From contig JAQTIE010000001.1 in the NCBI GenBank assembly GCA_029433475.1, positions 62,001 through 126,000 on the forward strand: a stretch of DNA of 64,000 nt. Direction: 5' to 3'. Shown here piece after piece: positions 1 through 64,000 of this stretch (position 1 is the first letter of the stretch; every line of letters begins with the position of its first letter). The translations under genes were made by a program, and so were the position numbers. A model generated the notes under the pieces. It was given only the letters and a program-made list of their open reading frames with translations, searched no databases and was not told where the DNA came from. Source of the stretch: Neisseriaceae bacterium ESL0693. Its GTDB lineage: Bacteria > Pseudomonadota > Gammaproteobacteria > Burkholderiales > Neisseriaceae.

Positions 1-707
1 TAACTCCAGAGGAATTCGCAGAATTTATAAGTACAGTTGAATTTAAAAAAATTAAGTTCGGAAATTTATTCTGGAATTATGAAATCAATGAGTATTTCAA
101 TCAGGATTCATCACCCCAACATCATATTAATTCAGAAGATAAAGCAATACTGACACAAATTCTAAAGACTTTTGATCCGGCTATTGATAAAGTAACGGAA
201 AATCGTAATGAAGATAATGAAATTACCGGTTTTAATATTGTATTTCATAATCAAAAAACCGTACAAATAGATACGGAAGGCGTTATCTTAAAAAACCACA
301 CGGTTTTATCAACCGGTACTATTGAAGCCATTCATCTTAGCTGCTTCATTAATTTTGTTTTGACTACAACAAAAAGTAAACTTCATAGTGGTACTCTGTT
401 TTTAGATGAAAAAATGGCATATACCCATGCTGAACTTGAGCGCACCATGGTCAATCTGGTCATCGCAAAAATGAACCCCTACACGCAGTTTTTTTATACC
501 ACGCATAATTACGATATTCTGACCATGCAGTTACCGATTCATACGTTTACATTATTGAAAAAAGACGCTAATCACATAACACACTTTATCCATCCGGAAA
601 AAAAATATAAAAAAAATGATCGCCACTTACTAAACAATATTCAAAATGACGTGTTTCATACACTACCAGATACCACTGAATTGGATAATTTATTATGGCT
701 AGAATAA
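1..707 (+). CDS. AAA/ABC-type ATPase, C-terminal part (5' truncated by window edge)
   Basis: An open frame (codons starting at position 3) runs from the window edge to the TAA at 705-707, so about 235 C-terminal residues are visible; an internal ATG at 360 is not the true start. Visible parts are an ABC-type signature (LSTGTIEA), a Walker B-like strand (GTLFLDEKMA, normally DEP) and a switch-His motif (FFYTTHNYDIL). This order is typical of AAA15/RloA/OLD-type ATPases. Walker A would lie upstream of the window. The next gene overlaps by 13 nt and encodes a small TOPRIM-like protein, so the two are surely co-translated. ATPase plus TOPRIM pairs are typical of anti-phage modules (RloAB, PARIS, OLD/Gabija-like). 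A defence role is inferred; family membership is fairly sure. Confidence 0.7.
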   Translation, partial: TPEEFAEFISTVEFKKIKFGNLFWNYEINEYFNQDSSPQHHINSEDKAILTQILKTFDPAIDKVTENRNEDNEITGFNIVFHNQKTVQIDTEGVILKNHTVLSTGTIEAIHLSCFINFVLTTTKSKLHSGTLFLDEKMAYTHAELERTMVNLVIAKMNPYTQFFYTTHNYDILTMQLPIHTFTLLKKDANHITHFIHPEKKYKKNDRHLLNNIQNDVFHTLPDTTELDNLLWLE

Positions 708-1216
708 AATCTACATATCTCCTGGGAGAAGGAGATACAGAAAAAGCATTTGTTAAAGCATACGATTTTTATGGTACATTCTACGAATTTAATCCTTATA
801 AAAAAAATTTTAAGAAAATAGTAGGTAAATTAAGAAGTAGTGATCATACGACTATAGTTTTGATCTGTGATGCCGATATAACCAATAAAGTTGAGATTGA
901 GAAGTTTCGTCAAAATTTAAAATTAATAAAAAAATACAGTCAACAATTTATTTTACTTATTCAGTTTAAATGTCTTGAAGATGAATTGGTTTTTTGCAGC
1001 AATCTGAAAAACAAAAATGAGTTATGCAGAACTTTTAACGTTGGTAGTATCGATAAATTAAAAATGACAATAAACAAAATCAGCAATCTGAAAAAGCATT
1101 TAGATCAGTGTGATTTTGATCTTAATAAATATGCCTCCCGTTATGAAAAGGCAGAACACTTAAAAGAATTTCATTTACATTGCCAACCATTCCATCCAGA
1201 TTTACTGATAAAATAA
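695..1216 (+). CDS. small TOPRIM-like protein (RloB/DUF4435-like), partner of upstream ATPase
   Basis: This 173-residue protein starts at the ATG at 695, inside the end of the ATPase gene. Near the N terminus LLGEGDTEKAF (residues ~9-19) supplies the glutamate of a TOPRIM fold, and LICDADI (~57) supplies the DxD metal motif after a hydrophobic strand. This is the usual TOPRIM order. A further acidic stretch (FKCLEDELVF) follows. The remainder is Lys/Asn-rich with no recognised domain. TOPRIM partners of AAA15 ATPases are effector nucleases or regulators in RloAB, PARIS and retron-Eco8-like systems. Which of these it belongs to, if any, cannot be told from sequence reading. It has low GC relative to uvrD downstream, consistent with an accessory island. 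Confidence 0.6.
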   Translation: MARIKSTYLLGEGDTEKAFVKAYDFYGTFYEFNPYKKNFKKIVGKLRSSDHTTIVLICDADITNKVEIEKFRQNLKLIKKYSQQFILLIQFKCLEDELVFCSNLKNKNELCRTFNVGSIDKLKMTINKISNLKKHLDQCDFDLNKYASRYEKAEHLKEFHLHCQPFHPDLLIK

Positions 1217-1294
1217 AAAAACTGAATGCCAAATCGGCACATTATCCGAATACCGAAACAGGCCAAAAGAATAAACAGGCAACCGCTATCCTTA

Positions 1295-1312
1295 TATAAT
1301 ATACATGTATAT
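1295..1312 (+). promoter_or_regulatory. candidate -10 box plus 14-bp palindrome upstream of uvrD
   Basis: TATAAT at 1295-1300 overlaps a perfect palindrome, ATATACATGTATAT (1299-1312), about 90 bases before uvrD. A good -35 is not obvious. The overlap of a -10 hexamer with a perfect palindrome would suit an operator, but the regulator is unknown. Confidence 0.3.
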
Positions 1313-1398
1313 GGAGGTACACAGATTACTTTCAGACAACTGCATTATAAAATCTTATTTACCTGTATTAATCTACATCACAGGCAGTTTTTTTCATT

Positions 1399-3636
1399 AT
1401 GATCAGCTACAATAAACGCATGGATACCTCTTCTCATCGTTTATTAACCGGATTGAATCCGGAGCAGCTGACTGCCGTGACCTGGCCGCCGCAGGCGGCG
1501 CTGGTACTGGCGGGTGCCGGCAGTGGTAAAACCCGGGTACTCACCACGCGTATTGCCTGGTTATTACAAACAGGCCAGGCCAGTGTGCACAGTATTCTGG
1601 CGGTTACTTTTACCAATAAAGCCGCCCGCGAAATGCAGACCCGTCTGGGTGCGCTATTGCCGATCTCGGTACGCGCCATGTGGCTGGGTACGTTTCACGG
1701 CCTTTGTCACCGGTTTTTGCGTCTGCATCATCAAGAGGCCAGTCTGCCCAAAGCATTCCAGATTCTGGACAGTGCCGATCAGCTGGGACTGATCAAACGT
1801 TTACTGAAACAATTGAATATTGCAGATACGGTGATCGCGCCGCGTACGCTGCAAGGCTTTATTAATGCGCAGAAAGAAGCCGGTTTGCGTGCGTCTGAAC
1901 TATCAGGCAAAGACCCGTTTGAAGTACAGATGATTGAATGCTATGCCGCCTATGATGCTTTGTGTCAGCAAGAGGGTGTGGTGGATTTTGCTGAACTGAT
2001 GCTCCGCTGTTATGAGGTACTGAAAACCAATGCGGTGTTGCGTACCCATTATCAGAACCGTTTCAGCCATATCCTGATTGATGAATTTCAGGATACGAAC
2101 CGGCTGCAATACGCCTGGCTGAAACTTTTGGCAGGAGAGCATGCGGCGGTATTCGCTGTGGGTGATGATGATCAGAGTATTTACCGTTTCCGCGGTGCTG
2201 AAGTGGCCAATATGAGCCGCTTTTTACGTGAATTTGCCGTCAGTGAGCCGATTAAGCTGGAACAAAATTATCGCTCGATGGGGCATATTCTGGCGGCGGC
2301 CAATGCGGTGATTAATCATAATGCCGAACGGCTGGGGAAGAATCTGCATACTCAGGCGGGTGATGGTGAAAAAATCCGGGTGTTACACGCGATTAATGAT
2401 CAGGAAGAAGCGCATTTTGTGGTTGATGAAGTCAAATCACTGCATCGCGATGGTATCGATCTTGGTCAGATGGCAGTTTTATACCGCAGCAATGCCCAGT
2501 CACGGGTACTGGAACAGGCGTTATTCAGTGCCGGTATTTCCTACAAAATTTATGGCGGATTGCGCTTTTACGAGCGTCAGGAAATCAAACACGCACTGGC
2601 TTATCTGCGTCTGGCGGTGAATCCTGACGATGATAATGCCTTATTACGTGTGATCAATGTGCCCACACGCGGTATTGGCACCCGCAGTATTGAACAGATT
2701 CAGTCTGCCGCAGCCGAGGCTGGCAGTTCACTGTGGCAGGCGGCACGCCAGATCAGTGTAAAACACGCCAAAATCGGCGCTTTTGTGCGCCTGATTGAAC
2801 AATTACAACTGCAAAGCCAGAATGTCAGCCTGCCCGAACTGACTCAGACCGTAATTCAAAATAGCGGTCTGATTGATTACTACCGCCAGCAAAAGGGCGA
2901 TCAGCAAGAACGGATTAATAACCTGGAAGAACTGGTCAGCGCAGCCATGGCATTCAAACCCAACGAATCCAGTTTTGAAGTGCTGCCGGCAGATACAGAG
3001 CAGGATCGGTTATTTCCGGTACTGGCTTTTTTAAGCAATGCCTCATTGGAAGCCGGTGAGCATCAGGCAGGGCAGGGCGAAGACGCGCTACAGCTGATGA
3101 CGGTACACGCGGCCAAAGGATTGGAATTTGATGCGGTATTTCTGACCGGACTGGAAGAAGGTTTATTCCCGAGTGAATACAGTCTGGCCGAGCGCGGCGG
3201 ACTAGAAGAAGAACGGCGGCTGATGTATGTGGCCATTACCCGCGCGCGTCAGCGTTTGTATCTGAGTATGGCCGAACAAAGGCTATTACACGGCCAGACC
3301 CGCTTTGGTTTACGCTCACGCTTTGTGGACGAAATTCCGCCGGAAGTATTGCAATATCTTTCTTCTGTACCGGGCAGTATTGTGGCCAAACAACAGACCA
3401 CAGTCCGCACCAATCCGTTTCACAGCCGCAGCCCCTCTTCACAAACCCTCAATAATACTGATTTTGATGGTTTTCAGCTGGGTCAGAATGTACGCCATGA
3501 GCGCTTTGGTACTGGTGTCATTATTGATGCAACAGCAAAGGCACAAGGCGCGCGTTTAACCATTAATTTCGGTAAAAACGGCATTAAAGAACTGGATACG
3601 GTGTTTGCCAAAACCAAACTCAGCATCATTTCCTGA
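1399..3636 (+). CDS. uvrD: UvrD-family DNA helicase II (SF1)
   Basis: This is an ATP-dependent 3'-5' SF1 helicase for nucleotide excision and mismatch repair. Motifs appear in order: Q motif (LNPEQLTAV), Walker A (AGAGSGKTRVL, ~residue 40), motif Ia (VTFTNKAA), Walker B (ILIDEFQDTN), motif III (VGDDDQSIYRFRGA), motif IV (EQNYRS), motif V (LMTVHAAKGLEFD) and motif VI (RRLMYVAITRAR). The C terminus carries the small Tudor-like UvrD/PcrA tail (RHERFGTGVII). The length of 745 residues is normal. The ATG at 1399 is used here; an in-frame ATG at 1420 (MDTSSHRLLTG) is an alternative start closer to the conserved N terminus, and neither has a strong ribosome site. The HIT gene follows 49 bases downstream and may be co-transcribed. 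Confidence 0.93.
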   Translation: MISYNKRMDTSSHRLLTGLNPEQLTAVTWPPQAALVLAGAGSGKTRVLTTRIAWLLQTGQASVHSILAVTFTNKAAREMQTRLGALLPISVRAMWLGTFHGLCHRFLRLHHQEASLPKAFQILDSADQLGLIKRLLKQLNIADTVIAPRTLQGFINAQKEAGLRASELSGKDPFEVQMIECYAAYDALCQQEGVVDFAELMLRCYEVLKTNAVLRTHYQNRFSHILIDEFQDTNRLQYAWLKLLAGEHAAVFAVGDDDQSIYRFRGAEVANMSRFLREFAVSEPIKLEQNYRSMGHILAAANAVINHNAERLGKNLHTQAGDGEKIRVLHAINDQEEAHFVVDEVKSLHRDGIDLGQMAVLYRSNAQSRVLEQALFSAGISYKIYGGLRFYERQEIKHALAYLRLAVNPDDDNALLRVINVPTRGIGTRSIEQIQSAAAEAGSSLWQAARQISVKHAKIGAFVRLIEQLQLQSQNVSLPELTQTVIQNSGLIDYYRQQKGDQQERINNLEELVSAAMAFKPNESSFEVLPADTEQDRLFPVLAFLSNASLEAGEHQAGQGEDALQLMTVHAAKGLEFDAVFLTGLEEGLFPSEYSLAERGGLEEERRLMYVAITRARQRLYLSMAEQRLLHGQTRFGLRSRFVDEIPPEVLQYLSSVPGSIVAKQQTTVRTNPFHSRSPSSQTLNNTDFDGFQLGQNVRHERFGTGVIIDATAKAQGARLTINFGKNGIKELDTVFAKTKLSIIS

Positions 3637-3685
3637 TATTTATACCTTAATCAGCTTGAATCACTCAGATCACAGGAAGCTAAAA

Positions 3686-4129
3686 ATGACTAAACCATAT
3701 GATCAGAATAATATTTTTGCCAGAATCATTCGCGGTGAAATTCCCTGCCATAAAGTGTATGAAGATGAGCATACCCTGGCATTTATGGATGTTATGCCCC
3801 AGGCACGCGGCCATGTGCTGGTGGTGCCCAAATATGCCGCGATTGAACTGACCGACATGCCGGCAGACTATCTGTCTGCGGTATTTGCCACGGCTCAGAA
3901 AGTCATTGCTGCTCAGCGGCAGGTATTGCATCGTCAGGGCGTGGTGCAAATGCAGCTTTCCGGCGCCGATGCCGGCCAGTCGGTATTTCATTACCATATT
4001 CATCTGATTCCGGCACATGTACATGAACTGGCCGCGCATGAAAGCCAGAGCGCCGATCAGGCTGATCTGGCCAAACTGGCCGGCCAGTTACGAGCGGCGC
4101 TGGACAGTAATAACGCACAACCAGACTAA
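3686..4129 (+). CDS. HIT family (histidine triad) nucleotide-binding protein
   Basis: This 147-residue HIT-domain hydrolase or nucleotide-binding protein has an N-terminal NIFARIIRGEIPCHKVYED (residues 8-26) and LVVPKYA typical of the Hint/Fhit fold. The catalytic triad FHYHIHLIPAH contains the H-x-H-x-H motif. Substrates of this class are nucleoside phosphoramidates or dinucleoside polyphosphates. The chosen ATG at 3686 has AGGAAG seven bases upstream and begins just before the conserved region, whereas an upstream in-frame start would add unrelated sequence from the end of uvrD. The C terminus (~30 residues) is Ala-rich and variable. Assignment to the family is sure; the exact substrate is not. 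Confidence 0.9.
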   Translation: MTKPYDQNNIFARIIRGEIPCHKVYEDEHTLAFMDVMPQARGHVLVVPKYAAIELTDMPADYLSAVFATAQKVIAAQRQVLHRQGVVQMQLSGADAGQSVFHYHIHLIPAHVHELAAHESQSADQADLAKLAGQLRAALDSNNAQPD

Positions 4130-4207
4130 GGGTGTGCAGTTATTCCTGCCATCATTCAATAGAACCGCTTTTAAATAATTTGGCAATATAAAAACCAATA
4201 CGAAAAT

Positions 4208-4234
4208 AGGCATCCATTGATGTGCCTGTTTTTT
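4208..4234 (+). terminator. probable terminator of the uvrD-HIT unit
   Basis: An imperfect hairpin (AGGCATC against GATGTGCCT, with a 2-base bulge) is followed by a run of six T at 4229-4234. A GATA-type tetranucleotide repeat (about 4 copies, 4291-4306) lies further downstream, between the two converging genes. No other feature is seen in 4130-4410. Confidence 0.5.
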
Positions 4235-4410
4235 GTTTAGCCATGCGTCTATCCATCTGGTTTTATCTGATGCTAAATAATCAAAAATTAATAGATAGAT
4301 AGATATTTACCAAATAATTTCTATTCCTATTGAAATGTGAATTTATCTTATAGTTAAATGTTTGATTTTTTAAACGTGATATTGATGTCCGGATAATAAA
4401 TGCCAATTCA

Positions 4411-5949
4411 TTAATCGGCGTGGTTTTGCTCTTCTGATTCTTGTTCAGATAATAATTTAAACCATTCTGATTGGATTATATTAATCATCTGTCCGATTGA
4501 TTGTTGCAGTTCCTTTTCTGTAAATTTTGGATTAAGTGTATTTTCTGGATGATGAATATTATGTCTTATATAAGTCATCAGTGTAACGTCTTTAAAATTC
4601 GGAGTAGGAGATACCTCCTCTTTTTTTATGCATTCTTTAAACCACTTTTTTGTTCTCTGAATATTTTGACTACCGCATATTTCATGATCAAAATTTTTAT
4701 ACTTCTCTGATTTAACTCTTAATATATCTTCAATATAACCATATAATTCATTATGAAAGTCTGTTGAGCATAATCCATAAGCAAAAAAATTAATCTCGGC
4801 ATAGGTCGGTGAAAAGGAAAATGTTTTACATGTATCAGCGGGCTGTATGACTGGGAATGTATGATCATTTTCTTTCCTGGTTATTAATATTAATCCTTTT
4901 TTACTGACCACATGTTTAACCAATTGTGGCGAATGTGTAGTAATAAAAACTTGCTGATATTCTGCAATTTTCAATAATGCATCCATTAAAGTAGATTGAG
5001 CCTTTGGATGTAATGAAATTTCAGGCTCATCAATAAAAAAGAAGCAAGGTTTAATCAGATGAGTCTGGCTACCTTTGTGATTAGTTAAATAGCGCGCATA
5101 TACATTAATGATCGATAATGCTAAAGCTCTTTGCATGCCACTGCCTTTATCAGCCATTGAAGTCTGCGAACCATCATCAATCAACACATCGCCCAATTTT
5201 ATGAAAGAACTCGGATCCTGAGGTTTGAAATCAAAATTAACTATACCATTGCCATAAAAATCAGTAAAAGAAGCTTGTATTTCTGATCTGATTTCATCTG
5301 CTTGTCTGGCTAAAGAGTGCTCACCCTCAATAAATGCCTTTTTATGAGATTGTTCAAATTCATGCCATTCATCACTATTCTGGAATTCAGTAAAAATATC
5401 TTTAAACAGCTTGCCAAGAATTTTAGTTGAACCAAAGTCAACAATATCATCAGGCCGCATATCAGACCAGATAAATTGTGTTTCAAATAAATAACCTATG
5501 GCCTTATCAAATCCGGTTACATTCTCAAATTGTTGTGTATTTGTATTAAACATCAGAATTTTTTGATGGTCTGTATGAATGGGTTTGTTATTTTGTTGAA
5601 TTTCTCTTTCTTCAGACGAACGCTTCAATCTAATGGTTTGCTGATTCGCATCGCCAAAAATATAGGGCTCATATTTCTTTCCAGATAACTCCCGAACCAC
5701 ATCAGTTAAATCACCTTGCAAAGTTATTTCAACACTACAGTGCTGATCACTCTGATTTTTATTTTTATAGTCATCAATGGTTTTACCCTTAATTACACCA
5801 GTTTTAAGAAAATCAATCGCTGAAAAAATCGTTGTTTTACCCGTATTATTTTCACCAACAAGACAAGTAAAAGGAGTATTAATTTTGACACAAAGAGACT
5901 GTCCAAAAATTTTAAAATTTTCCAATTTTATTTCTGTGATTCTTAACAC
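4411..5949 (-). CDS. OLD/RecF-like AAA ATPase with C-terminal HEPN-like RxxxxH motif
   Basis: An ABC/SMC-like ATPase of 512 residues. It has an N-terminal ITEIKLENFKIFG strand, Walker A GENNTGKTT (~residue 34), an ABC signature (GSGMQRALALS), Walker B (FFFIDEPEISLHP) and a switch His (FITTHSPQLVKH). OLD proteins normally carry a TOPRIM nuclease after this point, and none is visible here. Instead a C-terminal ~130-residue helical region contains YIRHNIHHPEN (R ~462, H ~467), matching the R-x4-6-H motif of HEPN ribonucleases. The start used is GTG 5949, because GGAGG at 5958-5962 sits eight bases upstream; the longer GTG at 5964 would lie over that site. Low GC and a decayed second copy nearby suggest an accessory, mobile-type gene. 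An abortive-infection role is inferred. Confidence 0.7.
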   Translation of the reverse strand: MLRITEIKLENFKIFGQSLCVKINTPFTCLVGENNTGKTTIFSAIDFLKTGVIKGKTIDDYKNKNQSDQHCSVEITLQGDLTDVVRELSGKKYEPYIFGDANQQTIRLKRSSEEREIQQNNKPIHTDHQKILMFNTNTQQFENVTGFDKAIGYLFETQFIWSDMRPDDIVDFGSTKILGKLFKDIFTEFQNSDEWHEFEQSHKKAFIEGEHSLARQADEIRSEIQASFTDFYGNGIVNFDFKPQDPSSFIKLGDVLIDDGSQTSMADKGSGMQRALALSIINVYARYLTNHKGSQTHLIKPCFFFIDEPEISLHPKAQSTLMDALLKIAEYQQVFITTHSPQLVKHVVSKKGLILITRKENDHTFPVIQPADTCKTFSFSPTYAEINFFAYGLCSTDFHNELYGYIEDILRVKSEKYKNFDHEICGSQNIQRTKKWFKECIKKEEVSPTPNFKDVTLMTYIRHNIHHPENTLNPKFTEKELQQSIGQMINIIQSEWFKLLSEQESEEQNHAD

Positions 5950-6137
5950 GGGTTCTTCCTCCACATAACCATACCAAATTATTTCGATGCAACAATTTCA
6001 AAAGTTTATTTTAATATACACGGAAATAATTATTTTTTCAAAACATAGTACAATTTAAATATTATTATTATTTAGCTATAGAAATTATCTATTGTATTGT
6101 TGTAATACGTAAAATCGTTTTATTACATCGGGCATAT

Positions 6138-6170
6138 AAAAACGTTACGCCCATCTGGCACGGATGGGCG
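6138..6170 (-). terminator. terminator downstream of the PEPC-like gene
   Basis: The 8-bp hairpin CGCCCATC/GATGGGCG (6148-6155 with 6163-6170) is followed on the minus strand by a short T run (6138-6142 read in reverse). A second, weaker hairpin (AAGCTTTC/GAAAGCTT, 6208-6229) lies between it and the stop codon. Confidence 0.55.
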
Positions 6171-6246
6171 GGAGCATTTCATGCTTTCTGTATCCTGTGT
6201 ATCTTTAAAGCTTTCCCGAAAGAAAGCTTCCGGAAAACATGATTTT

Positions 6247-9030
6247 TCAGCCAAAACTATGATTGGCATGCATGACGGCAACGCCAACCTCGCGTAATAG
6301 CTCAAAGCTGTCGTACAGCGGCCTGAAGATATGTTCATGCTCGCGGGCAAAGCCGCGGGCAATAGCAGCTTCTCCTTTTTCTCCGAATTCCAGATCAGCA
6401 ATGTATGATTCTGTAATCGGGAACAGGCCTTCCAGCAAAGGGAGCGCCTGAGGAATATTGAGGCATAAAATAAGCGTTGTGATTGCCTCTCGGGTGAGTG
6501 AGCCGCGCGGTCCGAAATAGGGAATATCTGTTGCAAGGCGCCATATGCGCTCAATCAGGGCAAACCGGATAACATGCAGTAGCTTCTCCTCGTTTGCCAT
6601 GCGGGGGGTATCCGGCCAGGCGGTGAGTAAATCTATATGCTCACGTTGCAGGTGGCGAAACATGGCGGGTACGCTTTTCCAGAATTCCATATTCTCCAGG
6701 CCATTGGCAATCTGTAAAAACCGCCGTTTGTCATCGTCATGATCACTGTGCTCGGCGCGATCCAACCAGTGACCCGGATCCAGATAATGCATGGTTTGCC
6801 GCAATACATCAATATCTGAATGAGCCAGTGCCTGCGAGGCAAAATCCATCAGCTGTCTGAAGCGGGGTGATGTCTGCTTCAATAGTTCGAATGCTTCTTG
6901 ATGGCGGTTGGCGGCCGTGCCCAGGCCATGCAGAATATTGGCCCACCAGCCCAATTGCTGCAAAATGGCATTATTGGGAATGGCTCTCATCTGGCCAGGA
7001 TGCGTAATGCGGGTTATGTTCACGCTATCGCTTTGTCTTGCTGACGGGCGCGAACCTGTCTTATCAACCAGCGCTGGCCCAAAAGCCCCCAGAAGCGCGG
7101 TATAGCCGGGATCATTCACCAAGTCCCCCATCTTGATGGCAATTGTTGCAAAGAAATCCAGCGCAAAATTGGGCTGATCGTAAAGCGGGTCTGGGGCTTT
7201 TGCTATCTCGCCGGCACTATGTTGCAAGACAACCTGTTGCGCCATAATGGCTATGGTCGATGTAGCCAGTGCCGGCGTGCCAAAGAGTACATAGCCATCT
7301 GCACCCTGAAATGCTGTCTCAAAACGACAGCTTATCCCTGCATCATGCAAGGCTTTACAGGTACGGGGTGGCGAGAAATATTTCAGCCGTTCTCTGAAGC
7401 TGAAAGGATGTGCCCCTCTGCCGATGCTCTCGCCATGAGTGTCAAACATGGTGAGGGCGATACCGTCCAAGTCATGTTCCTTGAGTAAGGCAATGATCTT
7501 GAGTCTGAGGCGTTCGACCAGGGCGCCGGCCGCAATCTGTCCGACATAACGTCCTGAATCGGAATAACCGAACTGGAGGGAAAGCCGGCCATTCTTGCGC
7601 AGATAATCGCGCCAGTGTCTGGAGCGCAATACCTCGCGTAAAATGGTCTCGCCGTTTTCAAGCGCCGTTTCGGTTTCGAAAAGAGGAGAAATCTCGATCT
7701 GTTCGTCCTTGATGCCAAAAAGACGCGCAAGCCATAATGTGGCCAGCAGGGTATAGCCGCTTTCTGTTTCAGCGATCAAAAAGCGTATGGGTGTTTTTGA
7801 GTCAATATGCTTGAGGATTTGCGCCATGGTCATCATCAGGCGTGCAGCGGCACTGGGCTCGATGAGCAGGCTGCCAAAATTGACAGATAACGGCTGCAAT
7901 TTATCCATCGCCTGATCAATGCTGGATAACAGAACACGGCGATGTGCCGGCAGGCGCGGGTCATCGGTCAGACCCAGACGGGTACGGGCGATATTATAGA
8001 TTTGTGCTGCATTTAAGCGCGTATGAATATGGGCAAGCCCTAGGCCATGCGCCATAAAACCGGTGCGGATAACATCAAGTCTTTGCTGATCATCCGCACA
8101 CAGCGCTAACCGAGCCTGATCAAATAAAGGTGCCAGTTCCTCTGCACTCAGCAGTGCTGCCTGCCTCAAAGACAAAATGGTTCGGGAGAAATCTGCCACA
8201 AAAGCGGGGTCAGTCTGTTGTTGCAGCTCATACCGGCAGGCAGGCTGTTGCCGGATTGTGGCCTCCAGAGCCTGTTTGACACGCCTGGCCAATGCGGTTT
8301 CTGACAGGCAAAGGTTATCCAGTCCTGTATTCAGACGCTCAAGCTGGGCAATTTTAAGTTCCAGACGGATACGGAATGTATCAAACCAGCTGATATCATT
8401 GCGGCCATCGGTATCAAAGCCAACCCAGCTGGCTAACACAATCGGAGTGGGGGTGAGCGCAGATAGATCAGACCACTTCTTTGCTGCCGCTTCAAAGATA
8501 TAAACATTAAGTTTGTCCAGCGCATCGCGTCCGCGCCTGATGGCACAGACAGCAAGCTGCTGCTCTTCTTCAAGGGTAGGGGGCGATGAGCGCCGATGTG
8601 TGGGCAGGAGGGGAATAGCCTGATCCGGCGATTCTGCACATTCGGCCAGCAGACTGTAAATTTCGCTGGCCAGCGCAAAAGTGGGATGGGCAGTAAAGAC
8701 AGCAGCCATAGCCGGAATAGAGAGAAACGCCGGTGAAGGAGCCAGCGCCACCAGTTGTGTGGCGACGTTTTTGAGATAAGCTTCCAGTACAGATTGACGC
8801 TCGGCCAATTCAACATAATCTCTTAACGCCTGCGCGCGTTGCCTGAAATGACGGTCACGCAAAATATGCACCGCCTCTTCCAAAGTTTTAAAACCTTCCG
8901 GCGAGAAACTTTTTTCGGCAAGTTCCTGAGTCAGGTCTGATAAAAGGCAGTTTTTGCTTGCCATTTTTGCCAACAGATCGTTGATAAAATTTACGGCATC
9001 AATCTCTGGGGTTGCAAAGGAATCAGGCAT
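6247..9030 (-). CDS. divergent phosphoenolpyruvate carboxylase-like protein
   Basis: This intact 927-residue protein matches the length and motif order of PEP carboxylase: FTAHPT (PEPC TAHPTE, His kept), PLFETE, FGYSDSGRYVG (YSDSxKDAG, Lys to Arg), SIGRG, GSRP and MRAIPN. The central catalytic loop is altered. The canonical FHGRGGSIGRGG reads FDTHGESIGRGA, so the conserved His and first Arg (E. coli H579, R581) are replaced by Asp and His. The invariant C-terminal RNTG is also absent; the protein ends MHANHSFG. The family resembles divergent PEPCs I associate with alphaproteobacteria (from memory). If active it would fix bicarbonate on PEP to give oxaloacetate, but activity is doubtful. The gene looks more GC-rich than its neighbours and lies between an intact and a decayed copy of the same ATPase gene, suggesting insertion or transfer. 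Confidence 0.75.
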   Translation of the reverse strand: MPDSFATPEIDAVNFINDLLAKMASKNCLLSDLTQELAEKSFSPEGFKTLEEAVHILRDRHFRQRAQALRDYVELAERQSVLEAYLKNVATQLVALAPSPAFLSIPAMAAVFTAHPTFALASEIYSLLAECAESPDQAIPLLPTHRRSSPPTLEEEQQLAVCAIRRGRDALDKLNVYIFEAAAKKWSDLSALTPTPIVLASWVGFDTDGRNDISWFDTFRIRLELKIAQLERLNTGLDNLCLSETALARRVKQALEATIRQQPACRYELQQQTDPAFVADFSRTILSLRQAALLSAEELAPLFDQARLALCADDQQRLDVIRTGFMAHGLGLAHIHTRLNAAQIYNIARTRLGLTDDPRLPAHRRVLLSSIDQAMDKLQPLSVNFGSLLIEPSAAARLMMTMAQILKHIDSKTPIRFLIAETESGYTLLATLWLARLFGIKDEQIEISPLFETETALENGETILREVLRSRHWRDYLRKNGRLSLQFGYSDSGRYVGQIAAGALVERLRLKIIALLKEHDLDGIALTMFDTHGESIGRGAHPFSFRERLKYFSPPRTCKALHDAGISCRFETAFQGADGYVLFGTPALATSTIAIMAQQVVLQHSAGEIAKAPDPLYDQPNFALDFFATIAIKMGDLVNDPGYTALLGAFGPALVDKTGSRPSARQSDSVNITRITHPGQMRAIPNNAILQQLGWWANILHGLGTAANRHQEAFELLKQTSPRFRQLMDFASQALAHSDIDVLRQTMHYLDPGHWLDRAEHSDHDDDKRRFLQIANGLENMEFWKSVPAMFRHLQREHIDLLTAWPDTPRMANEEKLLHVIRFALIERIWRLATDIPYFGPRGSLTREAITTLILCLNIPQALPLLEGLFPITESYIADLEFGEKGEAAIARGFAREHEHIFRPLYDSFELLREVGVAVMHANHSFG

Positions 9031-9329
9031 AATACATTGGTCTTAAATTTATATTAACAGTGAAAACATCTGGGCTATTTCATATTCATACCGCGAATAC
9101 AACCATCTTGGTTCTATAAACCGAAAACCATACTTTTACAGCGCTGAGGGCAGACAATAGCTAGAAAAGCCTTCGAACAAAACACCGGTTTTGCAACCAG
9201 CTCTCTGCTGATGGGTATGGCAATGAAGGCAATAAATCAGCCTGCCCATCGGGCAACACTGCCGGAGCGCTTCGGCTGCCGGATGTTATCCGGGCTGAAA
9301 GTCGCATCGGTCAGGTGAGCGGCAGGGTT
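9031..9329. other. intergenic stretch upstream of the PEPC-like gene, no gene recognised
   Basis: It holds the 5' region of the PEPC-like gene and about 200 bases (9130-9329) of more GC-rich sequence with one short stop-bounded frame of ~50 codons on the plus strand. That frame has no start context and no recognisable family. It may be the remains of another gene next to the ATPase pseudogene. Confidence 0.4.
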
Positions 9330-10000
9330 AGCTGGCTTGCTGTAACAGCGTTTTTCCACCTCTTCTCCCGTCATAAATGTTTTTTGATGAGATTGTTCAC
9401 ACGCAGGCCATTCATCACTCTTTTACCATTCAGCCAAAATTTCTTGAAACAGCTTAGCAGGAATTTTGTTTGAACCAAAAATCAACCATATCATACGGCT
9501 ACCGATCAGACCAGACAAATTGTATTGTAAATTTAGAACCAACGGCTGTATCCGATCTGGTTGCCTGCTCAAATTAGGGTGTTTGTATTTAACCTAAGCA
9601 TTTTTCTGACCGTCTTTGGCACGTTTTTTATTTTGTTGCATATCGCTTTTTTCAGAGAAACGCGGCAATTTCATGGTTTACTGCTGCCTATCGTTTTAAA
9701 AATATAGAATTTATTTCTTTGCAGAACACTTCTAGACCACATCAGTTAAATCACCTTGCAAGGTGATTGCAATACCATAATGCTGATTATTCTGTTTTTT
9801 ATTTTTATTATCAATAATCTTTACTTTGATTGGACTTATTTTAATTACAGTTGTTTTAAATAAATCAATCGCTGTAATAATCGTTATTTCAGCTATATTA
9901 TTTTGCCTGGCCAAACCCATAAAAACCGCATTAATTTTCACACACAAAAACTGGTTGAAGATTTTGTTTTCGTTATTCTCAACCCGTATTCTGTCTGCAA
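9330..10000 (-). pseudogene. decayed 5' part of a second OLD/RecF-like ATPase gene
   Basis: Read on the minus strand, this region matches the 5' ~40% of the ATPase gene at 4411-5949, for example around 9372-9420 against 5335-5385 and around 9740-9800 against 5697-5755. The clearest stretch translates to LCVKIN-like and TLQGDLTDVV segments identical or near-identical to the intact copy. Walker A is destroyed: GENNTGKTT has become RQNNIAEIT. Several stops and frameshifts are present, the start region has lost a base, and the 3' 60% of the gene is missing. Similarity continues upstream of the old start into non-coding DNA (to ~10125, against ~6045-6095), so the whole gene plus upstream region was duplicated and then decayed. 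Confidence 0.8.
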
Positions 10001-10140
10001 TAAAAATCCCGGCTTATTTCGAAACAACAGATTTAACAGGTGTTTGGCAGGCATACTGAAATAATCAGTTTTCAAGCCAGCATATCATTTAAATATTATT
10101 ATTTAGCCATAGAAAATTATTTTTATGGTAACAGACATGT

Positions 10141-10181
10141 AAAAATGCCCCGGCTATCTCAAATAGATGGCCGGAGCATTT
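10141..10181 (-). terminator. dnaJ terminator
   Basis: A long hairpin (10143-10159 pairing with 10165-10181, one mismatch and one G-T pair) lies just beyond the dnaJ stop, with a T run on the minus strand. Confidence 0.75.
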
Positions 10182-10194
10182 ATGAATTTCTGAA

Positions 10195-11352
<1,158 letters not shown>

Positions 11353-11546
11353 CTAAAAGAAAATAATTAAACACAAATGCCGCCCATATGTGGGCAGCTC
11401 CCGCAAAAACAAGCTCTTAAATCTCATTATTTATCGGCTTAATCATCATGGTTTATGTTAATAACGGTATTTTTGCTACTGGTAAAAGCAGGGAATCAAT
11501 ATTGTTTGTAAACAAAAACCCTTGTTATTTAACCCATAAATTTTAT

Positions 11547-13412
11547 TTATTCCGGCATTAATACATTCAGATAGCTTAAACCAACGCTGACCTGAACCAG
11601 ATCGGTGCCAGTAATATTCAGGCGCAGGCGACTTTTGGGTAAAACATCAATCGGCAGCCCCGTCACCCGTCCTGTCAGCGGCATGCCTTCAATGCGCACC
11701 AGATCATCACGCACCAGTAAGGCATTGACTTCGCGCAGCTCTTGTTGCTGAATGTAAATCAGACTCCAGTAAGCTTCCATGTGGCGCTGAAATTCATTAT
11801 AAGCGCCGTAGGTGGATTCAAAATCACGCAACGCCGCAAACAGCATATTGTCTTTCGGCTCAAACCGGCTGGGGGTATCCGGCTGCAACAGGCTGATCAG
11901 TTGTTTCTGATTAATGTAGTCAACTGCGCGCCGCAATGGCGAGGTAAACCAGGCATAGTGTTGCAGACCAAGGCCGACATGCGGTTCAGACTGGGTACTC
12001 ATGCGTACTTTACCGGTCGGTTGTACCCTGAATAACCCGGGTAATTCGGCCTCAGACAACATTCTGGCCCAGCTCGTGTTGGCCAGAATCATGATTTCAC
12101 TCACCAGCGTATCAATGGGTGAACCGCGTTCGCGCACACTGATGCGCACTTGTTTGTGCTCATCAAATTCAATGCCGTAATCATACTGCGGCGGCCGGGC
12201 GGGATCATATTTACCCCGCGCCTGCTGACGTGCCAGAGCAAAATCATATAGCCAGTTCATGGCATGCTGATGGGCAAATGCTTCCTCCGGCTGTCGGGGC
12301 TGTTGGGGCTGAAAATCGGCCGCAATCTCCTGAATACGCAAATTGGCATCAATATAAACATATTCTATGTTGCTATGGATATTGACGATCTGCCATTGGT
12401 CATCCACTTCGGCATACAGGCTCATTGCCGGGCGGTAATCTCCGGCATCCAGACTGAAGGCATTAATCCAGTCTGGTGGCAGCATAGTAATTTTGCCGCC
12501 GGGATAATACACGGTGCTCTGACGGGCAAAGATACCTTGTTCCATGACTGAGCCGGCTTCAATCGCCAAAGAGGGTACCGCAATATGAACCCCGATCTGC
12601 CGATGGCCATTGGGCAAGGTTAATAGGCTGATGGCGTCATCAATTTCATTGGTTTCCAGGTCATCAATAGAGAATGCCTGCACCGCCCTGTCGGCGCGCT
12701 CTAAAACCGGTAGCTGTGGCTCTGGATGGGCTGGCCATGCGGTACCTTTGGGAAACTGGTTCAGTAAAAAACCATCCATAAAGTAATCCGCCAGTGAAGG
12801 CACAGCGCCGACACTGTCGAGTAAATGAAAGATACTGGTTTTTTGCTGTGTGGCCGCCTTGGAAACGGCTTTATAGGCCAGCGTTTGCTTATCCGGCATA
12901 TGTAGAATGGTTTTCACTTCGGCCGCAATTTCAGCCGGCAGCTGACCGTTCATTAATGCTTCTACCCATTGCTGAATGGTGGCTTCCTGCTCTTTTTTGC
13001 GCTCCAGTGCCGCTAAAGCCTGTTTTAAGGTGTCTTCAGGCGCGGCCTTGAATACCGCCTTGCCCTTTTTATAAAAATAAACCGGGGCGGCATATAAAGC
13101 GATCAGGATGGCCGCTTCTGCTATGGTACTGGCCTCGGTACCAAAATATTCCTGTGCAGCCATATGGGCACTGAATTCTGGCAGCTGCCCCACGGCCTCC
13201 CACAATAAATCAATATCAATATCGGCCGATTCAGCCTGCGCCCGGCTCAGGAAAGCCTCGGCATCGCCTTCAAAAGTGAGAAAAACATGGTTGGTTTTGA
13301 TTTTGGCGCGTTTGCCGTGCTGGGTATTCACCAGATAAGTGGTGTCATTTTGCTGCACGATCTCTGCCACTTTAAACTGACCCGATTCTTCGTAAAAAAT
13401 ATGTTTTTTCAT
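11547..13412 (-). CDS. ribonuclease II family (RNB-domain) exoribonuclease
   Basis: A 621-residue RNB-domain protein. The catalytic block FSIDDLETNEIDDAISL (~residues 247-263) matches the RNase II/R active site that binds two metals and degrades RNA 3' to 5'. One position that is Asp in E. coli RNase II (D207) is Glu here, a variant also common in RNB proteins of the short class. The order is an N-terminal region without a clear cold-shock domain, the RNB domain (~240-540), and a short C-terminal S1-like segment (LVRIEGMPLTGRVTGLP). It ends 239 bases from dnaJ on the same strand. It is likely the neisserial-type RNase II/VacB-related protein; the exact orthology (rnb or rnr) is not decided. 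Confidence 0.8.
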   Translation of the reverse strand: MKKHIFYEESGQFKVAEIVQQNDTTYLVNTQHGKRAKIKTNHVFLTFEGDAEAFLSRAQAESADIDIDLLWEAVGQLPEFSAHMAAQEYFGTEASTIAEAAILIALYAAPVYFYKKGKAVFKAAPEDTLKQALAALERKKEQEATIQQWVEALMNGQLPAEIAAEVKTILHMPDKQTLAYKAVSKAATQQKTSIFHLLDSVGAVPSLADYFMDGFLLNQFPKGTAWPAHPEPQLPVLERADRAVQAFSIDDLETNEIDDAISLLTLPNGHRQIGVHIAVPSLAIEAGSVMEQGIFARQSTVYYPGGKITMLPPDWINAFSLDAGDYRPAMSLYAEVDDQWQIVNIHSNIEYVYIDANLRIQEIAADFQPQQPRQPEEAFAHQHAMNWLYDFALARQQARGKYDPARPPQYDYGIEFDEHKQVRISVRERGSPIDTLVSEIMILANTSWARMLSEAELPGLFRVQPTGKVRMSTQSEPHVGLGLQHYAWFTSPLRRAVDYINQKQLISLLQPDTPSRFEPKDNMLFAALRDFESTYGAYNEFQRHMEAYWSLIYIQQQELREVNALLVRDDLVRIEGMPLTGRVTGLPIDVLPKSRLRLNITGTDLVQVSVGLSYLNVLMPE

Positions 13413-13626
13413 GTTATCCGCTTATATCAGGCCGTTTTGCTTACATTAATACCTGAACTAAAAATCCGCTTATTTTAAAGACTATACACCGATATAGAAA
13501 GGGTCTAGCGATAAATGTTTTAAAATCCACCATGTTATCTGCCTGCGCTTTGGTCTGGTCGGATCTGTTTTATCAGAAAAGCAGTGCTACAATACCCCCT
13601 GTTTCTATTGTGCGAGCGCGGAACCG

Positions 13627-13854
13627 ATGAAAAAAACTACCCCCAAAAACTATGAAGATGCACTGACTCAGTTGCAAACCATCACTGAATCGATGCAAAA
13701 CAATGATCTGCCGTTGGAAGAAGCGCTGGCAGCCTATCAACAGGGACAAGAGCTGGTGCAGTATTGCCAACAGAAACTGGCTGAAGTAGAACAAAAACTA
13801 CAAGTACTGGACAATGGTGAACTGAAGGAACTGAAGCTTGATGAAGAGCACTGA
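13627..13854 (+). CDS. xseB: exodeoxyribonuclease VII small subunit
   Basis: A 75-residue protein with the helical hairpin typical of XseB ([47 protein letters not shown]). XseB binds XseA to form exonuclease VII, which degrades single-stranded DNA from both ends; xseA is not in the window. The stop codon overlaps the start of ispA by 14 bases, the usual xseB-ispA translational coupling. The start ATG at 13627 follows a GCGGAACCG stretch. Confidence 0.93.
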
Positions 13855-14734
13855 TTTTCTGCACTGGCAAAAACAGGCACAGGCACAAACCGAGTTGATT
13901 CTTGGCCGGCTGTTGCCGGACCTTATGCATCAGACCGCCCATTTACAGGAAGCCATGCGTTATGTTGCCTTAAACGGAGGTAAACGGCTGCGGCCGATGC
14001 TGGTGCTGGCCACCGCTGAACTGGGTCAGGCGGATCAGGAATTGTTACATCATGCGGTTGCCGCCATTGAGTGTATGCATGTCTACTCTCTGGTTCATGA
14101 TGATATGCCCGAAATGGACAATGATTCCTTACGCCATGGCCGGCCTACCTGCCATGTTCAATACGATGGTGCCACAGCTTTACTGGTGGGGGATGCCTTA
14201 CAGACACTGGCGTTTGAATTACTCAGCCAGCCGGCACAACTGCCCGCCCTACGGCAGCTACGCCTGATCAGCACCCTGGCCAGAGCCGCCGGCAATCAGG
14301 GAATGGCAGGCGGCCAGGCAATTGATCTGGCTCAGGTAGGGCAAGAATTGACCCAGACCGAACTGGAACGTATGCACCAGCTTAAAACCGGTGCCCTGAT
14401 TCGCGCCGCTGTCACGCTGGGAGCGCTGGTGTGTGCAGATATTGATGAAACCGCCATCAGCATACTGGATCAGTACGCCAGCCGGCTGGGACTGGCTTTT
14501 CAGGTTATTGACGATGTGCTGGATTGTGAACAAAAAAGCAGTGTGCTGGGTAAGACCGCCGGCAAAGATCAAAAGGCGGATAAACCCACCTATGTTAAAT
14601 TAATGGGTCTGGCCGCCGCGCGCCAGTATGCAGAAACACTGATTCATGAAGCACTGGCTTTTCTTGACCATTTTGATGACCGTGCTGATCATTTGCGCGC
14701 ACTGGCACAATTCACCATCCGGCGTAATCATTAA
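13841..14734 (+). CDS. ispA: (2E,6E)-farnesyl diphosphate synthase
   Basis: A short-chain trans-prenyltransferase of 297 residues that condenses IPP with DMAPP and GPP to give farnesyl diphosphate for undecaprenyl and ubiquinone synthesis. Both Asp-rich motifs are present: DDMPEMDND (first, ~residues 83-91) and DDVLD (second, ~223-227), together with GGKRLRPML near residue 47 and the conserved Lys/Gln positions. The ATG at 13841 is used, 14 bases inside xseB, with an AAGGA site about 13 bases upstream; a TTG one codon earlier is less likely. dxs, often next in this operon, is not here: the following gene is on the opposite strand. Confidence 0.93.
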
Positions 14735-14751
14735 TCATCCGGTATAACACA

Positions 14752-15321
14752 TCAGCGCAACCGCCGCCCTGATGCCCAGTCAATAATCATACTGGGCTGT
14801 TTACGCCCACCGGTTCGGCCACCCAGCACCAGCACCTGTCGTCCGAACTGCCGTTGTACTTCCCGTTGCAGCACACAGGCTTTTTTACCGGCGCGATTAC
14901 ATGAAGTCGACACCAGCGCGCTACCGGCTGCCCGGCATAAAAACCGGGTAGGGGCAAAATCCGGTATCCGCACCGCCAGTTTCTGCCGGCCACGACCCCG
15001 TAACACAATCGGTAACTGCGGTCTGGCCGGTAACAGCAAGGTTTTGGCCGCCGGCCATACTGCCTGTATCTGCGAAATATCCGCCGCCGGTAAATCAGCC
15101 AGTAATGGCTGCAATTGAGCCCAGTCTGCCCCCACCACAATCAAACCCTTATGCTGGGGACGCTTTTTCAAAGCCATCACCCGCCGCAAGGCACCCACAT
15201 GCCGCGGCAGACAACCCAGACCATAACTGCCCTCAGTCGGATAGGCAATCACGCCGCCTTGGCGCAAATGTGCCCGTAATTGATGTTGAAGGCGGCCACT
15301 GGGGCGAACAATATCAGTCAT
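14752..15321 (-). CDS. tsaC: TsaC/YrdC-type L-threonylcarbamoyladenylate synthase
   Basis: A single-domain YrdC protein of 189 residues, the size of E. coli TsaC (the longer Sua5 type has an extra domain). It makes threonylcarbamoyl-AMP from Thr, bicarbonate and ATP for the t6A37 modification of ANN-decoding tRNAs. Motifs are GGVIAYPTEGSYGLGC (residues ~22-37), LKKRPQHKG (nucleotide/Thr-binding Lys-Arg segment) and STSCNRAGK (the S-x-x-N segment). It converges on ispA, their stops 17 bases apart. It is unusually rich in Arg and Gln. Family is sure; the subtype is inferred from length. Confidence 0.85.
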   Translation of the reverse strand: MTDIVRPSGRLQHQLRAHLRQGGVIAYPTEGSYGLGCLPRHVGALRRVMALKKRPQHKGLIVVGADWAQLQPLLADLPAADISQIQAVWPAAKTLLLPARPQLPIVLRGRGRQKLAVRIPDFAPTRFLCRAAGSALVSTSCNRAGKKACVLQREVQRQFGRQVLVLGGRTGGRKQPSMIIDWASGRRLR

Positions 15322-15663
15322 AGCATGTTATTCATTACTTGATGGTGTTGGATGGCTGTATTTATACACCGTTATCGCCTATTTATTCAGTTATCCGATA
15401 AAAAAATAATGAGATTACAGCCGCCACAAACATTTCATGGTGGCTCTAAAGCCTGATTTTATTGGTCTGTCTTTGGTTAAATCGGATACACGCTATGGGC
15501 GGGTTTTGCATAAACCGGCTTATTCCGAGGCGGATTGAAACATTAGACGTATGAATTTTTACGCCCGATGTTTTAATACAAATGGCATAATCTGATCTCT
15601 TATTGATGCTGATCCTGCGCAGTCAGGCACGGGTATCCCATGATCCTTATCTATGACTAAAAA
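15322..15663. other. intergenic, no gene seen
   Basis: This gap lies between the tsaC start and the permease stop. It contains short A-runs and no convincing coding frame, RNA or strong hairpin. Confidence 0.5.
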
Positions 15664-17019
15664 TCATTTATGCGCTGCCCGTGCTTTTTTCTTATGATAC
15701 CCACCCATCACTACACCCAGACCCAGCCACACCAGCCCGACCACTTTAGCCAGCCATTGAATATGCCATAAAACCGGCAGTAATAACCCCATGCCCACTA
15801 AAGGCAGCACCAGATAGCGGCATAAACTCACGCCATCATACTGGCGCTGACAAATCACATAATAGCCAATGACCGAAGCATGCAGCATCACAAACGCCAC
15901 CAGCGCGCCCAGGTCAACACAGGATACCAGCCGGCTCAGGCCATCAGGCAACCAGGCCGCCAGTATCGCCAGCACCACATCCAAGAGCGCCACCACCACA
16001 ATCGCCACACCGGGTACGCCCGTACGCCGGCTCACATAACCCAGAAAATGCGGCAGACGCCCGTCACGCGCCATACTGAACATCAGCCGGCTGGCGGCGG
16101 CTTGCCCCACCATCGCCGCAAACACCGCACCCACTGCTTTTTGTAACGCAAACACATCCCCCAGCCACGGAGCTACTTTCTGGTTAATGATCAGATAATA
16201 AGCTTTACCCTGCAATTGCGGCTGCTCAGCCAGCATCTGAACCGAATAAGGTGACAGCAATGCTGCCACATAGGTTTGCAATACAAATAAAATGCCCGCC
16301 AGAATCAGACAGAACAACATGGCTCGTCCCACCGTTGATGCGTTGCCTTTGTGTTCCTCGGCAAAAAGCGCAATGGCATCAAAACCCAGATAAGACAATA
16401 CCGCCACTGAAACCGCTGCAAATAAGGCGGAGGAGGTGAATTGGCCAGAGCCGGAAAAAGGCACCAGCCAGTCATGCGTATGATCAGACGTCAGCAACAC
16501 CACGACACTGGCGCCCACCACCAGCAGCAACATGATCAGTTCCAGAATCAGGATCAGCAGATTCCAACGTGCCGCTCTTTTGTTGCCGACCAGATTTAGG
16601 GCAGTGGTTAAAAGCACCGCCACCAGCACGAAAATCCAGACCGGTATGGCCGGAAAAATCGTATTCAAGGAAATGCCGCAAAATAAATAAGCCACTGCCG
16701 GAATCAGCAGATAATCCAGAAAAATCAGCCAGCCGGTCAGAAAACCAACCGCCGGAGAAAGGGCTAAAGCGGTGTAGGCATAAACGGCGCCGGCATTCCG
16801 ACATACCCGTGACATATTGATATAGGAATACACCGTAAACACCATCATCAGTGTGGCCAGTAAATAGACGGTTGCTACTGCGCCATGGCTCATCACTGTC
16901 AGCACGCCGAATACATTCACCGGCGCAGTAGGGCCGATAAACAATAAACCCAGCACCACCAGATCAGCCGCACGCATATTCTGGCTCAGTCTTGCCGGTT
17001 TCAATGGCTGATTGATCAT
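15664..17019 (-). CDS. APC-superfamily amino acid permease
   Basis: A 451-residue integral inner-membrane transporter with about 12 hydrophobic segments. The first follows a short cytoplasmic N terminus (LVVLGLLFIGPTAPVNVFGV, ~residues 21-40), the characteristic APC helix 1 with a broken GP region that binds the amino-acid carboxylate. Charged loops such as RLMFSMARDGRLP (~310) match the family. The C terminus is basic (GGYHKKKARAAHK). The substrate cannot be read from the sequence; basic amino acids or polyamines are possible. Length is normal. It stands alone, without a neighbouring catabolic gene. Confidence 0.85.
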   Translation of the reverse strand: MINQPLKPARLSQNMRAADLVVLGLLFIGPTAPVNVFGVLTVMSHGAVATVYLLATLMMVFTVYSYINMSRVCRNAGAVYAYTALALSPAVGFLTGWLIFLDYLLIPAVAYLFCGISLNTIFPAIPVWIFVLVAVLLTTALNLVGNKRAARWNLLILILELIMLLLVVGASVVVLLTSDHTHDWLVPFSGSGQFTSSALFAAVSVAVLSYLGFDAIALFAEEHKGNASTVGRAMLFCLILAGILFVLQTYVAALLSPYSVQMLAEQPQLQGKAYYLIINQKVAPWLGDVFALQKAVGAVFAAMVGQAAASRLMFSMARDGRLPHFLGYVSRRTGVPGVAIVVVALLDVVLAILAAWLPDGLSRLVSCVDLGALVAFVMLHASVIGYYVICQRQYDGVSLCRYLVLPLVGMGLLLPVLWHIQWLAKVVGLVWLGLGVVMGGYHKKKARAAHK

Positions 17020-17457
17020 CTCAGAGTCCTTATTCCAGTCTCAATATCCATGTATCCCTTATGCGTACAAAGATCGTGATTCTCTGTACTTTCTGGCCTA
17101 CAGGCGATTTATATGGCAACGCTGTTTAGATTGGGGAATACAATAGATTCACACACGGCAATCGCCTGATAGAGGCAATATCAGCTGACTGCCGGCGGTT
17201 TTTCAGTATCAAGTGATCAGCAACAGCAACAAGAAAGAAGGCTATCCCTTTTGTTTGCGGTCAATCTTTGCTGTAATATACATGGCTGTATTTTCATGGT
17301 TCGACCTCCTTTCTTTAAAGAGATGATTCGGACAAGCAAGACTCTATATTATAAGAAATTATCTATTTGTTAAAACCATTTACTTAAATAAATACTATAA
17401 TCATACCGCAATCATCGCATCACTTTCTTATTAGAAACCATTCACCATTATTATTTT
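17020..17457. other. divergent intergenic region between permease and ThiF-like gene
   Basis: 438 bases that must hold both divergent promoters. The plus-strand end is AT-rich (TACTATAAT around 17391-17400 is a possible -10). No coding frame, RNA or strong hairpin is recognised. Confidence 0.4.
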
Positions 17458-18201
17458 ATGATCAACGATAAACAATTATTGCGCTACAGCCGTCATGTAT
17501 TATTAAACGATATTGATGTGGCCGGTCAGGAAGCCATCATGGCGGCCAGGGTGCTGGTCATCGGCGCCGGTGGCCTGGCGCATCCGGCGCTCACTTATCT
17601 GGTCAGCAGTGGGGCAGGGCAGATAACCGTTGTTGATGATGACTGTGTAGAAATCAGTAATCTACAGCGTCAGTTCTGGTTTCGTGATGCCGATATTGAT
17701 CAGCCCAAGGCACATGTTTTATGTGCTGCGCTGCAATCACACAATCCGGAAGTAAAGCTTAAAGCACTGATACAGCGCGCTGATGAAACCCTATTAAATC
17801 AGCTATTGCCGGACATGGATGTTGTTTTAGACTGTACCGACAACATCGCCAGCCGGCGTCTGATTAATCGTTTGTGTTTTCAACATCGCCTCCCGCTGGT
17901 CTCAGCAGCAGCGCTGGTTTTTGCCGGCCAGCTGACAGTTTATGATTTTCGTCAGGGTCACGGCCCTTGTTATCAATGCCTGTTTGCCGATGATCTGGAC
18001 GACAATGGCGCCAGTTGTGCCAAAAACGGCGTATTTTCACCTTTACTGGGCATCATGGGCGCAGCACAGGCGGGCGAAGCTTTAAAGCTTTTGGCGGGAT
18101 TACATGAGGATGGCTGTTATCTGCACTGTTTTGATGGCCGTCATTTTCAATGGCAACGGTTTCAATTGTCGGCAGTTGCTGACTGCCCGGTCTGTGGATA
18201 A
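17458..18201 (+). CDS. HesA/MoeB/ThiF family adenylyltransferase
   Basis: This 247-residue E1-like enzyme adenylates the C-terminal Gly-Gly of a ubiquitin-fold sulfur carrier (ThiS or MoaD type). It has an N-terminal RYSRHVLL helix, the nucleotide loop VIGAGGLAHPAL (~residues 34-45; the usual second-half Gly is Ala here), DDDCVEISNLQRQ (ATP and Arg-finger region) and DCTDNIASR. The zinc-binding Cys pairs are CYQC (~177) and CPVC at the very C terminus. A Cys lies in GASCAKNGVFSPLLG. Whether it serves thiamine or molybdopterin synthesis is undecided; tenA, 2 kb away on the same strand, makes thiamine plausible but is not operonic. Two DnaA-box sequences overlap its end. Confidence 0.85.
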   Translation: MINDKQLLRYSRHVLLNDIDVAGQEAIMAARVLVIGAGGLAHPALTYLVSSGAGQITVVDDDCVEISNLQRQFWFRDADIDQPKAHVLCAALQSHNPEVKLKALIQRADETLLNQLLPDMDVVLDCTDNIASRRLINRLCFQHRLPLVSAAALVFAGQLTVYDFRQGHGPCYQCLFADDLDDNGASCAKNGVFSPLLGIMGAAQAGEALKLLAGLHEDGCYLHCFDGRHFQWQRFQLSAVADCPVCG

Positions 18202-18213
18202 TTTTGTGGATAA
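18193..18213 (+). promoter_or_regulatory. two perfect DnaA boxes
   Basis: TGTGGATAA occurs at 18193-18201 (overlapping the stop codon of the ThiF-like gene) and again at 18205-18213, 12 bases apart and in the same orientation. Each is the reverse complement of the consensus TTATCCACA. Confidence 0.55.
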
Positions 18214-18456
18214 TTATAATAGCTCTTTTATTTGTTAATCTGTTAAATGGTCTTTAGCCCATATATCTCGGGCTTTCTGATAGAATTTTTCAATCAGTTT
18301 TTTATATTATCGATATATTAACAGTGGATAAAAGGCTAACGATAATTGTATTAAACGATTATTCAATGATAATTTGAAATATATTTTATTCTTTCATAAA
18401 TAGAGTTAATTACTTAGATGCTTCAAATAAAAATAATGATTCATTTTATATTTAAA
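18214..18456. other. AT-rich intergenic between converging genes
   Basis: The DnaA boxes are followed by AT-rich DNA up to the stop of the HNH endonuclease gene. No further feature is seen. Confidence 0.4.
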
Positions 18457-19419
18457 TTAATCTGGAACAATTTTAAATTTCAATCCTGCTTTTAATAGGA
18501 CTAAGTCTGCTACATCATTTTGTTTATGAATCATACGGTGACAAGTCGGACATAAAATTAAAAAATCATCTTGGATAGAATATCTACGACTTTCACCTTC
18601 TCGTAACAATTTAAACGGTGTCATATGATGTACGTCTAAAGGGACACTATCTAAAGCACCTACATATCCATAATCACGTTTTGGATCAAGACCACAAGCT
18701 TGGCAAATTGCTGGTCGATGGGTTAATACTTGATGACGTACTTTTGGAGATCGCTCTATCCGGCGTGAGAACATATAACGGCGTGTTTCTAATATAGAAT
18801 TATGTTCTAATTCTGTATAAACTAAGTCAACCGGGGTCAATCCACCATTTTCTAAAATACTTGAATACGCTTTCAATATAGTGAATAAATCTTTTACCAA
18901 TTCCTCTTCTGATAGATGATTAACAAAATAAGTTTTACCTAAAGCATGACCTGCTTCATAACCTTTAGTTAATGCAGTTTTAAAACCCAAGTTAATAGGC
19001 TCTGTAGAAAAATACTTTGTATAGTCGTTGTGAATACGATTTGCGATATCGGCAGCACGTCTTTTTAATACTTTTGTACCCCGTACTGTTCCATATTCTT
19101 CATAGACAGCGATTGTTCCCTGATTCAGAGATAGTGTGACTGTTTTTTCAAGAGCATTAACTAAATAAACAACGTAAATACCGTGGGTTGCACTCTCAGT
19201 TTCAATAGGATCAAAAAATGCTAACCATGGCACCATTGCCCAATTTCCTTGACCCACACTGGCCTTAACGATCAACTCAAAAGGCCAATCATCTATTAAC
19301 GTTCTTATTTCTGAAACCAGATTATGTCGAATATAGTTTGCAAAATAAGATGACTTCAACGGCGTTAATTTTTCTATTGAATAATTTGATATAAAAAAAT
19401 TAAGTAACTTTGCTAACAT
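18457..19419 (-). CDS. DUF3578 (MrcB-like)-HNH restriction endonuclease
   Basis: A 320-residue two-domain protein. The N-terminal ~190 residues (YIRHNLVSEIRTLI, SVGQGNWAMVPWLAFFDP, GIYVVYLVNALEKTVTLSLN) match the MrcB N-terminal domain DUF3578. That domain is known from modification-dependent restriction proteins, where it reads modified DNA. The C-terminal ~95 residues are an HNH nuclease: CQACGLD, LDVHHMTPF (the His pair), then LCPTCHRMIH (the Cys pair and last His). This makes a single-gene type IV-like restriction candidate. The start used is ATG 19419, which has AAGGTG nine bases upstream; the GTG at 19431 has no such site. Low GC and position next to a tRNA gene suggest acquisition. Domains are fairly sure; modification dependence is inferred. 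Confidence 0.8.
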   Translation of the reverse strand: MLAKLLNFFISNYSIEKLTPLKSSYFANYIRHNLVSEIRTLIDDWPFELIVKASVGQGNWAMVPWLAFFDPIETESATHGIYVVYLVNALEKTVTLSLNQGTIAVYEEYGTVRGTKVLKRRAADIANRIHNDYTKYFSTEPINLGFKTALTKGYEAGHALGKTYFVNHLSEEELVKDLFTILKAYSSILENGGLTPVDLVYTELEHNSILETRRYMFSRRIERSPKVRHQVLTHRPAICQACGLDPKRDYGYVGALDSVPLDVHHMTPFKLLREGESRRYSIQDDFLILCPTCHRMIHKQNDVADLVLLKAGLKFKIVPD

Positions 19420-19957
19420 AGATAATGCCACCTTAAATATATAAATTCAAAATTTTTGATGGCTTATATTAAAGTAATTATTAAATTTAATAAATATATA
19501 ATTGTTTACATTAAATAAACTATAATAAATTTATGTCTTTAGGAAATTTTATATAGTGCGAATAACCCCATTTGAGTATTCCGTGACAATCAGAAATTAT
19601 AATAATTAATTCTATCTAAATAGATAAAGTCTAATAATCTATAAAGAAAGCCAATTTAATTACTTATTTTTCGTATATAAACAGAAGCTTTATCGTTTCT
19701 TATTTGTGTCATCAATTTTATGAATAAGTCATTTAATGATTACGAAAGCTTGGTTTTTATACTTCACGGGTATTATTCTATATCTATAGTTATTTATATA
19801 TAAATTAATAGTTTATTTGCTAAATAAATTGATAGATTACATTAAAATTTTAAAATAAAGAAATAAAAACTATTCTTAAAAAGGAGATAGTTTTTATACT
19901 CTAGTAGTGAATTTATCGTTTCATCGCTATTGATGGTTAGTAATCTTTAAGTATCTC
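19420..19957. other. AT-rich intergenic between HNH gene and tRNA-Gly, no gene seen
   Basis: About 540 bases of very AT-rich DNA with no coding frame of note. It contains the HNH gene promoter and a low-GC hairpin at 19865-19895 that may end the tRNA transcript. Confidence 0.5.
19865..19895 (-). terminator. possible tRNA-Gly terminator
   Basis: AAAAACTAT (19865-19873) pairs with ATAGTTTTT (19887-19895). On the minus strand the stem runs into a T-rich tail about 60 bases beyond the tRNA. The low GC makes it weak. Confidence 0.35.
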
Positions 19958-20031
19958 TGGAGCGGATAACGGGGTTCGAACCCGTGCGAACTGCTTGGGA
20001 AGCAGCTATGCTACCACTACATCATATCCGC
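19958..20031 (-). tRNA. tRNA-Gly (anticodon CCC)
   Basis: Read on the minus strand, the acceptor arms GCGGATA and TATCCGC pair fully. The D arm contains GTAGTGGTAGCAT. The anticodon arm GCTGC-TTCCCAA-GCAGT places T33 and anticodon CCC (19997-19999 on the plus strand as GGG). The T arm has GGGTTCGAACCC. The discriminator is T and CCA is encoded (19958-19960). It decodes GGG. Confidence 0.93.
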
Positions 20032-20196
20032 AGACAGTAAACCAGTCATTGGTTAACGTTGTCTAAATCAGAGCGGTTATTATACTGAGCTTTTGTATTC
20101 TATACCAGTATGCTGATCGATAGACAGTTTTTTCGCCATAACGATAAAACTTGCCTACAATAATATTTCATTCAGCCACACTATAGGAAATACTTC

Positions 20197-20847
20197 ATGA
20201 AATGGACTTCAGAGGCTATTGATGCCATTGAACCTGTTTATCAGCAGATAATGGCGCATCCCTTTATTCAGCAACTGGCCGATGGCAGCCTCAGTATGAC
20301 CAAGTTTCGCTATTATATGGAACAGGATGCTTTATATCTGGCACAGTATCGTAAAATCATGGCGGCGATTGCCGCCAAGTGTGATGATGGCCAGCATCAA
20401 CGTCAGTTTTTACATTTTGCCGCCGCCACCATTGAGGCAGAATTAGCGGTTCACCGCCAGTTTCTGGCCGGAATTGAGGTGTCTGAATGCGTGGCTGCAC
20501 CGAATAATCTGCTTTATACCGGTTATTTGTACCAGCAGTTAAGCACTCAGCCGCTGGCGGTGGTGGTGGCCAGTATTCTGCCTTGCTTTTATTTGTATCA
20601 GAAAGTAGGGGAATGTTTGCATAATCAATCAAATCTGACTGATCACCCGTATCGAATCTGGCTGGCAGCTTATGCGGATGAGGGGTTTAAACATGATGTT
20701 GACACCGTTATGGGCATTGCCGATGAACTGGCATATGCCGCCCCTCAGTCTGTGCGTAGCGCCATGACTGAGGGGTTTATGACGGCGGCCAGAATGGAAT
20801 GGCTGTTCTGGGACGGTGCCTGGCAACAGCAATCCTGGCCGGTTTAA
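20197..20847 (+). CDS. tenA: TenA-family thiaminase II / aminopyrimidine aminohydrolase
   Basis: This 216-residue all-helical TenA/THI-4 protein hydrolyses degraded thiamine pyrimidines (or thiamine) to give HMP for salvage. Family features are HPFIQQLADGSLSMTKFRYYMEQDALYL (shown by HPF, L.DG.L and F.YY.EQD at residues ~20-47), ILPCFYLYQKVG with the catalytic Cys (~residue 130), YADEGF and MEWLFWDGAW near the end. The ATG at 20197 has AGGA eight bases upstream. It converges on purD, their stops eight bases apart. Confidence 0.9.
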   Translation: MKWTSEAIDAIEPVYQQIMAHPFIQQLADGSLSMTKFRYYMEQDALYLAQYRKIMAAIAAKCDDGQHQRQFLHFAAATIEAELAVHRQFLAGIEVSECVAAPNNLLYTGYLYQQLSTQPLAVVVASILPCFYLYQKVGECLHNQSNLTDHPYRIWLAAYADEGFKHDVDTVMGIADELAYAAPQSVRSAMTEGFMTAARMEWLFWDGAWQQQSWPV

Positions 20848-20854
20848 TCCGCTT

Positions 20855-22162
20855 TTATGCTTTATCGGTGGTTGCTGCTTTGTCGGCCACTTCGGCAGAC
20901 AAGGCTTTATGGCCGATATCCTGCCGGTATTGCATACCGGCAAAACGGATATTCTCCAGTGCCTGATAAGCCTGCTGGCGGGCACTAGCCACATCGTTGC
21001 CTAATCCGACCACACTCAATACCCTGCCGCCATTTGTGATGGTCTGGCCTTGCTGATTCAGCAGAGTTGCAGCCTGAAAAACATGCGCCTGCTGCCTGGC
21101 GGCATCCAACCCTTGGATTGGATCACCTGATTGCACTGCCTGTGGATAACCTTTGGCCGCCAGCACCACCGCCACCGCGGTTTGTGGCTGCCATTGCGCC
21201 GCTACCTGATCCAGCCGGCCGGCCAGTGCGGCCTGAATCAGGCCAGCCAGATCGCTGTCCAGCCGGCTTAAAATTGCCTGGGTTTCAGGGTCGCCCAGGC
21301 GGCAGTTGAATTCAATGGTGTAGGGTTGGCCCTGATCATCAATCATTAAGCCGGCATACAGAAAACCGGTATAAGGATGGCCGCTGGCCTGCATGCCTCT
21401 GACTGCCGGTAATATGATTTGTTCCAGTACGCGCTGATGTACTGCGGGCGTCACCACCGGGGCAGGGGAATAGGCGCCCATGCCGCCGGTATTGGGACCC
21501 TGGTCGTGGTCGAGTAAACGCTTATGATCCTGACTGGTGGCCAGTGGCAGCACATGCTGACCATCAACCATGACAATAAAGCTGGCTTCTTCACCCACCA
21601 GAAAATCTTCAATCACTACCCGCGCGCCGGCCTGTCCTAACTGCTGATCCAGCAACATGTCATCAATGGCCTGATGGGCTTCCTGATGGGTTTGTGCCAC
21701 CACCACGCCTTTACCGGCCGCCAGACCATCGGCTTTAATCACCACTGGCAGGCTGTGCTGCTGAATATAGTCATGGGCGGCAGCGGCATCATCAAAGGTT
21801 GTGGCTGCTGCGGTGGGAATGTTGTGTTGTCGCATAAACTGTTTGGCAAAGTCTTTTGAACTTTCCAGCTGGGCACAATAACGATCAGGGCCGAAGATGG
21901 CTAGACCGGCAGCACGAAAATCATCCACTATGCCGGCAGCCAAGGGCGCTTCTGGCCCCACCACGGTAAAGTCAATGGCTTGCTGGCGGCAAAAGCTGAT
22001 CAGTTGGCTGACATGCTGGTAATCCACATTTTCCAGCTTGGGGGTGGTGGCGGTACCGGCGTTGCCGGGTGCGACAAATACGGTGTTTACCCGGGCAGAT
22101 TGTGCCAGACACCAGGCCAGTGCATGTTCACGCCCACCATTGCCTACAACCAATATTTTCAT
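20855..22162 (-). CDS. purD: phosphoribosylamine--glycine ligase (GARS)
   Basis: An ATP-grasp enzyme of 435 residues, catalysing step two of purine synthesis: phosphoribosylamine plus glycine plus ATP to GAR. It has N-terminal VVGNGGREHALAW, then VVGPEAPLAAGIVDDF, SKDFAKQFM, VIKADGLAAGKGV (ATP-grasp loop), the catalytic region GPNTGGMGAYSP and FNCRLGDPETQ. The length is normal apart from an Ala/Thr/Lys tail of about 15 residues (ADKAATTDKA). An AGGA site precedes the ATG by eight bases. The promoter must lie in the 407-base gap behind it. Confidence 0.95.
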   Translation of the reverse strand: MKILVVGNGGREHALAWCLAQSARVNTVFVAPGNAGTATTPKLENVDYQHVSQLISFCRQQAIDFTVVGPEAPLAAGIVDDFRAAGLAIFGPDRYCAQLESSKDFAKQFMRQHNIPTAAATTFDDAAAAHDYIQQHSLPVVIKADGLAAGKGVVVAQTHQEAHQAIDDMLLDQQLGQAGARVVIEDFLVGEEASFIVMVDGQHVLPLATSQDHKRLLDHDQGPNTGGMGAYSPAPVVTPAVHQRVLEQIILPAVRGMQASGHPYTGFLYAGLMIDDQGQPYTIEFNCRLGDPETQAILSRLDSDLAGLIQAALAGRLDQVAAQWQPQTAVAVVLAAKGYPQAVQSGDPIQGLDAARQQAHVFQAATLLNQQGQTITNGGRVLSVVGLGNDVASARQQAYQALENIRFAGMQYRQDIGHKALSAEVADKAATTDKA

Positions 22163-22569
22163 ACCAAATTCCTGTTTAAAGGGGTGCTTGAGCAGATTCA
22201 GTCAGACAGTCTGTCTGTATTATAAGAATGACTTGCGGACAATATGGATAATCTGTCTGACAAGGTCATTCATCGTGAATGATTATAACTTAACTGATGT
22301 ATTGATTACAGGTTTTAACAAAAATCAAGTGATTATGTTTATTGTTAGTCTGCGGTCGTGGCTGGAAACACAGTCTCTTGAGTCTGAGTAGTTTCTATGC
22401 TGGCCATGATGGTTTGATTCAGTGGAAGATGCAAACGTTTTTGTATTAATGCCATCAGCAGCATTATGCTGGCTTATACTGATTATTTATCGGCAATCAA
22501 CCCAATCCATGTGGTAGATACATGCGGTTGCTTTATTGCCCTTGATTCGGGTCAGCAACGGTTCGGGAT
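22163..22569. other. intergenic upstream of purD, no gene seen
   Basis: It contains a TATAAT-like hexamer (minus strand, around 22220) 5' of purD, next to a short reiterated TCAGACAG/TCTGTCTG sequence (22200-22215). No coding frame or RNA is recognised. A PurR-type box was not evident. Confidence 0.4.
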
Positions 22570-23193
22570 TCAGGATATTGCTTCAGGTTTGGAAGCGGGT
22601 ATCAGATGAATGGCACGGGTTTGCTGCCAGGCGGTGCAGCATGTGCTTAAATGCGCTAACGGTACGCGCAACGTAAGCCGGCAATCCTGTTGTAAATCCT
22701 GCTGTTGTATTTGTACTTCAAATTGTCTGGCAATGCGGAGTGCTTCGCTCAGATGGGCGTAATCGCATTGCAGATCAATGCGCTGATAGACATGGCATTG
22801 TATTTTGCCGGCAGCCTGCAATGCAGCGGCAGCGGCCTGTTTATAGGCCTGAATCAGGCCGGATACCCCCAGTAATGTTCCGCCGAAATAACGCACCACC
22901 ACCACCAGTGTTTGGGTTACGACAGCCGAATCAATCTGCCCCAATATGGGTCTGCCAGCGGTTCCTGCCGGTTCGCCATCATCATTGGCACGAAACTGCT
23001 GCCCATCGGTGCCCAGACGCCAGGCATAACACCAGTGGCGCGCTTTGTGGTGTTGTTCCCGTAGCGTGGTGATGATGGCTTTTATGTCGGTTTCGTCTGT
23101 TACCGGACAGGCATAGGCCAGAAAACGGCTGCCTTTATCTTTAAATTCAGCTTCGGCGGAATTTTTTAAAGTGAAATAATGCGTTTTGATCAT
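22570..23193 (-). CDS. yigZ: YigZ/IMPACT family protein
   Basis: A 207-residue UPF0029/IMPACT protein. The N-terminal domain carries family blocks KGSRFLAYACPV, HHKARHWCYAWRLG, NDDGEPAGTAGRPIL (the strongest signature, ~residues 76-90) and RYFGGTLLGVSGLIQAY. A C-terminal DUF1949 domain (~residues 140-200) follows. The biochemical role in bacteria is not established; the family binds nucleic acid or associates with translation factors. Its ATG overlaps the stop of ltaE by four bases (ATGA), so the two are translationally coupled. Confidence 0.88.
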   Translation of the reverse strand: MIKTHYFTLKNSAEAEFKDKGSRFLAYACPVTDETDIKAIITTLREQHHKARHWCYAWRLGTDGQQFRANDDGEPAGTAGRPILGQIDSAVVTQTLVVVVRYFGGTLLGVSGLIQAYKQAAAAALQAAGKIQCHVYQRIDLQCDYAHLSEALRIARQFEVQIQQQDLQQDCRLTLRVPLAHLSTCCTAWQQTRAIHLIPASKPEAIS

Positions 23194-24242
23194 AAGGTGT
23201 TACAAGCTTGTTTAATCGCCATTATAAACTGATCTACGTGTTCGGGTAAGGTATCAAAGCTGGTCATCCAGCGCACTTCTCCTTGTGTCTGATCCCAGTC
23301 ATAAAAATGATAGTGCTGGTGTAATTGCTGTCTGGCGGCGGCCGGCAAGCGGGCAAAGACAGCATTGGCTTCAACCGGCTGAGTTATGGTGATGGTTTCA
23401 ATGCTGGTGAGCGCCTGTGCCAGTCGTTGCGCCTGGCTATTGCTGTGACGCGCCAGTTGTAGCCACAAATCCTGTTCAAACCAGGCCAGAAACTGAGCCG
23501 AAATAAACCGCATTTTCGAACTGAGCTGGGCATTACTCTTGCGTAAATAGGGTAAAACTGTGCTGGCCTCATCGCAAAGACTGATCAGGCATTCGGCCTG
23601 TAACAGGCCGTTTTTAGTGCCACCCAGATTGAGCATATCCACGCCGGTATCGGTAATCATGGTTTTTACATCTGTATTCAGGCTCACCACGGCATTGGCC
23701 AGCCGCGCTCCGTCAACATACAATTTCATCTCATGCTGATGGCAGTAATCGGCCAGTGCCTGAATTTCATCAATGCGGTAACAGGTGCCGTATTCGGTAG
23801 GCTGGCTGATGTATACCAATCTGGCCTGCGGATGATGCACAATACCCTGATTCAGCATTTGAGTGGCCACCAGCGCAGGGGTTAATTTACCGTCCGGCGT
23901 TTTCACGCTGAGTAATTTAATCCCGCCCATGTGTTCAGGTGCCACGCCTTCATCCACATTGATGTGGGCACTTTCGGCACAAATGACCGCCCCACAGCGC
24001 GGAACCAGCGCCTGCAAGGCGGTTACATTGGCACCGGTGCCATTAAACATCGGAAAAGCACGCGCTTGGTGGCCAAACAGTTCACACAGCTTATGTTGTA
24101 ATGTCTGGGTATAAATATCATCGCCATAAGCGGCCACACTGCCGCCATTGGCGGTGTTTAATGCGGCCAGAATCCGGGGATGTACCCCGCTGTAATTATC
24201 AGAGGCAAAAGTGTAATGTGCCGGATCATGCAAGCGATTCAT
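23190..24242 (-). CDS. ltaE: low-specificity L-threonine aldolase
   Basis: A PLP-dependent fold-type I enzyme of 350 residues that cleaves L-threonine or allo-threonine to glycine and acetaldehyde. It has N-terminal FASDNYSGVHPRIL, AYGDDIYT, FNGTGANVTAL, ESAHINVDEG, LYVDGARLANA (the PLP-binding Asp) and LGGTKNG with the Schiff-base Lys (~residue 207). The length is normal. The substrate range cannot be fixed by reading; the related phenylserine aldolase is an alternative. It lies upstream of yigZ with a 4-base overlap; parS and the etf terminator separate it from etfA. Confidence 0.88.
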   Translation of the reverse strand: MNRLHDPAHYTFASDNYSGVHPRILAALNTANGGSVAAYGDDIYTQTLQHKLCELFGHQARAFPMFNGTGANVTALQALVPRCGAVICAESAHINVDEGVAPEHMGGIKLLSVKTPDGKLTPALVATQMLNQGIVHHPQARLVYISQPTEYGTCYRIDEIQALADYCHQHEMKLYVDGARLANAVVSLNTDVKTMITDTGVDMLNLGGTKNGLLQAECLISLCDEASTVLPYLRKSNAQLSSKMRFISAQFLAWFEQDLWLQLARHSNSQAQRLAQALTSIETITITQPVEANAVFARLPAAARQQLHQHYHFYDWDQTQGEVRWMTSFDTLPEHVDQFIMAIKQACNTL

Positions 24243-24296
24243 TGGATTTTTCCTGTTGAGCCCTGTAGACGTATTTTGAATCTGAATGATATGCCG

Positions 24297-24340
24297 TTAA
24301 AAATAAAGCTGTATAAACGTCATTGATGCGTTTATACAGC
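24297..24340 (-). terminator. terminator of the etfBA operon
   Basis: A perfect 12-bp stem GCTGTATAAACG/CGTTTATACAGC (24308-24319 with 24329-24340, 9-base loop) is followed on the minus strand by TTTATTTTTAAC. It lies just past etfA, beyond the parS palindrome. Confidence 0.8.
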
Positions 24341-24344
24341 CTTT

Positions 24345-24364
24345 AATGTTTCACGTGAAACATT
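24345..24364. promoter_or_regulatory. parS centromere-like site (ParB binding)
   Basis: TGTTTCACGTGAAACA at 24347-24362 is identical to the widely conserved bacterial parS sequence, and the symmetry extends to 20 bp (24345-24364). It sits in the short gap between etfA and its terminator. ParB spreads from such sites, which in most bacteria cluster around the replication origin. parA and parB are not in the window. Confidence 0.88.
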
Positions 24365-24385
24365 CTATCTGGTTTCACGGTCAGA

Positions 24386-25330
24386 TTAGTGCGCGATTTT
24401 TTGTAATTCAGCCACCAATTGCGGTATGGCAGTATTCAAATCGGCCACCAGACCATAATCAGCCACATTAAAAATAGGGGCATCGGGGTCTTTGTTGATG
24501 GCGACAATAGTCTGGCTGTCTTTCATACCGGCCAGATGCTGAATGGCACCAGAAATGGCCACGGCAATATATAACTGCGGGGCGACGATTTTTCCGGTCT
24601 GTCCTACCTGATAATCATTGGGCGCATAACCGGCATCAACCGCGGCACGTGAGGCGCCTACCGCTGCCTGTAGTTGCTCGGCCAGCGGCAGCAACACGGC
24701 ATTAAATTGCTCGGCACTACCCAAACCACGGCCACCGGACACCACCACCCGCGCTTCTGTCAGTTCGGGTCGCTCAGATTGGGTCAGCTCGCGGCTGATA
24801 AACCGGCTTAATTGCTGCGCGGGGGTAGTAGCCACTATCATGACATCAGCATTACCACCCTGAGCAGGCGCTGCATCAAAAGCGGTGGTTCTGATGGTTA
24901 AGACCAGTTTACCGCCCAGGTTTTTAACGGTCTGAAAGGCATTACCGGCATAAATCGGGTGAACAAACGTATGCTGATCCACTATCTGCGTAACATCGGA
25001 AATCTGGGCGCAATCAAGTAAGGCCGCAATCCGTGGCATGACATTCTTACCGGCTGCAGTGGCAGCGGCCACAATATAATCATAATCAGCGGCCAGAGAC
25101 AGCACCAGCGGCGTCAATTCTTCCGCCAGTGCATGAGCATAATGGGCAGCTTCTGCCTGCAATACCCGTTTTACACCGGTTATTTCTCTGGCCTGTTGCA
25201 CCACATTGGTCACTTCTTCACCGGCCACCAGAATATCAACATCACCCAATTGACACGCGGCAGTGACCGCATTTAACGTGGCCGGACTCAATTCCTGATG
25301 CTGATGTTCGGCAATAATCAATACTGTCAT
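24386..25330 (-). CDS. etfA: electron transfer flavoprotein subunit alpha
   Basis: The 314-residue alpha subunit of the ETF heterodimer, which passes electrons from acyl-CoA and related dehydrogenases to ETF-ubiquinone oxidoreductase. The C-terminal FAD-binding domain is intact: [14 protein letters not shown] (~residues 198-211), [30 protein letters not shown] (shown by ASRAAVD and GQTGKIVAP) and [22 protein letters not shown] (shown by SGAIQH and IVAINKD). It starts ten bases after etfB, as one operon. Confidence 0.95.
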
Positions 25331-25340
25331 GGTTTATCCC

Positions 25341-26090
25341 TTAAATGACTTTTGCTTCATCACGCAGTCTGGCCACCAATTCAGCCACATCGGCCACTTT
25401 AATGCCGGCCTTGCGGTTTTTGGGTTCTGCTACTGATACCATTTGCAATTGAGCATTGGTCTGAACATTGAGTTCTTGCGGCGTTTGTTTGTGCAATGGC
25501 TTTCTTTTTGCCTGCATGATGTTGGGTAATTTGATGTACCGCGGCTCGTTTAAGCGTAAATCGGTGCTGATCACGGCAGGCAGGGTTAAAGCCAGCGTTT
25601 CGGTACCGCCATCAATTTCGCGAGTAACCCATACTTCATGGTCTTTTATCTGAACCTGGCTGGCAAAGGTTGCCTGCGGTGCATGCAATAAACCGGCCAG
25701 CATTTGCGCGGTCTGGTTAGCATCGTCGTCAATCGCCTGTTTGCCCAGGAAGACAAGATCCGGTTTTTCCTGTTCGGCCACCGCTTTGAGGATTTTGGCC
25801 ACAGTTAATGGCGGCAAAGGGTCTTCCGTTTCAACGTGAATGGCGCGGTCAGCGCCCATGGCCAAAGCGGTGCGCAAGGTTTCCTCACATTGCTTTGTCC
25901 CCAGAGAGACTGCCACCACTTCGGTAAGGTGACCGGCTTCTTTCTGACGGACGGCTTCTTCCACTGCAATTTCATCAAACGGATTCATCGACATTTTGAC
26001 ATTGGTAATGTCTACATCCGAGCCATCTGCTTTGACACGTACTTTGACGTTGTAATCAACCACGCGTTTTACTGCGACCAATGCTTTCAT
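25341..26090 (-). CDS. etfB: electron transfer flavoprotein subunit beta
   Basis: The 249-residue beta subunit, which binds AMP. It begins [19 protein letters not shown], followed by [27 protein letters not shown] and the family signature [31 protein letters not shown] (shown by REIDGG, LPAV and NEPRY). It is first in the etfBA operon; the 357-base gap upstream, shared with divergent trmO, carries DnaA boxes at 26365-26399. Confidence 0.95.
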
Positions 26091-26364
26091 TCAGCTACCT
26101 TTGCCTTAAATACCATCACTTGTATTTTCCCTGCCATGAGCCATGCCGGCTTTTAAGCAGCAGTACAGCAATATCTATTAATTACTGTTCAATAATAAAC
26201 CTGTAATGGTAACAGAAAATGGCGGCTTTGGCTGCATTGATGATGGATATCATCTGGCTATGGTTTTACCTGAAGATTAACCAAGAGGCGTGAGGTGATA
26301 CAGAATTGAATAAAATCGTTATAGTTCAAATAAAAACAAAGAAACCCAGTGCAGACACGGATTG

Positions 26365-26399
26365 TTATCCACATATTATCTACAGATAATTGTGGATAA
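26365..26399. promoter_or_regulatory. cluster of DnaA boxes between etfB and trmO
   Basis: TTATCCACA at 26365-26373 and TGTGGATAA at 26391-26399 are perfect consensus boxes in opposite orientation, with a one-mismatch box TTATCTACA (26376-26384) between them. The cluster lies about 50 bases before trmO and could also affect etfB transcription. The rest of 26091-26447 holds no gene. Confidence 0.6.
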
Positions 26400-26447
26400 T
26401 GCAGTACAATCAGGTTTTATCATATTGCCCTCAGGCATTGAATATTT

Positions 26448-27155
26448 ATGCAGTCTGATTCTGATTTATCGTCATGGGTGATTGAACCGATTGGTTATGT
26501 TCATTCGCCGTATAAACAAAAATTCGGCGTAGCCCGTCAGCCGGGTCTGGTGCCGGCGGCTCTGGCACGGATTGAACTTTTACCACAGTTTGATGCTGAT
26601 TGCATTCGCGGACTGACCGATTACGATTTTGTCTGGGTACAGTTTGTTTTTCATGCTGCGGTTGAAAGTGGCTGGCAAAAGCTGATCCGGCCACCCAAGC
26701 TCGGCGGCAAAGAGAAAAAAGGCGTGTTTGCCACCCGCAGTCCGCACCGCCCCAATCATCTGGGTTTATCGCTATTAAAGCTGGAACGTATTGATATTCA
26801 GGAAAATATCTCGTTATGGTTCAGTGGGGTGGATTTACTTGATCAAACGCCGGTGATTGATATTAAACCCTATCTGCCTTTTGTGGAAGCCAAAGCCGAT
26901 GCGCGGGGTGGATTTGCCCGGCAACGCAAATTGTTACAGGTTGTCTGGTCTGAAACTGCATTGCAGCAATTACAGGCATTATCACTGGATCAGCATTACC
27001 GCACATTGGTCAGCCAGAGTGTGGCACAAGATCCGAGACCGGCACATCAATCTGGTAAAGATAAAATATTTGTTATGTTTTTAGGTAATTACGATATCCG
27101 CTTTCGGGTTGATGCCGATATGGCAGTTATTTTGACGTTGGATGCGCATGGTTGA
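26448..27155 (+). CDS. trmO: tRNA (N6-threonylcarbamoyladenosine(37)-N6)-methyltransferase TrmO
   Basis: A TsaA/YaeB family SAM-dependent enzyme of 235 residues that methylates t6A37 to m6t6A in tRNA-Thr(GGU). The N-terminal beta-barrel region contains IEPIGYVHSPYKQKFGVARQPGL (shown by GYVHSPY and ARQPG), DFVWVQFVFH, KKGVFATRSPHRPNHLGLS (the strongest signature, ~residues 96-114) and DQTPVIDIKPYLP. The C-terminal ~85-residue domain ends IRFRVDADMAVILTL. DnaA-box clusters flank the gene on both sides. Confidence 0.9.
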   Translation: MQSDSDLSSWVIEPIGYVHSPYKQKFGVARQPGLVPAALARIELLPQFDADCIRGLTDYDFVWVQFVFHAAVESGWQKLIRPPKLGGKEKKGVFATRSPHRPNHLGLSLLKLERIDIQENISLWFSGVDLLDQTPVIDIKPYLPFVEAKADARGGFARQRKLLQVVWSETALQQLQALSLDQHYRTLVSQSVAQDPRPAHQSGKDKIFVMFLGNYDIRFRVDADMAVILTLDAHG

Positions 27156-27224
27156 AACAGTTTTATTATTAAACAAGAAGTTTTATTAATAAAATGATGA
27201 AGAAACTTATGAACGCATACCCTG

Positions 27225-27350
27225 TGTGGATAAGATGAAAACCACACGGTAAATAAATAACTTACCTAATGATAAGCCGCCATGCCAGCCAGTGCATGGA
27301 TTGTGGATTTTGTGGATAACTTTAAGTATGATGGTGATGCTTGTGGATAA
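27225..27350 (+). promoter_or_regulatory. DnaA-box cluster between trmO and lpxC; oriC/datA/DARS candidate
   Basis: Perfect TGTGGATAA boxes occur at 27225-27233, 27311-27319 and 27342-27350, plus a one-mismatch TGTGGATTT at 27302-27310. All are in the same direction, in a 327-base non-coding gap with an AT-rich stretch (27237-27275). With the boxes before trmO and the parS site 2.9 kb away this resembles origin or DnaA-titration DNA. dnaA, dnaN and gidA are not adjacent, so oriC is not proven. Confidence 0.5.
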
Positions 27351-27482
27351 ATTAAGGGTTTTGGGATGAGTTCACACTGAATTATCCTTAAGGATGGCTA
27401 AAATCCACGCTATTGATGTTAGCCATTGATTAAAATACCCACCGTACCCACCATATGAGTGATTTAATAAGGGATTGAGATT

Positions 27483-28397
27483 ATGCAGCAACGAACTTTG
27501 GCCAGAAGTATCAGCGTTACCGGTGTGGGTTTGCATTCGGGTGAACGGGTACAGCTCAGTTTGCATCCGGCCGCTATAGATCATGGGATTGCTTTCCGGC
27601 GCACGGATTTACCGGATAGCAAAATGATTAAATTAACGCCAGAATTGATCAATGATACCCGCTTGTCTTCAACCATTGTGACGCCGGAGGGGGTACGTGT
27701 CGGTACGATTGAACACATGATGTCTGCCCTGGCTGCCTATGGCATTGATAATATACTGATTGAATTGAATGCGCCTGAAATTCCGATCATGGATGGTTCC
27801 AGTCTGCCGTTTATTTACTTATTACAAGATGCCGGTGTGGTTGATCAGTCTGCCCAGAAACGGTTTTTACGGATTAAAAAGCCGGTACGGATTGAGGAGC
27901 CGGGTAAATGGGTTGGCTTTACCCCCTATGAGGGTTTTCGTATTACGTTAACCATTGCTTTTGATCATCCGGTGTTTAACCGCAGTAATCAAACTTATCA
28001 GATTGATTTTTCAGGACAGTCATATGTTGAAGAAATTGCCCGCGCGCGAACTTTCGGTTTTATGCAGGAAGTGGAATTAATGCGCAGCCACAATCTGGGT
28101 TTGGGCGGTAATCTGAATAATGCCATTGTGATTGATGACATGGATGTGCTGAATCCGGAAGGGTTGCGTTATGCGGATGAATTTGTACGCCATAAGATTC
28201 TGGATGCGGTGGGGGATTTGTATACTCTGGGTCATCCCATTATTGGTGCTTTTGAAGGGTTTAAATCCGGTCATGCCATTAATAATGCACTTTTGCGCCA
28301 GACCTTGGCCACACCCGAGGCTTTTGAATGGGTTTCATTTCCAGATGATCAGTTATTACCGGCTGCATTTCATGCTTTGCCAAAGGTGGCATCTTAA
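27483..28397 (+). CDS. lpxC: UDP-3-O-acyl-N-acetylglucosamine deacetylase
   Basis: A zinc amidase of 304 residues, the committed step of lipid A synthesis. The first domain has TGVGLHSGERV and GTIEHMMSALAAYGID with the zinc His (~residue 80). The second domain has RTFGFMQEVELMR and HKILDAVGDLYTLG, with the second zinc His and Asp. The length is normal. AAGGGA precedes the ATG by about eight bases. The product supports an LPS- or LOS-bearing Gram-negative. It is monocistronic, with its own terminator. Confidence 0.95.
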   Translation: MQQRTLARSISVTGVGLHSGERVQLSLHPAAIDHGIAFRRTDLPDSKMIKLTPELINDTRLSSTIVTPEGVRVGTIEHMMSALAAYGIDNILIELNAPEIPIMDGSSLPFIYLLQDAGVVDQSAQKRFLRIKKPVRIEEPGKWVGFTPYEGFRITLTIAFDHPVFNRSNQTYQIDFSGQSYVEEIARARTFGFMQEVELMRSHNLGLGGNLNNAIVIDDMDVLNPEGLRYADEFVRHKILDAVGDLYTLGHPIIGAFEGFKSGHAINNALLRQTLATPEAFEWVSFPDDQLLPAAFHALPKVAS

Positions 28398-28430
28398 TGC
28401 GTGAATAGCAGATCATGATGTTGTGAAGTC

Positions 28431-28470
28431 AATCGATCTGATGAAAGATATCAGATCGATTTTGATTTTT
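28431..28470 (+). terminator. lpxC terminator
   Basis: A 12-bp perfect stem AATCGATCTGAT/ATCAGATCGATT (28431-28442 with 28450-28461) is followed by TTGATTTTT. Confidence 0.75.
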
Positions 28471-29282
28471 GCGTAACGGCATCTGTTTATCATAGTAATA
28501 TATGCATATTGGTTTATTTATTACTTTAAAGTGATAATTATTGCAGATTAATATCTATTTTTAGTAGGCTATGGTATTAATATTATTGATATTTATCAGT
28601 ATTTTAATTTTCTGAATAAGCAAACAGTAATAAAATTATCCATAAATTACCTGATTTAATAAAGTGCACTGTAATTGTTAATCAAATACAATATTTCTTT
28701 TAAAAAATTATCATAAATATATAAATATTATGGTTGCTCTGGCTAGATCATTATTTTAAAATAATACCATAGCATTAAATGATTAAAGTCTGGAGGTAAT
28801 TTTATTAATCCTGATCACTGTTTATCTGCATATTTAAAATAATATTGTTGTTTTTACATTGTATCACCCTGAATTAATCGAAATAAATGACAGGCCGGTA
28901 TCCATAAGATTGATTTACTGGTTTGATTTGTCAATTTATTTTTTATTTGTCTGACTGTTTAATATATTTGATTCTTATTAAATTTTTTAGTCATAACAGT
29001 TACCCTGGAATACAGTTTTCCTGTGTGCGTTAATGGATATATGAATGATTTAATCAGCATAATTCTGTTTATCAAGCTTAAATCCTAACATTTCACGCAA
29101 TATTCGGCTTATTTTCAATCAAGCCATTACTTAAACCACAGATGGGTTTAAGTAAATAAATCATGTGTATTGATCCTGGGGATAATATTTTTTAAAACGG
29201 CTTTGATTCAACATATCATTAATTTATTAATGATTTAAATTGATCGTTAACCACCCGTTATTTATCATTTTGGAATCTATCA
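28471..29282. other. long AT-rich 5' region of the first giant adhesin
   Basis: About 810 non-coding, AT-rich bases. No ORF, RNA or repeat array is recognised. The last ~20 bases before the adhesin ATG are nearly identical to those before the second adhesin (TTGGAATCTATCAATG against TTGGAACCTATCAATG). The length suggests a complex promoter or a long 5' leader. Confidence 0.5.
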
Positions 29283-32200
29283 ATGAATAAAATTTATCGT
29301 GCTGTATGGAATGAAAATAAACAAACCTGGGTGGCCGCTTCCGAGTTGGCCAAAGGTCGGGTTAAATCAAATTTAACCATTGCACCCAAAGATATAAAGC
29401 GTAAAAACCGCTGGTGGGGATTAATGAAACTGGCTTTTATTGCCGGTCTGATTCAGTTGCAGTTTTGTACTTCGCTCTCCTTTGCTTCCAATATTGCCCT
29501 TATCGGCAGTAATTCCAACAGTACCACCGAGGTAGGCACCAGTTTTGATAATGGCACAGGCTATGGTCATGGCAGCCATGGTTCTGTGGTGCTGGCCGGC
29601 GATGATGATCAATGTGGCGCCGATAAGGTACAAGGGCGCCGTGGGCTGACCAGCGGCATGACGGCATTGGCACAGTATTTACGCTTTGCCAACAACACCA
29701 CTTTATCAGGAAAATACCATCCTTATGGTACTTCCCAGGACGTACAAAAATGGAGCGGCAGCGGCATGACAACCTCTGCTGATGCAACCGATAAAACCTA
29801 TGTGGGTTATACAGGACCGAGTACTACCGGCGGAGAAGCAAATGCTTTGCCTGATGCCTATGGTGTGTATTCATTTGCTTATGGCTGTGGCAGTTATACC
29901 GAAGGCAATTACTCCGTGGCTTTTGGCAGTAATGCCACGGCTCTGGGTGGCGGTGCCATGGCGTTTGGTGTATCGGCACTGGCCTCATCACCGGCCAGTA
30001 TTGCATTTGGTGATGATTCTGAAGCCACCGGTACTTCAGCGGTAGCGGTGGGATCGATTGCCAATGCCCAGGGTGAAGGCAGTGTGGCCATGGGTTTGAA
30101 TGCTCAGGCAGTGGGTGCGGATGCCGATATACCGATGGCACCAGACGCCAGCAAAGACCCTGCGGCCGGTAAAAATTTAGACAGCATGAATCCTTTTGCC
30201 AGTGAAAGTACCATTGCCCATTCGGCAACCGCCATTGGTAACAGTGCTTTGGCCAATGGCTCTTCAGCAACCGCAGTGGGTAATGTGGCGCAAGCTACTG
30301 GTACTTCAACTGTGGCCGTGGGTTATGCCGCCAAAGCCACTGCGGTTGGCGGAGTGGCTTTGGGGGGTAAATCGGTAGCCGCCACTGAAGCAGGTGTTAA
30401 GGGTTATGATGCTGCAACAGGCGTGGCTACCCAGCTTTCAGATGCGGCCTGGAGCAGTACAGCCGGTGCAGTATCGGTGGGTGATGCCGATCACAACATC
30501 ACCCGCCAGATCAATGGTGTGGCGGCCGGTCTGGCCGATACGGATGCGGTGAATGTGGCGCAGTTAAAAGGGCTGCATGATTCTGTTTCTAGCGGTATCA
30601 GCAATTTATCTGGCCGCAGCAATGATTTACAAACCGGGCTGGACGACGCCAATCAGAACATCAGCACGCTGCAAACCGGCTTATCTGATACCAATAGCAA
30701 TATCAGCACGGTACAAACCCATCTGGACAGCACCAATGATGCTGTCAGTGGTTTGCAGACAGATTTAAGTAATGCTACAGACAATATTTCCACGTTACAA
30801 ACCAGTCTGGATACCACCAATAATACCATCAGCGGTTTACAAACGGATTTAACTACAGCCAACAGCAATATCGATACATTACACAAGAATCTGGCCAGCA
30901 CAGATCAGAATGTCAGCCAATTACAGACTCATTTATCCGATACCGATCAGACCATGACTGAGCTGCAAGGCCATGTCACCGATACCCAGACCGATGTCGG
31001 TCATTTACAGCACAATGCATTACAGTGGGACGAAGAAGCGGGCGCATATGATGCCGGCCGTCTGGCAGATGCCGACGCTGAGACAAAAACAGCCGCCAAA
31101 ATCATTAATGTGGCTGATGGCAGCTTAAGCCAGGATTCAACCGAGGCAGTTAATGGCGGTCAGTTATTCACCACCAACAGCCATGTCAGCAGTTTATCTA
31201 CCACCGTGGCTACCGGTTTAGATGGTCTTAATACCGCCATCAATACAACCCAAACCGATCTGGTTGCATTATCCAGCAGCACTGCCGACAGCATCGGCCA
31301 GCTGTCAGCACAACTGGACACCAGCGTCAGTACCGTCAATAGTCATTTGACCGATACAGATGCGCATGTGTCAGCAGTACAACAGAATGCCTTGCAATGG
31401 GATGATGACTTGAAAGCCTATGATGCCTCGCATGGCAGCGCTGATGGACAGAAAATCACCCATGTGGCGGCCGGTAGGGTGGCCGCTGATTCCAGCGATG
31501 CGATTAATGGCAGCCAGTTATTCACCACCAATAGCCATGTCAGCAGTTTATCTACTTCAGTAGATCAGCAGATTGCTGGTGTGCATCAGGATGTGGCCTC
31601 TTTATCAACCACCGCAGCCGATGGGTTTAATCAGTTATCCACATCAATGGATAAACAATTTGCCGATGTTAATCAAAACCTGAGCTCTTTATCTACCTCG
31701 GCCGATGCCCATTTTAAAGATTTAACCGACAGTATCTCAACCATCACCAGCGATGGCCTCAATCAGGTGTCTACCGATGTCAGCACTTTGCAGAATAATG
31801 CCTTGCAATGGAATGATGACTTGAAAGCCTATGATGCCTCGCATGGCAGCGCTGATGGGCAGAAAATCACTCATGTGGCGGCCGGTAGTGTGGCGGCCGA
31901 TTCAAGCGATGTAGTCAATGGTAGCCAGCTCTATGATCTGTCTACCAGTACCGTCAGTCATATTAATACACTGACCAGTAATATACAGGATTTGAGTAAC
32001 GGCCTGAATCAGACCACCGATCAGTTGAATATTCTGTCTACCGCCACTGCCAGCAGTTTAAGCAGTGTCAACAGTAGTCTGAGCCGTGCGGATCATCGTC
32101 TGGATAGTTTGTCTACTTCAGCGTCAACCGGTCTGAATGGTTTGAGTAAAGACCTCACCACCACCAACAGCAATCTGACTTCGCTGTCCAGCAGTACTGT

Positions 32201-35200
32201 CGATCAATTGCATCAGCTGTCAACCACCACCGCCGGCAGCATCAGTACTTTGAATCAGGATCTGACCAGTACCGGCCAGCAACTGACCCAGTTGTCTACC
32301 ACTACCGCAACCAGTTTAAGTACATTGACCGGTGATTTGTCTGAAGCCAATGTCAATATATCCGGTTTACAGCAAAATGCATTGCAATGGAATCAGGATC
32401 TGGGTGCCTATGATGCAGCGCATAACAGTACCCGTCAGAAGATTACCCATGTGGCCGCGGGTGATGTAGCCGTTGATTCCGCCGATGCGGTCAATGGCAG
32501 TCAGTTGTATCAGACCAATACGGATGTGGCTCAGTTATCCACAGCTGTGGATAAACAGTTTGCGAATGTTAATCAGGGTTTAAGTTCTTTATCTACTTCA
32601 ACCGATGCTCACCTTAAAGATTTAACCGACAGTATCTCAACCATCACCAGCGATGGTCTGAATCAGGTTTCCGGCAATGTGGATCATTTACAGCAAAATT
32701 CATTACAATGGAATAATGATCTTAAAGCCTATGATGCCGCTCATGGCAGTACTGATGGGCAGAAAATCACTCATGTGGCGGCCGGTAGTGTGGCGGCCGA
32801 TTCGAGCGATGCAGTCAATGGTAGCCAGCTCTATGATTTAACTGCCAGCACAGACAGAGGTTTCAATAGTTTATCCACAAGTTTAAGTCAGACCGATACC
32901 GATGTAGGCAATTTATCAAAAAGTCTGGGTACTACGGTAGCGCATGTGGCGCAGTTGTCCGATTCAGTATCCACAGGTTTGAGCGAGGTACACAGCAATC
33001 TGGCCGCCACCGATGCCAATGTGACCGGCTTACAGCAAAATGCCTTACAGTGGAATGATGATTTAAAGGCTTATGATGTTGCCCGCAGCAGCATCAACCA
33101 GAAAATCACCCATGTGGCCGCGGGTGATGTGGCCGCTGATTCGAGCGATGCAGTCAATGGTAGCCAATTATATGATTTAACGACTGATACAGCCAATCAT
33201 TTTACTGATGTAGAAGACAATTTATCGACCACCAATACCGTTTTGACCCATTTGTCCAGCAGTACTTCTGCCGATGTCAGCAGCCTGTCTACCAGTATTA
33301 ACAGTGTCAATAGCAGTCTGATTGACACCAATACCCAGCTGCAATTGACCAATACCAACTTGCAGCATGTCACTGATGATCTGAGTACCACCAACAGTCA
33401 ATTGAGCAATGTGACCCAATGGACCGCTTCCCAGTTACAAACCACCAACAGTCATCTGACCGATTTGTCGACCAGTACCGCCGGCAGCATTAATCAACTC
33501 AATGCCGGTCTGAATGATGCCAACAGTCAGTTAACCAGCTTATCCACCCAGACTTCAAGTGGTCTGAGTAGTCTCAGTCATGATTTAGCGAATACCCATC
33601 AGCAGCTGGACGGTTTACAGCAAAACAGCTTGCAATGGAACAGCCAGCAAGGTGCTTATGATGCCGCCGGTGCCGATGGCAGTGCCCGACAGATTACCCA
33701 TGTGGCCGAAGGTCGGGTAGAAAAAGGTTCAACCGATGCCATTAACGGTGAGCAATTCTATGATCTGTCCACCAGTACCTCGGCCGGTTTAAACAGTTTG
33801 TCTACTGGTCTGAGCAGCATGAGTCATGATTTACTCAGTACCACCAATGACGACTATGACAGTTTGTCTGCTTCCCTTAATGATGCCGATGCCGATATTG
33901 CCGATTTACAAAGCCACAGTTTGCAATGGCGCGATGACGTGGGCGGTTATGATGCCAGCCATAATGATCAGAATCAGAAAATTACCCATGTGGCTGCCGG
34001 AGACGTCAGTGATGCTTCAACCGATGCCATTAATGGTGCCCAGCTCAATACCCTGGCAACCGCAACTGATCATCGTTTCAATGAATTATCCGGCGGCTTA
34101 AGCCAGACCAACGATACGGTCAACAGCGTGACCCGCAGTCTGGGGGATACCATCACCCGAGTAGCCGAACTGACAGACACAACCTCTACCGGTATCCATG
34201 ATCTCAGTACTCAGGTAGCCGCAACCCAGGATAATGTGGCTTTATTACAGCAAAACAGCCTGCAATGGGATGATAGCAGCCAGGTTTATGATGCCGCTCA
34301 TGCGGGGACAACGGCAAAAATCACCCATGTGGCTGCGGGCGATGTAGCGGCGGATTCAACCGATGCCGTTAATGGCAGCCAGCTGTATGACCTGACTACC
34401 GTTACCCAGGACAATATTCACAGTCTGTCTACCGGCCTGAGTCATACCCTCACTGATCTGACCACAACCAACAGCCAGCTGAATCAATTGTCTACCACTA
34501 CCGGCAACAGCATCAGTACACTGAATCAGGATTTACTGACCAGTAACACCCATATCGCTGCATTAGAACAGAACACGTTACAATGGAATCAAGACACCCA
34601 TGCCTATGATGCCGCTCATGGCACCAGTCAGCCGCAGCGCATTACCCGGGTAGCGGCCGGCGAAGTGAGTGACACTTCAACCGATGCCATCAATGGTGCC
34701 CAATTACAGGCAACCAATGAGGCGATACAGCAATTATCGGGTATTCTGGGGACTTCAGCGGCTGATGCAGGAGAAACCGGCACCAGTAAACCAGTCTATA
34801 CCACCACCAATGCCCAAGGTGAAACCCTCACGGCCAACACCGTCAATAAAGCATTGAATAACCTCTATCAGGGCGGTTTGCAATCGATACATGTTAACAA
34901 TAGCGGTAACGATTCAATCGCCACCGGTAAAGATGCAATCGCCATTGGTGATGGTGCCAAAGCATCTGGTGACCAGAGTTTCAGTATCGGCACAGGCAAT
35001 GTGGTCACCGGCAATCATTCCGGTGCCATCGGTGATCCGAATACCATCCATGGTACCGCCACCTATGCGCTGGGGAACAACAACAATACCGGTACGGCTG
35101 ACCATTCCATGGTACTGGGCTCTGAAAACAGCATCAGCAATTCAGCCGACAATCCGGTCAGCGGTGATCTGGTGGTGGGTAATAACGCCAAGGTGGTTAA

Positions 35201-36878
35201 TGCCAGCAACAGCATGATTGTCGGTAACAATGCCTACATGGCGGCAGACAATGGTCTGGCACTGGGTAATCAGACGGCAGTAACCGGTATTGCCGGTATT
35301 GCTGCCGGCCAGAATGCCAGTGTACTGGCAGACAATGGCATCGCATTGGGCACAAATGCACAGGCAGCCAATACGGCCAGTGTGGCTTTGGGTTTTGCCG
35401 CCAAAACCACTGTAGATGATGGCGTGGCTCTGGGCAGTGAATCTGTGGCCAATACCGCTGCCGGTGCCATCGGCCTGGGTGCACCGCAACAAAAAGACAT
35501 CAGTTTGTCTGCTGCCTGGCAAAGCACACGCGGCGCCGTGTCTGTGGGGGATATGAATCAGGACATTACCCGTCAGATTACCGGTGTGGCTGCCGGTACC
35601 GAAGATACCGATGCGGTTAACGTGGCACAATTAAAAGCCTTCACCAGCGATCTTTCCACTTCTTTGAATGATACATTAGCCAATTCCATCTCCACCGGTT
35701 TAAACGGTCTGCAAACCGATTTGTCCACAGTTAATACCTCACTTGTGGATTTACAGCAGCAGGCATTACAACTCAATGGCAAAGACTATGATGCCCGAAA
35801 CCATATTATCGGTAATGTGGCTGATGGCCGGCTGGCTGCTGATTCACACGACGCCGTAAATGGCAGTCAACTGGCCAGCGTACGCGATGCTTTGCAAGCG
35901 GACATTAATAAAACCAATGAACGCATTGATTATTTGGCCGATATACCCTCTGTGCCGCCTGAAGAGCTGACCAGCCTCAGTACCAGTACCGCGGCCAGTC
36001 TGGACGCCACCCACAATGCGTTGGCTACCGGCCTGGGTGGAGGTGCTGCTTATGATGATCAGGGTCAGTTTATTGCCCCGCAATACACCACCACCGCAGC
36101 TGATGGCTCCAGCCTGACTGCTCATAATGTGGCCGATGGTTTACACAACCTCTATCAGGGAGGTAGTCAGGCCATGCATGTGAATAGCCGGCAGGATTCA
36201 GTCGCTAAAGGTAAAGATGCTGTAGCCATCGGTAGTCAGGCACAGGCCAATGGTGATTTTTCCATTGCCATGGGTAGTCACGCCAGTACCGCCAGCCAGG
36301 CTCATGATGCCATAGCCATTGGTACCAATACTTCGGCCACTCAAAATGGCGGCGTGGCACTGGGCAGCGGTTCCGTGGCCAGTGTGGCGGCGGGTGTCAG
36401 TGGTTATGTGCCTGCTGGTGCAACAGATGCTCAGATGAGTACCATTGACGCTACCCGCAGCACGCAGGCCGCCGTTGCTGTCGGCAATGCCGATGGCGGT
36501 ACTTATCGCCAGATTACCGGTGTGGCCGCTGGCACCAATGACAGCGATGCGGTCAATGTGGCCCAGCTAAAAGCGGTTAATAATCAAATGACCCAGATCA
36601 ATCAGTATGTCAATAATATCGATAACCGTATTGATCATGTTGAGCGCAAAGCCTATTCCGGTACCGCACTGGCTCTGGCTTTATCCGGCGCCTATCTGCC
36701 GGCGTTAAATGGTGGCGAACAAGCCGTCGGCGTTGGCGTGGGTTCCTACCAAGGCTATGCTGCCGTTGGTGTTAACTATAAAGCATTGAATAATCATGGT
36801 GATGTTTCATGGGGTGCGGGTATATCGTCTACCGGACACGAATTTGGCCTCAATGCCGGCTTAGGTTTTAAATGGTAA
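29283..36878 (+). CDS. giant trimeric autotransporter adhesin (YadA-like, type Vc), 2531 aa
   Basis: A surface adhesin that forms a lollipop trimer in the outer membrane. It begins with an extended signal peptide (MNKIYRAVWNENKQTWVA, residues 1-18; hydrophobic core ~47-62, cleavage near FASN). The head (~150-400) has YadA left-handed repeats (AVAFGSNA, SVAMGLNAQ). A HIM-type motif (ITRQINGVAAGLADTDAV) joins the stalk (~430-1830). The stalk is a Ser/Thr-rich coiled coil with repeated LSTS and about ten LQWxxxxxxYDA-ITHVAAG-DAVNGSQLY modules. A second head-like block (~1870-2090) and a short stalk lead to the C-terminal anchor (YSGTALALALSGAYLPALNGG... ending LNAGLGFKW). Two Cys in the N-terminal head are shared with the second adhesin. 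The following gene is its paralogue. Ligand unknown. Confidence 0.93.
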   Translation: MNKIYRAVWNENKQTWVAASELAKGRVKSNLTIAPKDIKRKNRWWGLMKLAFIAGLIQLQFCTSLSFASNIALIGSNSNSTTEVGTSFDNGTGYGHGSHGSVVLAGDDDQCGADKVQGRRGLTSGMTALAQYLRFANNTTLSGKYHPYGTSQDVQKWSGSGMTTSADATDKTYVGYTGPSTTGGEANALPDAYGVYSFAYGCGSYTEGNYSVAFGSNATALGGGAMAFGVSALASSPASIAFGDDSEATGTSAVAVGSIANAQGEGSVAMGLNAQAVGADADIPMAPDASKDPAAGKNLDSMNPFASESTIAHSATAIGNSALANGSSATAVGNVAQATGTSTVAVGYAAKATAVGGVALGGKSVAATEAGVKGYDAATGVATQLSDAAWSSTAGAVSVGDADHNITRQINGVAAGLADTDAVNVAQLKGLHDSVSSGISNLSGRSNDLQTGLDDANQNISTLQTGLSDTNSNISTVQTHLDSTNDAVSGLQTDLSNATDNISTLQTSLDTTNNTISGLQTDLTTANSNIDTLHKNLASTDQNVSQLQTHLSDTDQTMTELQGHVTDTQTDVGHLQHNALQWDEEAGAYDAGRLADADAETKTAAKIINVADGSLSQDSTEAVNGGQLFTTNSHVSSLSTTVATGLDGLNTAINTTQTDLVALSSSTADSIGQLSAQLDTSVSTVNSHLTDTDAHVSAVQQNALQWDDDLKAYDASHGSADGQKITHVAAGRVAADSSDAINGSQLFTTNSHVSSLSTSVDQQIAGVHQDVASLSTTAADGFNQLSTSMDKQFADVNQNLSSLSTSADAHFKDLTDSISTITSDGLNQVSTDVSTLQNNALQWNDDLKAYDASHGSADGQKITHVAAGSVAADSSDVVNGSQLYDLSTSTVSHINTLTSNIQDLSNGLNQTTDQLNILSTATASSLSSVNSSLSRADHRLDSLSTSASTGLNGLSKDLTTTNSNLTSLSSSTVDQLHQLSTTTAGSISTLNQDLTSTGQQLTQLSTTTATSLSTLTGDLSEANVNISGLQQNALQWNQDLGAYDAAHNSTRQKITHVAAGDVAVDSADAVNGSQLYQTNTDVAQLSTAVDKQFANVNQGLSSLSTSTDAHLKDLTDSISTITSDGLNQVSGNVDHLQQNSLQWNNDLKAYDAAHGSTDGQKITHVAAGSVAADSSDAVNGSQLYDLTASTDRGFNSLSTSLSQTDTDVGNLSKSLGTTVAHVAQLSDSVSTGLSEVHSNLAATDANVTGLQQNALQWNDDLKAYDVARSSINQKITHVAAGDVAADSSDAVNGSQLYDLTTDTANHFTDVEDNLSTTNTVLTHLSSSTSADVSSLSTSINSVNSSLIDTNTQLQLTNTNLQHVTDDLSTTNSQLSNVTQWTASQLQTTNSHLTDLSTSTAGSINQLNAGLNDANSQLTSLSTQTSSGLSSLSHDLANTHQQLDGLQQNSLQWNSQQGAYDAAGADGSARQITHVAEGRVEKGSTDAINGEQFYDLSTSTSAGLNSLSTGLSSMSHDLLSTTNDDYDSLSASLNDADADIADLQSHSLQWRDDVGGYDASHNDQNQKITHVAAGDVSDASTDAINGAQLNTLATATDHRFNELSGGLSQTNDTVNSVTRSLGDTITRVAELTDTTSTGIHDLSTQVAATQDNVALLQQNSLQWDDSSQVYDAAHAGTTAKITHVAAGDVAADSTDAVNGSQLYDLTTVTQDNIHSLSTGLSHTLTDLTTTNSQLNQLSTTTGNSISTLNQDLLTSNTHIAALEQNTLQWNQDTHAYDAAHGTSQPQRITRVAAGEVSDTSTDAINGAQLQATNEAIQQLSGILGTSAADAGETGTSKPVYTTTNAQGETLTANTVNKALNNLYQGGLQSIHVNNSGNDSIATGKDAIAIGDGAKASGDQSFSIGTGNVVTGNHSGAIGDPNTIHGTATYALGNNNNTGTADHSMVLGSENSISNSADNPVSGDLVVGNNAKVVNASNSMIVGNNAYMAADNGLALGNQTAVTGIAGIAAGQNASVLADNGIALGTNAQAANTASVALGFAAKTTVDDGVALGSESVANTAAGAIGLGAPQQKDISLSAAWQSTRGAVSVGDMNQDITRQITGVAAGTEDTDAVNVAQLKAFTSDLSTSLNDTLANSISTGLNGLQTDLSTVNTSLVDLQQQALQLNGKDYDARNHIIGNVADGRLAADSHDAVNGSQLASVRDALQADINKTNERIDYLADIPSVPPEELTSLSTSTAASLDATHNALATGLGGGAAYDDQGQFIAPQYTTTAADGSSLTAHNVADGLHNLYQGGSQAMHVNSRQDSVAKGKDAVAIGSQAQANGDFSIAMGSHASTASQAHDAIAIGTNTSATQNGGVALGSGSVASVAAGVSGYVPAGATDAQMSTIDATRSTQAAVAVGNADGGTYRQITGVAAGTNDSDAVNVAQLKAVNNQMTQINQYVNNIDNRIDHVERKAYSGTALALALSGAYLPALNGGEQAVGVGVGSYQGYAAVGVNYKALNNHGDVSWGAGISSTGHEFGLNAGLGFKW

Positions 36879-36918
36879 GCTGCTTATTCATTTCTTGAAT
36901 ACGGTTGTAATACATTCT

Positions 36919-36952
36919 CCCGTTTCCTGATTTCAGGAGACGGGATTTTTTT
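36919..36952 (+). terminator. terminator of adhesin 1
   Basis: CCCGTTTCCTGA (36919-36930) pairs with TCAGGAGACGGG (36933-36944, one G-T pair) and is followed by a run of seven T (36946-36952). Confidence 0.9.
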
Positions 36953-37902
36953 GTATTGAAGACAGGATAACTGCTCTTTATTTGACTCATCAGGATCAAT
37001 AAAAACGCAACCAAAACCATAACTGAACATAAATTCTGATCCATTGAAAACACAACATTAAAATCATAAATAGTAACTTATTTATATATAAATAAAAAAA
37101 TGGAGCTATAAATCCAATAATGTCACTTTAATAAAAAATATAATAATTATCAAAACTTTAAAAACTCTATCGAATATAAAATTAATATAAATAATCTAAA
37201 TTAAACACAGTAAAGAAATAACATTACTTATGTTAATTTAGTGTTAAGCGGGAAAAATCTAATTCATATAACTATGTTGATGAATTAGCAATCAGAATTA
37301 AAAAAGCAGTGCTTTATATGAAAATTTATGTTGATTTAAATTTACCTACATTTTAGAATGAGCCACTTTGTTAAGGGAATTTCAATACAAAGGCATATTA
37401 TTTTGTGTATGTTCATGCTGATAACCCGATAAAGATTATGAGCATGATATTGCTATGTGCATTGTATAAACCTGATTAAATCAGAATGAATGACAGTAAT
37501 CAGTAATGGATATGATGATTATGTTTTTAATTTATGTATTTGATAAGGCTTTATTTTTGACGTTGCATATAGGGGTTTGTATCAGATTTCCGACTTAAAA
37601 ATAGTTATACCGAATACACCATTATTCCAGATTGAATTTAATTAACCGATCAATACAGTTGAATTTACAGGCTGTTATTTTTATGTGTCCAACCATGAAA
37701 AATTGTAAGTATGCCTGTTTTTTCCTGAAGAAACAGGCCAGCAAACTGTTAATGCTCAGGTTAATCATTCATTTGTAGTTAACCTGGAAAATAAATGTTT
37801 TCAAACAAAGCATGTGATTAAGTTAGTTAGTTTATTAACGTATTAAAAAATTGGATTAATACGAAGTTATTAAACAGTTATTTACCTTTTTGGAACCTAT
37901 CA
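36953..37902. other. long AT-rich region between the two adhesin genes
   Basis: About 950 bases with no credible gene. The adhesin-1 terminator and the near-identical segment before the second ATG bound a very AT-rich stretch. It probably carries an independent promoter for adhesin 2. Confidence 0.5.
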
Positions 37903-40900
37903 ATGAATAAAATTTATCGTGCCGTATGGAATGAACATACACAAACCTGGGTAGCCGCCTCAGAGCTGGCTAAAGGTCAGGTGAAATCCAACGTAAGCCT
38001 GACACCGGCCACAGAAAAGCACAAAAACCGCAGCTACGGGCTGGTGAAGCTGGCCTTACTGGCTGGGTTGGTACAACTGCAATTTAATACGTCGCTGACT
38101 TTTGCGTCTAATCTGGCCATTAACGGCTCTACTGTTAGTTCTAATGCTGCCAATGCGGTAATCTACCCAGGAGGTAGCGACGGTTCCGTGGTATTGTCAG
38201 GTGGAAACATAACTGCAGATAGTGGTCATTGTGGTGCCGATAATGTTAATGGCCGGCGTGGGGTGACTGGTGGCATCAGTGCATTAGAAGAGTATTTGCG
38301 CTTTAGCAATAACACTGCTTTTGGTAAATATAATCCGTATGGCACATCAACAGAACAACAAGTTCAGGATGGTGTGATTTCTAAACCTAACCGTGTTAAT
38401 GCTGGTCATACTACACCAGCTACGGGTAACGGCCCAAGCTCTGGCTATATCAGCGAAATGACTGGTGGTACCACCGTTGTGAAACCTATTGCTTATGGTG
38501 TAGGTTCATTTGCCACCGGTTGTGGCAGCTATGCTACCGGCAATTATTCTGTTGCTTTTGGCAATAATGCCACTGCCTTGGGCGGTAGTTCCATGGCTTT
38601 TGGTGTAGCGGCGCTGGCTGCGTCTCCAGCCAGTATCGCTTTTGGTACTGGTGCAGAAGCCAATGGTACTTCAGCTGTTGCCATGGGCTCTATTGCCAAT
38701 GCGCAGGGCGAGGGCAGTGTGGCTATGGGTTTAAATGCCCAGGCAGTGGGTGCCGATGCAGATAAGCCAATGGCACCGGATTCAAGCAAAGATCCGGCCA
38801 GTAATTTAGACACCATGAATCCGTTTGCCGATGCCAGCAACATTGCTCATTCCGCAACCGCAATTGGTAACAGCGCCTTAGCCAATGGCTCTTCAGCAAC
38901 CGCAATTGGTAACGTGGCGCAGGCCATAGGCACTTCCACGGTAGCACTGGGTTATGCTGCTCAGGCAACCGCTACCGGCGGCGTGGCGTTGGGCGGTAAA
39001 TCTGTGGCGGATACCGAAGGCGGTGTAGCAGGTTATGATCCTGTTACTGGTAAACCTTCCACCAAGGGAGGCATTGCCTGGACCAGTACTACAGGTGCTG
39101 TGGCTGTAGGTGATGTAAAAAATAATGTTACCCGCCAGATCACTGGTGTAGCTGCCGGTAAAGAGGGCACAGATGCCGTCAACGTAGCTCAGTTAACCAG
39201 TCTGGCCACTTCTGTTTCTACCAGCATTTTTGATTTATCCACTTCCAATCAGTATTATGTTGATCGCTTAGATACTGCTACCAGCAACATTCAAACCTTG
39301 CAGAACAATACATTACAATGGGACGAAGCGGCCAATGCGTATGATGCCGGCCGTCCTGCTGCTACAGCGGATACCAAAATAGCTACTAAAATCATTAATG
39401 TAGCTGATGGTAAACTGGCGCAAGATTCAACTGATGCCGTGAATGGTAGCCAATTATTTACTACCAACAGCAACGTAAGCAGTTTGTCCACAGCAACGGC
39501 CACTGGTTTGGATAATCTGACTCAATCCATAGATACCACTAACAGCAGCGTAAGCAGCTTGTCCACGGCTACGGCCACTGGTTTGGATAATCTGACTCAA
39601 TCCATAGATACCACTAACAGCAGCGTAAGCAGTTTGTCCACAGCTACGGCCACTGGTTTGAGCGGTCTGACTCAATCCCTAGATACGACCAACAGCAGTG
39701 TAAGCAGCTTGTCTACAGCTACTTCTTCTGGCTTGAATGATCTGACTCAATCCATAAGTACTACCAACAATACCGTAAGCAGTTTGTCCACAGCTACGGC
39801 CACTGGTTTGAACAGTCTGACTCAATCCCTAGATACGACCAACAGCAACGTAAGCAGCTTGTCTACAGCTACTTCTTCTGGTTTGGATAATCTGACTAAA
39901 TCCATAAGTACCACCAACAATACTGTAAGCAGCTTATCTACAGCTACTTCTTCTGGTTTGAATGATCTGACTAAATCCATAAGTACCACCAACAGCAGCG
40001 TAAGCAGCTTGTCCACAGCGACTGCCACTGGTTTGGATAGTCTGGCTCAATCCGTAAATACCGATCTGGCTTCTCTGTCTACCAGTACAGCCGGCGCCAT
40101 CACAAAACTGGACGGTAATATCAGTACGGTAACCGGTAATTTAGCCAATACAAATCTGCAACTATCTGCATTACAGCAGGATGCATTACAGTGGAATAAT
40201 GACCTTAAAGCCTATGATGCCGGCCGTAGCGATGCCAATCGTAAAATCACCCATGTGGCCGCAGGCGATGTCAGCGCTGATTCAACCGATGTGATCAATG
40301 GCAGCCAGTTATATCAGACCAACACCACCGTAGACAAGCGGTTTACCGATGTCACTAATAGCCTGGGCGCCTTATCAACCTCAACCTCAACCAGTTTTCA
40401 GGAACTGACAGACAACATCAATTCTCTTGCCGGTGGTAGCCTGACTCAATTGTCTGCCAACGTAAGCACTTTGCAGCAAGATGCTTTGCAATGGAATAGT
40501 CAGCTCAATGCTTATGATGCCGGCCGTAATACTGCCAACCGTAAAATCACCCATGTGGCGGCAGGCGATATCAGCGCTGATTCAACCGACGTGATTAATG
40601 GCGGCCAGCTATATCAGACCAATACCACCGTTGGCAATTTGTCTACTTCAGTAGACAACCGCTTTACCAATGTCAATACCAGCCTGAACGCTTTATCAAC
40701 CTCCACCTCAACCGGTTTTCAGGAACTGACAGACAACATCAATTCTCTTGCTGGTGGCAGCCTGGCTCAGTTGTCTGCCAACGTAAGCACCTTGCAGCAA
40801 GATGCTTTGCAATGGAATAGTCAGCTCAATGCTTATGATGCCGGCCGTAATGCCGCCAATCGTAAAATTACCCACGTGGCGGCAGGTGATATCAGTGCTG

Positions 40901-43900
40901 CATCAACCGATGTGATCAATGGCAGTCAGCTCTTTACCACCAATAATAATATCACCAGTTTATCCACTACCATGGATAATCAGGTGGCCACGGTTAATCA
41001 GGGATTGACTTCCTTATCTACCAGTACGATTAATGGTTTAAATAGCTTATCCACTTCAGTAACCACGCAGTTTTCCAGTGTTACGGATAACCTGAATAAT
41101 TTATCTGCTTCTGTCAATAATCAGATAACCACGGTCAACAGCGGGCTGAATTCCTTGTCCACCAGCACCAGCGGCAGCTTAAACCAGTTGTCAACAGGCA
41201 TGACTGCACTACAACAGAATACATTGCAATGGAATGATCAGTTAAGTGCCTATGATGCCGGTCGCAATGGTGTTAACCGTAAAATCAGCCATATCGCCGC
41301 AGGTGAAGTCAGTGCCACATCAACCGATGCGATTAATGGCAGCCAGTTATTCACCACCAACAACAGCATCAACAGTCTGTCTACTTCGGTTAATCAGGGA
41401 TTAACTTCTTTATCAACCACCATCACCGATAACCTGACCAATTTGGCCAACAGTATTTCTACCGTTGCCGGTTCAGGTCTGAATGAAGTATCAACCAGCG
41501 TTGCTGCCTTGCAGCAAAATACGCTACAGTGGCGTGATGACCTGAAAGCCTATGATGCTGGCCGTAATAATACCAGCCGCAAAATCACCAACGTGGCTGC
41601 CGGTGATATCAGCAGTACATCAACCGAAGTGGTTAATGGCGGTCAGCTGTATGATTTGTCTACAGGCACAACCAATCGTTTTAATACAGTAGACACAAAC
41701 CTGTCTGCAACCAACAGTGCATTGGCTAATTTAACGGCCAGCACCACCGGCAGCATGAACAGTTTGTCAACCAGTATCATTGATGTTAATCGCGGCCTGT
41801 CTGACACCAATCAGCAGCTTGGTTTCCTGTCCAGCTCCACTTCAAGCAGCCTGTCTTTCCTGGATCGCACTCTGGATCAGACCACTTCAAGTCTGACTTC
41901 ATTGTCTACCACCACGGCCAATGATGTTAAAGCACTGAATACCAGCCTGAATGACACCAATACTGAGCTGAAACTGACCAATGCCAATCTGAATCATGTG
42001 TCTGAAAGCCTGAGCACCACCAACAGTCAGTTGGGCAGCATCACCAAATGGACCGCAACCCAGTTAGATTCAACCAAGAGTCAGCTGACCCAGCTGTCCG
42101 TGGCTACAGCTGACAACATCAAAGATCTGAATACTGCGTTAAATAGTACCAATAGCCAGCTATCCAGCCTGTCTACTGGTCTGAATAGTATCAGCACCAC
42201 CAACAGCAGCGTGGCCAACCTGCAACAATCCACTTTGCAATGGGATGATAATCTGGGTGCGTATGATGCAGGCAGAAATAAACACAATGAGAAAATTACT
42301 CATGTGGCTGCCGGCGAAATCAGCAACACATCAACCGATGCCATCAATGGTGCCCAATTACAGGCAACCAATGATGAAATAGACAAATTATCCTATATTC
42401 TGGGCACTTCAGTGGATGACAACGGTGTCAAAGCAGTAAGTAAAGCACCGGTATATACTACCACCAATGCCAAAGGCGAAACATTAACCGCTGATACCGT
42501 CAGTGGTGCACTAAGTAATCTGTACCAGGGTGGTATGCAAGCCATGCACGTGAATACCACCACTGGCAAAGATTCAATTGCTACAGGTGCAGATGCCATC
42601 GCGATTGGTGCCGGTGCTCAGGCCAGCATTGCCAATGGCATTGCACTGGGTAGCGAATCTGTAGCCAATACTGCTGCAGGTGCAATCGGATTTGGTGCAC
42701 CTGCAGATGGCAAGGATGTTGTAGCCTTGTCTCCTGCCTGGCAAAGTACCCGTGGTGCAGTTTCTGTCGGTGACATGAATAACGGCATCACCCGCCAGAT
42801 CACCGGCGTGGCTGCCGGGACGGAAGATACCGATGCCGTCAACGTAGCACAATTAAAAGCGCTGACCACCGGTTTATCAACTTCAGATAGCACCATCAGC
42901 TCAATAACCAGCTCAGTATCTTCAGTATTTACAGATCTGAGTAGTCTGCAAACATCATTGACTGATTTGAAGAATAATGCATTGCAACTTAAAGGTTCAT
43001 TTTACGATGCCGGCGGCTATCCCATTAGTAATGTGGGCAATGGTACTATCGGGCTCGGTTCTAAAGATGCTGTTAATGGCGGCCAGTTGTATGATATTCG
43101 TCAAGCATTACAATCAGATATCGACAAAACCAATAGCCGTATTGATCATCTGGTTATTGCCTCCTCATCTACCGGGTCTGGTACAGGTACAACTTCCGGT
43201 GCAGATGCTGTGGCTGTGGGTGATGGCTCAGTATCCAATGGTGACAATGCCGTAGCTGTAGGCAATGGTTCATCATCCGATGGCGCCAATGCTGTGGCCG
43301 TAGGCGGCTCTTCTACCGGTGACAGCGCAGTGGCTGTCGGTGGCGGTTCCGTATCCAACGGTGACAATGCCGTAGCTGTAGGTGGTTCTTCTAGCGGTGA
43401 CAACTCAGTAGCTGTAGGCGGTAACTCAGAATCTAATGGTGCTAATGCCGTAGCTGTCGGTGGCTCTTCTAGTGGTGAAAGCGCAGTGTCCGTAGGCGGT
43501 GGTTCCAGTGCCAATGGCGATCATTCAGTGGCAGTCGGTGGTAATGCTACTGCTGAACAGCCCGGTGGTATTGCCGTAGGTGAAGGCTCAGTGTCTGATG
43601 GCGCCAATGCTATAGCTGTGGGTGGTTCTTCTACCGGTGAAAGTGCAGTGGCAGTCGGTGATGGCTCCAGTGCCGGTGCCGATCATGCAGTAGCCGTAGG
43701 TGGCAATGCTACAGTTAGCCAACCTGGTGGTATCGCCGTAGGTAATGGTTCAGCTTCCAGTGGTGAAAATGCCGTAGCCGTGGGTAGTGGTTCATCATCT
43801 GAGGGCACTAATGCCGTAGCTGTAGGTGGCTCTTCTAGCGGTGACAACTCAGTAGCTGTAGGCGGTAATTCAGAGTCTCATGGTACTGATGCCGTAGCTG

Positions 43901-45171
43901 TCGGTGGTTCTTCCAGCGGTGAAGGCGCGGTGTCCGTAGGCGGTAGCTCATCATCTGAGGGTACTAATGCCGTAGCTGTCGGTGGTTCTTCTAGCGGTGA
44001 CAACGCAGTAGCCGTGGGTGGTTCTTCTACCGGTGACAGCTCAGTAGCCGTGGGTGGTTCTTCTACCGGTGACAGCTCAGTAGCCGTAGGCGGTAGCTCA
44101 TCATCTAATGGTACTAATGCCGTAGCTGTGGGTGGTTCTTCTAGCGGTGACAACGCAGTAGCTGTGGGTGGTTCTTCCAGCGGTGAAGGCGCAGTGTCCG
44201 TAGGCGGTGGCTCCAGTGCCGGTGCTGATCATGCAGTAGCCGTCGGTGGCAATGCTACAGTTAGCCAAGTTGGTGGTATCGCCGTAGGTAATGGTTCAGC
44301 CTCTAATGGTGAAAATGCCGTAGCTGTAGGTGGCTCTTCTAGCGGTGACAACTCGGTAGCTGTAGGCGTTGGCTCAGTATCCAACGGCGCTAATGCCATA
44401 GCTGTAGGCGGTTCCTCTACAGGCGACCACTCAGTGGCCGTGGGCGGTGGCTCTTCTGCCATCGGCAATAACTCAGTAGCTCTGGGGAATGGTTCCGTAT
44501 CCAATGGCCAGAATGCAGTGGCTATCGGCGGTGGTTCTGCCCAAGGTGATCAATCCATTGCACTGGGCACCAATGCCACTACCGCTGAAAATGTTCAGAA
44601 TGCGGTGGCCATGGGCACCAATGCTTCAGTAACCCAAAGTGGCGGTGTTGCCTTGGGTAGCGGATCAGTAGCCAGCGTTGCTGCCGGTGTTGCGGGTTAT
44701 GTACCGGTTGGTGCTACCACCAAACAGGCCAAAGCCATCGAAGCCACTCAAAGTACACAGGCAGCTGTGGCCGTAGGTAATGCAGACACAGGAACTTATC
44801 GTCAGATTACAGGCGTTGCTGCCGGTACCAATGACAGCGATGCGGTCAATGTGGCTCAGCTGAAAGCAGTAAATACCCAGATGACACAGGTTAATCAGGC
44901 TGTGAATACCGTCAATAAGCGCATTGACCATGTTGAACGTAAAGCTTACTCCGGTACAGCCTTGGCTCTGGCCTTGTCTGGTGCCTACTTACCATCACTG
45001 AATGGTGGAGAACAGGCTGTCGGTGTGGGTGTAGGTTCCTATAAAGGTTATGCTGCGGTTGGCTTAAACTATAAAGCAATGAATAGCCGTGGTAATGTTA
45101 CCTGGGGTGCCGGTGTATCCTCTACTGGCCGTGAAGTTGGTTTGAATGCTGGTCTGGGCTTTAAATGGTAA
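37903..45171 (+). CDS. giant trimeric autotransporter adhesin (YadA-like, type Vc), 2422 aa
   Basis: A paralogue of the preceding adhesin with the same extended signal peptide (MNKIYRAVWNE, hydrophobic core ~48-63), N-terminal head, two conserved Cys and C-terminal anchor (KAYSGTALALALSGAYLP, ending LNAGLGFKW). The stalk (~430-1500) is Ser/Thr-rich. It has eight near-identical 25-residue repeats (39466-40062) and seven LQW-YDAGR-ITHVAAG modules, two of which form 321-base repeats. Unlike adhesin 1, a large array of about 35 head-type repeats (AVAVGGSSSGD, ~residues 1767-2226) sits close to the membrane anchor. Repeat architecture suggests variation in length between strains. Host-surface or cell-cell adhesion is inferred. 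Confidence 0.93.
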   Translation: MNKIYRAVWNEHTQTWVAASELAKGQVKSNVSLTPATEKHKNRSYGLVKLALLAGLVQLQFNTSLTFASNLAINGSTVSSNAANAVIYPGGSDGSVVLSGGNITADSGHCGADNVNGRRGVTGGISALEEYLRFSNNTAFGKYNPYGTSTEQQVQDGVISKPNRVNAGHTTPATGNGPSSGYISEMTGGTTVVKPIAYGVGSFATGCGSYATGNYSVAFGNNATALGGSSMAFGVAALAASPASIAFGTGAEANGTSAVAMGSIANAQGEGSVAMGLNAQAVGADADKPMAPDSSKDPASNLDTMNPFADASNIAHSATAIGNSALANGSSATAIGNVAQAIGTSTVALGYAAQATATGGVALGGKSVADTEGGVAGYDPVTGKPSTKGGIAWTSTTGAVAVGDVKNNVTRQITGVAAGKEGTDAVNVAQLTSLATSVSTSIFDLSTSNQYYVDRLDTATSNIQTLQNNTLQWDEAANAYDAGRPAATADTKIATKIINVADGKLAQDSTDAVNGSQLFTTNSNVSSLSTATATGLDNLTQSIDTTNSSVSSLSTATATGLDNLTQSIDTTNSSVSSLSTATATGLSGLTQSLDTTNSSVSSLSTATSSGLNDLTQSISTTNNTVSSLSTATATGLNSLTQSLDTTNSNVSSLSTATSSGLDNLTKSISTTNNTVSSLSTATSSGLNDLTKSISTTNSSVSSLSTATATGLDSLAQSVNTDLASLSTSTAGAITKLDGNISTVTGNLANTNLQLSALQQDALQWNNDLKAYDAGRSDANRKITHVAAGDVSADSTDVINGSQLYQTNTTVDKRFTDVTNSLGALSTSTSTSFQELTDNINSLAGGSLTQLSANVSTLQQDALQWNSQLNAYDAGRNTANRKITHVAAGDISADSTDVINGGQLYQTNTTVGNLSTSVDNRFTNVNTSLNALSTSTSTGFQELTDNINSLAGGSLAQLSANVSTLQQDALQWNSQLNAYDAGRNAANRKITHVAAGDISAASTDVINGSQLFTTNNNITSLSTTMDNQVATVNQGLTSLSTSTINGLNSLSTSVTTQFSSVTDNLNNLSASVNNQITTVNSGLNSLSTSTSGSLNQLSTGMTALQQNTLQWNDQLSAYDAGRNGVNRKISHIAAGEVSATSTDAINGSQLFTTNNSINSLSTSVNQGLTSLSTTITDNLTNLANSISTVAGSGLNEVSTSVAALQQNTLQWRDDLKAYDAGRNNTSRKITNVAAGDISSTSTEVVNGGQLYDLSTGTTNRFNTVDTNLSATNSALANLTASTTGSMNSLSTSIIDVNRGLSDTNQQLGFLSSSTSSSLSFLDRTLDQTTSSLTSLSTTTANDVKALNTSLNDTNTELKLTNANLNHVSESLSTTNSQLGSITKWTATQLDSTKSQLTQLSVATADNIKDLNTALNSTNSQLSSLSTGLNSISTTNSSVANLQQSTLQWDDNLGAYDAGRNKHNEKITHVAAGEISNTSTDAINGAQLQATNDEIDKLSYILGTSVDDNGVKAVSKAPVYTTTNAKGETLTADTVSGALSNLYQGGMQAMHVNTTTGKDSIATGADAIAIGAGAQASIANGIALGSESVANTAAGAIGFGAPADGKDVVALSPAWQSTRGAVSVGDMNNGITRQITGVAAGTEDTDAVNVAQLKALTTGLSTSDSTISSITSSVSSVFTDLSSLQTSLTDLKNNALQLKGSFYDAGGYPISNVGNGTIGLGSKDAVNGGQLYDIRQALQSDIDKTNSRIDHLVIASSSTGSGTGTTSGADAVAVGDGSVSNGDNAVAVGNGSSSDGANAVAVGGSSTGDSAVAVGGGSVSNGDNAVAVGGSSSGDNSVAVGGNSESNGANAVAVGGSSSGESAVSVGGGSSANGDHSVAVGGNATAEQPGGIAVGEGSVSDGANAIAVGGSSTGESAVAVGDGSSAGADHAVAVGGNATVSQPGGIAVGNGSASSGENAVAVGSGSSSEGTNAVAVGGSSSGDNSVAVGGNSESHGTDAVAVGGSSSGEGAVSVGGSSSSEGTNAVAVGGSSSGDNAVAVGGSSTGDSSVAVGGSSTGDSSVAVGGSSSSNGTNAVAVGGSSSGDNAVAVGGSSSGEGAVSVGGGSSAGADHAVAVGGNATVSQVGGIAVGNGSASNGENAVAVGGSSSGDNSVAVGVGSVSNGANAIAVGGSSTGDHSVAVGGGSSAIGNNSVALGNGSVSNGQNAVAIGGGSAQGDQSIALGTNATTAENVQNAVAMGTNASVTQSGGVALGSGSVASVAAGVAGYVPVGATTKQAKAIEATQSTQAAVAVGNADTGTYRQITGVAAGTNDSDAVNVAQLKAVNTQMTQVNQAVNTVNKRIDHVERKAYSGTALALALSGAYLPSLNGGEQAVGVGVGSYKGYAAVGLNYKAMNSRGNVTWGAGVSSTGREVGLNAGLGFKW
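39466..40062 (+). repeat. eight 75-bp stalk repeats in adhesin 2
   Basis: Eight in-frame copies of a 25-codon unit (core TNSSVSSLSTATATGLDNL) with few substitutions. Neighbouring copies at 39541 and 39616 are almost identical at DNA level, so recombination or slippage between units is likely. Confidence 0.85.
40330..40930 (+). repeat. two 321-bp stalk module repeats in adhesin 2
   Basis: The segment around 40395-40620 is repeated almost exactly 321 bases (107 codons) later (40716-40930). It covers the GFQELTDNINSLAGGSL coiled coil and the LQW-YDAGRN-ITHVAAGDIS module. Confidence 0.75.
43201..44580 (+). repeat. array of ~35 head-type repeats alternating 12 and 14 residues
   Basis: In-frame units built on AVAVGG, counted from the translation as about 35. 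Lengths vary between 14 residues (the usual YadA head repeat, e.g. NAVAVGNGSSSDGA) and 12 residues (e.g. NAVAVGGSSTGD), often in alternation. Larger blocks (e.g. ...GADHAVAVGGNATVSQ...) recur, showing duplication of multi-unit segments. Confidence 0.85.
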
Positions 45172-45205
45172 TGCATACCAATGATTGATGTTTGTTGATC
45201 ACATT

Positions 45206-45241
45206 ATCCCGTTTTCCGATGTTTGGAAAACGGGATTTTTT
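45206..45241 (+). terminator. terminator of adhesin 2
   Basis: ATCCCGTTTTCC (45206-45217) pairs with GGAAAACGGGAT (45224-45235) and is followed by a T run. The remaining bases to 45477 hold no gene. Confidence 0.9.
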
Positions 45242-45477
45242 ATATTGCTCAATATATGGATACAAGCCAGGGCAATGATTTTGTGGGGTACTAATATCTT
45301 TTATACCTTAGTAAACAAACAAAAAACGGCTAAAATCTTTTAAATACAAGACTCAATGCCGTTTCATGCCAAAATCTGAAAATGATTTATTTTGCACCAA
45401 AATGATTATAAAATGCGTATTCTTTTATACCAGAATGATCAAGAATAATCATTTTTTAAATAAGTTTTAAACCCGCT

Positions 45478-46185
45478 TTAAATTCTTCGCCCGAACCATT
45501 CTACCTTGCCGACAATAGCTACATTTTCATTTTTCAAATCAAGTGTAAAGGATTCATATTCTTTGTTTGTTGGCTTTACTAGCAATTTGCCCTCCGGCAA
45601 CACTTGAGTTCTTTTAACAAGAAAATTTTTCCCAACTCTTAAAACGTATATGCCGTCTTCTGGCTTATTTTGTGAGTGATTAACCAAAATGACATCACCA
45701 TCGTTTAATAAGCCCTGCATTGAGTCACCTTTGATAGATGTCACGCTTAAATCCTCTGGGTTAGCTGCGATAAAATTATCAATCCAGTATTTTCTAAATG
45801 CTACATGAAAAAGCGGAGGTTTTGCATCGCCCCCGTGAATCGGAAGCGCGTCGAGATCATATCGTGGAATAAAAACAAAATCGTTAATATTAATTTTGTC
45901 ATTAGTAGTGGGTGGAGGCTCTAGTGCTTTAATAGACGTATTGCTGACTTCATTATTAGTATTTTTGAGCTTGGCTCCTTCTCCCGTTGCAAGCCATACT
46001 AAATGTACACCCGCGGCGTTAGCAATATTAATCAGATTTGTTGTGCTTGGTTCTGCGCCATCTTTAACCCATTTTGCTGCCGTAGGATATGCGACATCTA
46101 CAATTTTTGATAGCGTTGAAATACTGCCTAAAATTTCTACAACCTCTCTTATTCTTTGAGAGAATCCGACGTTAAAGTTTTCCAT
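45478..46185 (-). CDS. LexA/CI-like repressor (XRE-type HTH + S24 peptidase)
   Basis: A 235-residue phage-type repressor. The N-terminal ~70 residues form a helix-turn-helix (LSKIVDVAYPTAAKWVKDGAEPS). A variable linker follows, then a C-terminal S24/LexA-like domain with the catalytic Ser in IKGDSMQGLLNDGDVILVN (~residues 148-166) and Lys in FLVKRTQ (~190). IHGGDA near residue 116 is a possible self-cleavage site. Such repressors lose activity by RecA-stimulated autocleavage. No other phage gene is nearby. It sits between the second adhesin and the accessory genes, with a candidate operator just upstream. Adhesin-locus control is a guess; a lone prophage remnant is the alternative. Confidence 0.85.
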   Translation of the reverse strand: MENFNVGFSQRIREVVEILGSISTLSKIVDVAYPTAAKWVKDGAEPSTTNLINIANAAGVHLVWLATGEGAKLKNTNNEVSNTSIKALEPPPTTNDKININDFVFIPRYDLDALPIHGGDAKPPLFHVAFRKYWIDNFIAANPEDLSVTSIKGDSMQGLLNDGDVILVNHSQNKPEDGIYVLRVGKNFLVKRTQVLPEGKLLVKPTNKEYESFTLDLKNENVAIVGKVEWFGRRI

Positions 46186-46204
46186 TATTTTTGCTCATTG
46201 AAAT

Positions 46205-46237
46205 ACCGATACTGATTGGGTTAATATCGGTGATATT
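46205..46237 (-). promoter_or_regulatory. candidate repressor operator
   Basis: ACCGATA (46205-46211) and its complement TATCGGT (46225-46231) are 20 bp apart centre to centre, about two helical turns. The second arm overlaps AATATC-GGT-GATATT (46223-46237), itself an exact inverted repeat. The site is 20-50 bases upstream of the repressor start, suiting autoregulation. Confidence 0.4.
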
Positions 46238-46743
46238 GAAACCATACAGGCCAATCGTTGACTTCAGCATGACGCGACCTCTTATCTTGCTGATATATAA
46301 ATAACATAAAAATAAAATTTTAAAATAAAAACAAAATTTAATGAAATAATACATTAGATAAAATCATATGATTAAATCATTTATATATATGATATTTAAT
46401 ATAAAACCTATAGTCAGCGTCAGACATGCAGTGGGTGGTGTTTTACTGGTAACATCATTTAAAATCATCACCATGAGTGATATATTATTTGAATAGGAAT
46501 TTTATCTATTCATTTTTATAAAATTTTCTTGATATAAGTCAAATTAAAATCGAATATTTGATTTTATTTTGCACTTATTTAATAATAACGGTTGTTTAAA
46601 AAAAATATTTTAGTAAAATGAAAAAAATTATTTTATTTTTAATACCTGAAAAATTTTTAGTTAAAAAGTCATTTTAAACGCCGTTATAGTGTGTGAATAA
46701 CAGAATCAGTATATAAAAATTTTTAAGTAATTTAGGAATTGGC
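46238..46743. other. AT-rich divergent intergenic, no gene seen
   Basis: About 500 AT-rich bases between the repressor and the Roadblock-like gene, holding both promoters. The AT-palindrome AAAATCGAATATTTGATTTT lies near 46548-46567. No coding frame is convincing. Confidence 0.4.
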
Positions 46744-47103
46744 ATGAAATACGAAGCGGTTGTGGCGCAATTACTGAACGTAGAAGGAGCCCTGGCAGCA
46801 GGTGTGGTCGATTACGATAGCGGTATGTTGTTGGCCGGTAGTTCAATCAATGCCATTGATCTGGAAATTTCGGCTATCAGCAGTACCGAAGTGGTGCGGG
46901 CTCAGATCAAAAACATGCAAATGTTACAATTGAATGACGTTATTGAAGATATTTTGATCACTTTAAATAACCGTTATCATCTTATCCGGCCATTGAGAGA
47001 ATTAAACAGTCTATTCTTATATTCTGTACTGGATAAACAGAAGGCCAGTCTGGCTTTATCCCGCAGAGCACTGATTGATGTGGAAAAACAAATGCTCATT
47101 TAA
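46744..47103 (+). CDS. Roadblock/LC7-domain-like protein
   Basis: A 119-residue cytoplasmic protein. The N-terminal pattern VEGALAAGVVDYDSGMLLAG (residues ~13-32) matches the opening strand-turn-strand of bacterial Roadblock/LC7 proteins. A helix with SSTEVVRAQIKNMQ, a strand IEDILITLNNRYHLIRPL and LFLYSVLDKQKASLALSRRAL complete the alpha-beta fold. Such proteins regulate small GTPases (MglB-type) or act as scaffolds; no GTPase gene is seen here. AGGA lies seven bases before the ATG. It has its own terminator. Location suggests a link to the adhesin locus, unproven. Fold assignment is from pattern only. Confidence 0.6.
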   Translation: MKYEAVVAQLLNVEGALAAGVVDYDSGMLLAGSSINAIDLEISAISSTEVVRAQIKNMQMLQLNDVIEDILITLNNRYHLIRPLRELNSLFLYSVLDKQKASLALSRRALIDVEKQMLI

Positions 47104-47145
47104 ATAGAGTCGGCATAATGCCTCTGCAAATACAGGTATAAAAAT

Positions 47146-47171
47146 GGCGTCGTTTTTCGGCGCCTGTTTTT
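47146..47171 (+). terminator. terminator of the Roadblock-like gene
   Basis: GGCGTCG-TTTTT-CGGCGCC (47146-47164, one G-T pair) is followed by TGTTTTT. Confidence 0.8.
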
Positions 47172-47424
47172 ATATCTGGCTGTTATGGGCAGCTTGATTT
47201 TATTTATCAGCATGCGTTGAATCGGTTGCCGTGTTCTATTTCACAATACCCACAAGTGAACGAAAATGCATTACTTTTCAATCATGCATTAATCATCTTT
47301 TTACCCATTATCCAAACTAAAATCATCAAAAGACAAACGTGTCAAGCATGACATCACCAATTTGACCAGATAATGATCAAAAAGTATATTAATTTGTATA
47401 TATTTATTAATGATAGAGTAGATA

Positions 47425-47454
47425 TTAGCGTATTAAAATAAAATACGTTATAAT
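47425..47454 (+). promoter_or_regulatory. possible promoter of the 913-aa gene unit
   Basis: TATAAT at 47449-47454 has a weak -35 (TTAGCG, 47425-47430) at 18-base spacing. It lies about 80 bases before the 37-codon ORF. The rest of 47172-47533 is AT-rich, with nothing else recognised. Confidence 0.3.
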
Positions 47455-47533
47455 CAATAATTAAATTTTGCATTAAACATACTTAACTTAATACTTAATG
47501 TTTACTGATGGATATTGAAATCAAGGCCGATTA

Positions 47534-47647
47534 ATGGGTCTTTATGACTGGATCAGGGAGGTTTTCCGGCCTAAGTCATTAGGCAAAATAATACTGGTTT
47601 CGCGCCATTGTGTTGCCATTTTTGCCGCTACTGATGAAATAATTTGA
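47534..47647 (+). CDS. possible 37-aa leader/small protein
   Basis: ATG GGT CTT... to TGA at 47645-47647 encodes a 37-residue peptide beginning MGLYDWIREVFRPKSLG, then a mildly hydrophobic segment. AAGG lies ten bases upstream. The stop is two bases before the ATG of the next large gene, so translation would be coupled. No family is recognised. It might be a leader peptide or the frameshifted original 5' end of the following gene. Confidence 0.4.
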   Translation: MGLYDWIREVFRPKSLGKIILVSRHCVAIFAATDEII

Positions 47648-47649
47648 GC

Positions 47650-50391
47650 ATGGGTTTGAATACAACCACCAATACTAACGATAATTATCTGTCAATGCCG
47701 CTTGCTACCGAAAAGCATGATGTGACAGATACTAAAAAAATCAACCTGTTGACATCAGAGTCAACAGGCTATACTTGCTTGGCGTCAAGTTTAAGCGCCA
47801 TGCATATGCCTGACACAACTCCCAAAACAGGATTATCTGATCTGGCTGCTTTGCCAGATCATGAGGTTAACGTTAAAAAATCCATCTTATCAGCGCAGCA
47901 GAATATACAGCTTCATGATCTGGCCTCAGCATTTGCTGTTGCAGACAATCTGTCTCAAACATCAGCCACTCTATCCGGTATGGCAGGACTGACTTTAAAT
48001 ATCGGTACAGATGTAACAGATATTTTGTCGGCCAAATCGACTCATCTGTCGCGGGAAGATAAGCAACTGGCTGATGGATTAAATGAAATTTCAGGATCCA
48101 TCTCCGGTGTCAGTGTGGCCGCACCGCAAAGTCACCTGAGCGACAATCAGGCTGATATACAGAGAGCTGCATTATCGCTACCTCTGGCTGCCGGCGAAAT
48201 GGCTATAGCCTCAAAATCGAATGATGATTATTTTTCTGATGTAGAGCCGCAACAAATATCAGAACTAAACAGTATCCTACACAATATTCATTCAACCCAG
48301 CTTAACCAACCGGTACACACCATCTCCAGCGTAAGTGAAACGCCGCATTCATTGCCGCAAGATGTACACCCATTGCCTGCTGACTGTGCAGTTACCTTGA
48401 ATCAGTCTTATCCGGTTGCCGATCTGGCTCTGAATAATGGTTCGGATATCTATCCCGCGTTAGCCGAAATGCCAATGCAGCAACAAACAATGGCGCTGGA
48501 TACCGATCAGCTTGAATTAAAAGCGGCAGCAATCAAACCATTGTCAATTTCTGAAGAATTTCAGCAACCGATGATTTCTTCATGTCAGCAAAACCTTGCT
48601 GAAGGGCTGACTGATTGCCTCGACAGCCATATCAAGGCCATCAATAATAAGCTTTCGGTTTTTGTAGCAGAATCTCCATCTGTCAGTCATATCGAAGAGA
48701 TGACCCATAACCAAATGCAATGGGCAGCTGCTGACTCACTTATGGTTGATGAAACGCCGCAAACTACACAATCCCTATTGGTGCACTCAGCACAACAGAC
48801 CTTGCAGACACTGGTTACAGAAATTGCAGTGAGTGACACACCATCACTGGTGACGGAAGAGCACATTGAACCATGGCAACAAGAGCAGACAACAACGCTG
48901 GCTGTTATTGAGACGAACGTGAATGATCCGTCTGAAAGTAATTATGATTTATCGGCTAGAGCAAAAGAGAATGCCGGTTTAGCCACTGATTGTGATGCTG
49001 TAGCTATTGCTAAAACTCAGTCAGCAGCAAAAGAAGAATTACACAATCTTCAGGATACTGAAGAAGGGTCTGTCAGTAATTCTGCTGTTATGCCGCAAAC
49101 GCCTGTATCAGAAATACAGACGGCCATTAATACCCCGCTTACTTTGCCCACACAGACTGAAATCCAGCAGGATACAGCCGTATCGAAGCTTGGGCATGCA
49201 ATGATGCAATCAGAGGTTGATCAGCAGGCAACATGTCTTGATACTATAGATACATCCATTCATCGCGCTTTGGGTGATCAGCATGACGCACAGTCAGTGA
49301 TGGCTCCATCAGACAAATCAGCTCAAGATGAAATCATGTTGGCTACGTTGCCTGCACAGGATGAACACTTAATTACTGATGATTCCCGCCCCCTTGGGCA
49401 TAAGCTGCCTGCGTCTGCCGCACTGCTAACTGAAACCAGTCTGGCTTCGCTGACTGAACTGCCATTTTCAGGCAGCCGACAATCTGCATCATCAGTACAA
49501 TTATCCGCTTATGATGCCGGTGATCAGGCTTCATTTACTGATGTGCCTGTGTCTGGGCTCTATCAATCTTTGGCACCTCTGGCAGAGCAGCCGGAAAATA
49601 TATTGAGCCATAATGAATTCAACGGTTTATCGGCACTGATTCCGGCACATACACCATCAGCCGAGAATTTATCTGAATGTGATATTGCCACTTCATGTGG
49701 CCTGTCTGCCAATGGTTTACAGCATCAGCCACAGCTATCTGCCCTTACTCATCAGCATAATAATACTGCCAATACATGGGCATTATCCGGTCTGCCATCG
49801 GCGGTCAAGCAGCATGAATTACAGACTCAGTTAGATGAAGGCTTGCACAGCCAGCAATTACATCAAGGGCTCCATGATACGATGCTTGACCATGCAGCTA
49901 CTTTATTGGCCGATATTCCCGTGGCACATACCGATGTACAGAAAGAGACTGACCTGCAAGATAAAAGTGATGGTGTGGCAGCTGGTCACCAGACCACCAC
50001 GGCTGATCCGGACGGCGCTGATGGGCAGGTAGCCAATACAAAGGCATCAACAGCACAGCCGCCTGGTTCAGATAGTGACATCATATCCCAAATGGGATAT
50101 AAACCATTATCCGTAAAAGAGATAGCGCATGATATTTCGATGGCGGAACAAAATTATGCCGGAACCAGCTTATCTCTGGCTTTGTCAGGCAATCATTTAA
50201 CTGTTTTTCGTATTGGCAAACACCTTATTGGCCGTTGTGTCGGCATTTCCCGGAATTACTGTGAACCGGACGTTATTCAGCAGGATATAGACAGTAAAAA
50301 GTATTATTGCAAGGTTTTGCTCCATTCGCCGCAAAGCATGACTTCGATGGTGCTGCATTCATTGGATTTGAGTAGTAAAGTATTGTATTGA
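47650..50391 (+). CDS. unknown 913-aa protein with YadA-anchor-like C terminus and no signal peptide
   Basis: A large, polar, Ser/Thr/Gln-rich protein of low complexity. ATG 47650 is preferred to TTG 47644. The N terminus (MGLNTTTNTNDNYLSMPL) is hydrophilic, with no ESPR, signal peptide or membrane segment. There is no regular coiled-coil repeat. The last ~78 residues start YAGTSLSLALSGNHL and contain IGRCVGISRNY. They align by eye with the adhesin anchors, which start YSGTALALALSGAYL and contain VGVGVGSYQGY and are 74 residues long. The protein ends in an aromatic residue (Tyr). It lies directly before three DUF2827 genes. It may be a diverged adhesin that lost export, or a cytoplasmic partner or decoy of the adhesins. 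Function unknown. Confidence 0.65.
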   Translation: MGLNTTTNTNDNYLSMPLATEKHDVTDTKKINLLTSESTGYTCLASSLSAMHMPDTTPKTGLSDLAALPDHEVNVKKSILSAQQNIQLHDLASAFAVADNLSQTSATLSGMAGLTLNIGTDVTDILSAKSTHLSREDKQLADGLNEISGSISGVSVAAPQSHLSDNQADIQRAALSLPLAAGEMAIASKSNDDYFSDVEPQQISELNSILHNIHSTQLNQPVHTISSVSETPHSLPQDVHPLPADCAVTLNQSYPVADLALNNGSDIYPALAEMPMQQQTMALDTDQLELKAAAIKPLSISEEFQQPMISSCQQNLAEGLTDCLDSHIKAINNKLSVFVAESPSVSHIEEMTHNQMQWAAADSLMVDETPQTTQSLLVHSAQQTLQTLVTEIAVSDTPSLVTEEHIEPWQQEQTTTLAVIETNVNDPSESNYDLSARAKENAGLATDCDAVAIAKTQSAAKEELHNLQDTEEGSVSNSAVMPQTPVSEIQTAINTPLTLPTQTEIQQDTAVSKLGHAMMQSEVDQQATCLDTIDTSIHRALGDQHDAQSVMAPSDKSAQDEIMLATLPAQDEHLITDDSRPLGHKLPASAALLTETSLASLTELPFSGSRQSASSVQLSAYDAGDQASFTDVPVSGLYQSLAPLAEQPENILSHNEFNGLSALIPAHTPSAENLSECDIATSCGLSANGLQHQPQLSALTHQHNNTANTWALSGLPSAVKQHELQTQLDEGLHSQQLHQGLHDTMLDHAATLLADIPVAHTDVQKETDLQDKSDGVAAGHQTTTADPDGADGQVANTKASTAQPPGSDSDIISQMGYKPLSVKEIAHDISMAEQNYAGTSLSLALSGNHLTVFRIGKHLIGRCVGISRNYCEPDVIQQDIDSKKYYCKVLLHSPQSMTSMVLHSLDLSSKVLY

Positions 50392-50461
50392 ATGAGATTT
50401 ATGGGAAAAATTAAGCAGTAGGAATCTTATTTATTTAAATAAACTTCAGATATGGATTGAT

Positions 50462-51610
50462 ATGCGAATTGGCATTTCTGTTATTACACATGCTGGTCAA
50501 AACATTTGGGAAAACGGCATGGGACAGAATATTATTTTTCTGGCTCAAAGTTTAAAAGCAGTTCCCTTTGTTAAATCAGTGGATTTGATTGATGTGGGTG
50601 ATCAACAGGCCATGCCTGCTCAGGTTGATTTGGACGCATTTGATATGCGTCTCATGAAGCAGGATCAGGCAGGTGATATGGTTGATGTGATTATTGAATT
50701 GGCCGGTGCCCTGGATCCGAAATGGCTGGCTTTGCAACGAGCCAGAGGCAAAAAGGTAGTTTACTACTGTGTAGGCCAGCCTTATGCGGCATTGGCCGAA
50801 AGCAGTATTTTTGATAAAGAAGGCTACTTTCCGCCAACAGATCATTGTGATGAAATCTGGTTACTGCCTAAAGACCAGATGTATGTACCCATGATGCGCA
50901 CCTTGTATCGCTGTCCGGTATACATTGCTCCTTATCTGTGGGCGCCTACCTTTATCCGCAAACGGGAACAGGAAGCCAGTGCTCATGCTTTGCATTATGG
51001 CTGGGAATCCAACACAACAGATAACGGCTTGCGTAAACCATTAAAGGTTGCCATTTTTGAACCCAATATTTCCGTGGTCAAAGCAGCCTCTATACCCATG
51101 CTGGCCTGTAATGAAGCCTATCGTGCCGAATCTGAATCAATCGCCATGATGCACGTACTCAATGCGTTGCACATGAAAGACCATTTAACCATGTTGCATC
51201 TGGCCAATTCATTGAATCTGGTACAGCAGAAAAAAGCCTGTTTTTATGGTCGCCATGATGTGGTTGGTTTTATGGCACAACATGCCAATGCCGTGGTCTC
51301 ACATCAATGGTGTAATGATCAGAATTACATGTATCTGGATGTTTTATATGGTCATTATCCACTGATTCACAATTCCAAATGGTTAAAATCCTTTGGTGTG
51401 GGATATTACTATCCTGATTCTGAAGCGGTGGAAGCCGGCAGACAGATCCGTACTGCCTGGCAACACCACCAGACTCATCTGGCTGAGCAGCGTGAAAAAA
51501 CACAGGTTCTTTTTGATGCCGTTGCTCCTTTAGCTGCAGCCAATATACAAGCCCATACACAGTTATTAACGCAATTGTGTTCTGATCGTCCAGAATTATT
51601 AAGAGGTTAA
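50462..51610 (+). CDS. DUF2827 protein, putative GT-B glycosyltransferase (copy A)
   Basis: A 382-residue cytoplasmic protein. It opens with RIGISVITHAGQNIWENGMGQNIIF, the DUF2827 signature (W-x-NG-x-x-QN). Middle motifs are VIIELAGALDP, DEIWLLP and YLWAPTFI. The C-terminal half has IFEPNISVVKAASIP, then CFYGRH, VVSHQWCNDQNYMYLD and YPLIHN. The last blocks resemble the nucleotide-sugar half of GT-B enzymes (acidic residue followed by a G-x-Y/P-L/I turn). The exact function of the family is not established. Three tandem copies follow the adhesin region. Copy B begins three bases after this stop, so they form one operon. In this copy, WCN replaces the WEN of the others. Confidence 0.8.
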   Translation: MRIGISVITHAGQNIWENGMGQNIIFLAQSLKAVPFVKSVDLIDVGDQQAMPAQVDLDAFDMRLMKQDQAGDMVDVIIELAGALDPKWLALQRARGKKVVYYCVGQPYAALAESSIFDKEGYFPPTDHCDEIWLLPKDQMYVPMMRTLYRCPVYIAPYLWAPTFIRKREQEASAHALHYGWESNTTDNGLRKPLKVAIFEPNISVVKAASIPMLACNEAYRAESESIAMMHVLNALHMKDHLTMLHLANSLNLVQQKKACFYGRHDVVGFMAQHANAVVSHQWCNDQNYMYLDVLYGHYPLIHNSKWLKSFGVGYYYPDSEAVEAGRQIRTAWQHHQTHLAEQREKTQVLFDAVAPLAAANIQAHTQLLTQLCSDRPELLRG

Positions 51611-51613
51611 ATT

Positions 51614-52744
51614 ATGCTTTCGGTAGGTGCACTTCGTATCGGAATTTCGCTTTTTGTGCGCAAAGGCGGTCAGTCGATGTGGGAAAATGGTATTTTTCAA
51701 AACTGTATTTTCCTCGCCATGCTATTACAAAAATCGCCTATTGTTGAAGACGTGGTCTTGGTGATTGGCGGTGGCGATGCTGAGGAACAGGAAATCAGTG
51801 ATTTTCTCAAAGATTCACCTGTACCCTACATTGATATGGAAACAGCGGCAGCCAAACTGGATGTCATGATTGAAATGAGTGCCCAGCTGGATCAGGCCTG
51901 GGTGGTGAATTTCAAGGCCAAAGGCGGCAAAGTCGTGAGTATGCGTGTTGGTAATGATTATGTGATCGATATAGAACGCATGATTTTTGATAAACCGGCA
52001 GCTTTGCTGATTACCAATGCGCCTTATGATGAAATATGGACATTGCCGGAGTATGAAAAAACCTGCATGCCCTATTATGCCAGTGCGTATCGTAAACCTG
52101 TACGGATTATGCCGCATCTGTGGAGTCCGGTGATTTTAAATAACGCACTCACCGCACTGGAGCAGGGGAAGGTATTTGGCTATCAGCCCGGGCGTGCCCG
52201 CTGGCGTGTCGGTATGTTTGAACCCAATGTATGCATGGTAAAAACCAGCTACATTCCTTTACTGATCAGTGAAAATACGCATCGCCAGAATCCCAATATG
52301 CTTGAGCATATTTATGCATGCAATACCTATAAACTGAAAGACCATCAGGTTTTCAATGATTTTGCCAATAGCCTGGATATTGTACGGCAGGGTCTGACCT
52401 CATTTGATGGCCGTTATCCTATCTGGCAGGTATTGTCATTATTCTGTGATGTGGTGATCTCCCACCAATGGGAAAATGCCCAGAATTATGTTTATTATGA
52501 GGCCCTGTATGGTGGCTATCCTCTGATTCATAATTCGCATTTACTGGCTGATTGTGGTTACCGCTATCATGATTTCGATTGTGAGGAAGGTGCGGAACAA
52601 TTGATCAGTGCTTATCAGAATCATGATGCCAATTTAGCCATCTATCGACAAAAAGCGCGTGCTTTTCTGGCAACACTGGATCCGCAGGCAGAGAATAATA
52701 TCCGTTGTTATACGGATGCGTTACTTAATTTATATCAACCTTAA
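51614..52744 (+). CDS. DUF2827 protein, putative GT-B glycosyltransferase (copy B)
   Basis: 376 residues, same architecture as copy A: LRIGISLFVRKGGQSMWENGIFQN (signature), VMIEMSAQLDQAW, YDEIWTLPEY, HLWSPVIL, MFEPNVCMVKTSYIP, FDGRYP, VVISHQWENAQNYVYYEALYGGYPLIHN (core acceptor/donor-site-like block, shown by ISHQWEN and YPLIHN). AGAGG precedes the ATG by seven bases. Divergence from copies A and C is high outside the motifs, so the three probably differ in sugar or acceptor. Translational linkage with copy A is tight (3-base gap). Confidence 0.8.
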   Translation: MLSVGALRIGISLFVRKGGQSMWENGIFQNCIFLAMLLQKSPIVEDVVLVIGGGDAEEQEISDFLKDSPVPYIDMETAAAKLDVMIEMSAQLDQAWVVNFKAKGGKVVSMRVGNDYVIDIERMIFDKPAALLITNAPYDEIWTLPEYEKTCMPYYASAYRKPVRIMPHLWSPVILNNALTALEQGKVFGYQPGRARWRVGMFEPNVCMVKTSYIPLLISENTHRQNPNMLEHIYACNTYKLKDHQVFNDFANSLDIVRQGLTSFDGRYPIWQVLSLFCDVVISHQWENAQNYVYYEALYGGYPLIHNSHLLADCGYRYHDFDCEEGAEQLISAYQNHDANLAIYRQKARAFLATLDPQAENNIRCYTDALLNLYQP

Positions 52745-52834
52745 CAATAAGGTAAAAAAATTCATCAATTGCATGACATTATGGTCGTATTGATCATTAT
52801 TATGCATATTGGTTGTTTTTATATCGGGTCAACT

Positions 52835-53998
52835 ATGAGTTTATATACGGGTGCCGATAAACCATATCGCCGTTTGCGTATCGGCATTACCATTGGTCTG
52901 AACCACGCTCAGGAAACATTATGGAATAATGGTATTAAGCAAAATGCCGTTTTTCTGGCTGAAGCACTGAGAAATTGTCCTAATGTCATGAGTGTGGTAC
53001 TGGTCAATACCACCAATGTACCGATCAGCAAAAGCTTACCCTGGGATTTAACTCGCTGGCCGACACAAAGTCTTATTGAAACCAAGGATCAGCTGGATAT
53101 TTTGATTGAGCTCGGTGGCCAGATTGACCCTGAGCAGACGGCTTATTTAAAAAACCGCGGTGTTCATTTAATTTCATACTGCTGCGGCTTTGAATACGTG
53201 CACATGATGGAATCTGTGCTGTTCAGACGTGGTATGTGGGGCAGTAATCTCTTCATTAATCAGCGGTATGATGATATCTGGATGGTGCCTCAGGTTGCGA
53301 ATATCAGTCAGTCCTATTTTGAAGTATTCCGCCGACATAGTGCCCGTGTGGTTCCATTTGTGTGGAGTCCGGTCTTCATTACTCAGAAAGCAGCAGCATT
53401 ACCCGCTGAAGGGTTATGGCAGGCACCTGATGCGCAGCGTGGCTGGCGCTTGTCCATTATGGAGCCCAATATTGATGTAGTGAAATTCTGTCTTTACCCC
53501 ATTCTGATTGCCGAACTGATGTACCGTGCCCGTCCTGAAATGGTGGCCACCGTTCAGGTATGTAATAGCACTGCATTGGCAAAAGAATGTTCTGACTTCA
53601 TTGCATTGATGAATCAATTAGACATTGTGAAAGACAATAAGGCTGTTTTTACCGGACGCCATGAGACGCCCACTTTTCTGGCAAACCATACCGATGCCAT
53701 TATTTCCCATCAATGGGAAAATCCATTAAATTATTTTTATCTGGAAACCTGCTGGCAAGGCTATCCTTTGATTCACAATGCGGAGCTAGTGCCCAATCTG
53801 GGCTATTATTATCCTAAAAACGACGTTCAGGCCGGAATGCAGCAGCTTTACAGAGCCATGACGGAACATGCCGCCAATGCGCATCATTATATTACCCGCC
53901 AACGTCAGCATATAGCTCGTTTCTTACCGGATAATAGCCAATTGATCGCCGATTACACTGCTTTAATAGACGAAGTAAAAGCCAGACCCATTCGCTGA
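52835..53998 (+). CDS. DUF2827 protein, putative GT-B glycosyltransferase (copy C)
   Basis: 387 residues from the ATG at 52835 (MSLYTGADKPYRRLRIG), chosen because the conserved part starts at RLRIGITIGL. Earlier in-frame starts (TTG 52769, ATG 52781, ATG 52802) would add a short hydrophobic stretch with no convincing ribosome site. Motifs are LWNNGIKQNAVFL, ILIELGGQIDP, YDDIWMVP, FVWSPVFI, IMEPNIDVVKFCLYP, FTGRHE, AIISHQWENPLNYFYLE and YPLIHN. It is the last gene of the three-copy run and ends before a convergent dehydrogenase gene. Confidence 0.78.
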   Translation: MSLYTGADKPYRRLRIGITIGLNHAQETLWNNGIKQNAVFLAEALRNCPNVMSVVLVNTTNVPISKSLPWDLTRWPTQSLIETKDQLDILIELGGQIDPEQTAYLKNRGVHLISYCCGFEYVHMMESVLFRRGMWGSNLFINQRYDDIWMVPQVANISQSYFEVFRRHSARVVPFVWSPVFITQKAAALPAEGLWQAPDAQRGWRLSIMEPNIDVVKFCLYPILIAELMYRARPEMVATVQVCNSTALAKECSDFIALMNQLDIVKDNKAVFTGRHETPTFLANHTDAIISHQWENPLNYFYLETCWQGYPLIHNAELVPNLGYYYPKNDVQAGMQQLYRAMTEHAANAHHYITRQRQHIARFLPDNSQLIADYTALIDEVKARPIR

Positions 53999-54024
53999 TT
54001 ATCCGGTAAGAGTGACTGATATGA

Positions 54025-54960
54025 TTAATTTTTATTCATAAACTGGTTAATATTATCATTCAGTATGCTACAAATACGTTTGATGGCCTCTTCACTGCCC
54101 CAGGCGACGTGCGGCGTAATAATAAGATTGGGTAAATGTGCACTCAGAAGAGGATTGCCGTGTCTGGGTGGTTCTTCCGTCAGCACATCCACACCGGCAC
54201 CGCCCAGCTGACCATATTTTAATGCCGCCACCAAAGCCAGTTCATCCACCAGCCCGCCACGACCCACATTGATCAATACCGCCCCTGGTTTCATCATCTT
54301 TAATTCAGTTTCAGACAGCATATTGCGGGTATGTTCATTCAGCGGACAATGCAGTGAAATGACATCAGCCGTCTGCACTACTTCCTGAAATGGAGTGTAA
54401 CCATCGCGGCAATCGGTCGCATCCTTATGCTCACCCCAGATAATATGCATGCCAAAGGCTTCTGCCCGTTTGGCCAATGCCTGACCAATGCCGCCTTTAC
54501 CGAAAATACCCAATGTCTTGCCATTTAAATCATGAATGGGGGCGCTGAAATGACAAAACAGCTCACTTTTTTGCCACATGCCGGCCGCAATATCACGCTG
54601 ATAGGCAGGCAGTTGACGCATCAGCGCCAGAATCATCATCATGGCATGTTCTGAAACCGTGTCATTGCCATAACTTTTAACATTGCTGATTTCAATATGA
54701 TGCTGTTTGGCCGCAGTTAAATCAAGATGATTCACGCCAGTGGCAGGGACGGCAATCAATTTAAGATTGGGGCTGCCAGCCATTGCCTGAGCATCAATCT
54801 TAACCTTATTACTGACTACAATTGCGGCGTCTTTGATGCGCGCAGCCACTTCATCTGCTGAAGTGGTTTCATAACGGGTAATATGATGCGGAAATTTAAA
54901 ATCCGGCTCATAACCGGGTAAAGTAGCGTAATCCAGAAAAACAATCTCAACCGTTTGCAT
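54025..54960 (-). CDS. D-2-hydroxyacid dehydrogenase (glycerate/hydroxypyruvate reductase-like)
   Basis: An NAD(P)-dependent D-2-hydroxyacid dehydrogenase of 311 residues. The Rossmann loop is LGIFGKGGIGQALAKRA (~residues 136-152). The catalytic triad appears as Arg in NVGRGGLVDE (~222-231), Glu in DVLTEEPP and His in NLIITPHVAWGS (~275-286). Neisserial relatives are annotated as glycerate dehydrogenase, which fits hydroxypyruvate to D-glycerate reduction, but phosphoglycerate or lactate types are not excluded. The start ATG at 54960 has AAGGGA at good spacing; an upstream in-frame start would add a non-conserved leader. It converges on the DUF2827 operon. Confidence 0.85.
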   Translation of the reverse strand: MQTVEIVFLDYATLPGYEPDFKFPHHITRYETTSADEVAARIKDAAIVVSNKVKIDAQAMAGSPNLKLIAVPATGVNHLDLTAAKQHHIEISNVKSYGNDTVSEHAMMMILALMRQLPAYQRDIAAGMWQKSELFCHFSAPIHDLNGKTLGIFGKGGIGQALAKRAEAFGMHIIWGEHKDATDCRDGYTPFQEVVQTADVISLHCPLNEHTRNMLSETELKMMKPGAVLINVGRGGLVDELALVAALKYGQLGGAGVDVLTEEPPRHGNPLLSAHLPNLIITPHVAWGSEEAIKRICSILNDNINQFMNKN

Positions 54961-55059
54961 GTGGTATCCCTTCATGATAAACAAATCATTGACCATGCCG
55001 ATGCATGGGTGCCATGGTCTGTGTTACAGTATCAACTATATTCCATAGAAAGTGCAACC

Positions 55060-55383
55060 ATGAATTTAGTGATAGAAGACATACAGACCGGCACAGGTAA
55101 AGAGGCGGCAAAGGGTCAGGAAATTACCGTACATTACACCGGTTGGCTGGAAGATGGCACCGTTTTTGATTCCAGTGTCAGCCGCAAACAGCCGCTCAGC
55201 TTTACTCTTGGTGTAGGCATGGTGATTGCCGGCTGGGATCAGGGATTTGACGGCATGAAAGAAGGCGGTAAACGAAAACTGACCATTCCGCCGCAATTGG
55301 CTTACGGTAAACGCGGTGCCGGCGGCGTCATTCCGCCCGATGCAACTTTGATTTTTGAAGTAGAACTATTAAAAGTAGATTAA
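55060..55383 (+). CDS. FKBP-type peptidyl-prolyl cis-trans isomerase
   Basis: A single FKBP domain of 107 residues, catalysing Xaa-Pro bond isomerisation. Motifs are VHYTGWLEDGTVFDSS (residues ~25-40), LGVGMVIAGWDQGFDGMKEGGKRKLTIPPQLAYG (shown by VIAGWDQG, MKEGGKR and LAYG), and IPPDATLIFEVELL. No signal peptide is seen, so it is probably cytoplasmic. The ATG at 55060 starts right at the domain; the frame extends further upstream without conserved sequence. It is divergent from the dehydrogenase gene and ends in a clear hairpin. Confidence 0.93.
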   Translation: MNLVIEDIQTGTGKEAAKGQEITVHYTGWLEDGTVFDSSVSRKQPLSFTLGVGMVIAGWDQGFDGMKEGGKRKLTIPPQLAYGKRGAGGVIPPDATLIFEVELLKVD

Positions 55384-55412
55384 ATTTACGTACTGCAATT
55401 GTGATTAAGATT

Positions 55413-55438
55413 ACAGGCAGTCTATCCAGACTGCCTGT
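55413..55438 (+). terminator. hairpin after the FKBP gene
   Basis: ACAGGCAGTCT (55413-55423) pairs perfectly with AGACTGCCTGT (55428-55438) across a 4-base loop. The T tract is weak. The stem arms faintly recall neisserial uptake-type inverted repeats but lack the GCCGTCTGAA core. Confidence 0.6.
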
Positions 55439-55459
55439 CTATATTTGAGTCAATGTTTT

Positions 55460-56860
55460 ATGAATACATCCGTTAATCCAGTTAATCCAACCATTGCCGC
55501 TGTGGCTACCGCCCCTGGTCGTGGCGGGGTAGGGGTAATCCGCTTATCCGGTCATCAGCTGTTGCCATTGGCACAGGCATTGAGTGGCGGCAAAACACCT
55601 AAACCAAGAACAGCGCTCTATACCGATTTTGTTGATGAACATGGACAGATATTGGATAACGGGCTGTTACTGTATTTTGCCGCACCCGCCAGTTTTACCG
55701 GGGAGGATGTTATCGAATTACAGGGGCATGGCGGCCCGGTGGTATTGAATATGCTGTTACAGCGATGTTTACAGTTGGGGGCGCGGTTGGCGCAGCCCGG
55801 CGAATTTACCAAGCGGGCTTTTTTAAATAATAAGCTCGATCTGGCACAGGCCGAAAGTGTAGCCGATTTAATTGATGCCGCCAGCCAGTCCGCTGCCCGT
55901 ATGGCGGTTCGCAGTCTGAAAGGTGCTTTTTCCCGGCATATCCACCAGCTGCTGGAAGGTTTGATTAATTTACGTATGCTGGTTGAGGCTACGCTGGATT
56001 TTCCGGAAGAAGACATTGATTTTCTTGAGGCCGCCAATGCGCAGGATAAACTGGCTAATTTACAGACTCAGATTCAACAGACATTATTGCAGGCACAACA
56101 AGGGGTATTGCTGCGTGAAGGCATGAAAGTGGTATTGGTGGGTGCACCCAATGTGGGTAAATCCAGTTTACTGAATGCGCTGGCCGGCGATGATGTGGCC
56201 ATTGTGACTGATATTGCCGGTACCACCCGCGATACCGTCCGTGAACAGATCACCTTGGACGGTGTGCCGATACACATTATTGATACTGCCGGTTTGCGCG
56301 AAACCGAAGATACGGTAGAACGTATTGGCATGGAGCGCAGCCAGCAGGCATTATTACAGGCCGATATTGCCTTAATCCTGATTGACCCGCGCGAAGGCAT
56401 GAACGCAGCTACACAGCACATATTACAGTCTTTACCGCCGCAACTTAAAAAAATTGAAATTCACAATAAAAGTGATTTAACCGGTGAAGCCGTAGCAGAA
56501 GTTTCACGTGAAACACTGGTCACCAGCGGCCAGACTTTATTCAGTGATGCTGATGATCTGATTAGCTTATCTGCCAAAACCGGTGACGGTCTGGATTTAT
56601 TGCAGCAGGCTTTATTAAAACAGATCAACTGGCAAGGTGAAAGTGAAGGATTATTTCTGGCACGCAGCCGTCATCTGCATGCTTTGGAAGTGGCGCAGCA
56701 GCAATTGAATGCTGCCGCTGTCGAATGTCAGCAGCAACAGATTGAACTGATGGCGGAACATTTACGTCTGGCACAAAATGCACTGGGTGAAATTACCGGC
56801 GAATTCAGTGCCGATGATCTGCTGGGCGTGATTTTCAGCCGCTTTTGTATTGGCAAATGA
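55460..56860 (+). CDS. mnmE: tRNA uridine-5-carboxymethylaminomethyl(34) synthesis GTPase MnmE
   Basis: A 466-residue GTPase that with MnmG makes the cmnm5U34 wobble modification in tRNA. The N-terminal tetrahydrofolate-binding domain has [21 protein letters not shown]. The G domain (~residues 215-380) has [26 protein letters not shown] and NKSD. The C-terminal FCIGK motif is present. The start ATG at 55460 is chosen because family members begin with the conserved residues right after it. A 14-bp parS-type palindrome lies within the coding sequence at 56501-56514. mnmE is often near oriC, though its usual neighbours (yidC, rnpA, rpmH) are not adjacent. Confidence 0.95.
56500..56515. promoter_or_regulatory. 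second parS-like site, inside mnmE
   Basis: AGTTTCACGTGAAACA matches the 16-base parS consensus at 15 positions (first base A instead of T) and contains the perfect 14-bp core palindrome. It sits in mnmE codons for VSRET. It is 32 kb from the perfect site at 24347. Confidence 0.75.
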
Positions 56861-56958
56861 TGGGATAAATTTATTTGTACATAAATAATAGGTTAAACTG
56901 AATATTGTATTATTGGGTAATGATATTGGATGAAGAAATTCATCAGGCATAAATCATC

Positions 56959-57225
56959 ATGGGATCTAACCAGCGGCAACCATCAAGTCAAATCATTCTT
57001 GAATTAAATGCTGAAGAGGTAAGAGATTATTTTTTGAAATCAGAAAATTATTGCGGCTTATCCATGCCGCAATATATTGATTTTACCGATTTACTGGCGG
57101 ATATAAATAAAATTTTGTCTGGTAAAAATTTAAAAGATTTTTTCGGGCAGGGCAAGAAACCCAATAAATACGATAAAAATAATGACGATATTGTTTACAA
57201 TAAAAATGGCAGTCTAATGAAATAA
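56959..57225 (+). CDS. hypothetical 88-aa protein
   Basis: A small hydrophilic protein (MGSNQRQPSSQIILELNAEE...). It has a helical middle (MPQYIDFTDLLADINKIL) and a Lys/Asn-rich tail; no family or signal peptide is recognised. It lies downstream of mnmE on the same strand, with no clear ribosome site beyond a CAGG 14 bases before the ATG. It may be real, or a chance ORF in AT-rich DNA. Confidence 0.4.
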   Translation: MGSNQRQPSSQIILELNAEEVRDYFLKSENYCGLSMPQYIDFTDLLADINKILSGKNLKDFFGQGKKPNKYDKNNDDIVYNKNGSLMK

Positions 57226-57470
57226 AAACAAAAGAAGTTGAGCTATTTGCCAGTTCTTACGATCAATAAATTTATGTTATGTAAATATTAAAATCCTGTT
57301 ATGAATGGTCTGATCTCTTCAATGGTGAAATGCTATCAGCCAGAAGCGATGGATTTAACTTTATACACAAAAACCAAAACATGATTTTTGTTATTTCAGT
57401 ATGTGATGAGTAACAGGATTCACCCATACGGTACCATTCAAGTATTTTTATTGTCTTTTTGAGATCCTGC

Positions 57471-57680
57471 TCATAATGCCTGTATCAGCCTGAAACGCGG
57501 TTGTGACTGGCCGTTCAGTATCACCATTTCTTCAAACATCGCCAGCGGCCTTACCCACATTGAATAATCACCATACAAGCATTGATAGATAACCATTTCT
57601 TCCTCGGTTTCACTGTGTCTGGCGGTACCGAATACCTGATATTGCTGACCTTTATAATGTTGATAGATACCGCGTTGCAT
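57471..57680 (-). CDS. DUF1653 domain protein
   Basis: A 69-residue protein matching DUF1653 almost throughout: [44 protein letters not shown], ending RFRLIQAL. The family is small, cytoplasmic and without an established function. AAGGA precedes the ATG by six bases. It is monocistronic. Confidence 0.88.
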
Positions 57681-58007
57681 GGGATTTCCTTGATTAAAGT
57701 GATGGTACAGAGATTAAGGGTGCCCATTGTAGTGGTTTTGTCATTGTGGGTCGAATCTATCGATGAAGTAATCAAAAGCTGTTTGGTTACAAAATGATAT
57801 TGTTTCCATTTGCCCAAGAGAATACCATCTATTGTGCTATGGTATTATAAAATAATTGATATTTTCTACACATGTATTACAGCAAGAGTTAGGATAAATA
57901 ATCCCGATCTTCGTCTCTGTTGTCTGATGTACTGTTGTCAGATAATAAACGTCTTAAACATGAGGACTATTATTTGTATAGCACCATTGCTTAGGATATA
58001 TAAGACA
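57681..58007. other. intergenic, no gene supported
   Basis: AT-rich sequence before the cysI remnant. A 67-codon frame (57810-58013) lacks a ribosome site and any family pattern, and runs into the pseudogene. Confidence 0.4.
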
Positions 58008-58320
58008 GTTTAACGGATGGTTTTAATGGTGATCATAAGCAGATTATCCGTTTTCATGGGACGTATGAGCAGGACGACAGAGCTCTTCGGGTAAAGCAGC
58101 TTATATAAAAATCAGAACCAAAGCAGATGATGATGCCCCTACGTTTGTCTGGCGGTATTATCACCACTAAATGATCTTAACCTGCATGCCAATGGTCTGA
58201 ATTTTGTAGCCATTGGCGCACATGGACACTTGGTTGGTTTCAATGTGCGCTAATGGGTAGTGGTTTGGCGACTACGCTGACATTTTACCTGACTGATATT
58301 TTTGGTTTAATAAGGGTTAT
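58008..58320 (+). pseudogene. cysI: cysI (sulfite reductase beta subunit) remnant
   Basis: Translated pieces match assimilatory sulfite reductase hemoprotein (CysI) in the correct order. [19 protein letters not shown] and YEQDDRALR (58008-58100) match the family GGFKGDN..LIRFHGMYQQDDRDIR block. [21 protein letters not shown] (shown by [11 protein letters not shown], ~58115-58170) matches the LRCRLPGGVITTK block. After stops and deletions, [17 protein letters not shown] and a frame-shifted GSGLATT...DIFGL echo the later family blocks, down to GGGLGMTH..ADVIGF. Large internal deletions and several stops make it non-functional. No other cys gene is in the window. The organism may rely on reduced sulfur from its habitat (inference). 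Confidence 0.75.
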
Positions 58321-58515
58321 TTTTACTGTTTTATAGCATGTAGATCGGTCTATGATTGTTTTGCTGAGAGGTGTTTTACATGTTGCAGATATATGAGTAG
58401 GTCAAATAAATTAAGCTACCGATTTAAACTGATCGCTACCTTCATGTAAAATCAGAGATAAGTAGATTACCTTAGCCTATAGGTCTCCGAAATATTGATG
58501 AAAATGTGCAGAAAG
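58321..58515. other. intergenic after the cysI remnant, no gene seen
   Basis: Low-complexity AT-rich DNA up to the converging membrane-protein gene. No RNA or hairpin of note. Confidence 0.4.
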
Positions 58516-59301
58516 TTAAATGATATTGTCTTCGGTTTTAATCTGGATATGAAAAATATGTTTGTAGGTACAGCCTATGATTAAATAACTAAAAGGAATA
58601 CTCCAGATGAGGCCGATTCCTAGCGGTAAGCTGGCCAGAGTATTAATTAACAGGATAAAACACAATAACCAGAAGAATTTAAACCAATGCTGTTTTACGA
58701 TGATAAAAGAAGTATGAATAGCCAGCCATATTTTGGCTTCTGGATAGTCCAATATAATCCAATTGACCAGAATAAATGCAATACTCAGAAATAGCATGGA
58801 CAATATACAGATTGGCAAAGCGATAAAAATCAAATTATGCTGTCCAATGATTCCTGCGATAAAACCCATGATCAAAAAAATAACTATGGCTGAAACATAT
58901 ATAATGAGGGGCAATAGTATATTGGTAACAAATAAAATACCAAATCGGTTTAGCGTACTAAAAAAATCCTCGATGACTTTAACGGGTTTTCCATTCAAAT
59001 GTTTTAAAGTGATGGGAATAAAACCCAAACCAATAACGTTAAAAATAAAAATCGATATAAGATAAATCAATACAGCTATCGATTGGTTAGCTAAAAACAG
59101 CAGTGCCATTAATAAGAATAATGCCAGTAATAGGCAAAAATTCAACAGATGACTCAGAAAAAAAGCTAATTTACATCCGGAAACATATGACCATGCTTCT
59201 CTTATGATCTGTTGAATACTGAAATCATAAGTGGATGTAGCGATTTTTTCCAAAGGTTGTTGAATCAGTTTATGGGTATTGTGATGTCTTATATTTGGCA
59301 T
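58516..59301 (-). CDS. hypothetical multi-pass membrane protein (paralogue of 60177-60965)
   Basis: 261 residues with about five or six hydrophobic segments. The cytoplasmic N terminus contains STYDFSIQQIIREAW, then SGCKLAFFLSHLL. The last part is FKFFWLLCFILLINTLASLPLGIGLIWSIPFSYLIIGC (shown by LGIGLIWSIPFSYL) and ends YKHIF. These blocks recur in the divergent gene at 60177, so the two are paralogues. No transporter or enzyme motif is visible and the function is unknown. The name is ours only by description. Confidence 0.75.
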   Translation of the reverse strand: MPNIRHHNTHKLIQQPLEKIATSTYDFSIQQIIREAWSYVSGCKLAFFLSHLLNFCLLLALFLLMALLFLANQSIAVLIYLISIFIFNVIGLGFIPITLKHLNGKPVKVIEDFFSTLNRFGILFVTNILLPLIIYVSAIVIFLIMGFIAGIIGQHNLIFIALPICILSMLFLSIAFILVNWIILDYPEAKIWLAIHTSFIIVKQHWFKFFWLLCFILLINTLASLPLGIGLIWSIPFSYLIIGCTYKHIFHIQIKTEDNII

Positions 59302-60176
59302 GAAAGCTTCTTTCGTTGATTAATAATAGAGATGAATTTTAAAAAAGACGGTTTATGATCATAAATCATGTGGAGCCAATATGATGGCAGCCAAAAATCT
59401 ATAGACATATTTAATGTATTAACTAATCATGATTTTGGTTTATGGCATTTGATGCCATTATGTCAATATGCTTTTCTTTTGTTGAGAGGGTGCCAATCAT
59501 ATGAGTATTCATGATGATATAGATAAATTCAAACAGTCTGTTATAAGAATTAATTTAGCATAAAAGATAATATTTGAAAAATTTAATTTTAAATCGAAAA
59601 AATTAATTTATATATGTTATTATTTAAGAATAGTATATTATTTTTGATTGATATAATATCAGGGTATTTTCAGCTCAATCATTGATGATGAAATGACTGG
59701 ATTTAATCAATAAATAAGGTATAGATATCACTGATTATTTCTGTCATGAGATGAAGATATAAGATTTGAATGATGGAAGTCGTTTTTTAGCCTGTATGTT
59801 TGAAACAATCATATAAATGATTACCTGAATCAGTTTTTCTATTGGATATCAAAATTTCAATCAGGATTGGAATGGTTTATATCTTTGATTATATTTTATC
59901 TAATTTTGAATGTTAAGCAGAAAAAGTTTTATTTAATGCTGATTTTATCGCAGGGCAAATCAAACCATTGAGAATCCCGTTGGCTGGCTTATGCATTAAA
60001 AGGTGGTCATAAATGTGATATCTGTAAGATAGACAAATATACAGGTAAATAATTTATTTGAATAAATGTAATGAAATGATAATATGATGTTTCAGGCAAG
60101 CATTTTGTCTGAATAATCAAAAATTACTTATGTTTTTGTTTTTATAATAATATTTATTCTTTATAGGACGAGGCTG
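59302..60176. other. long AT-rich divergent region between two paralogous membrane genes
   Basis: 875 bases with no intact gene. Around 59960-60050 a short frame reads ENPVGWL then, one base shifted, YALKGGHKCDIC. This pattern faintly recalls plasmid Rep-type proteins, possibly a tiny remnant. No tRNA, repeat array or strong terminator is seen. Both gene promoters must be here. Confidence 0.4.
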
Positions 60177-60965
60177 ATGCAAAATATACCTAAATATAAT
60201 AACACCTATGATCCGCAAACGGAGGAATGGGGACAGAAATCCATCATCGACGTAACCACATCCACCTATGATTTCAGTATAGGTGAAATCATAGAGGAGG
60301 GTTGGCAGTGTGTATCAGGCAGTAAACTGGCTTTTTTTCTTGCTTTATTAATATTGATCGGCAGTCAGTCCATATTAACTGCATTTGCAGAATCATTCAT
60401 TGCACCCGATAATTTTGTATTTAGCATCCTTTTTAATATTATTAGTAGTCTGATCATTAATATGCTCAGTCTTGGTTTTATGTCTTTGACATTGCGATAT
60501 TTGAATGATAGTGGTTCGGATTTTTTAGCAGATTTTTTTGCACCCTGGAAACGGTTGTTCGCTTTCTGTTGGGCATATTTACTTTTAGCGGCTGTCATAA
60601 TCGCGGTTAGTGCTATTATTATGGTAGTAATGCTGATATTGGTATATTTATTGCATTTAAATGCAGATTTGGCATTCACTTTAGGAATGTTACTGATTAT
60701 GGTAGCAGTGATGATAATAGCTTTATTATGTTATTTGACTCCCTGGATCATTATGGATTATCAAGGCATAACAGTATGTTCGGCAATATATACTTCTTAT
60801 GTGGCCATCAAGCAGCACTGGTTTAAAATCGGGCTATTGATGTCACTGCTGGCATTGATTAATGTGGCTACGGTGTTTACTTTAGGCATTGGTCTGATCT
60901 GGAGTATCCCGCTTACTAATCTTACGATTGGTTGTTTGTATAAACATATTTTTTATCATAATTAG
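60177..60965 (+). CDS. hypothetical multi-pass membrane protein (paralogue of 58516-59301)
   Basis: 262 residues with about six hydrophobic segments. The N-terminal cytoplasmic part has STYDFSIGEIIEEGW, then SGSKLAFFLALL. The end has IKQHWFKIGLLMSLLALIN, LGIGLIWSIPLTNL and YKHIFY. The pairwise blocks shared with the gene at 58516 show duplication followed by divergence. Start ATG at 60177 has AGGACGAGG just upstream. No family function is recognised. Confidence 0.75.
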   Translation: MQNIPKYNNTYDPQTEEWGQKSIIDVTTSTYDFSIGEIIEEGWQCVSGSKLAFFLALLILIGSQSILTAFAESFIAPDNFVFSILFNIISSLIINMLSLGFMSLTLRYLNDSGSDFLADFFAPWKRLFAFCWAYLLLAAVIIAVSAIIMVVMLILVYLLHLNADLAFTLGMLLIMVAVMIIALLCYLTPWIIMDYQGITVCSAIYTSYVAIKQHWFKIGLLMSLLALINVATVFTLGIGLIWSIPLTNLTIGCLYKHIFYHN

Positions 60966-61254
60966 ATATTTGCTCAGATAGCTATTAAAGTCATATTCAG
61001 TCTTCAATTAGGATGTTGTGGCCAGATTTTTATTGCCGATTAAGTGGTGTTAAATTGAACAAAAATGTCTGATTGATGGGCAACAAAGCCAGTCTTGGGT
61101 AATTCATGCTGTTGGCGGGTGTGCAGTCTGATGAGGGGATGAATGATAATCAGGCCAGACTGATTGTGACTCTCCCATACGTTGAATTTTTTGGCATCAA
61201 TCTGCATACGGTGTCTGTAAACCCGTATCGTTCACGTTACATAGATGGCGATGA
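60966..61254. other. intergenic, no gene seen
   Basis: Between the membrane gene and the secB terminator. Some coding-like stretches exist but no intact frame or family pattern. Confidence 0.4.
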
Positions 61255-61292
61255 TAATAAAAACCGGACAGATTAGCGTAATCTGTCCGGTT
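61255..61292 (-). terminator. secB terminator
   Basis: A perfect 14-bp stem (61262-61275 with 61279-61292, loop GCG) is followed on the minus strand by TTTTTATTATC. Confidence 0.85.
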
Positions 61293-61318
61293 AGCTGATG
61301 TTTCGATTAAATTATGAT

Positions 61319-61795
61319 TTAAACATTATTGCTGCCGGTTTCATTGGCAGCTTCCTGCGCCTGTTGTGCCTGATACATGGCTTCAAAGTTGATGGGTGCC
61401 AGCATCACTGGAGGGAAGCCGGCACGGGTAATGGTGGAAGAAACCACTTCGCGGGCATAAGGGAACAGAATATTGGGGGCAGCAACGGCCAGCAATAGCT
61501 GTATATCATCTTCGGCAACATTTTCAATACGGAAGATACCGCTTTGTGCCACTTCGTTTAAGAACATCACTTTGTCTTCAGTCAGTTTGGCGGTAACGGT
61601 AACAGTAACGGTAACGTCGTAAAAATGGTCTTCCAGCTTATCGGAAGATGTTGCAATACGCATTTCTACCTGAGGCTCGCCATTGTCCAGAAAAACACGG
61701 GGGGCGTGAGGAACTTCTAAAGACAGATCCTTCACATAAATTTTTTCAATACTGAATACAGGTTGTTGTTCGGTGGCTTGTTCTTGTTCGCTCAT
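61319..61795 (-). CDS. secB: protein-export chaperone SecB
   Basis: A 158-residue cytoplasmic chaperone that keeps preproteins unfolded and hands them to SecA. Family blocks: [19 protein letters not shown] (residues ~14-32), [24 protein letters not shown] (shown by VEVTVTAK-type strand and EVAQSGIF), [20 protein letters not shown] and [10 protein letters not shown]. The C-terminal tail is Gln/Ala-rich. It is located next to grxC, a common proteobacterial arrangement, but a 90-base gap separates the two. SecB would handle outer-membrane proteins, including perhaps the giant adhesins (inference). Confidence 0.95.
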
Positions 61796-61885
61796 GATTT
61801 TCCTTCAGGTGTGAAGATAAGGTTAAATAAATAATGATTCAACCATTCAGGTTGTCAGGGGGATATTGTGACACAGGCGACTTAA

Positions 61886-62143
61886 TTAGTCTCTTAAAAG
61901 TGTATCCAGTTGTCCTGAATCATTCAATGCTTTCAGGTCATCGAAGCCACCGACATGAGTATCACCAATATAGATTTGGGGTACAGTACGGCGTTGGGTG
62001 CGCTGCATCATTTCTTCACGTCTGGCCGGATCGGTATCAATACGGATTTCTTCAATTTCTGTAATGCCTTTTTGTTTGAGTAGTGCTTTGGCTCGCTGGC
62101 AATAAGGGCACACGCCGGTGGTATACATGCTGATCTTTGGCAT
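61886..62143 (-). CDS. grxC: glutaredoxin 3
   Basis: An 85-residue thioltransferase with N-terminal ISMYTTGVCPYCQRAKALL (redox CPYC motif, ~residues 11-14), RTVPQIYIGDTHVGGFDDL (TVP cis-Pro and GG-D glutathione-binding blocks). ATG 62143 is preferred because GAAGGAG lies seven bases before it and the protein begins directly at the first strand; a longer frame upstream has no conserved sequence. Same strand and order as grxC-secB in other proteobacteria. Confidence 0.93.
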   Translation of the reverse strand: MPKISMYTTGVCPYCQRAKALLKQKGITEIEEIRIDTDPARREEMMQRTQRRTVPQIYIGDTHVGGFDDLKALNDSGQLDTLLRD

Positions 62144-62289
62144 AAAAACTCCTTCTTTCATAAGCTGGATAAGCATTGGAAAGACTAAGCATACCGCGAA
62201 CCCAGCCAACTAAACAAGCGAGATACTTTCGAATTATCAAAGCTTCGGTATAATCTGACTAAAATACAATGTAACAAGGATAGTCGGAC

Positions 62290-62943
62290 ATGATTCGTTT
62301 TGAGCAGGTCAGTAAAACCTATCCAGGGGGTTTTCAGGCCTTGAATAACCTGAGCTTCAGTATTGTTAAGGGAGAGATGGTATTTATTGCCGGCCATTCG
62401 GGTGCTGGTAAATCCACTTTGCTGAAACTGGTCAGTGGCATTACCAAGCCGACCAAGGGCAAGGTGTGGCTGAATAATCAGGATTTGGGTACATTCAATG
62501 ATAACCGGCTGGGTTTTTTACGGCAGAATATCGGCATGGTTTTTCAGGATCATAAGATTTTGTTTGACCGTAATGTATTACAAAATGTTCTTTTGCCTTT
62601 GCGGATTATCGGCTACGACGTTAAAAAAGCACAGCACCGCGCCCGAGTGGCGATTGAAAAGGTAGGGCTGGGCGGGCGTGAACTGGCCGATCCGATCACT
62701 TTATCCGGTGGTGAACAGCAACGCTTATGTATTGCCCGTGCCATTGTGCATCAGCCCGGGCTTTTGATTGCCGATGAGCCTTCAGCCAATCTGGATCGCG
62801 CCTATGCATTGGATATTATGCAGTTATTCAAAACTTTTAATGATGCCGGTACCACTGTGCTGGTGGCCGCCCATGATGAAACCCTGATGGCCGATTATGG
62901 CTGTCGCATTATCCGGTTGCAGGAAGGCAGGTTTTACGCATGA
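62290..62943 (+). CDS. ftsE: cell division ATP-binding protein FtsE
   Basis: The ABC ATPase of the FtsEX complex, 217 residues. Motifs are Walker A GHSGAGKSTLL (~residues 37-47), Q-loop GMVFQDHKILFD, signature TLSGGEQQRLCIARA and Walker B LLIADEPSANLD. FtsEX controls periplasmic amidase activation during septation. The stop overlaps the ftsX start by four bases (ATGA). A preceding AAGGA site is well placed. Confidence 0.95.
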   Translation: MIRFEQVSKTYPGGFQALNNLSFSIVKGEMVFIAGHSGAGKSTLLKLVSGITKPTKGKVWLNNQDLGTFNDNRLGFLRQNIGMVFQDHKILFDRNVLQNVLLPLRIIGYDVKKAQHRARVAIEKVGLGGRELADPITLSGGEQQRLCIARAIVHQPGLLIADEPSANLDRAYALDIMQLFKTFNDAGTTVLVAAHDETLMADYGCRIIRLQEGRFYA

Positions 62944-63851
62944 AACAAAGACTTTCACTGCATAAAGAAGCCGCATTAAAAGCCTGGCGGCAGTTATTCA
63001 GACAACCGGTGGCCACATTACTGATCCTGCTGATGCTGGCCATTGCCATGACTTTGCCGCTGGTTTTATATTTGGGGGTTAATCAGGCGCAGCAGTTGCT
63101 GGGTCAGGTGGATGAGTCTCCCAGTCTGACACTGTATATGCAATTGAATGCGAATGATGCCGATAACCGCACGGTAGAAGAGGCACTGAAACAGGATCAG
63201 CGGTTGCATGACGTTATATTTATCAGTAAAAAACAGGCGCTGACTGAATTACAGCGCAGTATGGGCAATCAGGATCTGGTGTCTATGCTGGACAGTAATC
63301 CCTTGCCCGATGCTTTTACTGTGATGGTCAGAGACGATACGCCGGCACATCTGCAAACATTGCGTGATGAATTAAAACAATTGCCGATGGTGGAAAGCGT
63401 CAAGATGGACGCAGAATGGGTGCAAACATTGTATCGGCTGAATGTATTGGTACACCGGTTATTGTGGTTTCTGGCGTGTACACTGGCGCTGGCGTTTGCT
63501 TTGGTGTCTTATAATACCATTCGCTTGCAGATTCTGAGCCATCGTGAAGAAATTGAAATTACTAAATTATTGGGTGCGCCGGTATCGTTTATTCGTCGAC
63601 CCTTTATTTATTTGTCTCTCTGGCAAAGCTTACTGTCTATCGGCATCAGTCTGGGCTTATGCTGGTGGCTGACAATGATCATGTACCCGCTGATTGAGCA
63701 GATTCTAAAGCCATATGGCATTGATATGCGGTATCGCTTTTTTGATCTGACTGAGATTATATGTATTGTGGTGCTGGTGTGTGGTCTGGGTGTCATGGGT
63801 GCCTGGCTGGCTACCCGCCAGCATTGGCTGAGTTTTAAAATTAAAGCGTAG
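62940..63851 (+). CDS. ftsX: cell division protein FtsX
   Basis: A 303-residue inner-membrane partner of FtsE with four TM segments: residues ~22-45 (PVATLLILLMLAIAMTLPL), then after a ~120-residue periplasmic loop three more near 175-195, 225-250 and 270-290. The C-terminal part contains LRLQ-type IRLQILSHREEIEITKLLGAPVSFIRRPF (shown by SHREEIEITKLLGA), the coupling region to FtsE. Translational coupling with ftsE is tight. Confidence 0.95.
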   Translation: MKQRLSLHKEAALKAWRQLFRQPVATLLILLMLAIAMTLPLVLYLGVNQAQQLLGQVDESPSLTLYMQLNANDADNRTVEEALKQDQRLHDVIFISKKQALTELQRSMGNQDLVSMLDSNPLPDAFTVMVRDDTPAHLQTLRDELKQLPMVESVKMDAEWVQTLYRLNVLVHRLLWFLACTLALAFALVSYNTIRLQILSHREEIEITKLLGAPVSFIRRPFIYLSLWQSLLSIGISLGLCWWLTMIMYPLIEQILKPYGIDMRYRFFDLTEIICIVVLVCGLGVMGAWLATRQHWLSFKIKA

Positions 63852-63867
63852 ATATTTTTGTTTAATC

Positions 63868-63906
63868 AATAGCCACTGTGTAAACATCAGCAACACAGTG
63901 GCTATT
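63868..63906. terminator. bidirectional hairpin between ftsX and the DAHP synthase gene
   Basis: AATAGCCACTGTG (63868-63880) pairs perfectly with CACAGTGGCTATT (63894-63906). T-rich sequence lies on both flanks, fitting two converging genes. Confidence 0.75.
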
Positions 63907-63924
63907 ATTCCGTAGAACTGAATT

Positions 63925-64000
63925 TCAAAGGCGGGTCTTGGCGGCTCTGGCGAGAATATCCAGCATTTGTTCAGTTTCTTCCCAGCCAATACAGGCATCG
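63925..64000 (-). CDS. aroG: 3-deoxy-7-phosphoheptulonate synthase, C-terminal end (truncated by window)
   Basis: The last 24 codons on the minus strand read DACIGWEETEQMLDILARAA then KTRL and stop (TGA at 63925-63927). This is the conserved end of class I DAHP synthases (the DACIGWEDT block of AroG/AroF/AroH), the first enzyme of the shikimate pathway. The feedback-sensitivity type cannot be read from this fragment. Confidence 0.8.
   Translation of the reverse strand, partial: DACIGWEETEQMLDILARAAKTRL

What the first reader, a model, noticed from the sequence alone, without database searches (positions are those of the whole stretch)
28471..53998. Candidate undescribed system: giant adhesins with a dedicated DUF2827 modification operon
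Two Ser/Thr-rich trimeric autotransporters are followed by a repressor, a Roadblock/LC7-like protein, an anchor-mimicking 913-aa protein and three tandem DUF2827 proteins. DUF2827 copies share W-x-NG-x-x-QN, EPN-x-x-V-K, and ISHQWEN...YPLIHN, which read like a GT-B fold. Adhesin-glycosyltransferase pairing is known for other autotransporters (AIDA-I/TibA heptosylation) and for serine-rich repeat proteins. The link to these adhesins is inference from position and composition.
Basis: partly seen in the sequence, partly recalled or inferred. Interest (0 to 1): 0.85.

Follow-up and report, generated by a model that had tools for sequence, protein, structure and literature searches.

The report
Three-enzyme sugar-tagging operon for giant adhesins
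A bee-gut bacterium carries three unstudied sugar-transferring enzymes that, across many bacteria, sit beside and co-occur with giant surface adhesins whose fibre-like stalks repeat a Leu-Ser-Thr motif, which points to a dedicated, so far undescribed machinery for coating those adhesins with sugars.

Summary
The window is from Snodgrassella. It encodes two YadA-type trimeric autotransporters (TAAs, 2,531 and 2,422 aa) and three tandem DUF2827 proteins. AlphaFold models of two of them (pLDDT 92.7 and 88.0) match GT-B glycosyltransferases. The three are ancient, non-redundant paralogue classes (gamma-beta-alpha order in 43 of 81 loci). The adhesin link, only a positional guess in the finding, is strongly supported: 71 of 80 DUF2827 loci have a TAA or SLST-rich stalk fragment in the fetched flank. 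In a 300-genome sample of the order, 6/6 DUF2827 genomes encode TAAs, against 29/300 overall. DUF2827-adjacent TAAs have unusual stalks: S+T median 40%, SLST 3.3 per 100 aa. In 29 TAAs from 20 DUF2827-free genomes S+T is 19% and SLST at most 0.07 per 100 aa. SLST is about 30-fold above composition; N-x-S/T sequons are not enriched. One genome with distant DUF2827 genes still carries an SLST-rich TAA. Best reading: a cytosolic O-glycosylation module for LST-rich TAA stalks. Donor sugar, acceptor residue and activity are untested. The CI-like repressor, Roadblock-like protein and 913-aa ORF are not conserved parts. Novelty: new variant of dedicated adhesin-glycosyltransferase pairing.

The parts
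29283..36878 (+). TAA 1 (2,531 aa): ESPR signal peptide, YadA head repeats, LST-rich coiled-coil stalk, YadA anchor; predicted glycoprotein substrate
   Evidence: Pfam ESPR/YadA_head/YadA_stalk/YadA_anchor; LST 28 copies, SLST 0.51 per 100 aa; SLST 34x over composition
37903..45171 (+). TAA 2 (2,422 aa): same architecture; predicted glycoprotein substrate
   Evidence: Pfam; LST 26 copies, SLST 0.78 per 100 aa; hydrophobic periodicity 3/7/11/14, coiled-coil-like
47644..50391 (+). 915-aa ORF (913 aa from ATG 47650), in the slot held by a full TAA in other Snodgrassella; C-terminus (838-873) resembles a YadA anchor; possibly a decayed or recombinant TAA; not a conserved part
50462..51610 (+). DUF2827 gamma class (382 aa), predicted GT-B glycosyltransferase
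   Evidence: PF10933 E=1.2e-109; AF2 pLDDT 88.0, Foldseek MshA/BshA/WaaG
51614..52744 (+). DUF2827 beta class (376 aa), predicted GT-B glycosyltransferase
   Evidence: PF10933 E=4.2e-141; AF2 pLDDT 92.7, Foldseek GT-B hits E down to 3e-9, BshA TM 0.64
52769..53998 (+). DUF2827 alpha class (ORF 409 aa from TTG; likely true start ATG near 52835), predicted GT-B glycosyltransferase by homology
   Evidence: PF10933 E=3.3e-137 over residues 38-400; separate clade in the tree; conserved residues shared with beta and gamma

Best explanation
DUF2827 alpha, beta and gamma are three cytosolic GT-B glycosyltransferases that form a dedicated O-glycosylation module for giant type Vc (trimeric autotransporter) adhesins whose coiled-coil stalks repeat an LST/SLST motif. 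Proposed mechanism (inferred): before Sec export, one paralogue transfers a nucleotide-sugar onto Ser/Thr of the stalk repeats and the other two extend the glycan or modify other positions. The trimer then reaches the surface as a sugar-sheathed fibre, which may stiffen it, protect it from proteases or set its binding. Shown here: family membership, GT-B fold for two classes, three conserved paralogue classes, genomic coupling with TAAs, and co-occurrence with the LST-rich stalk type. Inferred: catalysis, O-linkage, donor sugar, division of labour, and any effect on adhesion in the bee gut.
For: GT-B folds for beta and gamma, best matches GT4-type enzymes (BshA, MshA, WaaG), with the protein O-GlcNAc transferases GtfA and OGT also hit. 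37 residues are conserved in all three classes, so none looks like a dead enzyme. Three clades, order gamma-beta-alpha in 43 loci and split beta-gamma/alpha around the TAA in 6. A TAA or SLST-rich stalk fragment lies in the flank of 71 of 80 loci; 6/6 DUF2827 genomes have TAAs against 29/300 (hypergeometric 5e-7). Stalk type: 62 adjacent TAAs have S+T 39.6% and SLST 3.29 per 100 aa; 29 TAAs from 20 DUF2827-free genomes have 19.0% and at most 0.07. SLST is 34x over composition in Burkholderiales, 30x in Snodgrassella and 0x in controls, while N-x-S/T is 0.7-1.2x. Within genomes: G331's three non-adjacent TAAs and two other TAAs of the window's genome lack the motif; G089's distant TAA has it. 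A lineage with two DUF2827 genes has adjacent stalks of 42-43% S+T. Extra GT34 and methyltransferase genes sit in some loci.
Against: No biochemical data. TAA and DUF2827 could travel as one cassette for another reason, and the compared loci are not phylogenetically independent. LST repeats may simply be an expanded stalk module of that TAA lineage. G360 has a second TAA with some SLST that is not adjacent. Snodgrassella G013 and G007 have gamma and beta DUF2827 but their stalks carry LSTST runs with no SLST, so the exact motif is loose. No nucleotide-sugar synthesis gene is fixed in the locus. The canonical GT4 E-x7-E motif is not preserved: the Glu is Cys in the window's gamma copy.
Confidence: 0.8

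Rival explanations
1. DUF2827 proteins are glycosyltransferases, but for another glycan (LPS, capsule or exopolysaccharide); TAA genes lie beside them because both are accessory surface genes in a shared variable region.
For: GT4-type folds are common in LPS and capsule synthesis, and gamma's hits include WaaG. Some loci carry further sugar enzymes.
Against: Adjacency recurs across chromosomes and plasmids in many genera, usually with nothing else fixed but the TAA. Co-occurrence is with one TAA stalk type, not TAAs in general. G089 keeps the pairing without adjacency.
Confidence: 0.12
2. The TAAs are N-glycosylated in the HMW1C manner, with DUF2827 acting at N-x-S/T sequons.
For: Stalk repeats contain NSS/NST stretches; HMW1C-type enzymes are GT-B and cytosolic (established knowledge; PMC3012730, PMC5303269 by abstract).
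Against: Sequons are not enriched over composition in DUF2827-associated TAAs (0.7-0.9x, against 1.2x in controls), while LST is 8-14x.
Confidence: 0.05
3. LST repeats are only an expanded coiled-coil module and DUF2827 is an unrelated hitch-hiker; stalks are unmodified, or modified by a general periplasmic oligosaccharyltransferase such as PglL.
For: Hydrophobic spacing of 3/7/11/14 fits a coiled coil; SLST repeats vary in number between strains (PMC2955633, PMC4021183). PglL-type O-glycosylation exists in Burkholderia and Neisseria (general knowledge).
Against: The motif is absent from 29 TAAs of 20 DUF2827-free genomes although coiled-coil stalks are general in TAAs. It does not explain why GT-B enzymes track the motif.
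Confidence: 0.1

Closest known systems
BAHT autotransporter heptosyltransferases (TibC, AAH) with TibA/AIDA-I
   Same: Dedicated GT paired with its autotransporter; hyperglycosylated passenger; characterised catalytic GT domain (PMC4358343)
   Different: DUF2827 shows no Cys column conserved in all classes, so no shared iron finger; TibC is not among the 50 best PDB fold matches shown; three paralogues instead of one enzyme; substrate is trimeric (type Vc), not monomeric (Va)
GtfA/GtfB and serine-rich repeat adhesins of Gram-positive bacteria
   Same: Dedicated GT-B O-glycosyltransferases for a very Ser-rich fibrous adhesin (general knowledge); GtfA is a fold hit (4pqg)
   Different: Gram-negative outer-membrane adhesin exported by Sec and self-inserting; no room for a GtfA-type extra domain at 380 aa; no accessory Sec genes noticed at the locus
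HMW1C-type N-glycosyltransferases
   Same: Cytosolic GTs acting on adhesins before export; one is required for adhesion in Actinobacillus (PMC5303269)
   Different: N-x-S/T sequons are not enriched here; DUF2827 has no recognisable GT41 relation in Pfam
SLST-repeat TAAs BoaA, BoaB, BMA1027 and BCAM2418 of Burkholderia
   Same: Same SLST repeats in the passenger (PMC2955633, PMC4021183); O-glycosylation of BCAM2418 was suggested from composition (PMC7142374)
   Different: 'glycosyl' does not occur in two of these papers and the passages read in the third name no enzyme; here DUF2827 is proposed. A B. cenocepacia record carries four DUF2827 genes near an SLST-rich 2,742-aa TAA

Membership tests
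Pfam PF10933 (DUF2827) | Full-length profile match over cut-off | tested here: met
   E=1.2e-109, 4.2e-141, 3.3e-137, whole model
GT-B glycosyltransferases | Two-Rossmann GT-B fold | tested here: met
   Confident AF2 models of beta and gamma; Foldseek matches to GT-B enzymes at E about 1e-9 to 1e-10, TM about 0.6
GT-B glycosyltransferases | Nucleotide-sugar binding and transfer | not testable with these tools
   Needs biochemistry; conserved E203, N205, K210, R267, H284, N291, H306, N307 are compatible
CAZy GT4 | E-x7-E motif | tested here: not met
   Alpha and beta have two Glu with eight residues between them; the window's gamma has C...D
BAHT (TibC/AAH) | Cysteine iron finger | tested here: not met
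   No column with 80% Cys across all DUF2827; the Cys columns of each class mostly differ between classes
BAHT (TibC/AAH) | Ring dodecamer, ADP-heptose donor | not testable with these tools
   Needs structure and assay
HMW1C/GT41 N-glycosyltransferases | Sequon-rich (N-x-S/T) substrate | tested here: not met
   Sequons at or below composition in associated TAAs
Type Vc trimeric autotransporters | ESPR, YadA head, stalk and anchor domains | tested here: met
   Both giant ORFs carry all four; the anchor matches PF03895 at E=1e-4 (0.1 bit under cut-off) for TAA 1 and 8.5e-7 for TAA 2
Roadblock/LC7 (46744-47103) | PF03259 above cut-off | tested here: not met
   13.3 bits against a cut-off of 23

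The most novel reading that the evidence does not exclude
DUF2827 is an unrecognised family of protein O-glycosyltransferases specialised for long trimeric fibres: LST-rich trimeric autotransporter stalks in Burkholderiales and Neisseriaceae, and tail or collagen-like fibres in phages, where DUF2827 genes lie among fibre genes. LST/SLST would be the first dedicated acceptor motif for type Vc adhesin O-glycosylation.
Probability: 0.4. Interest if true: 0.85.

Novelty: new variant of a known kind. Interest (0 to 1): 0.72.

Why it matters
It gives a testable function to an uncharacterised protein family (the paper library held one passing mention of DUF2827) and offers an explanation for the SLST repeats that were noted, without an enzyme, in Burkholderia adhesins. 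If true, trimeric autotransporters have their own dedicated glycosylation machinery, parallel to TibC/AIDA-I and GtfAB/SRRP, and a bee symbiont becomes a tractable model for it.

Tried and rejected
Roadblock-like gene as part of the module: rejected, present in 37/83 Neisseriaceae irrespective of DUF2827, beside lpxC in related genomes. Repressor as operon regulator: rejected as a conserved part, no relative in the other genomes' loci fetched at that point. 913-aa ORF as anchor mimic: no homologue in the other 13 Snodgrassella genomes, no signal peptide evident; probably a TAA relic or recombinant. N-glycosylation: sequons not enriched. Sequence search of PDB with protein or profile: nothing of note. 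PHROGs: no DUF2827 family. The S. alvi transposon-screen paper was not held, so the role of its adhesins in colonisation is not used as evidence. A Pgi gene beside the single DUF2827 of G068 was read as unrelated housekeeping.

Full report
What is there. The nearest named relatives of the window's DUF2827 proteins are Snodgrassella, bee-gut symbionts (69-74% identity), and the gene order around them matches other genomes of the genus. Pfam confirms two trimeric autotransporters with ESPR, YadA head, stalk and anchor, and three DUF2827 proteins; the Roadblock match is below cut-off and the 913/915-aa ORF matches nothing.

Operon. The DUF2827 genes are tightly packed (4 and about 25-90 bp apart, depending on the alpha start) and follow the 915-aa ORF by 70 bp. 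In other Snodgrassella a full TAA of about 1,900-3,700 aa ends 34-98 bp before the first DUF2827 gene, so TAA plus gamma-beta-alpha looks like the ancestral operon. In the window the segment holding lpxC and its neighbours is inverted relative to G006, and the 915-aa ORF occupies the TAA slot. That ORF has coding-like GC by codon position and a short anchor-like stretch, but no relative in the other genomes of the genus.

Three paralogue classes. A FastTree of 212 DUF2827 sequences gives three clades, each with one window copy; loci typically hold one of each, in order gamma-beta-alpha (43 loci) or with the TAA between the pair and alpha (6 loci). Thirty-seven positions are at least 95% conserved in every class with the same residue, and other positions are class-specific. 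This is what three active, non-redundant enzymes would look like. The support for beta as one clade is low at its deepest node (28), so the placement of the most divergent beta copies is uncertain.

Fold. AlphaFold2 on 75 aligned members gave a confident beta model (pLDDT 92.7, pTM 0.91), and Foldseek matched GT-B glycosyltransferases (best E 3e-9; BshA TM 0.64, MshA, HepE, pneumococcal GtfA, OGT). Gamma gave pLDDT 88.0 and the same fold (2e-10 to MshA). Alpha was not folded; it follows by homology. The canonical GT4 E-x7-E is not preserved.

Genomic coupling. Of 80 DUF2827 loci in named genomes, 67 show a TAA by profile or signal motif in the fetched flank, and four more show an SLST-rich partial ORF cut by the contig end; some of the remaining nine have short flanks. 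In an even sample of 300 genomes of the order, DUF2827 is in 6 and a YadA anchor in 29; all six DUF2827 genomes have TAAs (hypergeometric 5e-7, not corrected for relatedness). In four of the six the anchor lies within 2.5 kb of DUF2827. Among 368 other genomes drawn from the class, none had a match over the family's cut-off. DUF2827 also rides on conjugative plasmids; one annotated example reads YadA-like, OmpA, DUF2827 x3, TPR protein.

Stalk type. This is the most telling result. DUF2827-adjacent TAAs (62) have S+T median 39.6% and SLST 3.29 per 100 aa; 29 TAAs from 20 genomes without DUF2827 have 19.0% and at most 0.07 (Mann-Whitney 5e-15; rows are related by descent, so the p-value is nominal). 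Against composition, SLST is 34-fold and LST 14-fold enriched in Burkholderiales, 30- and 8-fold in Snodgrassella, and 0- and 0.8-fold in controls; N-x-S/T is not enriched. Within single genomes the contrast holds: three non-adjacent TAAs of G331 and two other TAAs of the window's genome lack the motif. G089, whose DUF2827 genes are not beside a TAA, carries a distant SLST-rich TAA. A distant family with two DUF2827 genes has adjacent stalks of 42-43% S+T. A Neisseriaceae genome with one divergent DUF2827 has an adjacent TAA of 38.8% S+T with SSAT repeats instead. Three Snodgrassella genomes without DUF2827 showed no LST-rich TAA; two of them show no YadA stalk match at all. The motif is loose: G007 and G013, with gamma and beta only, have LSTST runs but no SLST.

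Mechanism. Shown: fold, classes, coupling, stalk type. Inferred: the enzymes are cytosolic (no signal peptide evident in any), act before Sec export and place O-glycans on Ser/Thr of the coiled-coil surface; hydrophobic spacing of 3, 7, 11 and 14 fits a coiled coil with S/T exposed. Which enzyme initiates, and the sugar, are unknown.

Relation to known systems. It works like AIDA-I/AAH and SRRP/GtfAB pairs but fails the BAHT iron-finger test and the HMW1C sequon test. SLST repeats were described in BoaA, BoaB and BMA1027 (PMC2955633, PMC4021183), and O-glycosylation of the SLST protein BCAM2418 was suggested (PMC7142374); the passages read name no enzyme. A B. cenocepacia record has four DUF2827 genes near a 2,742-aa TAA with SLST 3.43 per 100 aa.

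Viral relatives. Seventy-seven viral contigs encode DUF2827 proteins (26-41% identity), confirmed as PF10933 in all eight tested. In the loci inspected many lie among tail-like and collagen-like fibre genes and other apparent glycosyltransferases, which fits a role on fibrous trimers, but the S/T-rich ORFs on those contigs lack SLST.

Noticed in passing
L237-L313 (viral contigs): Full-length DUF2827 homologues on 77 IMG/VR contigs, singly or as tandem pairs, many beside collagen-like and other long repetitive fibre genes; none found in INPHARED at the tblastn cut-off.
   Followed up: partly
20855-28397 and 46744-53998: The block holding lpxC and its upstream neighbours is inverted relative to other Snodgrassella, with breakpoints at the TAA loci; recombination between TAA genes may drive this.
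   Followed up: partly
46744-47103: Roadblock/LC7-like small protein family spread over 10 of 12 sampled Neisseriaceae genera, usually beside lpxC in Snodgrassella; function unknown.
   Followed up: partly
47644-50391: 915-aa orphan ORF with coding-like GC by codon position, no relatives in the genus and an anchor-like C-terminal stretch.
   Followed up: partly
L176 (own genome, contig 25): A third giant TAA (2,540 aa) with essentially no LST motif: a natural within-genome control.
   Followed up: yes
L026, L032, L033, L041, L056, L086, L087: Some DUF2827 loci carry extra GT34-family glycosyltransferases, TPR proteins with a GT-like C-terminal half and a methyltransferase.
   Followed up: partly
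L315: B. ambifaria conjugative plasmid with YadA-like, OmpA, three DUF2827 and a TPR gene directly upstream of a type VI secretion cluster.
   Followed up: no
L317, L318: Two Snodgrassella genomes have gamma and beta DUF2827 but no alpha next to them, and their TAAs show LSTST without SLST.
   Followed up: partly
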